Part shown: positions 1 to 64,000 of the stretch, one piece after another
Position numbering within the stretch: the first letter of the stretch is position 1
Layout: each line of letters starts with the position of its first letter
NCBI GenBank assembly: GCA_024305405.1
Contig: JAKNDB010000103.1
Location: forward strand, 2,108,001-2,172,000
DNA length: 64,000 bases
Reading direction: 5' to 3'
Source: Dirofilaria immitis
Taxonomy: Eukaryota; Nematoda; Chromadorea; Rhabditida; Onchocercidae
Notes under the pieces: generated by a model
The model's database searches: none
What the model saw: the letters and a program-made list of their open reading frames with translations, nothing else
What the model was told of the DNA's origin: nothing
Program-made: the position numbers and the translations under genes

Positions 1-130
1 GAATGATGAAATGCACAGATAAGTTAGCCTATTTATATTTTTCTAAACATAAAATAAACATTTAATTTCAAAATTACATTTGAATTCGTTAGAAATGCAT
101 ATTATGATAATACAGAAGTTCCAAAGTAAT

Positions 131-208
131 CTCGATTATTCGCGCATTTGACTGATCAATCGATCTAATCTCGATTATTCGCGCATTTGATTGATCAATC
201 GATCATAA
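131..208. repeat. 39-bp tandem duplication
   Basis: Two adjacent 39-bp copies (131-169 and 170-208) differ at one base. Each contains CTCGATTATTCGCGCATTTG followed by TGATCAATCGATC, the latter rich in palindromic TGATCA and ATCGAT sites. No coding potential. Confidence 0.85.
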
Positions 209-874
209 TGCAGTAGTAAGTTTAGGGAAAAAATTCTTCTAAGCCTAAGATAATTGACATAACTAGTCCTAGACTCTTTCCTAATCTTAGCAATTCACAT
301 TAAACAATATTTCTATTTGATTGAAATTATTGTCAACTTCTTCAGGCCTATAGTCCATCGCTTATCACTTTCCAAATTTTTGCAAAATTCAACCAATTAG
401 ATTAGCGATTATGACTTTTTCATTATCACTTCGTTTTCTGCAAATTAAAATATTTAATAATATAATAATTGAATAGTTATATAACACAAAAATTAATGCC
501 AATAAATCAATCATATTTATATCCTTCAAATTATACTATGTTCAAATTCTTTTTCAATATCAATAAATTCCAATATAAGCAAAAACGAAACAATTTTGCT
601 AACATTTGCTTTTCCATATGTTTATTATTTAAATATTTCTTAATAATATTAAGATATCATTACAATTGTATTTTTATATAGCAAAATAAAATAAAATAAA
701 CATTGAATAATTCGATTGATTAATTTAATTTTATCTCAAATAAAATATATATATATATATATATATTGCTTTATTAAATAACTACTATTATCGTAAATTA
801 AATTTTAATGCTTTTACAAAAAAAAAACAAAAAACAAAAAATGAAACAAGTTATCGTTGAGTAAAAAGTTTATA

Positions 875-1065
875 AAAATGAGTGAAAGTTGTATTTCAAA
901 GAAGAGAAAAAATCGATCAATCGTTCAATTATTGTTTACAAAATGAGTGAAAGTTGTATTTTAAAAAAGGAAAAAAATCAATCAATCATTCAATTATTGC
1001 TTATGAAAATAAGTAAAAGTTGTATTTCCAAAAAAGAATAGAAAAATCAATCAATAATATGTATT
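875..1065. repeat. ~65-bp tandem repeat, three diverging copies
   Basis: Three successive units begin at about 875, 940 and 1006 with AAAATGAGTGAAAGTTGTAT or a variant. Each contains an A-rich run and an AATCAATCAATC-like tract. Copies diverge by a few substitutions and small indels, so the array is not recent. No coding potential. Confidence 0.75.
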
Positions 1066-2962
1066 ATTTTTAAATAAGAAAAGCGACATAAAATATCACA
1101 ATTTTTTTCAAAATACATTAATCATCGTAATAAATCTAACGTTCGAGACATATTCGATGTGCAATTTAAAAAAATTCAAGCAAAAATATTTCTAAATCAA
1201 TATTTTAACTTCAAATTTGGACGAAAATATTTGCATATTTGTTTTTTGTCAATTTCGAAATGTATGATATTTTTTCAATGTGTATAGCAATGAATGCTTA
1301 TCATATAGAAGATTATCGATATTGTATGCTTTAGATGATATCATATATTTCAAATTTCTTATTATCTTATTCAACGTTCATTCCTTCATTAAAATTTCAT
1401 CAAAACTTTTTTTTTTTATAGAATTTAGCAAAACGAATTATTTATTTATAGCAATGAATGTTTATCACATTGAAGATTATCGACATTGTTGTCCATTTCA
1501 TCAAAGTAGCAAAATTAAGTATTTGTTTGAATAGCGAAAATAAATAAGATCGTCGTCATCCGAAGAAGTTGTTATTTAATTTAAAAAAAAAAAAAAAAAA
1601 AAACAATTCCTTACTTTAAAAAAACTCTTTCTCTTCATGCACGAATTTCATCAATCCAAACGATCATGATAATTTACTTATCGATTAATCGTGAACAATC
1701 TAAGATAAAATATTTGACAACATTTGAATGCGAAGAAAAATCATCGCCACTATTTCGATTTTAGGGAAAAATCGGAAATTCAAACTCATAAAAATATTTA
1801 CCATATCTAAAAATTCTCGAAATTATTTCTTTCCCTTGTTCCTAGCAAATGATGATAAGAATTAATGTTTTAAATCATATTATCAATGCAACACTAAAAT
1901 AAAAAATATCAATGATCCGATTAATCAATGCCCTGATTTGCAGAGCAAAAAAATGGTTATTTCTAATAATAAATTTATCAGCCTTTTGAGATTGCAAAAC
2001 TTCCAGATTGTTCACTAATATTTAAAATTCCAAATAAATCAATCGTTTTTATATTTCTGTAAATGTTTATCATAATTTATCACACTATCAGTACATCTTG
2101 TAATAAAGTTTTTATAGCACAACTCTTGACAAATGATCGAAATCGCCGTTAACATATATATATGCATATATATGAAAAAAAAAATATTCGAACAGCAGTA
2201 TCCATTAATATTAAACTAGCAAAAAAAAAAATTTGTCATTCAATAAAACTTGATCACTGATAAAAGCAAATTACTTCTCCCGGATGAATTATTTTAAATC
2301 AAATTTCGAGATTCGACAACTTTGCATTTAATCACAATCTTAGTATTTTTATTCGCAGAATCAAGTTTGCATGTTGCCTTCCGTGACGAATTCGTTAGTC
2401 AACATCGACTTCGATTTTTAGATAATCCGATTTGTTACGACAATTTCCATATTTTATCACTTATATCTTCTAGGAGAAATAAATCAGTTATAACGATGAC
2501 AACACAAAGCAATTCATTAAGACGAAGCAAAATAAATTGAGAAATTGTTGTCTTATTGCTGCTTAATGTTCATAATATATTATCTTGCAACCTTTTGATA
2601 ATCAGTAGAAATAAACTTTTTAAGCAATTATTTCTTTCAATCTTTGCTCCTCGATAAACAAGAAAAGTGTTACATGCAGCTATACATTTATATTTTTGTG
2701 CATTTTTCATTTACTAATATTATCAGAGGATAGATAACAATAGTAACATACATTATATCAAGTAACTTTGATTAACTTGATTACTAGCTTAATTGCTTGC
2801 ATTGGCTATATCTAATCGTTGAAATTTCCTGCATCATTAAAATATTGACGCAACTCTTTTGCTTCTATTATAGTTGTCAATTTTTCTTTTTTATATATTT
2901 AAAAATATATCTAAAAGCAATAGAAATGAGTAATGAAATTAATAAATACTTTTATTCGCAAC

Positions 2963-3885
2963 TTCATTATGAATTTTTACGCCTACGAAAGAAAAGATTT
3001 TTTGAATCTAAGAAAAATTCATAAATTTCTTGTTGTATTAATTTAAATAGGCTACATAATATGTTAATAAAGATCTTCTTTTTTGTTAAATATTATATGA
3101 TTTATAGCATCAAGAATTGTTACAAACAAACTTGATCAAATAATGGTCCAACTTTATTATATTACTGTATTATTTAGTATTAGCCTATTACAAGAAAAAT
3201 ATAGGAGTAAGTATCACATACTTACAAATTATGTCACACTTTTGTTTTTTATCATTCTCTTGCCGTAAATATTTCGTGTTGATATTAATGATAAAATATT
3301 AATAGCGATTGCGCAAACAGGATATTACAAAGAACTATTCATAATTTTACAACTTTTTTCCACATTGCAATATGAAATATTTGAAAGTAAAAACAATTGG
3401 TATAACAGGCGGTTACCGCTTTATTTCTAAGATATCATTCATATAGTTGTTGTCTTTTTTATTATTTCTATTCACTATGATTTTTTTGTTATGTATATTA
3501 CGATCATATTTAATGAATGTTATTTTGAAATATTAAGGAGGGAGGGCTGAAGCTAAATAATACAGTAATATAATAAAGTTGGACCATTATTTGATCAAGT
3601 TTGTTTGTAACAATTCTTGATGCTATAAATCATATAATATTTAACAAAAAAAAGAAAAAAAAGATCTTCATCAACAATCTATGGAATTTTTCTATTTCTT
3701 ATAAATTTCACTCAATAATCAGTATTATTGAGATCCAAATTTATTACATTCCTTTTTCAATATATATTTTATACATATATTTGCAAATATTATGTAGCCT
3801 ATTTTAATTAATACAACAACAAATTTATGAATTTTTTCTTGCATTCAAAAAACCTCTTCTTTCGTAGGCGTAAAAAAATTCATAG
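2963..3885. mobile_element. Foldback / long terminal inverted repeat element (MITE-like)
   Basis: A perfect 93-bp inverted repeat pairs 3085-3177 with 3553-3645. Homology continues outward on both sides, imperfectly, to about 2963 and 3885; the motif TTTTTACGCCTACGAAAG near 2978 matches the complement of CTTTCGTAGGCG near 3858. The right arm carries about 120 extra bases (roughly 3674-3790), or the left arm has lost them. The ~375-bp spacer (3178-3552) has no transposase-like frame. This structure fits a non-autonomous foldback or MITE DNA element. No clear target-site duplication was identified at the ends. Confidence 0.7.
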
Positions 3886-5224
3886 CGAAAAAAAAAAATG
3901 CATAATCAAGGTTGAGACTACAGTATCATTACGTATAAAATTTTAGGTAATATCCTTCCGGACTAAATCGCCTTAACGTTGGATAAAAACTTTTGTTTTT
4001 TTGCGCTTTGGATTATTATTTTAACGCATTTTTTATTTTTTCAATTCTCTTTTTATTTATTTTCCTAATTTTCTCTTTTCTTTCATTGTTTTTTTATTGC
4101 TTTTTTGAAGTTTTCTTATTTTCCTTTTTTCTTGCATTTCATTTTTCTTTCACTTTCCATTTTTTTCTATAGAATGAAGCTGTAAAAATGAATAAATTAG
4201 CATTGATTGATCAAAATTGCAAATATATATTTGCTAATTAAAATTGGAAAGAAAGCTTTAAAAATAAACAACAGTGAAAATTATCATCTTTAGATAGTAT
4301 GATTTCTTCATATATCAATATGCAACTTGCTACTTCGGTCACTTATTCCATTCAACTTTTAATCCTTTCGAATTTTTTAGTCAAAAAAATTCCAAACAAT
4401 TCGAGAGATGCTACAAAATGAAAATATTTGCTGGTCTTAGACTAAATTATTCAAATTTTGAAAAGTTAGTGTCAAATTCATTTAAAAAAAACAATTTCGA
4501 AATGTTTAAATTAATGCAAATCAAAAATGCTTAACGTTATATTACAATAAATCATATTACTCATAGCCAAGAAATCCTTTTCTCTAACTTTAAAAAATCT
4601 GAATCACAACTAAACAGAATCATCAAAAAGCAAAATTAGAAAAAACCTGATAACAAAAATTAGTCATAGAAGAAAAAAATCAGGAGAACAAACACTAATA
4701 TGTAAACAGAAAAAATCAAGAAAACAGAAAAAATTAAAAATTGCATTGCGAATTTTGAAGATGATTAATTATCAATAAAGAAATATTATCCTTATCGAAA
4801 ACGCTGATTACTTTTTAGCATCGATCACTAGTGAAACCGCATTATTCAGCTACCTAATTCATCAAAATTAATATTCGATCTAATTCCCAGTTTTTTAGTT
4901 GACATTATGCCGAAGATTAGTTTTCTCTCTATCCTTAACTTTCCATCTTCAAAACTGAAATTCTTCGATAAGCAAATAAAATTAATTAATATTAAATTTT
5001 CTTTTGTCTTCATCATGCCTTTTTTATTTCTTTTTTAATTTTTATGCTTTTCCTTCTTTATTTTTACAACTTTTGTTACTCAAAAAAAACAAGAATAAAA
5101 ATTAAAAAAGCATATTAACAAAATTCTTGTTAATATCGATTGTCGAATTTCTGCTTCTGCTATCATAAATTCCAAATCTGAAAATTAATTAAATGCTAAT
5201 CCCAAACTGAGCAATGTGAATCGA
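3886..5224. other. Intergenic, no gene seen
   Basis: A+T-rich sequence with poly-T/poly-C and poly-A tracts (for example 4040-4170). No conserved reading frame or RNA structure was recognised. Confidence 0.5.
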
Positions 5225-7087
5225 TTAGAACTGATTAACTCCTCCTTCAACTGCATAGCTGATCATAGCTTTTGCGAGCCTTTTGTCTTCATTATCTCCC
5301 TAATTATTCAATTCAATAGTCAATGTCCGAAATTCTGTAATCTTTCATTACATCTATACTTATCTCACAAAATCAATGTCATGTCAAATTTATACAGTAA
5401 GAAATTGTCGACCAATCGACAAACGATTCGATGAAATATTAAGACAATAATTGGCTTCTTCAGCGCTTATTTTTCGTAGTAGCAAACTGCTAGATTGCAA
5501 CATAATGGCTTGATGTGAAATAACCGCTAAAAAAAATTTAGATAAGAAATTAACAAGAATACACGTTGTTGATAGTTCCGAATAAATGTCAACTATATTA
5601 AAAGAAATCTAACAACACATTTTGTTCATAGTGAATCTCGTTATGATCAAATGATAAATTGATATATCTTTTACATAAAGTCGATAATGAACCTCTTTTA
5701 ATGAACCAACAATGTCGGCTGTTACATCCAGGGGCGCAGAAGTTCTGATGCACCATTCGAGATCTTGCTCTTATCGCTCCAAGTCGATATTGGCGGTGTA
5801 TTTATAAAGTAATTGTACTGCTGAGAGAAATTTAAAGCAGGGAAATGATTGGAAACTGTAATAACAAATATAATGAAAGAAAACATGTACCATTTTCAAT
5901 ATCGACTATCCTCGAGATTGAGGCATTTATGCGGATGAAAGCGTTATAGTTCCGTTAATACAAAATTATAGCCCGATATCTTACAATCTGAAATATGAAT
6001 ACAAGAATAATGCTGTTTCAATATATTACCTAGTTCAAAAGAGCCAATTCTTAAGTTATTTAATGGCGATTCCAAAAATATGATACTATTTTAAGATTCA
6101 TAAAAATTACCTTCTCTTAGAAAATTTCGATAACATACAGTTCTTGGCAAACTATCTTTATGCAATACATACCGATCTCGGTTAACCTCATTGCATCTCT
6201 AACAACATTTAAGAATCCTCTCCTGCAGCTTTTACAACATGCTACGGTTGAGGATTCGCGAATGAATTTGTGGAGGAGAAATTCACTCCGTAAATCATTA
6301 ATCGATGATAGCCTGATAGTAACCGGTACTTCTCGTCATGTCATTGTTGTTGGCGCCTCCGCTATAGACATCTCACAGTTCTTGACCATGCGAAATAAAA
6401 TCTTTAAAATTTCTTTTTGATTTTTTATATTCAAAAAATAAGGTAAACGAGATGTTCCAATGTTTCTAAAGAAAATAATAATTGTAGACTTTCAAATGCA
6501 AAACTTAGCGACGAAAATTTGCGTTAGCAAATAGTTAAGAATGATATGATTTAAAACTTAGAGATGAAGTTCATGGGCTGACTCCTTCCACGAACTCCTT
6601 CCAATTCCATGCCGTTTGTTGATACTTCTAATAACATCTGGCATCAGAGATCTTCCGTTACTCCTTCTTAACGATCTCGATTCAGAGATCGCTGAATCTG
6701 TGCGTGATCTCTGCCATCTCGGTATCCTCATTACTACCTGTAATAATCCATTTTTCTTGAAGACCGGTCATGAAATCATTTCCCTCCGCGCTTTCAGAAT
6801 CCGCTATTGGTACACAATGCTAAAGATTATTATGCATTCTTCTTCAGAAAATAATTCACAAACACTGTATTTCGAAACTTTTATAATCTCGTTAAGACGG
6901 AATTAAAATACTTCCATATAATCTCGAACTGACAAATTGAAAAATTTTTAGCAAAACAGTAAGAGAAAAATCTCAATCTTTTGCGTGCATATGATCTATA
7001 TGTTGAAGTGCTGTGAGTAATCCCGAAGAAACTCCAATAAGTCTATCATCGTTAGCAATTTAAGCTTATTCTATTATATCTTTATAT
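5225..7087 (-). pseudogene. Unrecognised, interrupted coding locus
   Basis: This patch is visibly richer in G+C than its flanks and holds several minus-strand open segments bounded by usable splice sites. The last exon appears to be 5225-5299 (acceptor AATTAG, ending ...GGVNQF, stop). The one before is about 5396-5508 (ends RQFLT before a GTATAA donor). Further segments lie at about 5680-5825 (EWCIRTSAPLDVTADIV), 5889-5988 (FIRINASISRIVDIEN), 6160-6410 (EFLLHKFIRESSTVACCKSC, donor GTATGT) and 6600-6830. Phases agree between the 6160-6410 and 5889-5988 pieces, but stops or frame shifts interrupt at least four places. I do not recognise the family. It may be a genuine pseudogene, or a real gene damaged by the indel errors seen elsewhere in this window. 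Plus-strand frames here are also open, so even the strand is not certain. Confidence 0.35.
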
Positions 7088-7298
7088 CATACAGACTCAA
7101 AATTTTCCTCTAAATATTGCACAAATTAAGATTATTTGTATAAAATGAAATATTTGCTTCTCATTTGACCTCTCGACTAACCTGCATTTTCCCCGGAATC
7201 ATAATGAAATATGATTTTCCTTATTTGCAATTTTTGTATTTTCACCCAGCTTCTCTATTTGTAGAGAGGAAAAAGGAAATTAAGAGCACAGCTCTTCC

Positions 7299-7387
7299 GA
7301 GTTGAAGTGTATCCTATTTTCTATACTATTATTCGGCGATTTGAGTTGAAATGTATCCCTATTTTCTATACTATTATTCGGCGATTT
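7299..7387. repeat. 44/45-bp tandem duplication
   Basis: Two adjacent copies (7299-7342, 7343-7387) share GAGTTGAARTGTATCC and CTATACTATTATTCGGCG; the second has one extra base and one substitution. It lies in the gap between the interrupted locus and FITM2. The rest of 7088-8377 shows no gene. Confidence 0.85.
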
Positions 7388-8377
7388 TATTAAGAATCTG
7401 AAAAACATGAAATATTTTTCAATCAGAAAAATACCAAGAACAACATCTTCTTCAATTCATCTTTTTAAAGATTTTGATATGAAATTTTATAAGTGCAAAA
7501 GGTGACATTTCTAACTATTTACTGTTTGCTAGTTTAAACAATATTATAATATAATATTAATTAAAAAATTCCTGTTTTATCACTACAGCATGAAATTTAC
7601 GAAACATTCTGAATATCTCAAAAATACACTACTGGATACAATATCAATGAATTGCTCAAGGAATATAATATAAAAAGAAATTTTCCTGCTGGATCGTAAA
7701 TAAGGTTTTTATTTTTAAGAAATATAAAGCAAACCAACGAATCAATCAATCTTACAAATTTTAGACAGTTCAAAGTTTCAAAATCCTTGAATCATTCAGA
7801 GTTGCACGAATTCAATACTTGGAAATCATTCATTTTTACTCCTATGCTAGTCTATTTCTAATTATGGAAAACATAGTATTCCGTTTTTAGGGAATATAAA
7901 ACATAGCATATATGAATAGAAGTAAAGTTGAATTAGAACATGGCAAGTAATTTTTAAAAGAAATTACTACATATTTTCACCTTCCATCAGATCTTGAAAC
8001 ATCGTGAATACTTGGCTATATTTCATTTCAAGTTACGGCAATTAAAAAGAAAAATATTCTAAGTCAGTTTCCGAAAATCCTACGATTTTTGTCGATTATC
8101 AATAGATTAATAAAGTAAACGAGCTTGACAATTACAATTTTTAACTGATTGTCAGTAGGGTAAATAAAATAAAATATTCAACATCCAGTATCAGTGCTTG
8201 GCCAAATTTAGTTTTGCTTTGCGCTTCGAAAAATGAAAGCGTACTCTGAATTTAGTTTATCACTTTATGCTGTTTATCAGTTTGTGACATTTATGATAAT
8301 AACAAGAATTACCATGAAATCAATGAAATCCACGTATTAAACAAATTTTGTGAGGAACTTGTAGAAGCAGGATGTTA

Positions 8378-10605
8378 TTATGTCATTTTGCGATCATGCT
8401 GTAATGGCGGTGGTGGAATTCCAATTTTCCTATACCAAACATGATACGTAAAGTACCAACAAAGAATAGCAACCAATGCACCCATAACTTTATGGTATAT
8501 ATGATGGTAGTAAAGAACCGAAATCAGCAGTTCAAAATCCTACAAAAAAATTAGTAAATGATAATTTAATCAATTATGTTTCAAATTAAATTAATCTATA
8601 TTAGATTTCAGCTAAGCCAGCGAAATTTCAAGGGAATATACAAATCAGCATTGAACGCTTAATAGCAAGCCAGTCAAGAACGGAAAATTCATACATATTT
8701 CGGTTAAAAAAATTCATTGCAAGGGTGAACAAAAAAGGCAACATGAGCCCATCAGGAATTATGCATTCTTATTTTATTGGTCAAATATTCTGCGAACTAA
8801 AGAAGAAATTTCTTCTAGGAAATGAGAAACACAAAATGACTTTTAATTTTTTACAGATAAAATTTACAAATCCTTACCCAAAGCAGGTGAAGAACACACA
8901 TAAAAATGAAGAAAATTCTAATAAAATTTCCATTTTTAATAGAAGATATCTTTCGAGTACGACGAACTGTTGTTATAGTGCGGAAAGCTAGAGCCTAAAA
9001 ATTTGGAACATTATACTAGAATTGATAAAAGCAGTTCAAGAGGAAAGAAGCAGAATTTTTTTGTCTGAATCTGGTTTTCACATTATTATTCAATAATCCA
9101 AGTTTTTCTAATTAAAAATAAAATGAATAATTAGAAGTTCCCGTAATTCCTAGAAATTCATCATTTTGATATAATTATACTTACTTCTTCACATATGATA
9201 AGAGAACTGTAGATAAGGATAAAGCAATGACCGCTGATATCGAAGCCAGGAATCCATTTACCACCATCAACAGCACATGATGAACGAGGACTCAGCTTAG
9301 ATCCATGGCAGTGACCTGTCATTTGTTCAAATACCACAAATCTGAAAATGTAATTAACTAATTGCACGAAATCAACCTTGCTACTGATCTATAAATCCTT
9401 CTTCGTTCATGTCTTGTACTATTGATAAAATCAAATGAAAATGCAGCACTATGTGTAAATTTTTGTGCGTGAGATCAATAGTGAAAAGTAAGAAAAGTTT
9501 TTTTCTTGTAAAGATAAAGTACATAAAACTTCCTATAAATATAAAATTACTTTATAAAAGATTTTTTTACATGCATGAGTATATATTCGCCTAAATAGTA
9601 TATAAAGTTCTCACGCATGAGTGCAGTAATACCATATTGTTGTGGCAATTACTATACGGCTTAAATTCTGCATAATCCCTGAAGTTAATAAATTCTTTTA
9701 AAGAAATTTTAAAATTATAGAAACAAACAATTATAAAAATCATTAATTAAAAGAACAATATCTAATAAATATCCATTGAATATTTCCATTATGAAAATTT
9801 GAATTAAAAAGATATATAAAAAGTAGGAAATTTTAATAATCTCATGAATATAAAAATGGTTCGATTTCTTAAGTTAATTACGAGAAAGAGTTAAAAGACA
9901 TACCTAAAATACTTTGTCCAATAGCAATCGAAATATACCAAATAAATGGACACAAAACGAAACATGTCCAAAACCAGCCCAATTTAACAAAATAGTTATT
10001 CAAAATATTATTTTTCTATAAATATTCATAAAACAGATTGAATTTCTTAAGCTAATTAAGCCAATAATTTTGTTGAAGAAATAAAAAAATGCAATGTCTA
10101 GTTTTAGAATTTAGATATCCATCGATATATTTTAGCTGTTACCTATAAATTCTTCAAATAAAATTATACCTTATCTTCACTTATTTACCATTCTAAACCA
10201 CTAATAATTTTTTTCGACAAAATACTGAATTCTATGAATTCACTGGTTAAATCAGTTAATAAAATTTAAAGATTCATAAGTGTATGACATCCAAAAGCTA
10301 AATGCACATATACACTAAAATATCCTTATGCAAACACAACATATGTACAATCGCGTGATCTCGTTTAAAAAAATTTATCTAAAAAAACCAACCTTTACTA
10401 AATAATAATGATCAGATAGTGGCACAATGGAAGCAAAAACTGATAACACAAAAACTGCTAATAAATAGAAGATAGCTTTTCGATCTATGCTTAAATAAAG
10501 ATATTTCCGTGCAGTATGTGTTAATATGCCACATAGAATATCACAAGCTTCAGCAACATTTGAACGAGGTTCGATTGATTGTCGGCGTTGAGTTTTATCA
10601 GCCAT
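8378..10605 (-). CDS. FITM2: Fat storage-inducing transmembrane protein (FIT2/FITM2)
   Basis: An ER multi-pass protein of the lipid-phosphatase-related FIT family, which acts as an acyl-CoA diphosphatase and is needed for lipid droplet budding. Six exons join cleanly: 10393-10605, 9904-10015, 9615-9678, 9185-9341, 8878-8994, 8378-8539. Total 825 nt, 274 aa (human FITM2 is 262 aa), with no frame break. Diagnostic pieces are NILNNYFVKLGWFWT (exon 2), a TM segment ending IWYYCTHA (exon 3), GFDISGHCFILIYSSL with the first catalytic His (exon 4), and YYHHIYHKVMGALVAILCWY with the second His (exon 6). The C-terminus is short and Pro-rich (IPPPPLQHD). The start ATG at 10605 is preceded by a CAATATCAG acceptor 35 bp upstream, suggesting trans-splicing. 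Recognition is from conserved FIT motifs; splice phases agree at all five introns. Confidence 0.95.
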
Positions 10606-10639
10606 TGTACATCCGCTTCCGATTGAGGATATTGAAAAT

Positions 10640-10650
10640 CTGATATTGTT
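10640..10650 (-). promoter_or_regulatory. Candidate trans-splice acceptor of FITM2
   Basis: On the minus strand ACAATATCAG precedes the FITM2 ATG by about 35 bp, with no obvious upstream coding exon. Spliced-leader addition here is inferred, not proven. Confidence 0.4.
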
Positions 10651-10829
10651 AGTAAATCAAAAATCTGTAATAAACTTAAACGATATAAATATATTTTAAT
10701 TACCCAATATTTTACAGAATCTGTCTCATTTTATTGGAAACGTGAATTCAGCTATCAACAGAAGCTGCAAATTATTACTACTTTAATTTACGTTATAATA
10801 TGATCTGTGCTATCAAAAAAAAAAACCAA

Positions 10830-10889
10830 AGATTTAGAAATAATTGGACGAAATCTTCTAGATTTAGAAATAATTGGACGAAATCTTCT
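10830..10889. repeat. Perfect 30-bp tandem duplication
   Basis: The unit GATTTAGAAATAATTGGACG plus 10 more bases occurs twice without mismatch. Perfect identity implies a recent duplication or an assembly artefact. It lies just upstream of FITM2, in an intergenic position. Confidence 0.9.
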
Positions 10890-11219
10890 AAAACAGTTCT
10901 AGTGAACGAAATCCATTTTCAAAACTATTCCATCAATCTTATACAATTTTTTTGTCACATTTTATTTTTAAGTCAAAGACATCTGAAACTGTTCATTCAG
11001 AACCTATATAGGATCCACTTCATGTGTCACGGCAGTTCACTCATTCCCTGTATGCTGTGGCCTCCCTTTCAATCTATTATGAAAATTTGGAGTAATATTT
11101 AATTCATATGGCAGAATTCTCGAAGTGCAAATATATCTACAGCTGTGGCTTATTCTGCCTATTATATATATATATATATATATATGCATTACATACACAG
11201 TCACAAATGCTCCGAGATG

Positions 11220-11282
11220 TCACTCTGATGATCTTTTCTTTTTCTTTGGATCCAAATCAGGAAACTTTAATTCAGTAATAAG
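11220..11282 (-). CDS. Orphan 3'-terminal exon, lysine-rich C-terminus
   Basis: A strong acceptor (ATTATCAG) opens a 21-codon frame to a stop: LITELKFPDLDPKKKKRSSE. The PKKKKR cluster resembles a nuclear localisation or ER-type basic tail. No upstream exon with compatible phase was found between 11283 and the next gene. It could belong to an unrecognised short gene, be an alternative terminal exon of the 11984-13444 gene, or be spurious. Family not recognised. Confidence 0.3.
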   Translation of the reverse strand, partial: LITELKFPDLDPKKKKRSSE

Positions 11283-11983
11283 CTGATAATGTTTTCAAAA
11301 ATTACAGTACCAACATCCGAATATATATTTTTACTGCAAAAATTTTGTTTACCTCGTGAGAAATTGATATAGAAATAAAATATTGAAGTGAATACTTAAA
11401 CAATCAGTACTTCACGAAATCGAATACTGGATAATTTAATAGGCACCAATATTACAAAAAATCTATACACAAATTAACAGTATAGCAAATTGACAATAAT
11501 AAAAAGCAATCCTAGAAATTATACAGAAATAGCAAATGTTCAAATTAATAGTTATCACTATCTATTATTATAAGAAAGTAATGTAATACACCATTGAAAC
11601 AAATGAATGTACCAGTAGTTAGATACCGTATGCATACATGTACGAAAAAAAATCCTTCTATATATATGAAAAATAAACCGGACGATGGAAATCTTAACAT
11701 CTTCCAATAATTTGAATTCCTCAAATACTTAAGCTACATCTGCATTTTGAAAAATAAAAATATGATTCAAACATTAAAAAGTAACAAGCCAATTAAAATT
11801 CTAGAATACATCATGATGTCCTTTGTGAAGTCATCAGCAGCTCTATTTATTAGAAAATATCTTCACCTATATCATATACTAATTATTAGAAGATATCTTC
11901 ATCTATATCATCGATATCTTCATCTATGCGACTCCTATTTAACATCCACTTCCCGAACCACTTACTACGAATACGATGCTCTT

Positions 11984-13444
11984 TCATGAATTTGTACAAT
12001 TCGCTTTCCTTTCTTCCCTCAAATCGATTTCAGTTGCATTCTTGAAACATTGATATGTTTCATCGATTGATAAGTCGTAAGAAAAAGAAATACCAAGGAT
12101 TATCAGTGATGAAAATACCCTGAAAAGAAAAAACTAACTTAATCATCACAATCATTATGTGAATATCTTGCAGGACTGACATATACTGATCATACGGACA
12201 ACCAATAGCTATGAATTATCCTACTGGATTATACGATTTATCGAATTTCTTAAGCAATAACTAAGCAATTTCCTTTAAAAAATGAACGAAAAAATCTTCA
12301 ATAAATAATATAATTAATTCTCCACATATTAGGTCGTTTGCATTGGATATAAAAATGCTTTCAACTCAGAATGTGTTGTGCTGAATACCAAAAAAACGCG
12401 ACATTTTATTAATTGAATTTAACAATTCAGATTCTCCTAAACTTTAAATGAACATGGGAAGGAATTACTTATGATTTAAAAAAGTGACAAACGAAATAAT
12501 TTACCCTAACATTAGTCCACCTTTCAATGCTTGTAACGGCTTTACACCCAAAGAATGGCAGAATATTGTTGGAATAACAGCTGAAAACTGCAAAAGTAGT
12601 TATTTTAATTACATCTAATCTTCATACTTTCTGTTTTTGTAAAATTCAATTCATTCATTTGACAATGGCATTTAATTTTTAGTGATGACTAAGTAATTTT
12701 TAGTATCTATCCAAGACAAACTTCAGAGTACTGTTTATCAACAGGTTTTTAGATATTAATTTGAAAATACTTACTCGTGGCACATGGAACAGTCCAAAGC
12801 GAAAAATGTTCACTCCATGTTGCAAACTGTGTTATAAAAATCCTGCAAAAGTTAAAAATTTAAAAAATGTTGTAGGATTTTGCCCACACAATAATCCGTT
12901 AAGCTTTTGTTTAAACAATTATAGAACTTTTTCCATTTCCGGGAAATGACACAAGCTACTTCCAATTGCTTTACAATAAATTGATAAAAGTACAACTTTA
13001 ATACATCATGCATCCAATGTTAGCAGCCATAATAGCGCCGCTAAAGATGCTTTTCGTTATACACTTTCCCAATCCATCACTGACGTTCCTGTTCTGAAAA
13101 TTCAACTCTCCTTCTATTCAGTATACCTGATTTTTGCTTCGCAATTAAATTCATTCTAGATTTAATTACCAATAATAGATTGAATTTTCAATTTTTTAGA
13201 CGACAAGGATAGTCAGAGAATAGCGAAATTCGAGAATCAAATAAAGCATGATTACAAATAGAAATTCTGTGACTCATTCTTTCAAAGTTACGTGTTTCAA
13301 AATTGACTGTAATCGATTAAAATTCAAATAAAGAAAAGAAAATTATTTTACTCGAAAACTATTCATATTCTTCTGCTGATTCCTTGCTACAATCGATCTT
13401 GTGATTATACTGATCATAGTATGACTTAAAAACGCCACTTTCAT
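11984..13444 (-). CDS. Small multi-pass membrane protein, unassigned
   Basis: Five exons join in phase without any frame break: 13352-13444, 13005-13093, 12775-12842, 12505-12580, 11984-12119 (462 nt, 153 aa). The start ATG at 13444 was chosen because this frame reaches the GTAAAA donor in the phase required by exon 2; the overlapping frame from 13461 does not. Hydrophobic stretches are SIFSGAIMAANIGCMMIF, TTVIPTIFCHSLGV and GLMLGVFSSLIILGI. The Gly-rich helix after LKGG recalls Tim17/22/23-type segments, but I see no diagnostic motif and do not assign it to that family. The tail is hydrophilic and acidic/basic (ATEIDLREERKANCTNS). It is a short, probably organellar or ER membrane protein of unknown role. 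Confidence 0.65.
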
Positions 13445-13637
13445 ACTCTTTAACGTTATCCATTTCTCAAAATTCACATCTACAAATATGTTACGAATAA
13501 TTTCAGAAAACTTTCTAATTTATCAAAGAGTCAAAAATCATATGGTATTTATCATAACCAATTTCTATTCATCCTAGAAGCAGTCTATTGATTATTCCGG
13601 AAAATAATTAATGCAGTTCAGCCTGAATCGATGGATT

Positions 13638-14175
13638 TCATGATTTCTTCTTTTGTAGAAATTCAGTTAATATAACTTTAAAAAGAATACTTTCATCGTC
13701 ATAAAATTCCTTCAATTTTTCCCATTTTAACTTCTCGATAATATATGTAAAGAAAGAAGAAATGCTCTGAGCATCATTTTGTCCAGCTGATATCGCATCC
13801 ACAGATTTATTATTTACATTATCTGTAATGATAACAGATAGTGCAACTCTATAAATTTTCAAAATCTTAAGTTTTGAACCTTATCAATATCCCGTTCTAA
13901 GTTTAATTATTTCTAAATTGTTATTTATTCGGCAACTTGGTTTAAGATACATCGTTCAATCTCAATGTATTTCATTGTTTCATTTCTAAAAGAATTTTGT
14001 GAAGAGTTATTAGTTGAAGGATTTTGCAAAAATTAATTAATTTAAATACAAATAGATATAAATTAAACGAACCGCTAATAAACATTGCTTTCGAAAAATC
14101 AAGATATTTCCGCATATGTAATGGCCGAAAAATGATTGCTTCAAGCAAGCTATTTCTGTTCTCGTCACTAACCAT
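13638..14175 (-). CDS. Small hypothetical protein, two exons
   Basis: Exon 1 (14050-14175) begins MVSDENRNSLLEA just after a TATATAG acceptor that could receive a spliced leader. Exon 2 (13638-13865, acceptor CTTAAG) encodes RVALSVIITDNVNNKSVD and a helical, charged C-terminus ending FLQKKKS. Together they give 117 aa in phase. The donor used for exon 1 (TTT|GTATTT) is a guess; an earlier donor is possible. Exon 2 is open for 76 codons, longer than expected in such A+T-rich DNA. No family recognised. The gene is divergent from KGD4. Confidence 0.4.
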
Positions 14176-14189
14176 TATGGATTAACCTA

Positions 14190-16087
14190 TATATTAAATA
14201 AAATGATCAAGCAGTACTTCTAGTCTATAACAATATTGATTTAATCATAAGCATGTAAGTAATGGAGTTATTAAAATTTTAATAATGAGATTACTGCTAA
14301 TAAAATAAGTTTTAATCGAACAAATGCACAATTTATATTTCAATAAAAATATAATATATTTAACTTTCAAAAAAGTTTTTAGAATTAAAAGTCAAAATTT
14401 TTATTTTAAGAATTGCGAAATTTCGATTGCTCAAAATCAATAATTATCAAATCTATGAATAAAAATACCAGAAGAACAGTTAACAAAATATATTATATAT
14501 TAACACGCGCATGTCATATAATAGCAAACTCCTCTCACAATGTATTTTTAGAATACAACAATGTTGGTTAAAATAAGTGAAGTAAAAATTTAGTAGCGCA
14601 ACGCGTGAATTATACAAATTTAATAATGTAAATCAAGATTACGTCAAATATCGTGAAATTGAGGAATAGAAGAAATAACACAAACTCCAATGATTAATCT
14701 TAATGCGTATTTAAATATTATAGACAAAATTTCATGGGCCACAAAAGCGTTACTATGGTATTTTGCTATGAGTGGTTTCTGCAGGTGTTCCGTTCGCTAA
14801 TTTGAGAGGACAGGGGTCACTAGGCTCTTTGAGAATGAGTTTTGTTTAAATCAATGGAGTTAACGATGTTATGATTTAGAGGGAATATTAGATCTGTATT
14901 CTAATGGATAAGTTCGCCTTAATATTTGAAATTAAGATGTGGATTCTCTTGTCAGTTATTATTTGGCTTATTTGTAATTTCGTCCAAGTTCATGATATCC
15001 TTGTTTCATATAAATCTTTTCTACATTGGCTTTTAATGAACAATAGGAGTTGAAGACGTTGAAACATTTCACTTCAAAAATATTTCAATTATTTATATTT
15101 TAACTAAAGTAATGTAAATGAAAATTCTAAAACTGATACTGTTACGCTTTCAGAATAATATGTAAAAGCGATGAAGAATAGAATATAGAAGCGAACAATA
15201 CTTGCTGCTATAAATTCTCGAAATGAGTATTACGGTAACAAAACGGTTAAAAGTTTTATTTCATTTCAACGCTTCAAACTTTCGAATGAATTCTGGTTTA
15301 AACATATACGCAACGTTTTGTATATTTAATCCAAAGCGAAAGGAATTATTTTTCTTGGGCAGCTTTTTTTTATTGGTCAACTAGTTAAGGGAACTTTTTC
15401 ATTTGTGCTAAAATTATTTCCTATTATATCGAATATTAAGTACGAAGGTCAAAAGGAATAATGCCGATGAAGAAAATAACTGAAGTCGTATTGCAGAATC
15501 GTGAAAAACGTGTAACATAAACATATTCTCTATTAATTCAAATAATATTGTAGGATTAAATATATTTTCATTTTTAGACAGTTTTCGATTTACCGATGGC
15601 TTTCTAAACTGTATTGTTCGATATTCCAGAAAAAATCTTTTAAGGTGTTGCTCTTTTTCAAGATTATTTACTGATATTTTTTGAAACCTATTTCCTCAAT
15701 TCTAGTGTTCATTTGGAAGTGATTAGAAATTTTATCGTTATTATTTCAATGATTTTTAAAATTCTTTATTTCAAGTTTTTATTCTTACCGTTATTTTCGA
15801 GTCATTTTCTTTTATTTTTGCAGAGATTGGGATTGGGAAATTGTGCAGAGAAATTAGGATCAACTGACCAAGTACTGCTTCAACGTAGTATTGAAACACC
15901 TGAAAGCATCTGCTCTAATAATACTCCAAATAGAACAATATATCTTAAAAGTTTGAAAAAATGAATTCACAATTATCAGTAGTCGTGAATCATTTATCGA
16001 GTGACATATCGTTTAGTGTTAGTTTTGATTTATTTTTTATCGAAGCAAACTGCATACTTGTTCTGTCTTTCGGGATAATTCTATTTA
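14190..16087. other. Intergenic between divergent genes; one G+C-rich patch
   Basis: Mostly A+T-rich. The patch at 14740-14850 is G+C-richer and open on both strands for about 25-30 codons (minus strand: EPSDPCPLKLANGTPAETTH). An isolated open frame at 15824-15964 follows a good TTTTTGCAG acceptor. Neither could be attached to a gene. Confidence 0.4.
15824..15964 (+). CDS. Possible terminal exon, unassigned
   Basis: The acceptor TTTATTTTTGCAG is followed by 46 open codons (RLGLGNCAEKLGSTDQVLLQ ...) and a TGA. No upstream exon with compatible phase was identified and the sequence resembles no family I know. It could be the 3' end of a small gene in 14190-15823 or a chance frame. Confidence 0.25.
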   Translation, partial: RLGLGNCAEKLGSTDQVLLQRSIETPESICSNNTPNRTIYLKSLKK

Positions 16088-17390
16088 ATGGTATTTCAAT
16101 ATGCAGCTGTATAACTGTGATATACGGATGATTTGGTCTTCAGATTGATTTTAGCTATCTAATTAAATTTCTAAATAAAATCTTACATAAGATTACATTG
16201 TATTTTGCCGTTTGCGATGCGTAATAATTTGAATATCAGATAGTTTTGTTAATTAGGATAAATGCTATTTAGGTTTCAAGCATGCCTAATTTTTCATTTT
16301 TAGGGCCATGTGCGCAAACCACTAATCAAATTCATTGGTGCTCGACTTCCACGACCTCATTATAATCGGTGAATATTCGAACATTACTTTTGATTATATG
16401 GCGCTAATTGAAGTTAGCGAAATTTTTTGATATTGAAGTATGGTATTAATCTAATTAATATTTCTTTTTAACTTTTTTTCAGGGCAGCTTTACCACCACT
16501 AGTATATGAATCAAAATCTTCATCAACATCTCGTTAGTCATTTATTCCACTAATATTTTAATCTTATTTTGATTTCAACTGCAGCAAAATTAGAATTGTA
16601 ATAAATTTGCATATTTAACTGAACTAGAAGTTTTCAACTAGATGCATCAATTGGAGTTTGATTAATTCGATTAGGTTAAACTAAATTCCTTTGTACCAAA
16701 TTAAAATGGATTTAGTGAACACATGGGTTGAATTAAATTGCATTGAATCATATGAATTGAGCATCACATGCAGATTAGGATAGAAAAGAATCAATTTTTT
16801 TACTACTTAGTTGGAGTTGTTTGAATTTTTTCTTTCGAAAAAATCTCTAAAGATTAATAGATTTGCAGAAGGATTGCTTTCTTCGTCGAGTATGTCACCA
16901 CCGGCTGTACAGGCTGAAGTAAAACGAAAAGCGTTAATTGAAGATTGGCAAATACCTGTTTCTCTTCGTCGTAAGCTAATATCTGAGGAAGAATGCCATG
17001 CCATTAATGTAAGTTTACTATTTTTATAAGTTTTTAATCATTTGTTTTCAATTATATACTATGAATGAATTTTTTTCTTTTGGAATATCAAGGATGAATA
17101 TCAGCTGCCATATGGGATTTGAAGTTTTTGAGATCATTTTCAGTTCCTTTTTCGACATAGTTTTTACAAAATACATTGGAGATTATTTCATTTTATCCCA
17201 TTTCTAAAAGCATGACTTCTTCCTCTGTGGCGTTAAATGTCTATGGATATGAGCATTTGTATGAGGATATGTGGATCTATAAGTCTGTCATATATATTTC
17301 TGGTTGTCATGGTAACTTCATGTTTTTTAAATATGTTGTATTTAGAATGGTGGTGCGTATGGACTAAGCAATACTTCAGGAGAGAAATAA
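16088..17390 (+). CDS. KGD4: Mitochondrial KGD4 / MRPS36 (2-oxoglutarate dehydrogenase subunit 4)
   Basis: KGD4 tethers the E3 component to the 2-oxoglutarate dehydrogenase core; it was formerly annotated as ribosomal protein S36. Exons: 16304-16368, 16483-16532, 16869-17008, 17346-17390, all phase-compatible. N-terminal GHVRKPLIKFIGARLPRP matches the family's PHxPLIKF motif. The C-terminal DWQIPVSLRRKLISEEE and HAINNGGAYG match the E3-binding region (human YRRKLVSQEEMEFIQRGG). The middle is Ser-rich linker. The start is inferred: ATG at 16088-16090 directly abuts a GTATTT donor in the correct phase and gives 100 aa (human 103), but another short first exon is possible. NDUFA9 follows on the same strand about 1.1 kb downstream. 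Confidence 0.88.
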
Positions 17391-18463
17391 GTTTATGCCT
17401 CAAACTTTTCCGGTTATGGAAAGTGCCATGGATAGTTTCGCCTTATAAATCTTAATTTCATTATTTTTATGTAAAAATGCCATTTGAATCATTTGAAATA
17501 TATCGAGAATGAAAACATAGTGAGTATTAAGACGATGACCAGAGAATTGAAAAAGATTTTTGTTATGATTGCCAAATAGCGGTTATGAATGCGAATGCTA
17601 AGTTTCTCAGTTTTAATATACATATGTTCATTTGTCTAGTCGAAATAAGAACTTATACTTCTTTATCAAATTAATTACTGATTAATGTGATTATTCTTGT
17701 GAAAGTCTTGTTCAACAAACTATTTTTCACATGGTGCTCATTAATGTTTAAGAGTATTTTTTAAGTTAACCTTATAAATATTTCTATTTTATGATAGTAA
17801 AGAGAGATGAAAATTTATTATTTATCACTCAGTTTTATTTTCGTTCAGCTTGTATGATAATGAGATTTTATATTGATTGACAGCTGTTTGTTAGACAAAT
17901 ATTGAAGCATAATATTTTCATAGCATCATTTTTTCTTTTTTGAATTGTTATAATTTACCTCTCAGAATTACATACATATATTTATTTCTCATTAGATGTT
18001 TAATTATTAAATTATTTATTAACAGCGATAGAATTAGTGATTGTAGGGATATCGATACTTGCCATGTATTGATTTGCTCATCTACCATTTTAGTGTAAAT
18101 AAATATGCTATTTCTTGCATGGGTTGCTGAACAATTATAGATATACAGTTCTTTAACTATATTTTGTTTTTTCTCACCAAATTGATATTGCGGTACCTTA
18201 TTATCATATGGGATGGTATGAGAATTAATACTTGGATATTCGATGAATCTAAATTAATTCTTTCAGATTTTATAAGTTCAGCATTTATCAGTTTGCGAAG
18301 AAAATGTTCATTTTCTAGCATTTTTTTTTGATAAAACCAGCGATTATATATGTTTGCTGAAGAAAATCAACACGCCAAAATTAGTTCCACTGGTTGTATT
18401 GTTCTTTAGACCAGGAACCAAAATTTATACATTTTTATTAAAGATAAGATTTTTAAATGGAGG
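17391..18463. other. Intercistronic region KGD4-NDUFA9
   Basis: A+T-rich with no conserved frame. If the two genes form an operon, this would be the intercistronic spacer, which is long by C. elegans standards. Confidence 0.5.
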
Positions 18464-18473
18464 CTTATTTTAG
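18464..18473 (+). promoter_or_regulatory. Candidate trans-splice acceptor of NDUFA9
   Basis: CTTATTTTAG lies 11 bases before the NDUFA9 ATG with no upstream coding exon, the classic position for spliced-leader addition. Confidence 0.55.
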
Positions 18474-18484
18474 AGGAGCTGGGA

Positions 18485-21400
18485 ATGCTTGCTGTTGACA
18501 GTATTCGACGATTCCATCTGTTGAGATTTGAAGGCATTCATAATTGCAAGGCACTTTATTGCAGCACATCCGCAACACAGCTTGATTTACCAAAACCAAG
18601 TCCAACAAGTAAACTTGCAGCATTCAGAAAGGTAAACTTTTGTTAAAATCCAGATTACAAAGATTTTTAGATAAAACGCTTCTTTTTATCAGCATTAATT
18701 TTTTGTATGGAATGCATCATAGGGTACTGGCGGTCGCTGCAGTTTTTCCGGCAATGTAGTAACCGTATTCGGTTGCACTGGATTGTTGGGTAAATTATTA
18801 ATAAATCGACTTGCTAAAGAAGGACATCAAATTATTTTGCCAAGTCGACAAGAACCCTATTATACCCGATACCTGAGAGTTCGTTTCCTCTTTTGAATTA
18901 TTTTGTTGGTAAAAGTGTTGCTAAAAACAAACGTATTTTATTATTTTTTGCCACTCTTCTGTTTTTTCTAGAAAACAAAATGTTATTTATTCATATTTAT
19001 GTGAAATTTTCAAAATTAAGAGCAATTTAAATAGTTTAGATATATGGAGAACTTGGTCAAGTGTTGTTATTACCATTTCAATTAAAAGATGAGGAAAGTA
19101 TCCGACAGGCTGTTAGATATAGCAATGTAGTTGTGAATTTAATCGGTACAAGATGCGAAACGAAAAACTATTCATTTGAAGAGACTCATGTTGAAGGAGC
19201 GCGACGAATTGCTCGGATTTGCAAAGAAATGGGAATTCAAAAGTCAGTTATCACAAAAATTAATTCTGAAATTTCATATTTAAGTTGTATTAAATATTAG
19301 TAAGAAATCTTAAAGGAGTCACCTAATAGGAATTTGAATAATACTACTTTTTTCAGATTCATTCACATGTCGGCAATGAATGCCTCTAAGGATACTCCAC
19401 CAACATTGTTCAATAAACCATCACAATTTCTTCGCACCAAAGGACTTGGCGAAGAAGTTGTCCGTGAGGAATTTCCAAGCGCTACCATTATAAGGTATAT
19501 TTATTATCCATACTTTTTTGTGACTTATTGGAAAAATATTTCTCTTACTGAAATTCTATTGACACTAACAAGGAATGAAAACGAATATGAAATTACTGTT
19601 TATGGTGCTTGTATTAAAATATCCTACATATTTAAGTATCACATTCGCATGTCATTTATTCATTTACGTCAAAAGCTAAAAAATTGATCAATTTAGATTA
19701 GGTTTAGTGATTTTTCACATAAGCGAAATTTTAGACCATCAATGATGTACGGAGGAAACTATGATGTATTCATTAACTATTTTTGGCAATTCATCGCATT
19801 CCGCATAGAAGCGCAATTTACGTGTACAAGAAAGGAGAGCATACATACAAAATGCCCATTTGGGTAATGTTACTAAACTTTTTTTCAAATCAAACAAATT
19901 TTTCAATGCTATAGCTGTATTTTCTGCAAGAATTTTAATGTAGTACTAAATAGAAGTCATGTCCTATTATTATTTTTGTTTAGCATGCAAAAAATATTTC
20001 GACCCATCGCACGGTTCTGTATAGTAATTAGGAATTCTGGTATGACCAAGATGAAATGGCATTTGTTGTTAATCATATAGCAAATACAATATCTGATTAG
20101 TAAGAAATAAACATCTGTTTATGTTTCGAAAATAACAGGTGAATCAGGAATAAATATTTTTATAGCGGCAACATAAATTCAATAGTTACCGAATTTAAAA
20201 AAAATTATAGCAGTTTTTAAGATATGATATTTTAGTTTGATTTTTTCACTTCTTTATTGTTTAACTAATCATTTATATTTCTTGACAGATGCTAACGATA
20301 CTGGTTACAGGTGGGTGATGTATCAAAAGGCGTTGAGAGAACTATCGTGGATCCACATGTTATTGGTAAAACATACGAATTTGTTGGACCACATTGTTAT
20401 AAACTTTCTGAATTAATTGACTATATGTATGATCGGGCTCATTTGTCATCACGTTTCCCGCACCGACGATATCGCCGTCGGAATCTAAATTATTTATATA
20501 GGTGATTTAAATTACTCATACGGGAATTATCATATTGCCGTATAGATTAGCAATGATTAGTAATCTTTTCGCTTTTGCTTACACTATTTCTTAAACACAA
20601 TGATGCATAAAAACTTTAAATATATTAGAAAAAAATATTTCTGCATGTTGTCTTTTATAAATAATTTAGAAAATAGTCAAGTTTAGATGATTTAGAAAAT
20701 TGGGATGGTGCTATAAATAGCATAAGGAAAGATTTGCAGGAAGTATATCGCTGCTTAATTCAGATAATACTGCACTTTACGATTACATATGAAAGCTAAC
20801 CGGTTGTTAATAAGTGATGTTTAAATGAGAGATTGCTAAATAATTATAATGTATATTTATTACAGGGCATATGTAGCAGCCCTTGAGTTACCTTACAAGC
20901 TCTTCCGTAATCCGCCACCGCTTAGTTTGGAATGGATCCGAGTGGTTGAATGCACAAATGATGTGCTTACCGGATGTCCAACGTTACAAGATCTCAGGAT
21001 TACTCGACTCGTTGAATTCGAGTTAACAGGTGGAAAACACGCATATTTGTAAGTTACCACATCAAATATTATTTGTGGAAAACATATTTATCATGCTCAA
21101 TATTTTTTCACTGAAATAGTTTTCTTACTCTATTAGATATTGCTGATTGTTTTTGCATTAATATTGAGCACATTACAGCATCAATTTAGTTTTAATTGTT
21201 CATTTGGTCCTTCTCTAAGAGACTGATATTTATACTTTATCTATGAAAATACTACTTATATGTTATCTGTGCATCGATTTCTGCACTTATACTCTGTGTT
21301 GGTTTTAATTATGAAATCAGTTAATTAAAGCTAAGAATGGCTTGCAACTATCTACTTTTTAATGAATTTTCATCAATTTTTTTGTTTTGCTATATGTCTC

Positions 21401-21610
21401 ATTGTTTTTAGACACTGTTTTCGTGTTGTTTATTAATAAAAAATCCGCTAATATTTTTTTCTTCGTTTCAGCTGTGTAAATCATTACAATGAGCCAGACG
21501 TCACGGAACCATATCCACTGCCGCTTCGATCTCGACCTTTATATGCAAATGGAAAACAAAGTGATGAAATCGTTACTGAATCAAAGCCATTTACCATGGG
21601 TACCGCATAA
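18485..21610 (+). CDS. NDUFA9: NADH dehydrogenase (ubiquinone) 1 alpha subcomplex subunit 9
   Basis: Accessory 39-kDa subunit of mitochondrial complex I, an atypical short-chain dehydrogenase fold that binds NADPH. Eight exons: 18485-18631, 18723-18878, 19040-19242, 19357-19494, 19735-19863, 20311-20501, 20866-21048, 21472-21610; about 428 aa. Exon 1 encodes a basic presequence ([15 protein letters not shown]). Exon 2 has the Rossmann loop [12 protein letters not shown]. Further family signatures are [36 protein letters not shown] and VGDVSKGV. Exon 5 is 129 nt where 130 are required: [17 protein letters not shown] is read in one frame and [20 protein letters not shown] in another. The break is at the T run 19780-19784, where one more T restores the family alignment ([12 protein letters not shown]). 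I regard this as a sequence error. Confidence 0.95.
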
Positions 21611-23170
21611 TGTTGTTGTTGATGGCATTATCTCTACATGCCTTGGATGATAGCTACTGATTTAATCAGTGATTTAATAGATTATTGTCTTTCATTATAA
21701 TTGTCGATAGTGAAGCCAATATATAAATGACTGATGCGACGATAAGTCGTCGTGAACATTTTTCCTCGGAGTTCATATCGAAAAATTCCCCGACGTAATA
21801 TCAGAGCATTTAGGAAGAAAATGCTGAAATTTCGATTATTGATTTGGTATCTGTAAATTAGGTATAACATATTTTTTTCCTTCTCATCAAAGTAACCTTT
21901 TTTTATTCTCGTTAAATTGCTTGATTTCATATATACTTTCATAGATCCACTTAATGCCTTCGATGTTTCAGCTTAGATGTTTAGAAGTATTGGGCAGCTT
22001 ATAGTTACTGTTGTGCTTGATAATGTGTATATTGAAGAAAAAGTCACTCCTGCATTTGAACTTAATAAATTTTTCCTTTTATGTTTCACTTTCCGTGTCT
22101 CGTATGTGATATGTAATAATCCATTTTCTTATCCTTCCATCTGATTTAATTGTTGTTTTGTCTTTTTACTGAACAATTTCCGATTAATAAAACAGGAATG
22201 AATCCTAAACGTTGACTGTTGCTTCAATCACAAGTGTCGTCGACAACGCATAGAATGTTGATTAAAATGGATTTTGTCTAACACCAAAAGATATGCTTGA
22301 AGAAAATTCATCGATATCACTCAAGTTTGTTGTTTCTTGTATGTCGTAAAAACTGGAGCCAACTACTTTAGTCTTATTTTTAGTTCAAAACTGCTGTAAT
22401 AATTATATATCTCGACTTACATTCTAGCTTTCTCCGTAATTATCTTTTTTTTGTATAACAATGATTCTAGAATATTGCGCCGTGTATTTCCAAGTTTTAA
22501 ATCTTACAGGTCTTCCTGATCTATCGGTAGGGAATTTTTAATAATTACCCTTAAAATCTTTTCTAATAAAAGCATGTAAAGTTCTCGATGAGTCAAAGCC
22601 GTCCTGTTATGTTTTTCTGTTAATTTAGTTTTTAATATATATTAGTTTTTTCGATTTTCATGATTGCATTTTGTTATAATTTTATCAAGAAGTATTCATC
22701 GTTTCGTTCCTTACTGTCTAATTTCTGACAGTTTCAGGAATGGTTATGATATTCGAACCCATTATCAATATCCGTAGTACGTCTAATTGAAATAGTTCTA
22801 AAGGCGATAGCGATACCAAACTGCATGAGCAAACGGAAATCTCCATCAAGCTATACAATGAATCGGTAGTTTATGTTATTTGTTGTATTTTTCATCGATT
22901 TACCATTTCGACTTCTGCAATTTTTTTGCATGAAAATTAATATATTGAGTGCGATGTTTTTAGTTTGTTTAAATCTTCTGAAGTTATGTGTGATCAAAAC
23001 TTGACCATGACTATGTTAAAGCCACCATGATATTACTTGAATTTAGAAACCAATTGCAAAATAACAAGTGTGCAATTTCTATAAGATGAAATTTTAGGCT
23101 GCAAAAAATAATTCAACCTATCGCTTTCTATTGAAAGGTATCAAACAAAACGATAATTTTTCGGTCAATA
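21611..23170. other. NDUFA9 3' UTR and intergenic
   Basis: Contains AATAAA at 22064-22069, a possible polyadenylation signal. A minus-strand open frame at 21682-21942 has no support. No further gene seen. Confidence 0.5.
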
Positions 23171-23178
23171 CTTTCCAG
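23171..23178 (+). promoter_or_regulatory. Candidate trans-splice acceptor of ccpp-1
   Basis: CTTTCCAG is followed by AAC and then the ATG at 23182, leaving a three-base 5' UTR typical of trans-spliced nematode messages. Confidence 0.55.
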
Positions 23179-23181
23179 AAC

Positions 23182-26100
23182 ATGAGTAGTCGGTCCAGTA
23201 ATGAATATTTAGTCAAATTGTTAAAGGCTATTGAGGTTAGTGATTTTTTATTTGTTCGGAAGAAAATAGACTTTTATATTAATTCTTAATGAGGAGGTCG
23301 AAATTATAGAGCTAATTTATACTTTTTTTTTGGTACTCCGGATACATTATTTCATCATTTTCACATATCCCTTTTTTTCCTACCATTTTTTAATTGTTTA
23401 TTGATTCACTGCTTTTACAAATTTATTCATTTATGAAACTCATTCGTCTCACATATTTTAGTGCAGCAGTTTTGCAATTCATTGACATTTTAATGCAAGT
23501 AGTGCTTGAATTCAAATTATTAAGTTTCTCACCGCATTTAAATTTGTTTATAGTTTAGGACATCTGGAAATTTTTCCCTTTAATGAGAGCATCGGATAAG
23601 AGAATAAAACTTTTTGGAGGTGAAGTATTGCTGAAAAAAATAACACTAGAAAATATTAATTCCAATCAAGTAGTATTACTTTTCAACAGACTGATTTTTT
23701 GCAATAAGTGTGTATTAAAATCGAGGTATGTTTGTATTTCAAAATTATTCGAAGAATTATATTTGAATAGAAATCTGAATTTTACTTTTTATTTTATCAG
23801 CTATATAGTATTTTTCTTTAGGTATGTCGCAATGAATTAACAACATCGTTCTTTTGTCGACTTCTTTTAGGTTTCATCACTTGCTGTAAACCTTCGGGTT
23901 TGTTTTTTTACTTACGTTGTGGGCATCAAGTCATTCTTGTATTACGAAACATTTACAGTTGCAGTACTAAATTTATCTGCATTCCTCTCTGCTATCCTTT
24001 TTATCATACCCGTGAAATATTATATCTTATGAAATCTCCAAGATCTTAAATCCCTTTGTGTACCTCAAGATCGAAATTCTGATACAGATTTAGTTTTTTC
24101 AAGTACTATGAGGTGTAATTTCGACTACTGCATCAGAATACCAATATAAATTTAATATATGGAATTAAAATTTTACTACCAATTTTGAAGATTCTTAATC
24201 TTCATTTTTTCTGTTAGCGCAAAAAAGTTTATCCCGGTTTGTATTCTGTTTTCTGCATATATTCATTGAAAATTTCTAATTTCCTAAGATACATTTTATC
24301 CAAAAATTTTATTGCTTGTACTCGGAGACATTTATTTGAATTTGTTTTAGCATCACTAGTACGTCAGCATCGCATAATACGTTTGGATGGAACAAATTCA
24401 CTCATTAGATGTTTTGTGTCATATATTGCGAATTTAGTACATTGTAGCAGTATTGATATGCTTTGTTCCCTTCTGATCATGTTGTATGTTAGAGGTATGC
24501 AAATTGTGATTGTCTCGAAAGATAAAATAATTATACAAGTTTGTTGTTTCTTCAAGTTAAAATAAAAGCGATACTAGTGTTTTTAACATATATGTAATTA
24601 TTTTTGCAGACAAGAAATTTTGCCTGAAAGTTCGTTTAGATGGTTTGATTACGCTATTCCAAAAAAACATATTGTTGCTTGCTGAGGACAAGAAAATGAT
24701 ATCGGTTTTGCAATTATGCTGCTGTTGTATCCGTTCGGGTAGATTTTCATTTATCATTTAACGATTGAAATCATTAAAATAATTCTTAAATATGCTAAAG
24801 CAAATGGTCATATCTTGCAACAGATTCATCAATTCATTTTTGTTGAATTTATTTTATTTTTGTTTCGAAATTCAATATCATTATGGATTGCTGAAAAACA
24901 GTACCTAAAATAACAGTTTGAAAATTGGATTACTGGCACTTTTTCTTATAAATTGTACAACTACAAAGAGATCGATACACAATACAGTCTTATGCCAGTT
25001 ATATTTTGCAGCTATCAAATTTGAAATAATTTAAAAGTAATAAAAAGAGCAACTAGAAGAAATGGAAAAAAAACCTGAAATTAAAAGTCATTTTAAATGT
25101 GATAGTTCAGTCCAAAATGCGCGGATGTTTGGCAAAAGTCAAGAATTTATAAAGGGTTTAATAACAGCAATTATTTCTGGTACGGAAAGCAATAATCGTG
25201 GCTCGTCTTTCCGAAATACTTTATGTGATCATCAAATTTAGTATATATTTTTATTTCATTATTAATTTATTTTTTCAAACTTCCAATTACTATATTAATT
25301 TAACATTGGGAAGAAAATTTTCCAAGTTAATTATTTTCTTCTGCCTAATTATATCAATAATTATTGCACTGTGAAATTTTTCTAGCTAAGAAGAAGGCAT
25401 GGCATATGTGTCTTATAAATGCACATTTTATTTATCAATCTGTAATGTAAATATGATTAATTTCTTTCCATTCTATTTTCATATAGAAATATAACATTAC
25501 TAATTTAAAAGAATAATTTTCAGAAAATCGCCTCATAATGACTATATTGGAATCGAATAACATTTTTGTTATATTAATAGAAACTTTTCAAAAATATGTT
25601 CAACAGCGATTCACTGCATCTGAACAGGGATATCTTGGAAATTTGCTTGTTTACAGTTGCATCATTGAGAAATTTAATAAAATTAAGTAATTGTGTTTTG
25701 CAATTTCTATTAAATATTTGGAGTTTTTATATTGAAGATTTAGATAAATCGAGATTAGTATATCCATCTGAATTTTAAATTTTAGAATTAAAAAAATTTT
25801 TTTCGAGTTTTGTTTTTAATATGAGAGGAATTATAAATGAATTATAAATGTTGGTAATATTAAAGTTTAGAGCGTAATAGAGAGCACCTAATAGCTATTG
25901 GCGCAGTGGAAACGTTTAATTCAGCTATTTCACTCATTAATAATGATAAGGAGTATTTGGATGATGGCTCATCAGTGGAATCATCTGTTATGATTCTTAA
26001 GGTTATTCAAGCAGTTCAATTCTATTTCAAACTCTTAAATTTTTTCAAATATTTCAGATATTTAATTGATTTTATGAATTTAATAATTAATTTAACAACT

Positions 26101-29100
26101 ATTCTATCTAGTTTTTTAACTTCCCAACAATCACGATCTTGCTCACAATCAAAACTCTGATCTCATTTCTCTTCAAAATTCAGTTGTTATTCTCGAGGAA
26201 GTTGCCATATTTCCTAACCAGCAAGGCTGATAAGTTTGATTGCTACTTGATACCAGAATTTGCAAAAAAATTATCTTTCCCAACTGCAGTTGTGTTTATT
26301 CACTAAATTTTATCAAGACTGATAAATATTGGTATGATGATAGAAAATGAAGTTGTAACTTTTAATTGAATTTGATTTGATCAAAAGAAAAGTAAATTTC
26401 CAATTTTTTCTAAATGCTAACTCTGCTGTATGCTTTGTTTGTCCCTGAATTTCCCAAATCTCGCAGATGCTAAGTATAATATACTGATGATTGCATAGTT
26501 ATACGTCAAATATTTCCAAATCAGTCTTATCTGATGGATATTCATAATATCAATTGTAAAAACACTTTTTACTAATTGATATCTAATATCTCATTATTTA
26601 AAATATAGGATATCTTCAAATCATAAAGTATGATGAATAGGATTAAACATCATCAAGAATAATTTTAATCATAAATTTAGGAATATTTGTTCAAGATAAA
26701 TTCTTTTATAAATTCAAGGTTCCTTTCCAAGTACTTTCTTTCGACTGCTTATATCTATTTTCTTTGTTGTGAATTGAACAGTTACGGGAAATCAAAGTGT
26801 TTTGCGGTCAAACAATTAAATTATCATATCTAAGTTCACTGACTGTTTGAAAAATTTCCAATCTATTATAATTAATATTTTATTTTTAAAAAATTTTTAG
26901 TTTGAAAGAATTAGATGATAAAAAGTTCTCAATTTGTTTTAATTTGTTTGAATCACATTTTTCGTAATTTTTTAAGATATAATCAGATAACTGCATTGGA
27001 AAAGAAAGATTTTTAGAATAGCAAATTTTAAGAGTTTTTCTTCATAATTTTGGATTTGAAAATTTATGATGAATTTAATTCATGCTTTATGAGTACGATG
27101 TATCTGTGGCCTTACAGTGGTAAAAACAGAAGTTCTCTAATCGTTTTACTAGGATCCTAAAACTTTTATGAATTTTCTCCCATATTTGTATCATTAAAAA
27201 AAAAAAAGAATATTGGAAAAGGGAATTATTTTATTATCCTCAATCAAGTTTATTATTCATATATCAAAGAATCTGTTCTTTAACTTAAGTGGATAAAACA
27301 AGTGTGGGAAAATTGTTCATTTATATTTCTGTTCATACGTGTTTTGTTAATCTCGTATCATTACTGTTAATTAATAATGATAATTAGTTGGGAAAAAGCC
27401 TTTATTAGCTATTGTAGTGATTTTTGCTAAATTACTTTAGAATGATTAAATTTTTCCTTTCTTCTAGGATCTTGAATTCTTCAATTTTTGATTTCCTGTT
27501 ATGGAATAGTTTGATTAAAAATGAGGATACATTTCTTCTCTTTCCCGGAAATATCATTATAGATATCTTGTATCTTGTGATCGTATAATATTTATTGCTC
27601 TTCTTTTTAATAAATAGTTACTGGACGGATTATTCAACTGATTTCCTAACATTTTTGGTACATAAACTTATTTTATATATTTATAATTCTTAATAAAAGA
27701 ATCGTCTTTTCTTTCATCTCTCGGTAATTCAATGAAGTTCTTATTTGATTGTCATCATTCATTATCATTCCCTGGTCAGATAAGAAACTTGAATTACGGA
27801 GAAGCAGAAATTCTCCCGCTATTCTTACAATGAAACTACTTTATCATTTATATTTAACTTTTAACGAAATTTGATTTTCAACTCCGCCTACCACTTAGAT
27901 CTTATGATCAATGCAATAAAATTTTAAAATTTAGATACGCGAATGTGTTCATGTTGTTGTTCTTACTGATATCATTGTGTCTATCATATGAGTTTGTGTG
28001 TGAGATTCATTTAAAATTGATAAAATATTTTGAAATTAATTGCTTCTACTAATTTATCGATTAATTGAAGGTAGATCATTCTATCAATTAATCAAGTAAT
28101 TAGAAATTGGCCACCCAAGTGTTTCACATGCTAAAATCATTCTTTAGTTTTTTCTTTCCTTTTTCATCTTTTTATTAGTTATAAATAAATGCAGATATTT
28201 ATAGATAGAATATATATAATTATATATAATAGCAATGGTTATAAAGGATGCAGTAGTTCATCTTGCAAATACATTTTCATTTCATTTTTCATCACAATAT
28301 ATTTATTAATAAAATTTCTTTTAAATAATGCTTCGAAATATTAGGAACCATATCTTATTCACTCTTCCTTTCCTCTTCATTTCATTCGAATTTATCTTCT
28401 GATATAATATAATTGTTACAAAAAAGAAAATTTAATTTAACCTAAATTTTAAGTTTCAAAAACTCGAAATCATATCTGATTTGTTGGATGTTACCTATTT
28501 TTCAAATCAATTCATGAAAGTTTGATAATTTCATCGATTGATATTGTTAAATAAATTTTTAAATATTTCAGAAATCATTACTTGCACTGTGCATGAGTTG
28601 CCTACCTCTTCACCCATTCCCAATATCCTCATCCACGCCACCACCAATTACTTTCCCACTTCCTAGAGAAATTTGCAGTAATTTAGAGCAACAATCTTCT
28701 TGGTATGTTTATTAGATGTGCTCATAAAATATCACATAGATTTGTGATTTATCAAATATTTTAAATTTGTTTTAAAAATTAGCTCTATTAGTATTTATCA
28801 GTAATTCTTTCGCTCATCTTAGGTCGCATAGAAAAAAGTTGAAGAAAATTTGTTATATATTTCACCAACAAGAATCGATGAACCTGGTCCGAGTAGCGGT
28901 ATGCTTCAAATTTTTTTTTAAAAACAAGTTCATCAAATAGAAAAATTATTTGAAAATACTGTATTGTGAGATTTACGAAAACGATAAAATGGATTCTTAT
29001 CGAAGTTAGTAGTTATCAGTTATAATCACGTCAAAAACAGCTGGCGGATACTTATTCAACTTCAAAAAATTGTTATTGATGTTTAGATTTTAAAATTCTA

Positions 29101-32100
29101 GAAATACGAAAGTTTGATTTAGAGATTTGATTCAGAAATTTTTTGAGATATATAATGTCAATAGCCCGAAGTGTCTGAATGATCTAATTAAGTAATTTGA
29201 AAAAGATTAACATTCTTTCTCTCATTGTTATTCACAATTATTTAATCAGGAAAATATGCAGACTAAATTAATGTAAATACTAAAAATAATCTGACTTGTA
29301 TTAAATCCAATTTCTGGTTTACTATCTTTAAAGATAATTATCCGTCACTGCGGATTATGAAAAAGTTTTCAATGCGATAAAACTAACCATAGTATATTGA
29401 AATAAAAATTAGGTTTAATTTGCAAGGCTCGATGTAATTGTAAACCGTATATAGTTCCATTAATATAAGTATTTGAATTATTAATATTAGAATGAGTTTT
29501 AGAACTCAAACATTAATATTTAGATGCAGGGGTTTTAATTTTAATGCAACATTTTAATTGCATGGAATAAATCATGCTAAACATGCACAATTTATTATAG
29601 ATGAAGATGCTGGTGATGATGAAGATGAAGCATTGTTTGCAGTAACAGTAGATGGTGACATTGAAGAGGATAATTCACATTTGCATCCAATATCTGTGAA
29701 CTTTCATCAACATCTATCTTTACATCAGCTAACGGACAACTATTTACATTATTTCATTGAATTTTTCCAAGGAACTACCATGATTGATACATCCTCAATG
29801 ACAACATCTTCGGATAAGTCAGGAATGGGAAGTTTCGCCGATTTGGTGGCAAAAACTGTAAAAGCAAGTATTGTGACTAATTCATTTGATTGACTTTTGT
29901 TTCAGATTTCTTATTGTAGATTGATGCTAGTTATACTAACTTTAAATTTAGTATTACTATTTTAATTTCCATTTGAAATTATTAATAAAATACATGTGTA
30001 AGTAATTTATATTTGAATATATAGTTATTATGTTAATGAATTGCAGAAGATAAGATCACCGTTAGTTTTCGTAAAAATTGCTTATCCAACAACAATCCTT
30101 CCAACAAATTTACATTCTGTTTTGCAACCATTGGTAAAAAACGATTCAAAACGGTATGAAATAAACTAAGAGTTAATATTCCTAAAAATTAGAATTGTTT
30201 AATTTAGTTAATTTTTTTCTTCCATTTCTTTAAATTAATTCCATGAGTATTTTCAATTAAATTGATGATCAACTTTTGAATTAAACTAGTTCTCAGGCTT
30301 AATTCCGTAGTGCCATTAATTAATTTTTCGCCGTTATATTTGGAACTGGTTTAAAAAAATGATAAATTCTTTCTTATGCAATGAATTTTATCTTTGAAGG
30401 ATTTATTGATAAGAGATATAGCACACTTGCAAAGTGATTCATCATTTTCTGCTCGTGTTGTATACGACTTGGATTATCTGATTTCCGATAAAACTCAAAT
30501 TCCTGCATCCTGGAAAACAATTGGAAACGATGATGAGAATCGGTATTGTCCAAAAATTAAACTTTCTAGAGTTTTTGAATGAAACTTTCAGAATTTTCTA
30601 GAAAGTGTGCTACTGATATTTAAGTGAAGTATTATTTTAGAGTACACTATGAAATTAGGTTATGAATATTTATATTCTATAAGCTGATATTGTTTGTAAT
30701 TTCTTGCTTTTTGTTCTAATGCACAGCATAATGTATGACTTGGAAGGATATAGAGTACTTCAAATAATTGACAAACAATATAACATTGAAATGCTAATAT
30801 TTTTTCATTCTAGGATTGGCAAAATGGATTCCAAGAATCATTTGTTATTCGAGAGCCGATTTGAAGGTGGAAATTTGAGGCGAGCCATCCAAGTATTATT
30901 TCAAGTATCTAAATAACGTAATATTGTTTCTTTTTATTTCTAAAACAGGCTTCTTCAGAATTACCGTTTTAGGTAAATAAATGGTATTATCAGTTGATAC
31001 TATCACCAGACATCAACGAGTTACGACCACACTTTCAGTGGTTCTTTTTCGAAGTTTCCAATAATGAAACTGGCGTGGATTATGTGTTTGAAATTATTAA
31101 TTGCTTTAAAAAACATCAATGTTTAATCGTGGTAATGATTTATCTCAAATCATATAAGGTCACTTATGTTTTAAAAGATATTTTTTCGATGAAATTTTGC
31201 TGTAAATAAATATTTCTTCAAGGAATAAAAACTGTTTATTTTAAACGATTTTATCGTACCAGCAGAAACATTATGATCTACAACAAAAATTTGATTTCCG
31301 AAAAATAAAATTATTTGTTATCTCATTAATAAAGCAAAAGTGATTGTGAATAATTCAAAAACACAGTGTGTTTGCAGGTATGCAGCCAGTATTGTTCTCA
31401 GTCACAGATGCTTGTCGAGGAATCCTAAATGGGTACGTGTAGGTTCAGCAGTATGTTATTGTCGCAATACTTTTATTCGCAATGATTCTAAGAAAATGAA
31501 TGATGCATCTACTCCAAGGTATTTCGATTGTCAAATTTTTTTTGGAGTATTTACCTTCGAAATAATTTTCTACCGCCATTATAACTATTTTGAAATGAAA
31601 ACGCAATAGTGCTAGTAAAACAATTCCAAAAATTCATGATAAGTTTATGCAATAAAATTATCACATACCATCATATTATGCAAACATTCTCATTTTTCAA
31701 AATTTCAACATTATTATTATTATTATATAACATTCTAGTATCATAAATCTTAAATTTTCAGATTTTGTCATACTAATAATTATAAAATATTCATAATTTC
31801 AAAAGAGGAATAAATATAACTCTATGGAAAGAAAATAATTTACCTCAATTCATATAAATATCCAATTTTCCAGGTATTATTTCTCGCTATATTTCACGAT
31901 CAGATTTAAATATCATGCGGATGTATGCTACATTGCCTATCATTTTCCATACACATATTCGATGCTTCAAGTAGTTTGTTTTGTACCTTTGAATTTGAAA
32001 ATGCTATAATGGTAATTCGCAATGTAGATGTTGAAACAGAGCAGGCTGATTTTATAAATTAGATAATCAAATATTTATTAGATGGCCAAGTAATACATGC

Positions 32101-34625
32101 TAAAAGCAGAGAATCTAAACGCGGAAACGGCTATTTCATATTCTGTTATCTTTTATCAGTCACATGAATCATCACGTGATGTAAGTATAACCTAAATATA
32201 AAAAATCATCAATATGAAATGAGTTGATTTATGAATGAAAAACCGAAGAATTGTTTTTAACTAAAATCTTAAATGGAGAAGAGGACTTTTTAGAATGCTT
32301 TTATTTTTAAAAAATATTAAAGCATTTCTAATTAATACTTTATTAAAGAAATTCTCAAAAACGATTTAATATTTGATTGTAATTAATTTTCACATCTTAA
32401 ATTTTTTTAACCTTGAAATCTATGAACTAGTAAATATGAAAACTATTCAGAAAAGAATACATATGTAGCAATAAATATATATATATATAGGGATAAATTA
32501 TGGTATTGCTATGGTGATATTATAGAATACTTAACATATAGTTAATAAAATTTTGTGTATTAAGATATATCTAGTAGCAAGTGCATTATTAACAATTACT
32601 GCCTAAGCATTAAAATTAGTGAGAATTATAGATATCGTAAATCATTGTGAGTGGTCTTGCCTATTACTGTAAATTCTTGTAAATGTTTTAGGCCACCTTA
32701 GAAAGGTATTTATCGAAAAATGGCAAGGAAGGACAAATTTATGTTCGTAATGATCAGCTCTGTACATCATTAGCTGGTAATACCGTATCACTCATTACGG
32801 TAACCGCTAATGGTACCAAAGAACAGTTATTTGATCGTGAGATCATATTGCTTTCTGCTAGAGTACATCCTGGAGAAAATAATACAAGTTGGATTATGCA
32901 TGGTATATTTTTATATGTTCATAAATATTAGGCTAATTTAAAAATAAAATAAGGATAACAAATTAAAGTGATGAAATTAGATATGAAAAATTTTTAAGCA
33001 TCTTTTTAGATTCTTTCTCTTCTTATGAAAAAATAATTCGAACTATATTTTATGTCTTGGATACTATATCCGAGATAATTGGAAGTAATTTTTTTGCTTT
33101 TATATCTTATTCATTCTTTGTTTTATAAATACAAAGATGAATAGGCTAACCGAGATGCTAAACAATAATGGAAAATTTCACTAACCGATTGAAATGATTT
33201 TAGCATTTTTAATCGAATGATAAATATGAGACATAAGCAAAACTTAAATTAAAAATTCATTGTAAATATCGGAAACCTTTCATTATTTATAATGAACTAT
33301 AAATAATTAAGTTGATTTTTTATAACAAAAATTTTTAAGGTATTATGGATTTCTTGATGAGTGATACGGAGGAAGCTATGGAACTTCGTGATCGGTTCGT
33401 ATTTAAATTAATTCCTATGTTAAATGTCGATGGTGTAGTAAATGGATCACATCGCTGCAGTTTAGCTGGTGTAGATTTAAATCGAACCTGGGATAAACCT
33501 TCACGATTACTGCATCCTGCTATTTATCATAGTAAAGCTATTATACAGTATATAGTAGGTTTTGTTTTTTTGTATGCAGAATTGCATATAGCTTGCATGC
33601 AAGGTTCATAAATCTGTTCATATCAGATTTTTGAATAATTCGTAAACGTAATTTTTTGAGGTGAAAATGTCTTGATCTCCAATAATTCTCCAATAATTTG
33701 CTTATATTTAAGAAGTTTATGATAGACAAGCATTGGTTAATTTTTAACATTATAGAATAGTTGTATTTTTGAAAATCTTTCTATTACATGAGAAAGGTGA
33801 AGATATACAAATTTCAGATTGATGTGCTTGAAAAGAAACCATTTTTGTTTATCGATATACATGGTCATTCCAAAATTTTAATTTATTTCTTTATGGAAAT
33901 AATCCTGATAACTCTTGGCGTGCTTTGGATCATTCACTTCCAGGAAAAAACCATTTCATGTCACTTCCATTACTTTTGCAGCAGGTATATACCTAGATTA
34001 ATTTATCAGGTGGAAAAGATATATTCAGCATTATTCGAATAAGTAAATTAGAGATTAATTTTTTTATGCATGGAAAACTTTAAATGTACACAGTTTTTTC
34101 CAGACATGCGATTATTTTTCGCTATCAAATTGTCGATTCAACATAACAAAAACGAAAGAATCATCAGGTCGCATTACACTATGGAGGCAATTTGGTATCA
34201 CTCGATCGTACACTTTAGAGTCTACTTATTGTGGTTTCAATTGCGGTTCTTTGAAGGGTTATCAGGTTGGTGCTTTCGTACAAAGCTCTTTAAAAGTCTG
34301 TAATACACTGAAGATACTACTTCCTATGGCAGATTATTTTATTTAATTTCACTGGTAAAATTTGCTTACCATTTAGTTATGTATTTTCAGTAATGAAAGA
34401 GAAGAAACATATTAAATTCTTTATGTGTTAAAATGAGTTCGAATTTTATATCTCATGTAATGTTATATATATATTCAAAATAAGAGTAGAGTTTTGCTTT
34501 ATTTTTAGGTAAATATCGAACATCTAATGGATATGGGTAAACAGCTGTGCAAGACATTTAGCTATTTGAAGAATGATAACCCCTCTGATCAGCAAGAGGA
34601 TGATGATGATGACGATTCAGAGTAA
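23182..34625 (+). CDS. ccpp-1: Cytosolic carboxypeptidase 1 (CCP1/Nna1), tubulin deglutamylase
   Basis: M14-family metallopeptidase that shortens polyglutamate side chains on tubulin, needed for cilia and axon stability. Twenty exons: 23182-23235, 23559-23725, 24289-24494, 24610-24738, 25524-25686, 25871-26001, 28572-28702, 28823-28898, 29601-29857, 30047-30133, 30400-30542, 30814-30892, 30973-31131, 31378-31518, 31874-31970, 32692-32902, 33340-33554, 33818-33984, 34104-34265, 34509-34625; about 964 aa. N-terminal armadillo-like helices (exons 1-6), acidic linker (exon 9), CCP N-domain (FESRFEGGNLRRAIQ, FQWFFFEVSN), then the catalytic domain: ARVHPGENNTSW (Zn His and Glu), NGSHRCSLAGVDLNRTW, DIHGHS (third Zn ligand), SYTLESTYCG (catalytic Glu). 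The tail is DDDDDDSE. Frame breaks of one base occur in exons 5, 8, 13, 14 and 18, each in a short A or T run. The NPDG motif reads NVDG. The exon 10 donor is uncertain. Confidence 0.95.
26002..28571 (+). other. Large ccpp-1 intron
   Basis: The 2.57-kb intron between armadillo exon 6 (ends ...SSVMILK) and exon 7 (KSLLALCMSC). No nested gene, repeat array or structured RNA was recognised in it. A missed small exon cannot be excluded, but phases agree without one. Confidence 0.6.
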
Positions 34626-37168
34626 TTTTGATATCTCTTCAAAATCAGTTCCGAAACCATACTGCTGAATACATTGCTGTTTGCCTCTGAACGTGTATTT
34701 TGCTGAAGACGGTTACTGTGTTATGTTACTCAAGAGATGTTTGATGTAAAAATGATATTTGAAGTCCCATAAATTTGAAATATCTGAAATAATAGGTTTG
34801 AGAAATTTGAAATTTCATAATTTTTTGAATTCATATATTTTAAACTGATACCTTAGTTTATGAAGCTCGTAGAATTAGTTTCCAAACAATGAAGTTTTGG
34901 TTGATCCATAAGATTTTTTGACTCAGACTTACTCAACTCAAATTTAAAAAATTAATTTATTCCATTGTTTTGTTGTTGTTTTATATGCTAAAATTTTAGG
35001 TAAACTTAAAACTATATCAACTTTTTCTCTAGTCATATTTATTGTATTCATTTATTTATCTGCAGCAATTCTCATTACTAAATTAGATTTCTCAATAAAC
35101 TTCCTTCTTTATAAAAATTATATCACTGATGAGCTTTACGCAAATATTTATTTTCCGTCTTAATTTTAAAGCAAAGCTAAGGAGATCTTGTAATCAGTAG
35201 TCAAGAACAACCAGATTTTTAGAAAACTATTCTTTTTAATTTCTTCAGGTTTATGAGATCTTATGTTATTGTGATAAACAATGATAAGCACTGTGAATTC
35301 AGTTATGTATAATCGTGTTTCACTGGTTTATATATTGTTTGTTTTGTACAAGGTTGTGTTGTACCTCTGTATTTTACTTGTACTCGTATTTTTTCTTATT
35401 TAGGACGGTATAATTTCACGGATAAAGAAATCCGTAATTGCTAAATTTTTATTGCTAAATTAACAATTATGTTTAGGCTTTTTCATGTCTATTTTAATTT
35501 AAAGTTATAAAAAGCACATTTGGTTTTTTACATAATGTTAGAAATAAGTTTTCGAGAATCTCTTAGTAAAATTATTTTCATGTAGAATATGTACACAACT
35601 AATTTGATATATTGACATAGTATTCGTATTTCAATCGAAGATTTTGATGCATTTATTTCGCATTAAGATCATTAAGCATATAATTGAAGAATAATATAAA
35701 GGTCAAGGAAACAAAATAAATGATCATGAGAAACTTGCTTTTTATTTTGTTGATATAGTTTGTTTATACATAATGAGAATGATGAAAGGCGGAAGATATA
35801 GAACCTAAAGTTTCCCGTGAAATTTTGCATTTCTTTGAAGATCGTATAAAGAAATCCTAAAGATTCGAGAAAATGATAGGATATTTGATTTTTACCGAAA
35901 TTTACATAGATTTTGACCTTTGTATTATTTTTCTGCACGAAATATTTAAGCTTGTTGGAAATGGCTCTATGCAAAGGATTATAAATCGACATATGGCGTA
36001 TTTGCGGTAGCCTTGATCATTGGTCCTCCACAGGTAGCAATCATATTTCATTAATAAATTTTCTAATCTCATCTCGGCTTTAATCTTTCATATGAAATTC
36101 AATAATATGAATTTAAAATAAAACGAGAAAGCTAAGATGTGAAAATTATATTTAAATTTTCATTTTCGAAATTATTTCCTTCTATTTAAATGCCTCATTT
36201 TTATGAAAGAATTAATATCTTTCATTTCTGACTTTGTAAAATTATTTGTAATTTTTGTAAATACAAATGCAATGAATTAAATTAATTACTTAATTAGCAA
36301 AGGAAAATAAGATAAATCATTTTGTGAAATGAAACTTGACCTTCTTCTTTGAAACTTATCTGCAAATTGATTATTATAACAATTTATTTATGTATTAATT
36401 ATGAGAATGGCTAAATGAAATTTTGTTCGTATAACAATAATTGTGAGCTATATAGATGACAAAATTCTTGGCTAAACTTCTAATGCTTCTAATCGATGCA
36501 TTTCAAAGCTATCAAAAAGCCTAATCCTGAATATTTTGACTATAGTTTTTTGAATAGCATAAGTTTCACGTAATTTTTTTTTGCCAATGCTATCAATTTT
36601 ATCAAAATATTTATCACTACTTAAGCCATTTATTTTTTTTATAAAATATATTTGAGCAATAAATTTATTTAATTCCGAAAATTAAAAGCGATTTTTACTA
36701 TTTGAAACATATCAGATAATTTTATTGAAATAATTCTCAATCTTTTGCTAATTTTACAAAAGTTTTTTAGTGCCGAATTCATTCTTATTTTCTTTTTCTT
36801 TTTTTTCGGAAAGCGAGAGGAAGGGGAGGGAGGATAATATTGAAAAATTATCATTATTTGATAAACATTTGTTGATATTGCTTAATTACAACGATTATTC
36901 ATTCAATGAAACAATAAATTGATATTTTACTATTTGTTTACTTTATTAACTTATACCTTTCATTTACTTAAGAAATAAGCAAAATTAATTTCAACTCATC
37001 GCATTAAAAAAATTTCTTTATCAAAATATAAGGACGAAGAGAAATGGTATTAATAGATGATGATACAGTAATAGTTTCTAAAAGAGAAGATCTTATTATC
37101 ATCAGAATTTTCTATTTCATCTATCTTCACTTCGTTACTTTCCTTCCCTTTTCCTTCTTCCTCTATTA
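34626..37168. other. Intergenic between ccpp-1 and ceh-8
   Basis: A+T-rich. A 106-codon minus-strand open frame (35672-35992) lacks domain signatures or splice context and is not called. No other signals. Confidence 0.5.
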
Positions 37169-40063
37169 ATGAATCCATTAAGAATCAGCATTCCCATTCC
37201 ATGCGTCGAGCAACAATCCATTTTAAAAGGTAACGATGATAATGACGATAGTGATGATGATGATGATGATGATGATGACGGTGATGATAATGATGATAAT
37301 GATGATGGCATTTTTCCATCTAATCCTCCCGATTTATGTGCTATTTTCAATTGTCATGGTATTACTAATTTGATAATGCACAGCAATATACCGCAAAATT
37401 GAAATGAACAATTTGGCAAAATGCTCTCTCACTCATTCTAAATTATATCGTCGTCGTAAACGATAATTGGATTAGCATTTTGTCCATAAATGGTTCCCTT
37501 TTGATGACATCGTTGTCCTCAAACCAGAACCAATAGAATATTTTGTCTCCGCCTTTAAACTCTTACCGTATCCCTGAAAAATGATGACAATTGTCAACCG
37601 TGTCTGGATGGCAATCAGGATGATTATGGTTGTTAAATGATGGATGAGTTGTGCGGTAGCAGTGTTCTATTAACTTCCAATACAAATCATCATCATCATC
37701 ATCACCATCATCATCATCATTCTATTAGCTCATTGATACAGCGAAATGGTCGGTTATCTTTTACTCAAAACTTTTCATTACATATTATTTGGCTCCATTG
37801 ATACGGTTAGTGATATCAATCAGTCATTGATAATCAGTGACATCAGAGTGATAGCAATATCAGACAATCGTCTGATTATGTTTTACAAATGTCCCTGAAT
37901 TTCCACTGCTGATTTGAAATTACAAAGATTTATATAATTTGATTTGTTGATAATAATATTGAATCCTTTTCTCTCAGACATGGAAATTTAAAAAAAAAAA
38001 TAAATATAGTAAAATTAGCAATGGAATTGGAATAGATAATTTTGAAAGGAGTAATTTTAGAAGTACAGCATGGACATGTAAAAATTCCGGATTTGATTGT
38101 TTCTCCGATAACATCAGGAACTCATCAACAGAATGCTGATGGTAATAATAAACGTCGAGATAGGTTGGTTAATATTTTCTGATAAATTGAACAACATTTA
38201 TGCCATAATAATGCTTCGAAATTTTATGCGTTTAAAGAATTAATATGAAAATGAATCAAATAAAAGCTAAAATTTTTAAATCGAAAATTTTAATTTATTG
38301 ATTTAAAGAATTTATTCGCATTCATTTCCCATTAATTGGTTGTCATGGCATCTTCTATATTAATAGAGAAAAGAATTAAATTCAAATTTAAATTTGTGCT
38401 TCTTATATATATTGTAATCTTAACTTAAACTTAAGTTTAATTCATTCTTAGAAGTTTTAGGTTCAAGGAAATTTTATTCATAATTTCTATTAATTAGCTC
38501 ATTTCTTTTTAAATTACAATATTTTATTCGCTAATCTATCTGCAGAATAATTCTTACCATTGCAATGATACAATGCGATTCCTTGTCCTTCATTTTTATT
38601 AATAATAATTTCTCTTCGTTGAAATATTTATGGATTTGTTTTAAAACTTTTTTCTTTCTACTACTTGCAACATTTCGCATGCAATCAATATGCATGCAAT
38701 TAATATCAATATTATAATTCCATTGATAATAATATTTTGCTTCAAAAAAAATACAGTTATGATTGAATTAGTTTGATAAGTCTAAGTTAAATATAATATC
38801 AAACATATATAAATTTGAACAAACCTAAAATCACTTGATGATAATATCTTTAAAAAATGTACATCGAAGAGATCAAAAACTTAGTATAAGGAAATCGATA
38901 AATTTGTTAATCGCAAATTTGTTACATTGAGAATCTCCTACGACTTGTTAAATTTAGGAAAGAAGTGAAATGATCATATTCCGTTGAATAATAGTATTTC
39001 CGAATTTTTGGATGTTAAAAGATAACTTTCCAAAAATATGATATGATAACATTTTCTATCTATAGTGTTTTATTTAGAAAATTCGAGAGATACTATTTCA
39101 GGGAAACAAAGAAACAGAGGCGCAACAGGACGACATTTACAACATTTCAACTTCATGAATTGGAGCAAGCTTTCGAAAGATGCCATTATCCAGATGTTTA
39201 TGCTAGGGAGGTATGTTGTTAGAAGAAGTTCGAGAAATTTCTATTTCTATATTACTCGAGAATTTCATTTTTAGAAATTTTTAATTATCACATTTTTACC
39301 AGATTAGTTCATTATATTTAATCTGAAACGTTTTTATCATATTTTTATCACAGTTAAAAAAGAATTTCAAATTTGAATTTATCATAAGAATTTATTTTCT
39401 TTTGAAGAAATTCAAACAACGATTAGAAGGTTATATCATCATAATTCTATTGTTGATATTAAAGCTCTTAATTTAAAATTTAATAAAACAATCAAGATGT
39501 AGTTTATTTAAATGTATTTAATTTTTAGCTGACATTTATTAATTCATATTTTATAGCAAAATTATTTTTATTTTTAGCTATTGGCTCAAAAAGTAAAGCT
39601 TCCTGAAGTTCGTGTCCAGGTAATTGTCTAATTATTGCTTTATATCTTATTTTTTCCATCTTTTTCGAGCAACTGATTCAAAAACTAAATCATATCTATT
39701 TTAATTTATCCTAGACCACCTTAAATTTGAATTCAAAAAATTAAAAGTCATAAATAGTTGGCCTATATAAAATGAGAGCAAATGCAAAGTTTGAGAATGA
39801 AATAATTTAAAAATTCCAAAATAATTCTAAAATTTAGAATTTCAAATCAATCAAATATGTATAACAGAAAATTTTCATCTTCTATAAAAGTAATTATTTT
39901 ATTTTTAAATTTTGAAATCTAAAAAATAATTGGAATAATCAAACTGATATTATTTTTGGTTTATGAAAACTAGACATTCATGCCATCTTTAGATGACATA
40001 TAATGACCTTGTAGAATAGAGGTAATCTGCTTGTCTTGTTTTCACATTCATTAATTAATAGTT

Positions 40064-40106
<43 letters not shown>

Positions 40107-41770
40107 GAAAGATAGAAAAAAAGTACCAAATAATCTCGAATTTCATCCCTTCAAACTGTCACTTCTAATTGTTATTTCCTTCTTCAGCTCGATCTCTTTG
40201 CTACATCAAAACAATGACATAATGACAAATCTCTTCAGGTTTTCCCGATCAGAAGATCTCTCTTCTTAATTCTTCCCATTAAATACCGATCGCTAATCTT
40301 CGATTTAACAATAAATTCCCAAAGAAAAAAAATTATATCCATGAAAAGGATGAAAAGAAAAAATGTCTACCAAATTGATAACTTTTTCAGTACTATAATA
40401 ATACTACTAGAAGAGAGTAATGTTTTTAGAGATATACAATTAAGATGTATCAAATGTTCTTCCTTTTTTTTTTCAATTAACAATAATTGATATAAAGTAT
40501 CAAATTTATCTAGAATTAAATATATAGTTCCTATTCAATATAATGTATTTTTTTGGCAAATTAATGATAATTTATGCATAATATAAACATAAATAAATAA
40601 ACAATCAATAAAAAATAAACAAATATATGGTATGCCAGATGACAAACATTTTGATTTAATTAAGCAGCTGGTAAATTCAAATATTAATTGATTGATGCCC
40701 ATTAGGAGAATTAAAGACTGGAATTAGAATTAATTAGCTACCTTTAAATAACTAATAATTAAATTAAAAATTAATGAATTAATTAAGGAAATGAATTTTC
40801 TTGCTAATTAATTTATATTTAATATGTGCTCTTGATCAATTGAAATATTATCAGGTATGGTTTCAAAATCGACGTGCCAAATGGCGTCGTCAAGATAAAG
40901 CAGAAAGTAGCGCAATTGCTGATTTACCGCCTGTTCGGCATAATACGCCTGGAATACCATCATGGGCATGGATGACTCATCCGGATGATTTTCCGGTCTA
41001 ATGCATCCATTTGTTCAACAATCAAACGGTTTACCGGGTCCAGATATGGTCTTTTCTTCATTATTTATTAGTCATTTTATTTTCAAAAAAAAAAAATTAA
41101 TGAAGCGTTTTATTGTGCTACGTCTTCTGTGTGCTACGTACGTAGCGCAATGCTACATTTTAGTAGCTGATTCGTTATTTTTGAAAGTTTCAGCTATGAA
41201 CTTGAAGCAAATTTATAAATAAAAATTTTCATATTTCAAATCTATTATTTCTAAAAGTTTTAATCTCATCTCAATTTTAAATCAAAATTAGTTAACATAT
41301 TAACTGAAGTTAATTTTTAAGGTAATCTCTTTGGACATTAATTTGTTGTTGACCTATAGCTTATCTCCAAAAAGTTTTAAGATTTTATTCAATTTTGATA
41401 TTTTTTTTCGAAACACTTTTCTAAAATTGAAAATTTAACTTCTCTTCTTTTCCAACTTAACCTTTATGATCTTTTATATTCGAACATTAATTTAGTATGA
41501 GAAAAAAAGCACTGAAATTAATTTTTTAATTTATAAATATAATTCATTTCATTTTTGTAGGTTATGAAAACACCTTCATCATTTTGTTTTGGATACCTGC
41601 CAACGGCAACACCTACGGCAAATACATACGCAGGAATTACAGGTTCAGCAATTCCTAATACGCCATCATTTCCTGATATTGAACTACAAAGTGGTATTCG
41701 TAATGAACAGAAAACTATTTATGTTAATAATAATAATAATAATAGCAATAACAATAATATGGTTGTCTAA
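37169..41770 (+). CDS. ceh-8: Rx/Rax-class paired-like homeobox transcription factor
   Basis: Six exons: 37169-37229, 38061-38163, 39102-39210, 39578-39619, 40855-41048, 41561-41770; about 239 aa. The homeodomain is split over exons 3-5: [71 protein letters not shown] with the RRQ tail and Q50 fits Rax/CEH-8 better than Phox2 or Vsx. The intron between homeodomain residues 46 and 47 is typical of paired-class genes. Exon 1 ([11 protein letters not shown]) ends in phase 1 and joins exon 2 cleanly. Exon 5 is 194 nt; a stop (40999-41001) follows DDFPV, but the other frame continues [16 protein letters not shown] to a phase-0 donor, so one base is probably missing near CCGG (40993-40996). No OAR domain is evident; the C-terminus ends in an Asn run. 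If the stop is real, the protein ends soon after the homeodomain. Confidence 0.9.
37234..37310 (+). repeat. (GAT)n microsatellite in ceh-8 intron 1
   Basis: Interrupted GAT/GAC trinucleotide array immediately downstream of the exon 1 donor. It creates a spurious Asp-rich frame on + and a Ser-rich one on -. A second, (ATC)n-type array lies at 37687-37722 in the same intron. Confidence 0.85.
40067..40102 (+). repeat. (GA)n microsatellite in ceh-8 intron 4
   Basis: A run of about 17 AG/GA dinucleotides followed by purine-rich sequence. It generates an artificial Arg-Glu frame with no coding meaning. Confidence 0.9.
41726..41760 (+). repeat. AAT trinucleotide run coding for poly-Asn
   Basis: Near the end of the ceh-8 coding sequence, AAT/AAC/AGC codons give a run of about 11 Asn/Ser residues before MVV and the stop. 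A length-variable tract is expected here. Confidence 0.75.
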
Positions 41771-44700
41771 TATAAATGTATAAATTAATGAATAACAGTT
41801 TGTCAAAAAGAAACAAAGGTTTCAAATTCTCGACAAGGAAAAAAAGAAGAAATGGAATTAAATTTATTTCGAATATCTTTTTATTTTTATAAAATTCTAA
41901 AATAAATTTAAAATGTAATAAACAAATATTATTAGCAAATTGTTCATATATTTATCACTTATTTTGTCTTTAAAATGTTTAAAGAATTATGGACAAATAA
42001 TTTATAAAACTAACTTTTTTCTTTTTTTTTATAAATTTAATTATGATTTATTATCAATAAAATTTTTTTGGTATATTTGTGTGATGCAAATTTTGTTAGA
42101 AAGAATTAATAAAAAATAGGTTAAATTAGATATTTTATCTAATTTAATTTAATTTATTAATTATTAGTCATCGAATATTAATTAATTATGAATATTCAGA
42201 CATTGATTTATTTTATATTAAAAGTAAGAATAGTTTATCACTAAGTTATGCATACATAATCGAATTATGTGCGATCAGAAAATCAAAAATTAACTGCCCA
42301 TCAGTTAACTTTGATCATTTAATAATTAAAATTTATTTGATCTTTTTGATAAATCCAAAATTTTATTAGAATATTGAAGAAAAAAAAATACTTGTGATCC
42401 CGTCATTGATTCCCTCTCGTCTCTCAACTTTATTTCCAAGTTTTAATTGTCCAAAATGAATGGAAGAGTAAAATGCGGGAAAAAAATTAGGTTGAAATAA
42501 ATAAACAATAAGCTCATTTGCAAATTGCATACAGTTGTATTATCATTTATGATGTTTGATGACTTTTATTTTAGTACTGATAACACATCACCCTTCACAA
42601 AATTATTTTTGTTTTTTTGATCACTTTTTGAGATAAATAATCACTAAACTCTTCCAATATTTTCTTATCAGCTTTTTTGATGCCTTTCATGATATATCAA
42701 TTCATAATTGTTTTGATATTCTATTAGCTATTTTCGTCATAATTCGAAAATTTTTCCATTTTCTTTAGAATTTGATAATATCTTGATTTCCTTTTTCAAA
42801 TATTTTGAAAGTTTTTTTAAAAATCTTTTCATAGTAAACACTTCAAGAGGATCAAAGGTTGAAAAAGAATGGATTATTTTTCATCTGATTTGCAATTATC
42901 ATCGAAATCTAAGATTCTTGTAATTTAATCATTTCATTTAAATTAATCCATTCGATTGGATTATTATCTAAATTATTTTACACTTCAAATCTCCGAATCA
43001 TTTCTACTTTGAAGCAATGAAAGATCAAACTCTTTCATTAATTATTCCTATTATATACGGATTATGCAAATTCAGTCATTGCACAATTCTTGCTTATCTC
43101 GATAATTTTCATCTCAAAAACTATATAATAGAAGATGGCACTATGCTATTAAAAATGCGTACTAAATTTGATGTATAAACTTTTCTCGAGAAAAAAAGAC
43201 TATGAAGAAAACGGAATAAAGGAAAACTTTGCTCGAAAAACTTTTTCTTTTTGAGAAATCATCTCTTAAAAAAATGATTGAACAAGATTGAATGAATGAC
43301 TGTAAAACTTATGTTCCCTCCTTTTTTTTCTTCCACATTTTTACATCATTTCTATATATATGATACGATGTTATATTCTAAAAAAATTCATTCAAAGTTT
43401 TTCCTTCAATCAATCTCGAATAACATCTCGATTAATGTAATGCTCATCATACTATTATCTTTGAAGATAATAATTATCGTATTCTGTTCATTAAATTATT
43501 AGAAGTTGCAACAGCTATTAAAATTGCACAAAATCTATATCTGCATGATGCATGCAAAATTATTGATGCATGCTAACTTATATTTTGCATGAATTAGCAA
43601 ATTATACAAGTAATGCTGCTGCATGCTGAAATGTTTCTTATTTGTTGCTTTTTGTAAAATAAAGCAAAAGATACTCAGATTAATTGGAAATCATTGCTTA
43701 ATACTGTTATGATTTTATATTTCATTTCAAATTAATCGATATTTTGTTTAAATAATCGTTAATCATTTCTGGTTTCCTAAATTTTCACGTTGTGTTAAAA
43801 TTGATTGAAATTAACAGACTACTATGAAATCTTATCTTTTATTTATTATTATGTTTAACAAATTATATCTGAGTCGCTACCTTTAAATAGCACTTACCAA
43901 TACTGATAAATTTTCTTTTTTGCTTTTGTATTTGTTCTCCGTTAAATTATTTACTAACCGTTTACTCAATTAATTAATTACTCATCTACCTAATTAATTA
44001 ATTACTCGTTAATTATCATTATAATAAAATTTTTATTCATATATGTTAAGTATTAAAATAAAAATTTTATAATTTTAACAACAAAATTGACAAAAATATA
44101 TATTTGTTAGTTTGTGAAAAAATTAAATCTAAAAATATAATTAGTAAAAATTAATAAATTTACAAATCTAATCTTAGTACGAAACATTCGAAATTATAGT
44201 ATTATTGTATAGTATCTTTGATTTCTCGACAAGTTGTTATTACTGCATCTCATGGCAAATGTAATTAAGTATGCGTTATCATATCATATCACTTGCTAAT
44301 TGTCAAAAATTATCAATTTACTAATTATCCTGTGTAGAACCTGAATTATTAATTACAATTTAACAGCTTAATTACTGATTATTTAGTCAATTAGCAAATA
44401 AATTTAATAAATTTCATTCTATTGCATAAATTTCAGTGTTTATTTTTCGTGAGATAAAAAAATTTTCGATAACCAAAAATCAAAGAATCATTTTTATAAT
44501 TTCATATTAATAGTTAATTTTTTTTTAAAGTAAAAAAGTTTAAAAAATATCACATATTTTAATAATCATTTCTCATATTTTATATATCAAATAAATTTGA
44601 TCGAAATTTTTTCTTATTTTTTATCACATAAATCATAAATATATATAATTTTATCAGTAAATTATGAGAAATTGAATTCTCGAAGAAATAACGTAAATGT

Positions 44701-46994
44701 TTATTTGATTATGGAAAACGTTCTTAAGAAACGTTAAAAACGTTAAAATGTTTGAAATATTAAAGCACTGAATAGTAAAAGCTAATTTATTACAGTCAAA
44801 TGAAGACATGGCCTTATTGCTTCTAAATAAACCAATAACAAAAGTGTAAACAAAAACGATAGCCACAATATGAACATTTCGGAATTATAAAATTATCGAT
44901 CGATGATACACATTATCATTTACAGATAATGCTATCAAATCAACAGAATGTAGAATGTTTGATCACGAAAAGCATGAAAGCTTGCTCTTATCACGTCATA
45001 TACATATAATATTTCACGTATTTCATATCATGAAATATTATATTCACATTTTCAGATATCATCTTTACTATTCCATTCTATTACTTAATTTTCATTTATT
45101 ATCTAAATAAATTTAGAGCATAGCAACTTATGCAGTATGCAAAAACCGCATCTCATAAGTCCGCCCTTCCTATCCTGATTGCTAATCTTATTAATATTCA
45201 AAAATTTCTATGATAAGTCATTTCGAATTTGCAATGATAATTTTTCTACAATATTACTTTCTTGCATTATTTATATTTCTAGGGAATTTAAAATCAAACA
45301 TTATAAACGTGTGATAAACTTTATGCAAAAAAAGATAATTTTTTGAAAAATTAAATGCTAATAATATTTAGAATAAATTATAGTACAGGATGATAGCAGA
45401 GGACTAGTAGTAATATGCAACCGTAACGGTATACCATATCTTATCAGTATATCAAAATTTGTTATCTTATCAGGAATTTCAATGCATCTGATGAAGGGAT
45501 GAATATATTTGTCAACTTTTCATAATTTTTCTAGTTGTTTATCTGCATCCTGAAATATCGCTACTTCATCTTTATGATGGAATCATCTGTAAGAATTATG
45601 TCTTTCCTAATTTGTCCTTGAAATAAAATTAGTAATTTACAGTATGCCGTGATAACCTGTGCCAAATTCTATGACATTTACCGCAATTTTCATGATTTCT
45701 CAATGTTCATGAACAGATTAACAATATACCCAACGATTAATGAAAATGTTTTAACGAAGTTTATCGAGAATAAATTATAAAAATATGGAATATTCTGAGC
45801 GAATATTTCATGACATATCGAATGATTCGTATTTTGTGAAAGCAATAAGTTTCAATAAAATATATTAGGAGAAAAATTGAAATTAAAAAGATAGGACAGT
45901 TTTGTGATATACGATGGTTATAAAATCCAGGAAACTGCTCAATCGATTATAACTTTTAAAAATTTCAAAATCGCATCTCATAAATCCGCCCTTCCTGATT
46001 AACCTGCTAAAATCTATTCAGAATCAGAAAATTTAACTGGGAATTAATCTTTATAGTTCATCAAAGGGAAGTATCAGTAATAAAATAAAACTTGACAATC
46101 ATGTACGCATTAATAGCCAGAAAAATATCAGAAGAATAACGGACAAATATACAAAGAGAATATCATCGTTAATCGCAATTCCTTATGATAATTCATACAT
46201 CTGAGATAAGATAATAGCATTTTGTGTATTTAAAAAAATTTTTGAATATTTGCAAAAATAATTTGATCTTGGAAAACACATATGCATATACATACATACA
46301 TTACATAAACTCTAAACAATAGAAGATAAAAAAGTAAAACTAAAGTATTTCTAAACGACTGAGTTCATTTTTTCTTTCTAGGTCAATCTTCTTAACTTTC
46401 GATTTAGCGAAGCTCTTAGATAAAATAATTTCTATGATTCATTATAGAACAATTTAGTATCTTAAGAGGAAGTAAGATCACATTGAATTAGACTGAAATT
46501 ATCTAAGAACTCGCTACTACTGCAATGATTTCAACATATGCAGTCATATGTAATGGTATTTGTAAAATTGAAATGCTAAAAAAAAGTTTGTTTTGCTGGG
46601 AGATTAATAATGTCATGATGATTTATTGCTTGTCAAAATAAAATACAAAAAAAAAAGAAAGATATGAAGTTGATAAACTGAAACAGAATGTAAATAAATT
46701 ACTTTAATCTTAAAATTGTATATCCTAAAAGATCAGTGTTAAATGTAAAAGAAATAACAAATACCATGGCGTATTCGTCACTGAAAACTGAGTAGAGAAG
46801 ATTTATTTGTCCAAACTTTTTCTAACGTGTGATGGAAACTCTGCGAACATTTGACTAATTAAATTATTATACCTTTTCAGTTATATATTATCTCTCCTAA
46901 TTTTAAAGATATTTACATCTTCTTAGTTACTTTGTAATTATATTCAGTTATCCTTAATTACTAACGAAAGGAAGACTATTTAACGCTGAGATAT
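41771..46994. other. Intergenic, 5.2 kb
   Basis: No gene recognised. Features seen: clustered TGCATG/ATGCAT sites at 43530-43630, an inverted repeat around ATTTCATATCATGAAATATTAT (45005-45052), and a 24-bp G+C-richer sequence occurring at 45147-45170 and again at 45972-45995. This may be ceh-8 regulatory DNA, which is inference from position only. Confidence 0.45.
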
Positions 46995-48450
46995 CTAAGA
47001 GGTAGCCTCTTGTTCTGCAGTTTTGTTAAATACTTTATAAGCTGTTTCATTCATCAGTTCTTTCAATTCATTTGCATCCTTCACTTTCAATTTGTATAAC
47101 CAACCTAAAATTATATTGCTCTTTATTAAAGTTCCATTATATTGATGTAATGACCAAGAAGTTATTTTTCATTAGACAGCATGATTTCCTCAATCAGCAA
47201 CTGGTTGCGGAAAAGATAATTTGAAACAGAAATTAAAGTTAGTAAAGATAGATTAATAAATTTTATATTGAATAAGCTTTCTTTAAACTATGTTCACATT
47301 TCTTTGTTGTCCGCTGCAAAAATAAACCTTACGTAGATGCAAAGTGATTCCTTATCTTTTAGTATTAAGGAAACTTGAAAATATAGTACAACCAATTTTT
47401 TACTATTTAACCATTTTCTTATTAATATGAAAACAGAAATATTTATTTCAAGACTGAAACGATTTTCATTGACTGCATTTGGAAGATTAAGACATACCTT
47501 TATCAAGAGCAAACTTATTGATCAGAGATGGAGTATTTTCGACTTCAATGTTCTTTTCTATAACAATTCCAGAAATTGGTGAATAGACATCTGATGCTGC
47601 TTTTACACTTTCCACTGCTCCAACTGAATCACCTGCATGCAATTCTTTTCCAACTTCAGGCAGTTCTGCATAAACAATATCACCAAGTGCTGCCTGAAAA
47701 CAACTTTCCTACCACTTTAAAAAGAACGTGTTTTTCAAATATGGATAAAATTTAGAAGTAAATTTATTAAATAACATAACTAATAGAACAACATAAAATT
47801 AAATGTATGAATATGTGATGAAGAGGAAGAGATTCCAAATATATGAAGACATTTTAATTGTTCAAAAGTACTATTCGACAAGACCTCTTTTAAAATCTCA
47901 TATAGCATCAATTCAATCAATTAGAATTAATTTGCGGAATCCATCTATCAGAAGTAATAAACCTGCGCAAAATCAGTGATTCCAATAATTGCTGTATTAC
48001 CTTCGATGACCACCCATTCATGCTTCTTTGTATAATACCGATCTGTAAATATTCTTTCAAAAGTGATTTATTTACTTATAGCTCTATTTTACAAAATTAT
48101 ACTCAAAATAATTAAAACTGCTTATATTTTTAATATTAAATGTAACTTGTAATACAATCTTATATAAAAAATTTTCTCCAGATAATGGTTATGATACAAC
48201 ATTAAGCAAATGATAACTTTATCAATTAATGGATTAAATTATACCTTTGAAAGAGTTAAAATTGCCTAATTTTAGTGTCACTGATGAGTTCTAAATACTC
48301 AATTGAAGTAATTTTAAAAGTAATTCGTAGCATACCGACATATAAGCGTTGCGATATAGCAATAGTGCGATGAATTGGAATGAGCAGTGATTTTGATGTG
48401 ATAACAAATGGAGAAAGTCTTTGAATTGCTTGTATCCAACACGTTACCAT
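46995..48450 (-). CDS. GCSH: Glycine cleavage system H protein, mitochondrial
   Basis: Lipoyl-carrying shuttle of the mitochondrial glycine cleavage system. Exons: 48336-48450, 47963-48042, 47498-47693, 46995-47105. Exon 1 is a basic presequence ([20 protein letters not shown]). Exon 2 has [20 protein letters not shown]. Exon 3 has [12 protein letters not shown] and the lipoylation site [15 protein letters not shown] with its acceptor Lys. Exon 4 gives [16 protein letters not shown]. Exon 4 is 111 nt where 110 are needed: the family's conserved DxGWL reads with an extra base in the C/G run at 47100-47102, after which frame and family match resume to a TAG stop. I treat this as an insertion error. 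The ATG at 48450 sits 13 bases after a TGTTTCAG acceptor. Confidence 0.95.
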
Positions 48451-48463
48451 ACCTATCAAATAT

Positions 48464-48472
48464 CTGAAACAA
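48464..48472 (-). promoter_or_regulatory. Candidate trans-splice acceptor of GCSH
   Basis: Minus-strand TTGTTTCAG lies 13 bases upstream of the first in-frame ATG, with no upstream exon evident. Confidence 0.5.
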
Positions 48473-50008
48473 TAAAATTATCCTTCAAATTTTTTATTTT
48501 TTGAAGCGAAATGAATAAGTAATGTAATAATGGATCACATAGATTGTTTTTCTAATCACATGAATTAAATTGACAGCTAAATAAATATAAATAGAATGAT
48601 ACAGGTAAAATTTCTAATTGAATATAACTCTATCGCGTTGAATTTAATTAAGATATAATGAAGCCGTATAATTTTACGAACCAATATTCAAATAACTATT
48701 ACCTAAATCAATTCATTTGCGATTTCAAAATGAACTTGACGATCATTAATTAGTTAATTTCATTAATACCTAAGAATGATATTCCAGCAAAAGTGAAGGC
48801 AGATTTTTAGAATAATACAATTTAAATTCAAATCATTTTCTTTTTCTTCAAATTTTCTTTTTAAAATACAAGAATCGCTTCCTCTACGATATTAAAGGAA
48901 TTACAGAAATAAGAGACTGATGGTAGATTTCAATAAATCTAAGGTTAGTTAGATGATCGTACCAATTGAAGAAATGAAATATCAGGCATTTTATTGTATT
49001 TTCATCTTTCTTGATATTTAATTCCTTACATATGTATCAGCTTGACATTAATGATCGCTTATTAAATCTTATATATATTATTATTTCTATTACTATTTAT
49101 TATTGCAAAAAATTTCTTCTTAAGCTCACTAACTTCTCCTCCAATTCTTAACTTTTTCTCTTTTTGAATAAAGATTTAATTCTATCCAATCCATATTTCA
49201 TAATATATCTTTTATTCTAATGATAATATTCAAATTAACTGTATGATTTCAATATTTAATAATTTAATGACCTTAATTAAACAGACTGCCTTTTAAAATT
49301 TCAATTATTTTTTGCATTTTATAATATACAAATTTTATTACGAAAAATTTTTGCTTTATAATCCATAACATTGTCATTAAAGGATTGAAATATTTCACTT
49401 CTTCATGATATGATGATCACTATCCCAGACTAATTTTATCAATGTGCATTAATGAAGGCATTTAACAAAAATGAAAAGAAGCAGTCTGTTTTGATAATAA
49501 ATATATCAATTAATCATATCAGCGATTTGTAATCAATTCTCTCTTAAATGCATAATCTCGAAAAAAATCAAAGCATGACAACATCAACCCTGTCATTCCG
49601 ATCCCTCCACATCCCTTTAATGTAGCTCCGTCTATTTCATTAAGTTATTAAACCGTGCCAATTTTAACTTCTACTACTCATTCGTTATCAGTTGGCATTA
49701 AATAATATTTGGTTATATTTCTGTGGAGTTTTTATTTCCGGAATTCCGGGGACAACTTTTTGTAACTTTGATTATTAGCTAATTGTTCGTCGCTTCATAT
49801 GATATAGCATCTTCATTATTTAAGCAGAAATATTTGTAATATACTAAATCGACTGATAAAATTTCCGTTTCGTAATTATATCGATATTTTTTTACTTTTC
49901 TAGCTGATAAAGCGACGGCATCTTCGATGCAACGAATAAACATAAAAGATAATCAATTTCTCGATAACAAACTAATCAATTCATATGCAAATTATCATTC
50001 AATAGGAA
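48473..50008. other. Divergent intergenic region GCSH-ALG10
   Basis: Shared upstream region of two divergent genes. Near its right end an acceptor TACTTTTCTAG (49893-49903) begins what is probably the ALG10 5' exon. That exon holds an upstream ATG at 49927 opening a 29-codon frame that overlaps the ALG10 start in another frame. Confidence 0.45.
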
Positions 50009-52113
50009 ATGAATAATCGAATAGGTAGGTATAGCATTTTTGTTATTTTTAATGAGAAAAAGTTACAGATTTAATCATTTTCTTTTGATAATTAAACAGT
50101 TATTATTTATTTTGAGAAAATTAAAAATAGCATAAAAATATTTCTTTCTAAATTTGCATTATAAATACTAAATTAACTGTTTACCACTTGTAAAATATTT
50201 ATAAAATTTATCAAAGCGCATAGATAGAAAGAAAACAAATTTTCATTTCTTGTCAATTTCATTTTCAGAATTGATGAAATTGGCATATCCACTTTAACTA
50301 ATTAATTCCGCTTTAAAACTTTACTGCATTAAAAAAATAAAAAATGAACATTGAAGTTCTAGGCGTGACGTAATATGCATATCTAATTCATTATTAATAT
50401 CATAAACTTATAATACAGAAAATCTCTAGTTTTTTTATTTAAGCAGATTGGTTTATCGGCAGTGTTCTTGGTATATTACATTCATTTCTTGTAAATCATG
50501 TGTACAAAATTGTGCCGGAACCTTATATGGATGAAATTTTTCATACCGATCAAGCACGACGTTTTTGTGCATTAAATTTCACGTTAGTTTACGACTTTTA
50601 TTTGATAATTACTTGCTTTATTAGTAATGAGAGAGTATTATTCTATTCTAATGCTATAATTTTAAAAGATCTCTCAAAAGATATATAAAGATGTATAATT
50701 TTTATAGATAGATTATGCAAATAATGGAGAAATATTTCCTGAAAAAAGATAAGGATAGAAATAATAGAGTATATCTGTTCAATTTAAGTCTTTTAGTGAG
50801 GAAAACTTCAAGTTAACTTTTACAATGATTATAATTAATTGATTCCATAATAATTTATATATATTCGGATTAAAATGAATTTGGATGGATAACTATTTAT
50901 TCAACAGCTGTATAATTTCATTGAAATTGATTACAGTAATTCTTTTTATTTCTTATTCATTTAAAGAGATTTTTAACTCATATCATTACAATTCCAGATG
51001 GAACCCGAAAATTACAACGCCACCAGCTTTGTACTTACTTTCATTACCATTTTTTGTGGTTATGAAAGATATACGAATTCTGCTTTGATTCCATTTGCTT
51101 TTGTTGGTTGTATTAAGTTCCGACAACTTTTTCAGAAACCTGTATCCAAGTTAAATTCTCGATATCTGGAATTTATACTAAGTTCTCTAATTGTCCTATT
51201 GCTTCCTGTACTGTTTCATTCTTCACTTCTATATTATACGGATTTATTATCATTAACAACACTTCTATGGGCTGTTTCCTTCAACCATGTATACTATCCT
51301 CTTTTATTTTCGCTATTTCTATATGCACCCGACAAACAAATATCATTTGGGCAGCTGTTTATGGTTTAACTCATTTGTTTATTTTATTTAAAAAATTAAG
51401 CAAAGGCAACTTATCAATAGTGGTGCTTATTAGGAGCTTGCTACAGCTTTGGTCATTAATAGTGTTACCCGTTGGTTTTATTATCTTTTTCATATTGAAC
51501 GGCAATAGCATAGTGCTTGGTGACCGTTTAGCTCATAGACCAGTAGCCCATTTCATGCAACTTTGTTATTTTTGATTTTTCTGTGTTTCAGTTCAGCACC
51601 TTTATTGGTATTCTCTACCAGAACTTATCAATGTCCAAGTTATGTCATTCGTAAGCCTGTTAAATTATTGATTTTGTGCCTAATTTTTACTTGTTGTGTT
51701 TATTTTTCACATTAGAACATCCATATCTGCTGGCTGACAATCGTCACTTCACCTTTTATGTCTGGAGACGATGGTTTTTACGTCATCCGTATTGTAAATA
51801 TGTTACTATAGTCATTTATATCATAGCACTTCAGTTATTTCGCCAAATGATAGAGCATATTCCGAGGGTCCTTAGTTTACTGTATATTTTGGGAACAGCA
51901 GCAGTGTTAGTACCAGCATATCTGCTGGAACCAAGATATTTTATTGTACCTTACATCTTTTGGCGCCTTAGCTATCCAGAACGACGAATTTTAATACTTA
52001 TTATCGAATTAATCTATGAGCTCTTTATAAATGTTGTCGTTTTGTATATGTTCCTGTATAGGCCATTCGAATGGTCGCATGAACCAGGTATTAAACAGAG
52101 ATTCATGTGGTAG
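50009..52113 (+). CDS. ALG10: Dolichyl-P-Glc alpha-1,2-glucosyltransferase ALG10
   Basis: Adds the terminal glucose to the dolichol-linked N-glycan precursor in the ER lumen. Four exons: 50009-50024, 50447-50582, 50998-51650, 51716-52113; about 401 aa. Exon 1 encodes only MNNRI plus one base; its phase fits exon 2. Signatures: VPEPYMDEIFHTDQARRFC (acidic donor/metal motif), WNPKITTPPALYLLS, RQTNIIWAAVYG, NGNSIVLGDRLAH, YLLADNRHFTFYVWRRWF, and the family's C-terminal QRFMW. Many hydrophobic helices throughout. Exon 3 needs three extra bases: after the T run 51050-51055, near 51283-51292 between SFNH and ILSSFIF, and in the T run 51569-51573. With them the exon length agrees with both flanking intron phases. 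Convergent with sqv-5. Confidence 0.93.
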
Positions 52114-52976
52114 AATTGTATAAAAAAGTGATCTAAGAGAATTTTTTCACTTTCTTTATGTTTAGTGTTAATAAGGCGGCTCTTGAGAATCACAACATTA
52201 TTCGTTGTTGCCGTTATATTCGTTCATAAACAATAATTTATTTACGGTTTTGAATTTTTTATTAAATTTTTTAAGTGAATTGTTGGAATAGCTCGCAATA
52301 TATTGTCCAAGTATTATTTAATAATAATACAGACTTACAACAAGATATATATATTTTTTTAGCAAAAAATAGGTTGAAAATTGAAAAATTCATTGCAATT
52401 TTGTTCTTTAAAACTATTTGTAATGTAGTAATCTACAGATGATGTAAATACGAATGAACGTATTATCTATTTATCATTTAAGATCTATGTATGTTTCTCA
52501 ATTTAATTATATTATTTTAATATTTTTGTCATTGTCGTAAGTCTGGATTAGAACAAGATCCAGTAAATTATTATCATGCACAATAGTTATAATGGTATAC
52601 AACTTTGTGCATGTGCATTGCTTTTAAAAATTTGTTAACAAACAAAAACAACAACTGATATGATAGGCAGTTAAAAGTGAGCAGCAGTGATCAAAATAAA
52701 TTATAAAATTCAAAATAAGCTCAAGTTAGATCAATTGAAAGTGAGAATAAACAAAGTATTAGATTAGATGCGATATATTTGCTTTGCAGTAAATTAATTA
52801 TTAAATCATTTCATGTCATATATTCAGAGGTCAACTTAAAAAAAAAAAAGATTAATTGAAATGATTGATTTTTGAGTGCCATATTAAAAAATCAATTATT
52901 TTAATTGAATAATTTTGAACGAAAATATAAATTTCAGATTTACTTTTAATTATGATAACCTAAAGTTGAGCAAATG
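52114..52976. other. Convergent intergenic region ALG10-sqv-5
   Basis: 3' flanks of two convergent genes. A+T-rich, no gene seen. Confidence 0.6.
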
Positions 52977-54875
52977 TCAAGAATATACAGGAAATTGGTC
53001 AACTAGAGAATCTAGTGATGCTAAACTTGCCGCTTTTGAGCCGATACACATATTATATTGCTTTTCCGGAAGTGATTCAGCACAATGCATAGTATGGTAG
53101 ATGTGAACAAGACCTGGATCCGGTGCACGCATTATATGTAACGGTGAATGAACACATTTCTCGAAGAAATCTACATCTTCCATACCCCATCCCTAAACGA
53201 TACTTTATTTTGAATTTATCGCGCGAAGGAATATATTTGTTTGATATTAAGAATCTGATGTTGATGTTTTTCTAAAGTTTTTGGAAAAAGAAAAATTATC
53301 CAAATTTATGAGTAACAAACAAACTTATCTTTGATTTATATTTCGTTGTGTACTGAAAATAGTGCTATCTTACCTGTATATTCAAATTCATGCCTCCAAT
53401 GAGATCTAAATCAGATTTATAAATAGATACCAATCCAAATCCGAAATGTCGAAAATAACCCCTTTTTCGACCATAATGAAATGCATCGGAAAATAATCGA
53501 TCGCTATCCGACCATGTTTCCGGTGAATATTCACTAAATACTATCGGAAAATATACCTAAAAGATAAAATCTGCTTGGTTTTCCTAAATTATCGATCAGA
53601 AATTTCGACTCTTCATTATTTAAAAATAATAAATAAAAAACATACTAAACTAATTTACCTGAGCACCACGTACGGTATTGCGTATAACCCGATCAAGAGT
53701 ATCACAAGTAAAAAGAATATCAACATCAATAAAAAACATCAAGTCATCCGGTCCTAGAATATCAGCACCGCGGAAAGTGCAACACCACGACTGAATGGTT
53801 GCGAACCCATATTAATCACCTAGAAATTCAAAGAAATACAGTAACAAAAATATAAAATTAATTTTTTTGTCACTACTATAATCGATATAAATGTTTTTTT
53901 TTATTGGCCATATTTCCAAATTCGATTCATCATTTTAAAAAGGCCTAGTAATTTTTAAAATAATATCACACTTGTATCTATTTTAATACTATTATAATAT
54001 TAGATACATCAGTAGCTATTAAATATTAGATATATCAAATATTTCGAGCAAATTTTCAAAATGGATTTTTAGAAGATTTTCTAGCTAAAAAAGATGAAAT
54101 GTACGGATACAATTTTCAGATATTTTTAGGAAATGAACTATCAACTAGAAAAATGCTGCAACTGACTAATTTTAAATTTTAAACTGATAATGCCAAGAAG
54201 AATGATCGACCAACCGTAACATCAATTTCCAATTTAAGCTTATCAATCAATGCTGCAATTACTGCATCCATATCAGACATCGAATCATAAATTACCAGAA
54301 TAAGTGAAAATATTCGTCTGTTAACACATACAGTTCTCAGATTATTTGCAAACCTATAATATCTGATAATACATTATCATGCGATCAATGCTATCAATAA
54401 TTTACTGATCTTTAATTACATTCTTCAATTATCAGATGTTAAAATGATATAAAATATCCTTCTTTACTTATCCACTGAGATTAGAGAAAGATTTATAAAT
54501 TTTTCGAGACCAAAATAGGTTAAAAGTAATGAAGAAAATTTTTTAAAACGGCTTTATTCGTATTCTTGATGATGTCTTGCTAAATTATATAAAAGAAAAT
54601 CAACCTTTTAAATGAATCAACTCTTCCAACAAGTGGCAATATTAAATGAACATGAAACTTTTCCGACGGTAATTTCATCCGTTGCCAATCAAAACCTTTT
54701 GATTTATTTCCTTCCTTCCATAAACGAATATTTTTAGCGATACGTTGACGTAAAGTATCACGAAAAAAACTATCTGATATAATCTCCAATGATCCGAATG
54801 TTTGCTGAACATATGCATGACGACGAACAGAAAGTGTTGCTCTATTAAATATAATAATATATATATATATATAAT

Positions 54876-54920
<45 letters not shown>

Positions 54921-57900
54921 ATTTGTATCATCTATTATTTATTCATAGATCGAATAATATCGATCGATATTTTGACACTTTCAATCTTATAATATTAATT
55001 ATTTATAGAAAAAGATTAACTTATGAGGTGGTCGAATCTTTTTGAACCATAAAACCATATCAAGAACATAATCAACACCATGACGTGGTTCAACTCTCAT
55101 ATAACCATAATGAATGTTTTGAAATCGTAGTACACGACCACGTTCTCGAGCATTTGCATTAAATTCATCGAAAAGCTATAAATTATCATATTTAAAATAA
55201 TAAAAAGGATTGATATTCATACAAATTAACGAATGAGATAATTGCAATAGTACTAAGAGCGATAATGCTGATAATGATAATAAATATTGATAATAACTGA
55301 GACAAAGATGATAATGATAATGATAATATAATAACAGTAATAACCTGTATGATAATTTCATTTAGTGCCATTCGTATACTTAAATCAACTGTATGCCTCG
55401 GGCAGTTTACTTGTCCAGCACAAAATAAAATATTATCAGATGAAATAAAATCCCAATGGATGAGATCATGAGTTGAATTTGCAATATGACGTGTAAGTGA
55501 TGGTACTTTTGATTTAGCAATTCATTCCGTAATGTAACATGTCTAGAACGTAATTTAGCAAGTCGAAGGATACGATTGTGAACATGAATTCGACGCATTG
55601 TTGATGGTTGCTTGACTGGATGAAGCGTGATGGCATGACGTAACTCCGTTAAACTACCTTGATAAGCATTTGGTACCGTTTGATTATTATGAAATAATGT
55701 TTGCATTTCGTAATTCCATGTACACGTAACACCGACATGCTTTCGGATACATCTAAATAATAAAATGATATATTCTAAATACGATCTCAAGAAATCAATA
55801 TCTTATATTATTCATTATTCATGTTTTTGTATTATTCATGTTCTCGTATTATTCATGTTCTCGTATTATATATGTTCTCGTATTATTCATGTTCTCGCAT
55901 TATTCACGTTCACGTATTTATCTCGAATTTCCCGATTTACTTTTGCAATGAGAAAAAATAAAACTTTCTTAAAAATAAATTATGCTAAAATTATATTCAT
56001 TAAAATAACAAGAGTGAAATATTATTATTACTACATCGAACGGATTAATTTGATTGACTAATTGATAAACTTATTGATAATTTATGATCTTATCGATAAT
56101 TTACAGTATCATGCAAAACTATAAATAGTACCTTCCGAGTTCGACATCTTCATGCGTAGTGAACATTTCCATCAAGCAGGAACGCAAATGTGGAGCAACA
56201 AGACGTAAAGTCATTTGGGACATTACAATACCTGGTCCACCCATGCAATAATTATCATCTTGACCAAGAGCTAGTTGACCATATTCGGCTGTGTTACCCA
56301 GTCCAGCTTGGCCAATTAAATGAGCCTTATTCGAATCCAGAGATCTAATACATAAAAATATATAAATTCAGAAACATCACTTTGTACTTATTTGTGATTA
56401 TTCATTATATTTATTTTGATTGTTTGATTTTCAAAAACTCGATAAAGCTTGTGGCTTTTGTGAAATTCAAGATTTCGATCTCGTAATGAGCCTTAAAGCA
56501 GAGATCAAAGGTCATTAAGTTTAGTTACGAAAGAGTTATCGAAGTACTAACCTTAACAATGTTTCTAATTGTTCTCCTCTCACATACAAATCATCGTCTG
56601 CCCTCATAAACCAATCGAAATCGTCTAACTGAAATTTTTTCAGAAAATCAAAAAAGTCTTACGGATTTTGAAGGAAAATCTGAAGGGATATTTAGAATTT
56701 ATGAAATCATTGATTAACTATCTTGTGATATGTTGATAATGTTTGATCAATCTCTCAAACTTTTCAATTTTCCGATATATTGAATAAAGTTGATTTTATC
56801 TTAATCATATAATTCATGGTAATCGATAAAATATTGATGTTAACGGTCTTGATCCATTAAAAAAAATTAACACTGATTTCCTATCCCACTAATGAGTAGC
56901 TTTCGTTTTAACCTAATTAATCAATTATTTGATTAATTAATCATTTCAACGTAAATGTCATTGAATCTTCGGGAAAACTGAAAAATTGAAATACGGGAGA
57001 AAAGGGAATGAATTTTTAGTTGAACAAATTAAGATCAGTTTTTTTCTCTTCTTTTAAATATTTTCTTTTTAATTTGATAAAATTGTTTTTCTTTTGTTAT
57101 CAATCGCCGATCTATGAAATACTTTTTCTCATTTCAAAACAATTTCAATTTCAATTGTTTCTTTTTGATTATTTGCCTTCAATTTCTTCTAAGAAATTTT
57201 TTGAAAAAAAGTGAAATTTCTTCCTTGTGATTTTTTTTTGAAATGAAATCGAAGAAGTAATTTCGTTATGAAAAGAACCATTATGAAAAGGATTAATTTA
57301 ATAAATAATAATTAATCTATTCATTCATCTATCTATAACAGGCAATATTTAAAATTTGATAATACTGATTTTTGAACTTATCTGATTGATCTAATCAATT
57401 TATGTATAAACTAAAATCAAACTGTGATAAGGTTAAATTCACTATGTAATTCGCTATCTAAGCTTAATAAATTTATTTGTTTTTTTCTAATAATTTAAAT
57501 TAGCCAAATATTGAACAAAGATAAAATTAAAAACTAGCATGATGATCAGCCATCCATTTCAACATTACAAATGATTTCTTTTGCGGTGGATATTCATCAG
57601 TAACACCTTTCAAGCGTATCACTGGCATATCACTATGAATTGTTGCTGTTCCTTCGGCTACGAAAAATAGTAACTAAAATTTGAAAGAAAAAAATTCATA
57701 AACATTAAAAAAAGTTTTGCCAAGCTTTAACAATTTTTTTAAATTTAAGAAATTTTCGTCAAAATTATAAAAGATCAAACCTTTCCTGGAATATGTTGTG
57801 CCCAAGTTTTCCATACTTCATAAGCTCTTGTATCCACATATTTTGCTGCTGTCATCACACCAACAAGTAATAATTTAGGCTCTTTATTCTATAAATCATA

Positions 57901-58774
57901 TCTTTAATTATAAATTATTATAAACATATTTAACATAATTGATAGATACAACAGTATTAGCCAACTTAGGTTGAATATTGAAATGAAATACAACAGTATT
58001 AGCCAACTTGGGTTGAATATTGAAACGAAACAGTTATGTATATAAATATGTAATTTAGTTATGCAAATAAAATAAAGGAATTTTTAAAAGTGTATGCGAT
58101 ATTTGCAGATTGATATGCGATAAGCATATTTAAATTTCTGATTGAGTAAATTGTACTCGTTTTTTCTATTCCAAATTTTATATTATTAACTTTTCTGATA
58201 TAATTGTAAGAAATGATAAGTTTATTATTAAATGATATTTCCACTTACTCTTCACATATTTTAGTGAAGTATGGTTATAGTTAATAATGATGAATGATTG
58301 TTAGTCAAATTTCTCTCGAAATACTCGAGATATTTCATTTTCATTAATTATTTTTTAACGAAATGAATCGTTTCTTTTTTATTAAATAAATAATCCAAAG
58401 TAAAGGTAAAAGGATGAATATTGACTCAAAAAATTACTATTATTTTATTTAAAATAACTAAATTTAATTTAAAAGAATTCATTTCGAATAAACGATATTT
58501 TGAATATTCTCGAGAATCATCAAAAATAAAATTGAAAATGGTTAAGAATAAATTAAAAACGAATATTGTTTTGCTAGAAGAGTCATGAATTTTCAAATTT
58601 TGATATAATACATACTTGCATCAAAAGGTTGTTACAAATATCATGTGGTAAACGTCGTACACCTGTAAAGATCAACGTTGCAGATATACCAACAATCATA
58701 CCAAATAGCGTGGGAAAAATAGATCGCGTCATTCGTCGCAATCGTCCCTTTCCTTTACGCCATGTCAATGCCAT
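52977..58774 (-). CDS. sqv-5: Chondroitin synthase (CHSY1 orthologue)
   Basis: Golgi type II enzyme that polymerises chondroitin by alternately adding GlcA and GalNAc. Twelve exons: 58616-58774, 57781-57888, 57535-57673, 56552-56624, 56132-56344, 55345-55752, 55021-55175, 54605-54841, 54215-54353, 53659-53819, 53374-53556, 52977-53192; about 730 aa, close to C. elegans SQV-5. An N-terminal basic stretch and TM anchor ([19 protein letters not shown]) precede [22 protein letters not shown] carries the DDD of the beta-1,3-GlcA transferase domain, followed by [16 protein letters not shown] and [11 protein letters not shown]. The second, GalNAc transferase domain shows [10 protein letters not shown] (DVD), [10 protein letters not shown] and [10 protein letters not shown]. 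The C-terminus has [14 protein letters not shown]. Exons 6 and 10 each lack one base (T run 55513-55515; GG at 53772-53773). Confidence 0.95.
54853..54917 (-). repeat. (TA)n microsatellite in sqv-5 intron 7
   Basis: Two adjacent TA runs interrupted by AACAACA, close to the exon 8 acceptor. They create a spurious Ile-Tyr repeat frame. Confidence 0.85.
55808..55917. repeat. ~18-bp tandem array in sqv-5 intron 5
   Basis: About six units of TTCATGTTCTCGTATTAT with small variants (Tattatatatg, ctcgcattattcacg). It lies just upstream of exon 6 on the minus strand. Minisatellite-like; no coding meaning. Confidence 0.85.
57948..58031. repeat. 42-bp tandem duplication in sqv-5 intron 1
   Basis: Two adjacent copies (57948-57989 and 57990-58031) with three mismatches, both containing ACAACAGTATTAGCCAACTT. 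Confidence 0.85.
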
Positions 58775-58816
58775 TGCCGTAATCAGGAAAATAGCACACG
58801 TTGAATCTAATAAAAC

Positions 58817-58826
58817 CTAAAGTTTG
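58817..58826 (-). promoter_or_regulatory. Candidate trans-splice acceptor of sqv-5
   Basis: Minus-strand TCAAACTTTAG precedes the ATG at 58774 by 42 bases and is followed directly by open sequence in the same frame without another ATG. It could equally be the acceptor of a 5' UTR intron. Confidence 0.4.
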
Positions 58827-60139
58827 ATTTGATCTTGTAAATTATACTAAGAATTATGAGCTAAATGAAATTAGAAATATTAGAGAGCTAAAATTAGTCA
58901 ATTTTTAAAAATAATTAAAATTAAACTATAAATCAAATTATATCTATTTTGATTTAAATACTTGTAATTTAAAATAATTATTATACCTCTCTTCAATGAT
59001 AAAAATGCCTTTAATGATAGTAATCATATCATAAATTTTGCGTTCAACATTATTATTGATAAGTTTACTGTTAAAGAACACTTATAATCTATTACTAGAA
59101 TTTACTTATCGTATTGAATCAATAATTTATTTCTTACAAAACTGAATGATAAAAAATCTATTTCTTTTAAAAGAATAAAAATATTTTGAATTGGAAATTT
59201 CGTTTATGAAATGAAAGAATCTTTTAAATCAAAATATATTATTAATTGATGAATTGTATTTATTCTTATTTTTAAGTCATTAAATTTCTGATTATTCCAT
59301 TTCCATCTACGCCGATCTTTTCTATACAAAAAAAGAAATTCTTCAAAAAAAATTGAAGGAGTTTTCTAAATCTAATAATGTTTAGAAATCTAAGTTTTGG
59401 TAAAATAAGTTCTCCAAAAAAATTTTCTAAAATTTTTATAAATTTTAAATGAAATTTAAAAGTTAATTTAGAACTCATTTATGACATCAAATTAAAAAAG
59501 AGGCTTGTAATTTAAATAAAATTAAAAGAGCCTATTTATGAAAAAATTAGATAATTTGCAATTTGGAAGGATAAAAATGTATAGAATTTAAATATTAATA
59601 TTGAAATCAAAATAAAATTTAAAAGTTTACAATGAATTTATTATAAATTCAATTGAAATATGAAATCTAAAATTGAAATTCTATAACTCAAACGAATAAT
59701 TTGTGATTAAAAATAAATTAATTAATTTAGCTATGATTGCTTAAAATTGAAATAAGTAAATGTAAAATGCTAACCGATCATTCGGAGTGATAAGAGCAAA
59801 TTTTCATTCATTCATTCATTCATCAGTATTTTCCTCAAAATAGAATGATAATATCGTCTCTGAAATCATCATCATCATCATATCATCATTTTCGTCATTG
59901 CCATTAGCCAACCATTCGATTTGACTTATGCATTCAGATTTACCTGTAAACGTGTCACATTTCTCGAGAGAAACTTCAGCTCTGTAAACAACAAAACTAT
60001 TAATATATCATTCATCACATTCACCCATCAACGAATATCCTTCATGTATACTATACTACTAATCGTACATTTCTCAACTCATATATAGATCGATGATAGA
60101 TTGATATGTGCATATAAATAAATATATATATGTGCATGC

Positions 60140-60175
60140 ATTTATGATTGCATGTATATGCATGCAATCATAAAT
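60140..60175. repeat. Perfect 15-bp inverted repeat (hairpin)
   Basis: ATTTATGATTGCATG (60140-60154) and its exact complement CATGCAATCATAAAT (60161-60175) flank a six-base loop. A further TGCATGCA palindrome overlaps the left arm. A partial copy (GTAATCATAAATACAAGA) follows at about 60205. Confidence 0.85.
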
Positions 60176-61840
60176 ATAAGACGTCCAATTCTTATCATTA
60201 TCATGTAATCATAAATACAAGATATGCAATTGTTATTATTATCAATTTAGTTCTTCATTTACTTCATTTAATATCACCTTTCAACTGATCTTAATCTCTC
60301 ATAATATTTATTATGGTTTTCCTAAAAATTTGAATTGAACAATGAATATTATTTCGGCTGAAAAGTATGAATAGCAATATCAAAACTTTTAAAATAATTA
60401 CATATTTGAAGTAGTACCAATATTAGTAAGTTTCGAGAATAGAAGTCTCGAAATAATTATAATAAAATAAGATTAAAAATGCAAATGAAAGTTTATCAAT
60501 TGATGAATATTGTTTCATTTTAAACGCTTCTTATTTTTATCAATAAAATGATGATTGATTCGTTGTATAGTAAGACTTAAGCCAATTACACAGCTTAACA
60601 TACAGTTAGCCAAGATTATCGTACAATTACATACACGCAATTAGCCAAAGCTATTTCTTAATGAATGAACTCAGAACGGTAGAATTTAAATTAACTGGAA
60701 GAGATGATAACTGCAATCGATTTAGTGCTGATAATTACAAGCATTTTGAAAATTAAAGATGATGCTGACAAATATGCAAAATTTAATGATAGTTATATTA
60801 GATTTGGTACATCAGTGATAGATAAGATAATATTAGCTAACATGACTCGAGAATTTTTCTTTTTTATTTTTTTAAAGCATTTATTCTTTTAAAAATATTT
60901 CATTTTGACATTTATTTCAGAACATTTTTGAGAAAAACAATTTTAACGAAAAATCTTATATTTAAACAAAAGCATTGGATTGATAAAATACATATTTTAT
61001 CAAAAAATTCTGAGACATCACCTGTTTGCTAAAGAATTTCGAATTTGAAAAATTTTTTGTTTCAAAATTTATTTTAAAATATTAAACGAATAATAATTGA
61101 AAATATTAATAAAATAATATGTATATGTTATAAAAATCCTATTCATAATAATATATATATTAATATTATTATCAAAGAATTTAAATAATAAATTTTTCTT
61201 TTCTTTTTTTTGAAATTAAAATTAATTTAAAAATTTTCTTTATTTTAATAAGTAAAGCTATTTACTAAAATATAAGAATGAAAATTTTATTATTATAATT
61301 TAATAAATTTTAATTTTTATTTCTTATAGAATAAATAATCTAAATGTATTTAATAAAATATAATAAATTAACAAATAGTAAATTAAAAAAAAAAAACTAA
61401 AAATCAATTTAAATGTGAAATAAAAAGAAAAAAAAACAAAATTCGAGAATACGAAATTAGATATCAATTTACGTAAAGAATATTAGAAATGCTGTAATAA
61501 AAGCTGCTAAACTTATATAATTTAGAACATTAATTTTACACACACACAAAAAATATGCATTGAAAAGGACATCTGTTTCTATATTAATAATAAGTTTATG
61601 GTTTATAATGAAAATTGTATGCTTCCCAATGAATCTTTCTCTTAGATAAAAGCAAAAGAAAATGAGAAATTTTAAAAATGAATCATAAAAAATGGATAAG
61701 TTTAAAATGGAAGTTTATAAAATTGGAATGAAATGAGAGCCAATATAATTGGATAAAACGAATAACCAACTTCAACATTTGTTTCGTTTGAAATAATTGG
61801 TGCAAAAAGAGACGGAAGATAAGAAAGAGGCCGCGATTAG

Positions 61841-61993
61841 ATGTCGAGAAAATTGGCCCATCATCGGTTCGAGACTGTTACACCATCAATGCAGACATCG
61901 AGCCATCTTGCAATAGTAGCAACAGCAAACCATTTACACCACCACACCCATCCATATGACACTAATCAGTTTGTTTCAACTTTTCCAACTTAA
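61841..61993 (+). CDS. Small ORF in a G+C-richer patch, unassigned
   Basis: ATG at 61841, just after a CGCGATTAG acceptor-like sequence, opens 50 codons (MSRKLAHHRFETVTPSMQTS ..., His-rich middle HLHHHTHPYD) to a TAA. The patch 61830-61960 is clearly richer in G+C than its surroundings, which is what draws attention. It may be a first exon or 5' UTR of a gene lying outside the window, or a promoter. No family match known to me. Confidence 0.25.
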   Translation: MSRKLAHHRFETVTPSMQTSSHLAIVATANHLHHHTHPYDTNQFVSTFPT

Positions 61994-64000
61994 TATCATC
62001 TTTGCTCTCGATCTTGACCTTCAATTTCTTTAGGACAATTCGATTATCCTTTTAATATTAACTAATTTCTAACTCATTTAAAGTTAGATGATATAATGAA
62101 ATTAAAAAAATTTGGTAGACAGAATTGTCATGAATGAATTATGTGAGGCAATAAATCTAAACGATTTAAAATTGTTATAAATGAATTATTCTACAGCAAT
62201 GAATATAAAAAGCTCAGGCTAAACTAAAGAATATTTAATGATTTGATAAAGGACATCTCGATCAATCTTACTGATTAATTCTTAATCACTTAGACTTTAA
62301 GACTGTCATGGGTGAGTTATGCGAAACAATTATTTAAAAAAATTTAGTCAATTTGTTATAAATGAGTTCATTTGAAACAATTAATTAAAATGGTCGAGAA
62401 TTGTCAGTATTGAATTGTGAAAAATAATAAGTTTAAAAAAATTTAGGTTAAATTCGGAAAATATCAGATGTTATTTAGAAAAGGAATTAGTAGAAATTTG
62501 AAGTGTTTTTTTCCCGTTGAGAAAGAAAAAACAAGGAAGCAATGAATTTTAAAATTTAATTTATTTATGATTATCATTTAATCGTTAAGCTGAAATGCTG
62601 TTGTTAAGAAAAAATTTTTAACTATTTTTATTGTTTTCTTTTACTCAAAAAGTATTATACAATAAATTCTTCAGTACAGATAAGCATGAAATTAGATATT
62701 CAAATCAGTAAAACAGATCGATCTAATTTCAGAGAAGCAAAATTATGTTCTGTTAATTGATTATGTTTAAATTTTCAGCATGAAAAGTTTTTAGCAATTT
62801 AAAATTTGATAAAATTTTGAATGCATCTTTCCGGAGATATCATCAAAAATGAAAAGATAATGATATCTTTTAAATGAAATTCAATTTTGGAAAAATAAAA
62901 TTCAAAAAAGTTACGTTGTAGAAAAAATCTTTACTGTCGAAAATTTAAATAGTCTTAGCAAAGAAATAATCTAAATTTTTACATATTATCGATTTCAGTT
63001 CATAAAAATACACAATTACATCATTCACCAATTTTTTTTGTTGCAAGCAACTGATAAGTTGCGAAGTTTGACGTGATGTATTACAGAAATGTTTATTATT
63101 GACGGAAAGAAGAATAGTTTGAGAATTCGTAAATAAGCAGCTGATAATGGATTGATAATAAATGATATAATTTTGAAAGGGCATAAATTTAGTTATTTGC
63201 TGAATAGACCTATCATAAAAGTAAATTTCCCAAGTGAAACAAAGAATTAAAATTGAAATTTAGGATAGGAAAAAAACGATCCCTTACTCTGATCATATGC
63301 AAAAAAAAAATCATAAATGAAGGAATGTCTTTTTCAGAAAACTTTTCGTTTTACGCCTCTCAAGCCATTTTCTTCGCTTCTATTTTACTTCAAGGACATT
63401 TTCCTTCTTGATCATCAATAATTTCATATTGAAAATTCAATTACATCTTGTGATAAATTGAATAAAATTAACTAATCACATCATTATACAATATAATATA
63501 CATATATGAACTTTATAAATTCCTATCCTTTGAAAAATTCGCAAAATTTAAATAAATTAGAAAAAAATCATATATAAGTTTTTAAAAAGGTTCCTTAAAG
63601 TCTATCAAAAATGTTAATGTAAAAATAATCATAAAAAGAATTGAAAGAAAAAACAATGAACAAATTATTTTTAACTAATTGATAAAAGTTTAAAAAATTG
63701 CAACATATATCATTATTTATCAATTAAAATAGATAAAAAAATCGATCATAATTTTATTCATCATAAAACAATTAATGATCATTTTGATTATTGCATGAAA
63801 ATATTTTTATAAAAAAAAAAAAACAGGAAACGAAATCAATTATTTGAAATAGTTTAAATTCATTCGTTTCATTGATCAGATTTGCGTAAATTAATTTTTT
63901 TTTTTAATTACAAAATGAAAAGGAAAAAAAGAAAGAGAAATTATAGAATTGAAAAGGAAGAAAGGAAGAAAAAGGAAGAAAGGATACCATTTTTATGCAT

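Follow-up and report, generated by a model that had tools for sequence, protein, structure and literature searches.

The closest described system is the MinION assembly of the filarial worm B. malayi (Fauver et al. 2019), in which 553,752 indels relative to the reference were reported after Nanopolish; these were attributed to homopolymers, and coding sequences were shorter than in the reference (PMC6925183). The Dirofilaria immitis assembly analysed here, GCA_024305405.1 (ICBAS_JMDir_1.0), resembles it in that both represent a filarial worm sequenced on a single MinION flow cell, with mismatches that are mostly indels. The two differ in that the B. malayi consensus was polished with Nanopolish and its mismatches were measured against a reference, whereas Pilon supplied with raw reads was employed for D. 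immitis, and in that the D. immitis errors have entered deposited proteins. A second parallel is provided by the Kastor cases in bacterial genomes (PMC12007338), where, as here, deletions follow runs, genes mimic pseudogenes and BUSCO understates the damage; D. immitis differs from these in that its genes are intron-rich nematode genes, in which gene finders mask breaks with extra introns. Frame-aware alignment of a 64,000-nucleotide stretch of this assembly (hereafter the window; C63:2108001-2172000) indicates that the broken frames of its genes are almost certainly errors that persisted in the consensus of an assembly made from nanopore reads only, the animal's own genes being intact. As such nanopore errors are well known (PMC6925183, PMC12007338), the breaks in the window are an ordinary artefact and a useful warning, and not a biological feature.

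Provenance of the two D. immitis assemblies

The source assembly was obtained from one Portuguese worm and is described by Gomes-de-Sa et al. (2022) as having been generated from ONT R9.4.1 reads with Guppy 2.3.5, Flye 2.8.3 in --nano-raw mode and Pilon with raw reads, resulting in 110 contigs, 87.9 Mb and an N50 of 3,687,191 bp, with genes predicted by GeneMark-ES (PMC9179477). The assembly methods of that paper make no mention of short reads, and describe an assembly of nanopore reads without short-read correction. GCA_024305405.1 is elsewhere tabulated, with citation of the same source paper, as 86.8 Mb with an N50 of 4,253,153 bp (PMC12693587), while the genome copy analysed here comprises 86.7 Mb in 65 contigs. 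R9.4.1 reads processed with an early Guppy version would be expected to under-count bases systematically, chiefly in A and T runs, and assembly with Flye --nano-raw would retain such under-counts in the consensus. Because the Pilon input consisted of raw reads of the same kind, these errors would also survive polishing. The basecaller, rather than another step of the pipeline, is presumably the origin of each error in the window, and the letters written at the break sites are probably supported by no read.

A D. immitis assembly of approximately 94 Mb was generated from PacBio HiFi and Hi-C data, and its 11,852 genes were annotated with BRAKER3 and RNA-seq, its proteins being predictions from genomic DNA (PMC12562366); a table in PMC12546972 gives, for a D. 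immitis assembly, 94.06 Mb, an N50 of 15,667,105 bp and 11,852 gene models. The D. immitis proteins P0001, P0272 and P0288, which served as references below, would appear to derive from the independent and more accurate HiFi/Hi-C assembly of PMC12562366.

Frame breaks in five genes of the window

Reference proteins were placed on the window by frameshift- and intron-aware alignment, and for ccpp-1 tblastn of ten references was also used. The alignment program for this analysis permits GT-AG introns in all phases with a minimum of 40 bases, and frame changes at a cost; every site was thus judged from the protein frame by alignment to reference proteins, and not from raw data. Seventeen breaks were counted in five genes (NDUFA9, ccpp-1, ceh-8, ALG10 and sqv-5), 15 of them short and two long. 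The first-pass annotation, made from the letters alone, had claimed 13 breaks in six genes: twelve represent real frame changes, four of them with an earlier placement that is off by 2 to about 35 bases, while five further breaks had been overlooked and the sixth gene, GCSH, proved to be intact. The excess of deletions that it had reported is borne out by the revised count.

Comparison with the second assembly, which that annotation had proposed as a check and which was carried out at the level of proteins, not DNA, covers 14 of the 17 breaks, with NDUFA9, ceh-8 and the ALG10 site at 51569 falling outside it. At all 14 the second-assembly protein keeps its frame where the window shifts (nine times in ccpp-1, three in ALG10 and two in sqv-5). 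Identity to these proteins ranges from 99.1 to 99.6% and no stops occur among the matched codons. The alignments of window and CCT genes also contain inserted codons, some with stops, mainly where exons end or where the sequences diverge. No separate NDUFA9 or ceh-8 protein of the second assembly was present among the best 120 of 1459 matches.

The most heavily affected gene is ccpp-1, encoding a cytosolic carboxypeptidase (plus strand, 22738-34622, ends approximate), where alignment of P0001 over 985 codons at 99.1% identity requires nine frame changes. The sequence is one base short at 22754-22758 (alignment) and at 22798-22802 (tblastn and alignment), and one base long at 25185-25191 (tblastn and alignment), all three newly found. 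A second base too many lies at 25622-25628 (alignment); it had been assigned to the A run at 25590-25594, but P0001 is still in the upstream frame through 25590. The breaks claimed in the A runs at 28832-28837, 31108-31113 and 33872-33875 are all frame changes relative to P0001, each one base short, and map to 28830-28840 (alignment), 31108-31115 and 33872-33876 (both tblastn and alignment). The break attributed to a TT at 31412-31413 is likewise genuine and one base short, yet it resides at 31419-31423 (tblastn and alignment). A further probable break, newly found by alignment and also one base short, is situated at an exon/intron border at 30150-30154 (~30152), where the interval step does not localise it. 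The effect on annotation is evident from P0006, the ccpp-1 protein of the source assembly itself, which has 670 residues as compared to 1007 for P0001 and which, aligned by tblastn only, carries wrong-frame residues directly upstream of 31420. Separately, second-assembly protein P0010 fuses a PFKFB-type kinase part (Pfam PF01591) to the C-terminus of ccpp-1 (window 30767-34622). The kinase part is found here at C63:1994227-1998229, approximately 140 kb upstream of ccpp-1 and on the minus strand; owing to this distance and opposite orientation, either P0010 is a chimera produced by gene modelling or the two assemblies are oriented differently here.

In NDUFA9, a complex I subunit (plus strand, 18485-21610), a single break is located at approximately 19778-19791. 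Eight more distant references were aligned: seven require a frame change at 19778-19821, five of the eight placing it at 19778-19785, in agreement with the earlier placement at the T run at 19780-19784, and P0130 requires none. The Rx-type homeobox gene ceh-8 (plus strand, ~37640-41731) is one base short at 40993-40994 according to all three proteins from other filariae (P0122, P0123 and P0125), which confirms the break suspected near 40993-40996.

For ALG10 (plus strand), P0288 aligns over 50009-52497 (325 codons, 99.4% identity) with three frame changes. The first, one base short at 51050-51055, coincides with a T run where a break had been claimed. The second, also one short, lies at 51277-51281, near the start of a stretch that P0288 omits; its existence had been recognised, its position given as about 51283-51292. 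The third is a newly found one-base deletion at 51701-51708. A fourth break, claimed in the T run at 51569-51573 and one base short, is beyond the coverage of P0288 and has the less direct support of profile continuity, as Pfam PF04922 crosses the junction as a single stretch with 177.9 bits, the upstream piece scoring 54 and the short downstream piece giving no match. P0288 omits window positions 51289-51596 despite residues of the ALG10 profile being encoded there, which may reflect a model error or an isoform. A search of the PDB with an ALG10 piece gave no match.

The chondroitin synthase gene sqv-5 (minus strand, 52980-58813) aligns with P0272 over 736 codons at 99.6% identity with two frame changes, and both are also required by the B. 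malayi protein P0339. One base is missing at 53770-53774, as claimed for GG 53772-53773, and another at 55504-55511, a break that had been correctly detected and wrongly assigned to T 55513-55515.

GCSH, encoding the glycine cleavage H protein (minus strand, 46998-48450), aligns with P0129 over its 166 residues without any frame change, all 164 whole codons being identical (100%); the protein encoded in the window is identical to that of the second assembly. The extra base that had been proposed in the C run at 47100-47102 is therefore refuted, a phase-1 intron ending immediately before that run. Elsewhere in the window, a fat storage-inducing transmembrane protein (Pfam FIT, E 1.6e-9) is represented by an exon on the minus strand at 9164-9388.

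Chaperonin genes on other contigs and the spectrum of breaks

CCT subunits are specified by single-copy essential genes. Five of the 12 CCT/Cpn60 regions (L032, L033, L034, L038 and L039), located on five contigs other than that of the window, were used as controls and aligned to proteins of other filariae; L035, L036, L037, L040 and L042 were left out as having no close reference protein. Breaks were encountered in four of the five genes, namely beta (C15, three), theta (C9, two), eta (C18, four) and delta (C26, two), while gamma (C17) had none, so the damage appears to be genome-wide and includes conserved genes. For theta, P0253 requires three frame changes and P0257 two, and two were counted; for delta, P0271 requires two (one a two-base loss) and P0255 one, and two were again counted. 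An exon-by-exon table of PF00118 matches had suggested that the CCT genes were intact, which was overturned by frameshift-aware alignment, as breaks within exons are hidden in such a table. Two other regions, L041 (C10:9535000-9539000) and L043 (C8:12000-17000), hold what look by eye like short GroEL pieces of bacterial type, internal stops being present in one of them, and these may be nuclear Wolbachia insertions; their use as a bacterial, intron-free ruler was abandoned as the surroundings looked nematode-like beyond the fragments.

By the same method, the CCT genes carry 11 breaks in 2666 codons (1.4 per kb) as compared to 16 in 2850 codons (1.9 per kb) for the window (binomial p = 0.45), and with rates this similar the comparison gives no evidence that the window is worse than other parts of the assembly. 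No break is present in CCT gamma over 544 codons or in GCSH over 164 codons. Judged from the genes tested, errors appear to be spread through GCA_024305405.1, conserved coding sequence showing a broken frame some 1.4-1.9 times per kb, and a similar rate would be expected in further genes.

The window and CCT breaks together form a set of 27, from which ALG10 51569 is excluded and in which the ccpp-1 border site is conservatively scored as lying in a run below four. All but two of the 27 are short. Seventeen touch a run of at least four, as compared to an expectation of 3.4 for coding positions drawn at random, and a count of 17 was not attained in any of 5000 random sets; a deletion bias in homopolymers is thus present. 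The remaining ten lie in runs of two or three, from which it follows that homopolymers are not the whole explanation, and the earlier description of the indels as homopolymer events only was too strong.

Competing explanations and the deposited proteins

The first-pass reading of the breaks as uncorrected assembly errors is in agreement with the raw-read ONT provenance, the intact frames of the second assembly, the similar CCT breaks on other contigs and the combined bias towards deletions and runs. As the second assembly is in frame, the CCT genes are likewise broken and runs are over-represented, the breaks resemble consensus errors occurring genome-wide rather than gene decay. That a minority of them, for example those outside runs or those in NDUFA9, ceh-8 and at ALG10 51569, represent genuine alleles carried by the Portuguese worm amid such errors is very improbable.

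It is more doubtful still that the indels are true loss-of-function changes and the five neighbouring genes pseudogenes in this worm or its population. The letters as written do break all five, and private alleles are conceivable where a single worm was sequenced. Such decay is, however, at odds with the uninterrupted second-assembly proteins for the three genes tested (ccpp-1, ALG10 and sqv-5) and with similar breaks in the CCT subunits of four out of five contigs elsewhere, while stop-free matched codons at 99.1-99.6% identity give no sign of relaxed constraint, and a distribution of 25 short to two long, sited in runs, is not that of decaying genes.

To an equal degree it is hardly tenable that the gene models are wrong and that overlooked introns, not breaks, part the frames. 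This is what happened in GCSH, where the claimed break lies directly 3′ of a normal phase-1 intron, it could apply to ccpp-1 at ~30152 on its splice border, and the source assembly's own models evade breaks by extra introns or trimmed exons. At most other sites, however, conserved residues continue over 2-11 bases, which is below intron size, and the references retain the residues flanking both sides of most breaks. Programmed frameshifting or RNA editing that repairs the proteins post-transcription has a practically negligible probability, for although several of the breaks fall within runs of A or T, as slippery sites do, the second-assembly proteins, predicted from genomic DNA, need no frameshift, and we know of no precedent for nine such events within a single gene and eleven across four chaperonin genes.

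The consensus errors have consequences beyond this window, as GCA_024305405.1 has served as a reference for RNA-seq mapping (PMC11144916) and as evidence for annotation of D. asiatica (PMC12546972). Claims of gene loss, targets or domains that are based solely on this assembly need to be rechecked. Among the titles listed in literature searches (5 papers, and 8 of 79), none concerns errors in GCA_024305405.1, and the term 'frameshift' is absent from PMC11144916 and PMC12693587. Deposited D. immitis proteins P0006, P0121, P0262, P0267 and P0270 have segments absent or altered at the breaks. When five of the assembly's own models were aligned, four (P0270, P0121, P0262 and P0267) needed no frame change, as their exons had been trimmed or introns added: P0270 (sqv-5) treats minus-strand positions 55506-55397 as an additional intron and has 673 residues as compared to 743 for P0272, an exon of P0121 (ceh-8) stops at 40996 and not at 41049, and P0262 (CCT beta) and P0267 (CCT delta) have exon borders that differ from those of the filarial references. 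For the fifth, P0248 (CCT theta), the alignment contains two frame changes next to inserts of 27-30 bases, the inserts perhaps representing introns shorter than the 40-base minimum.
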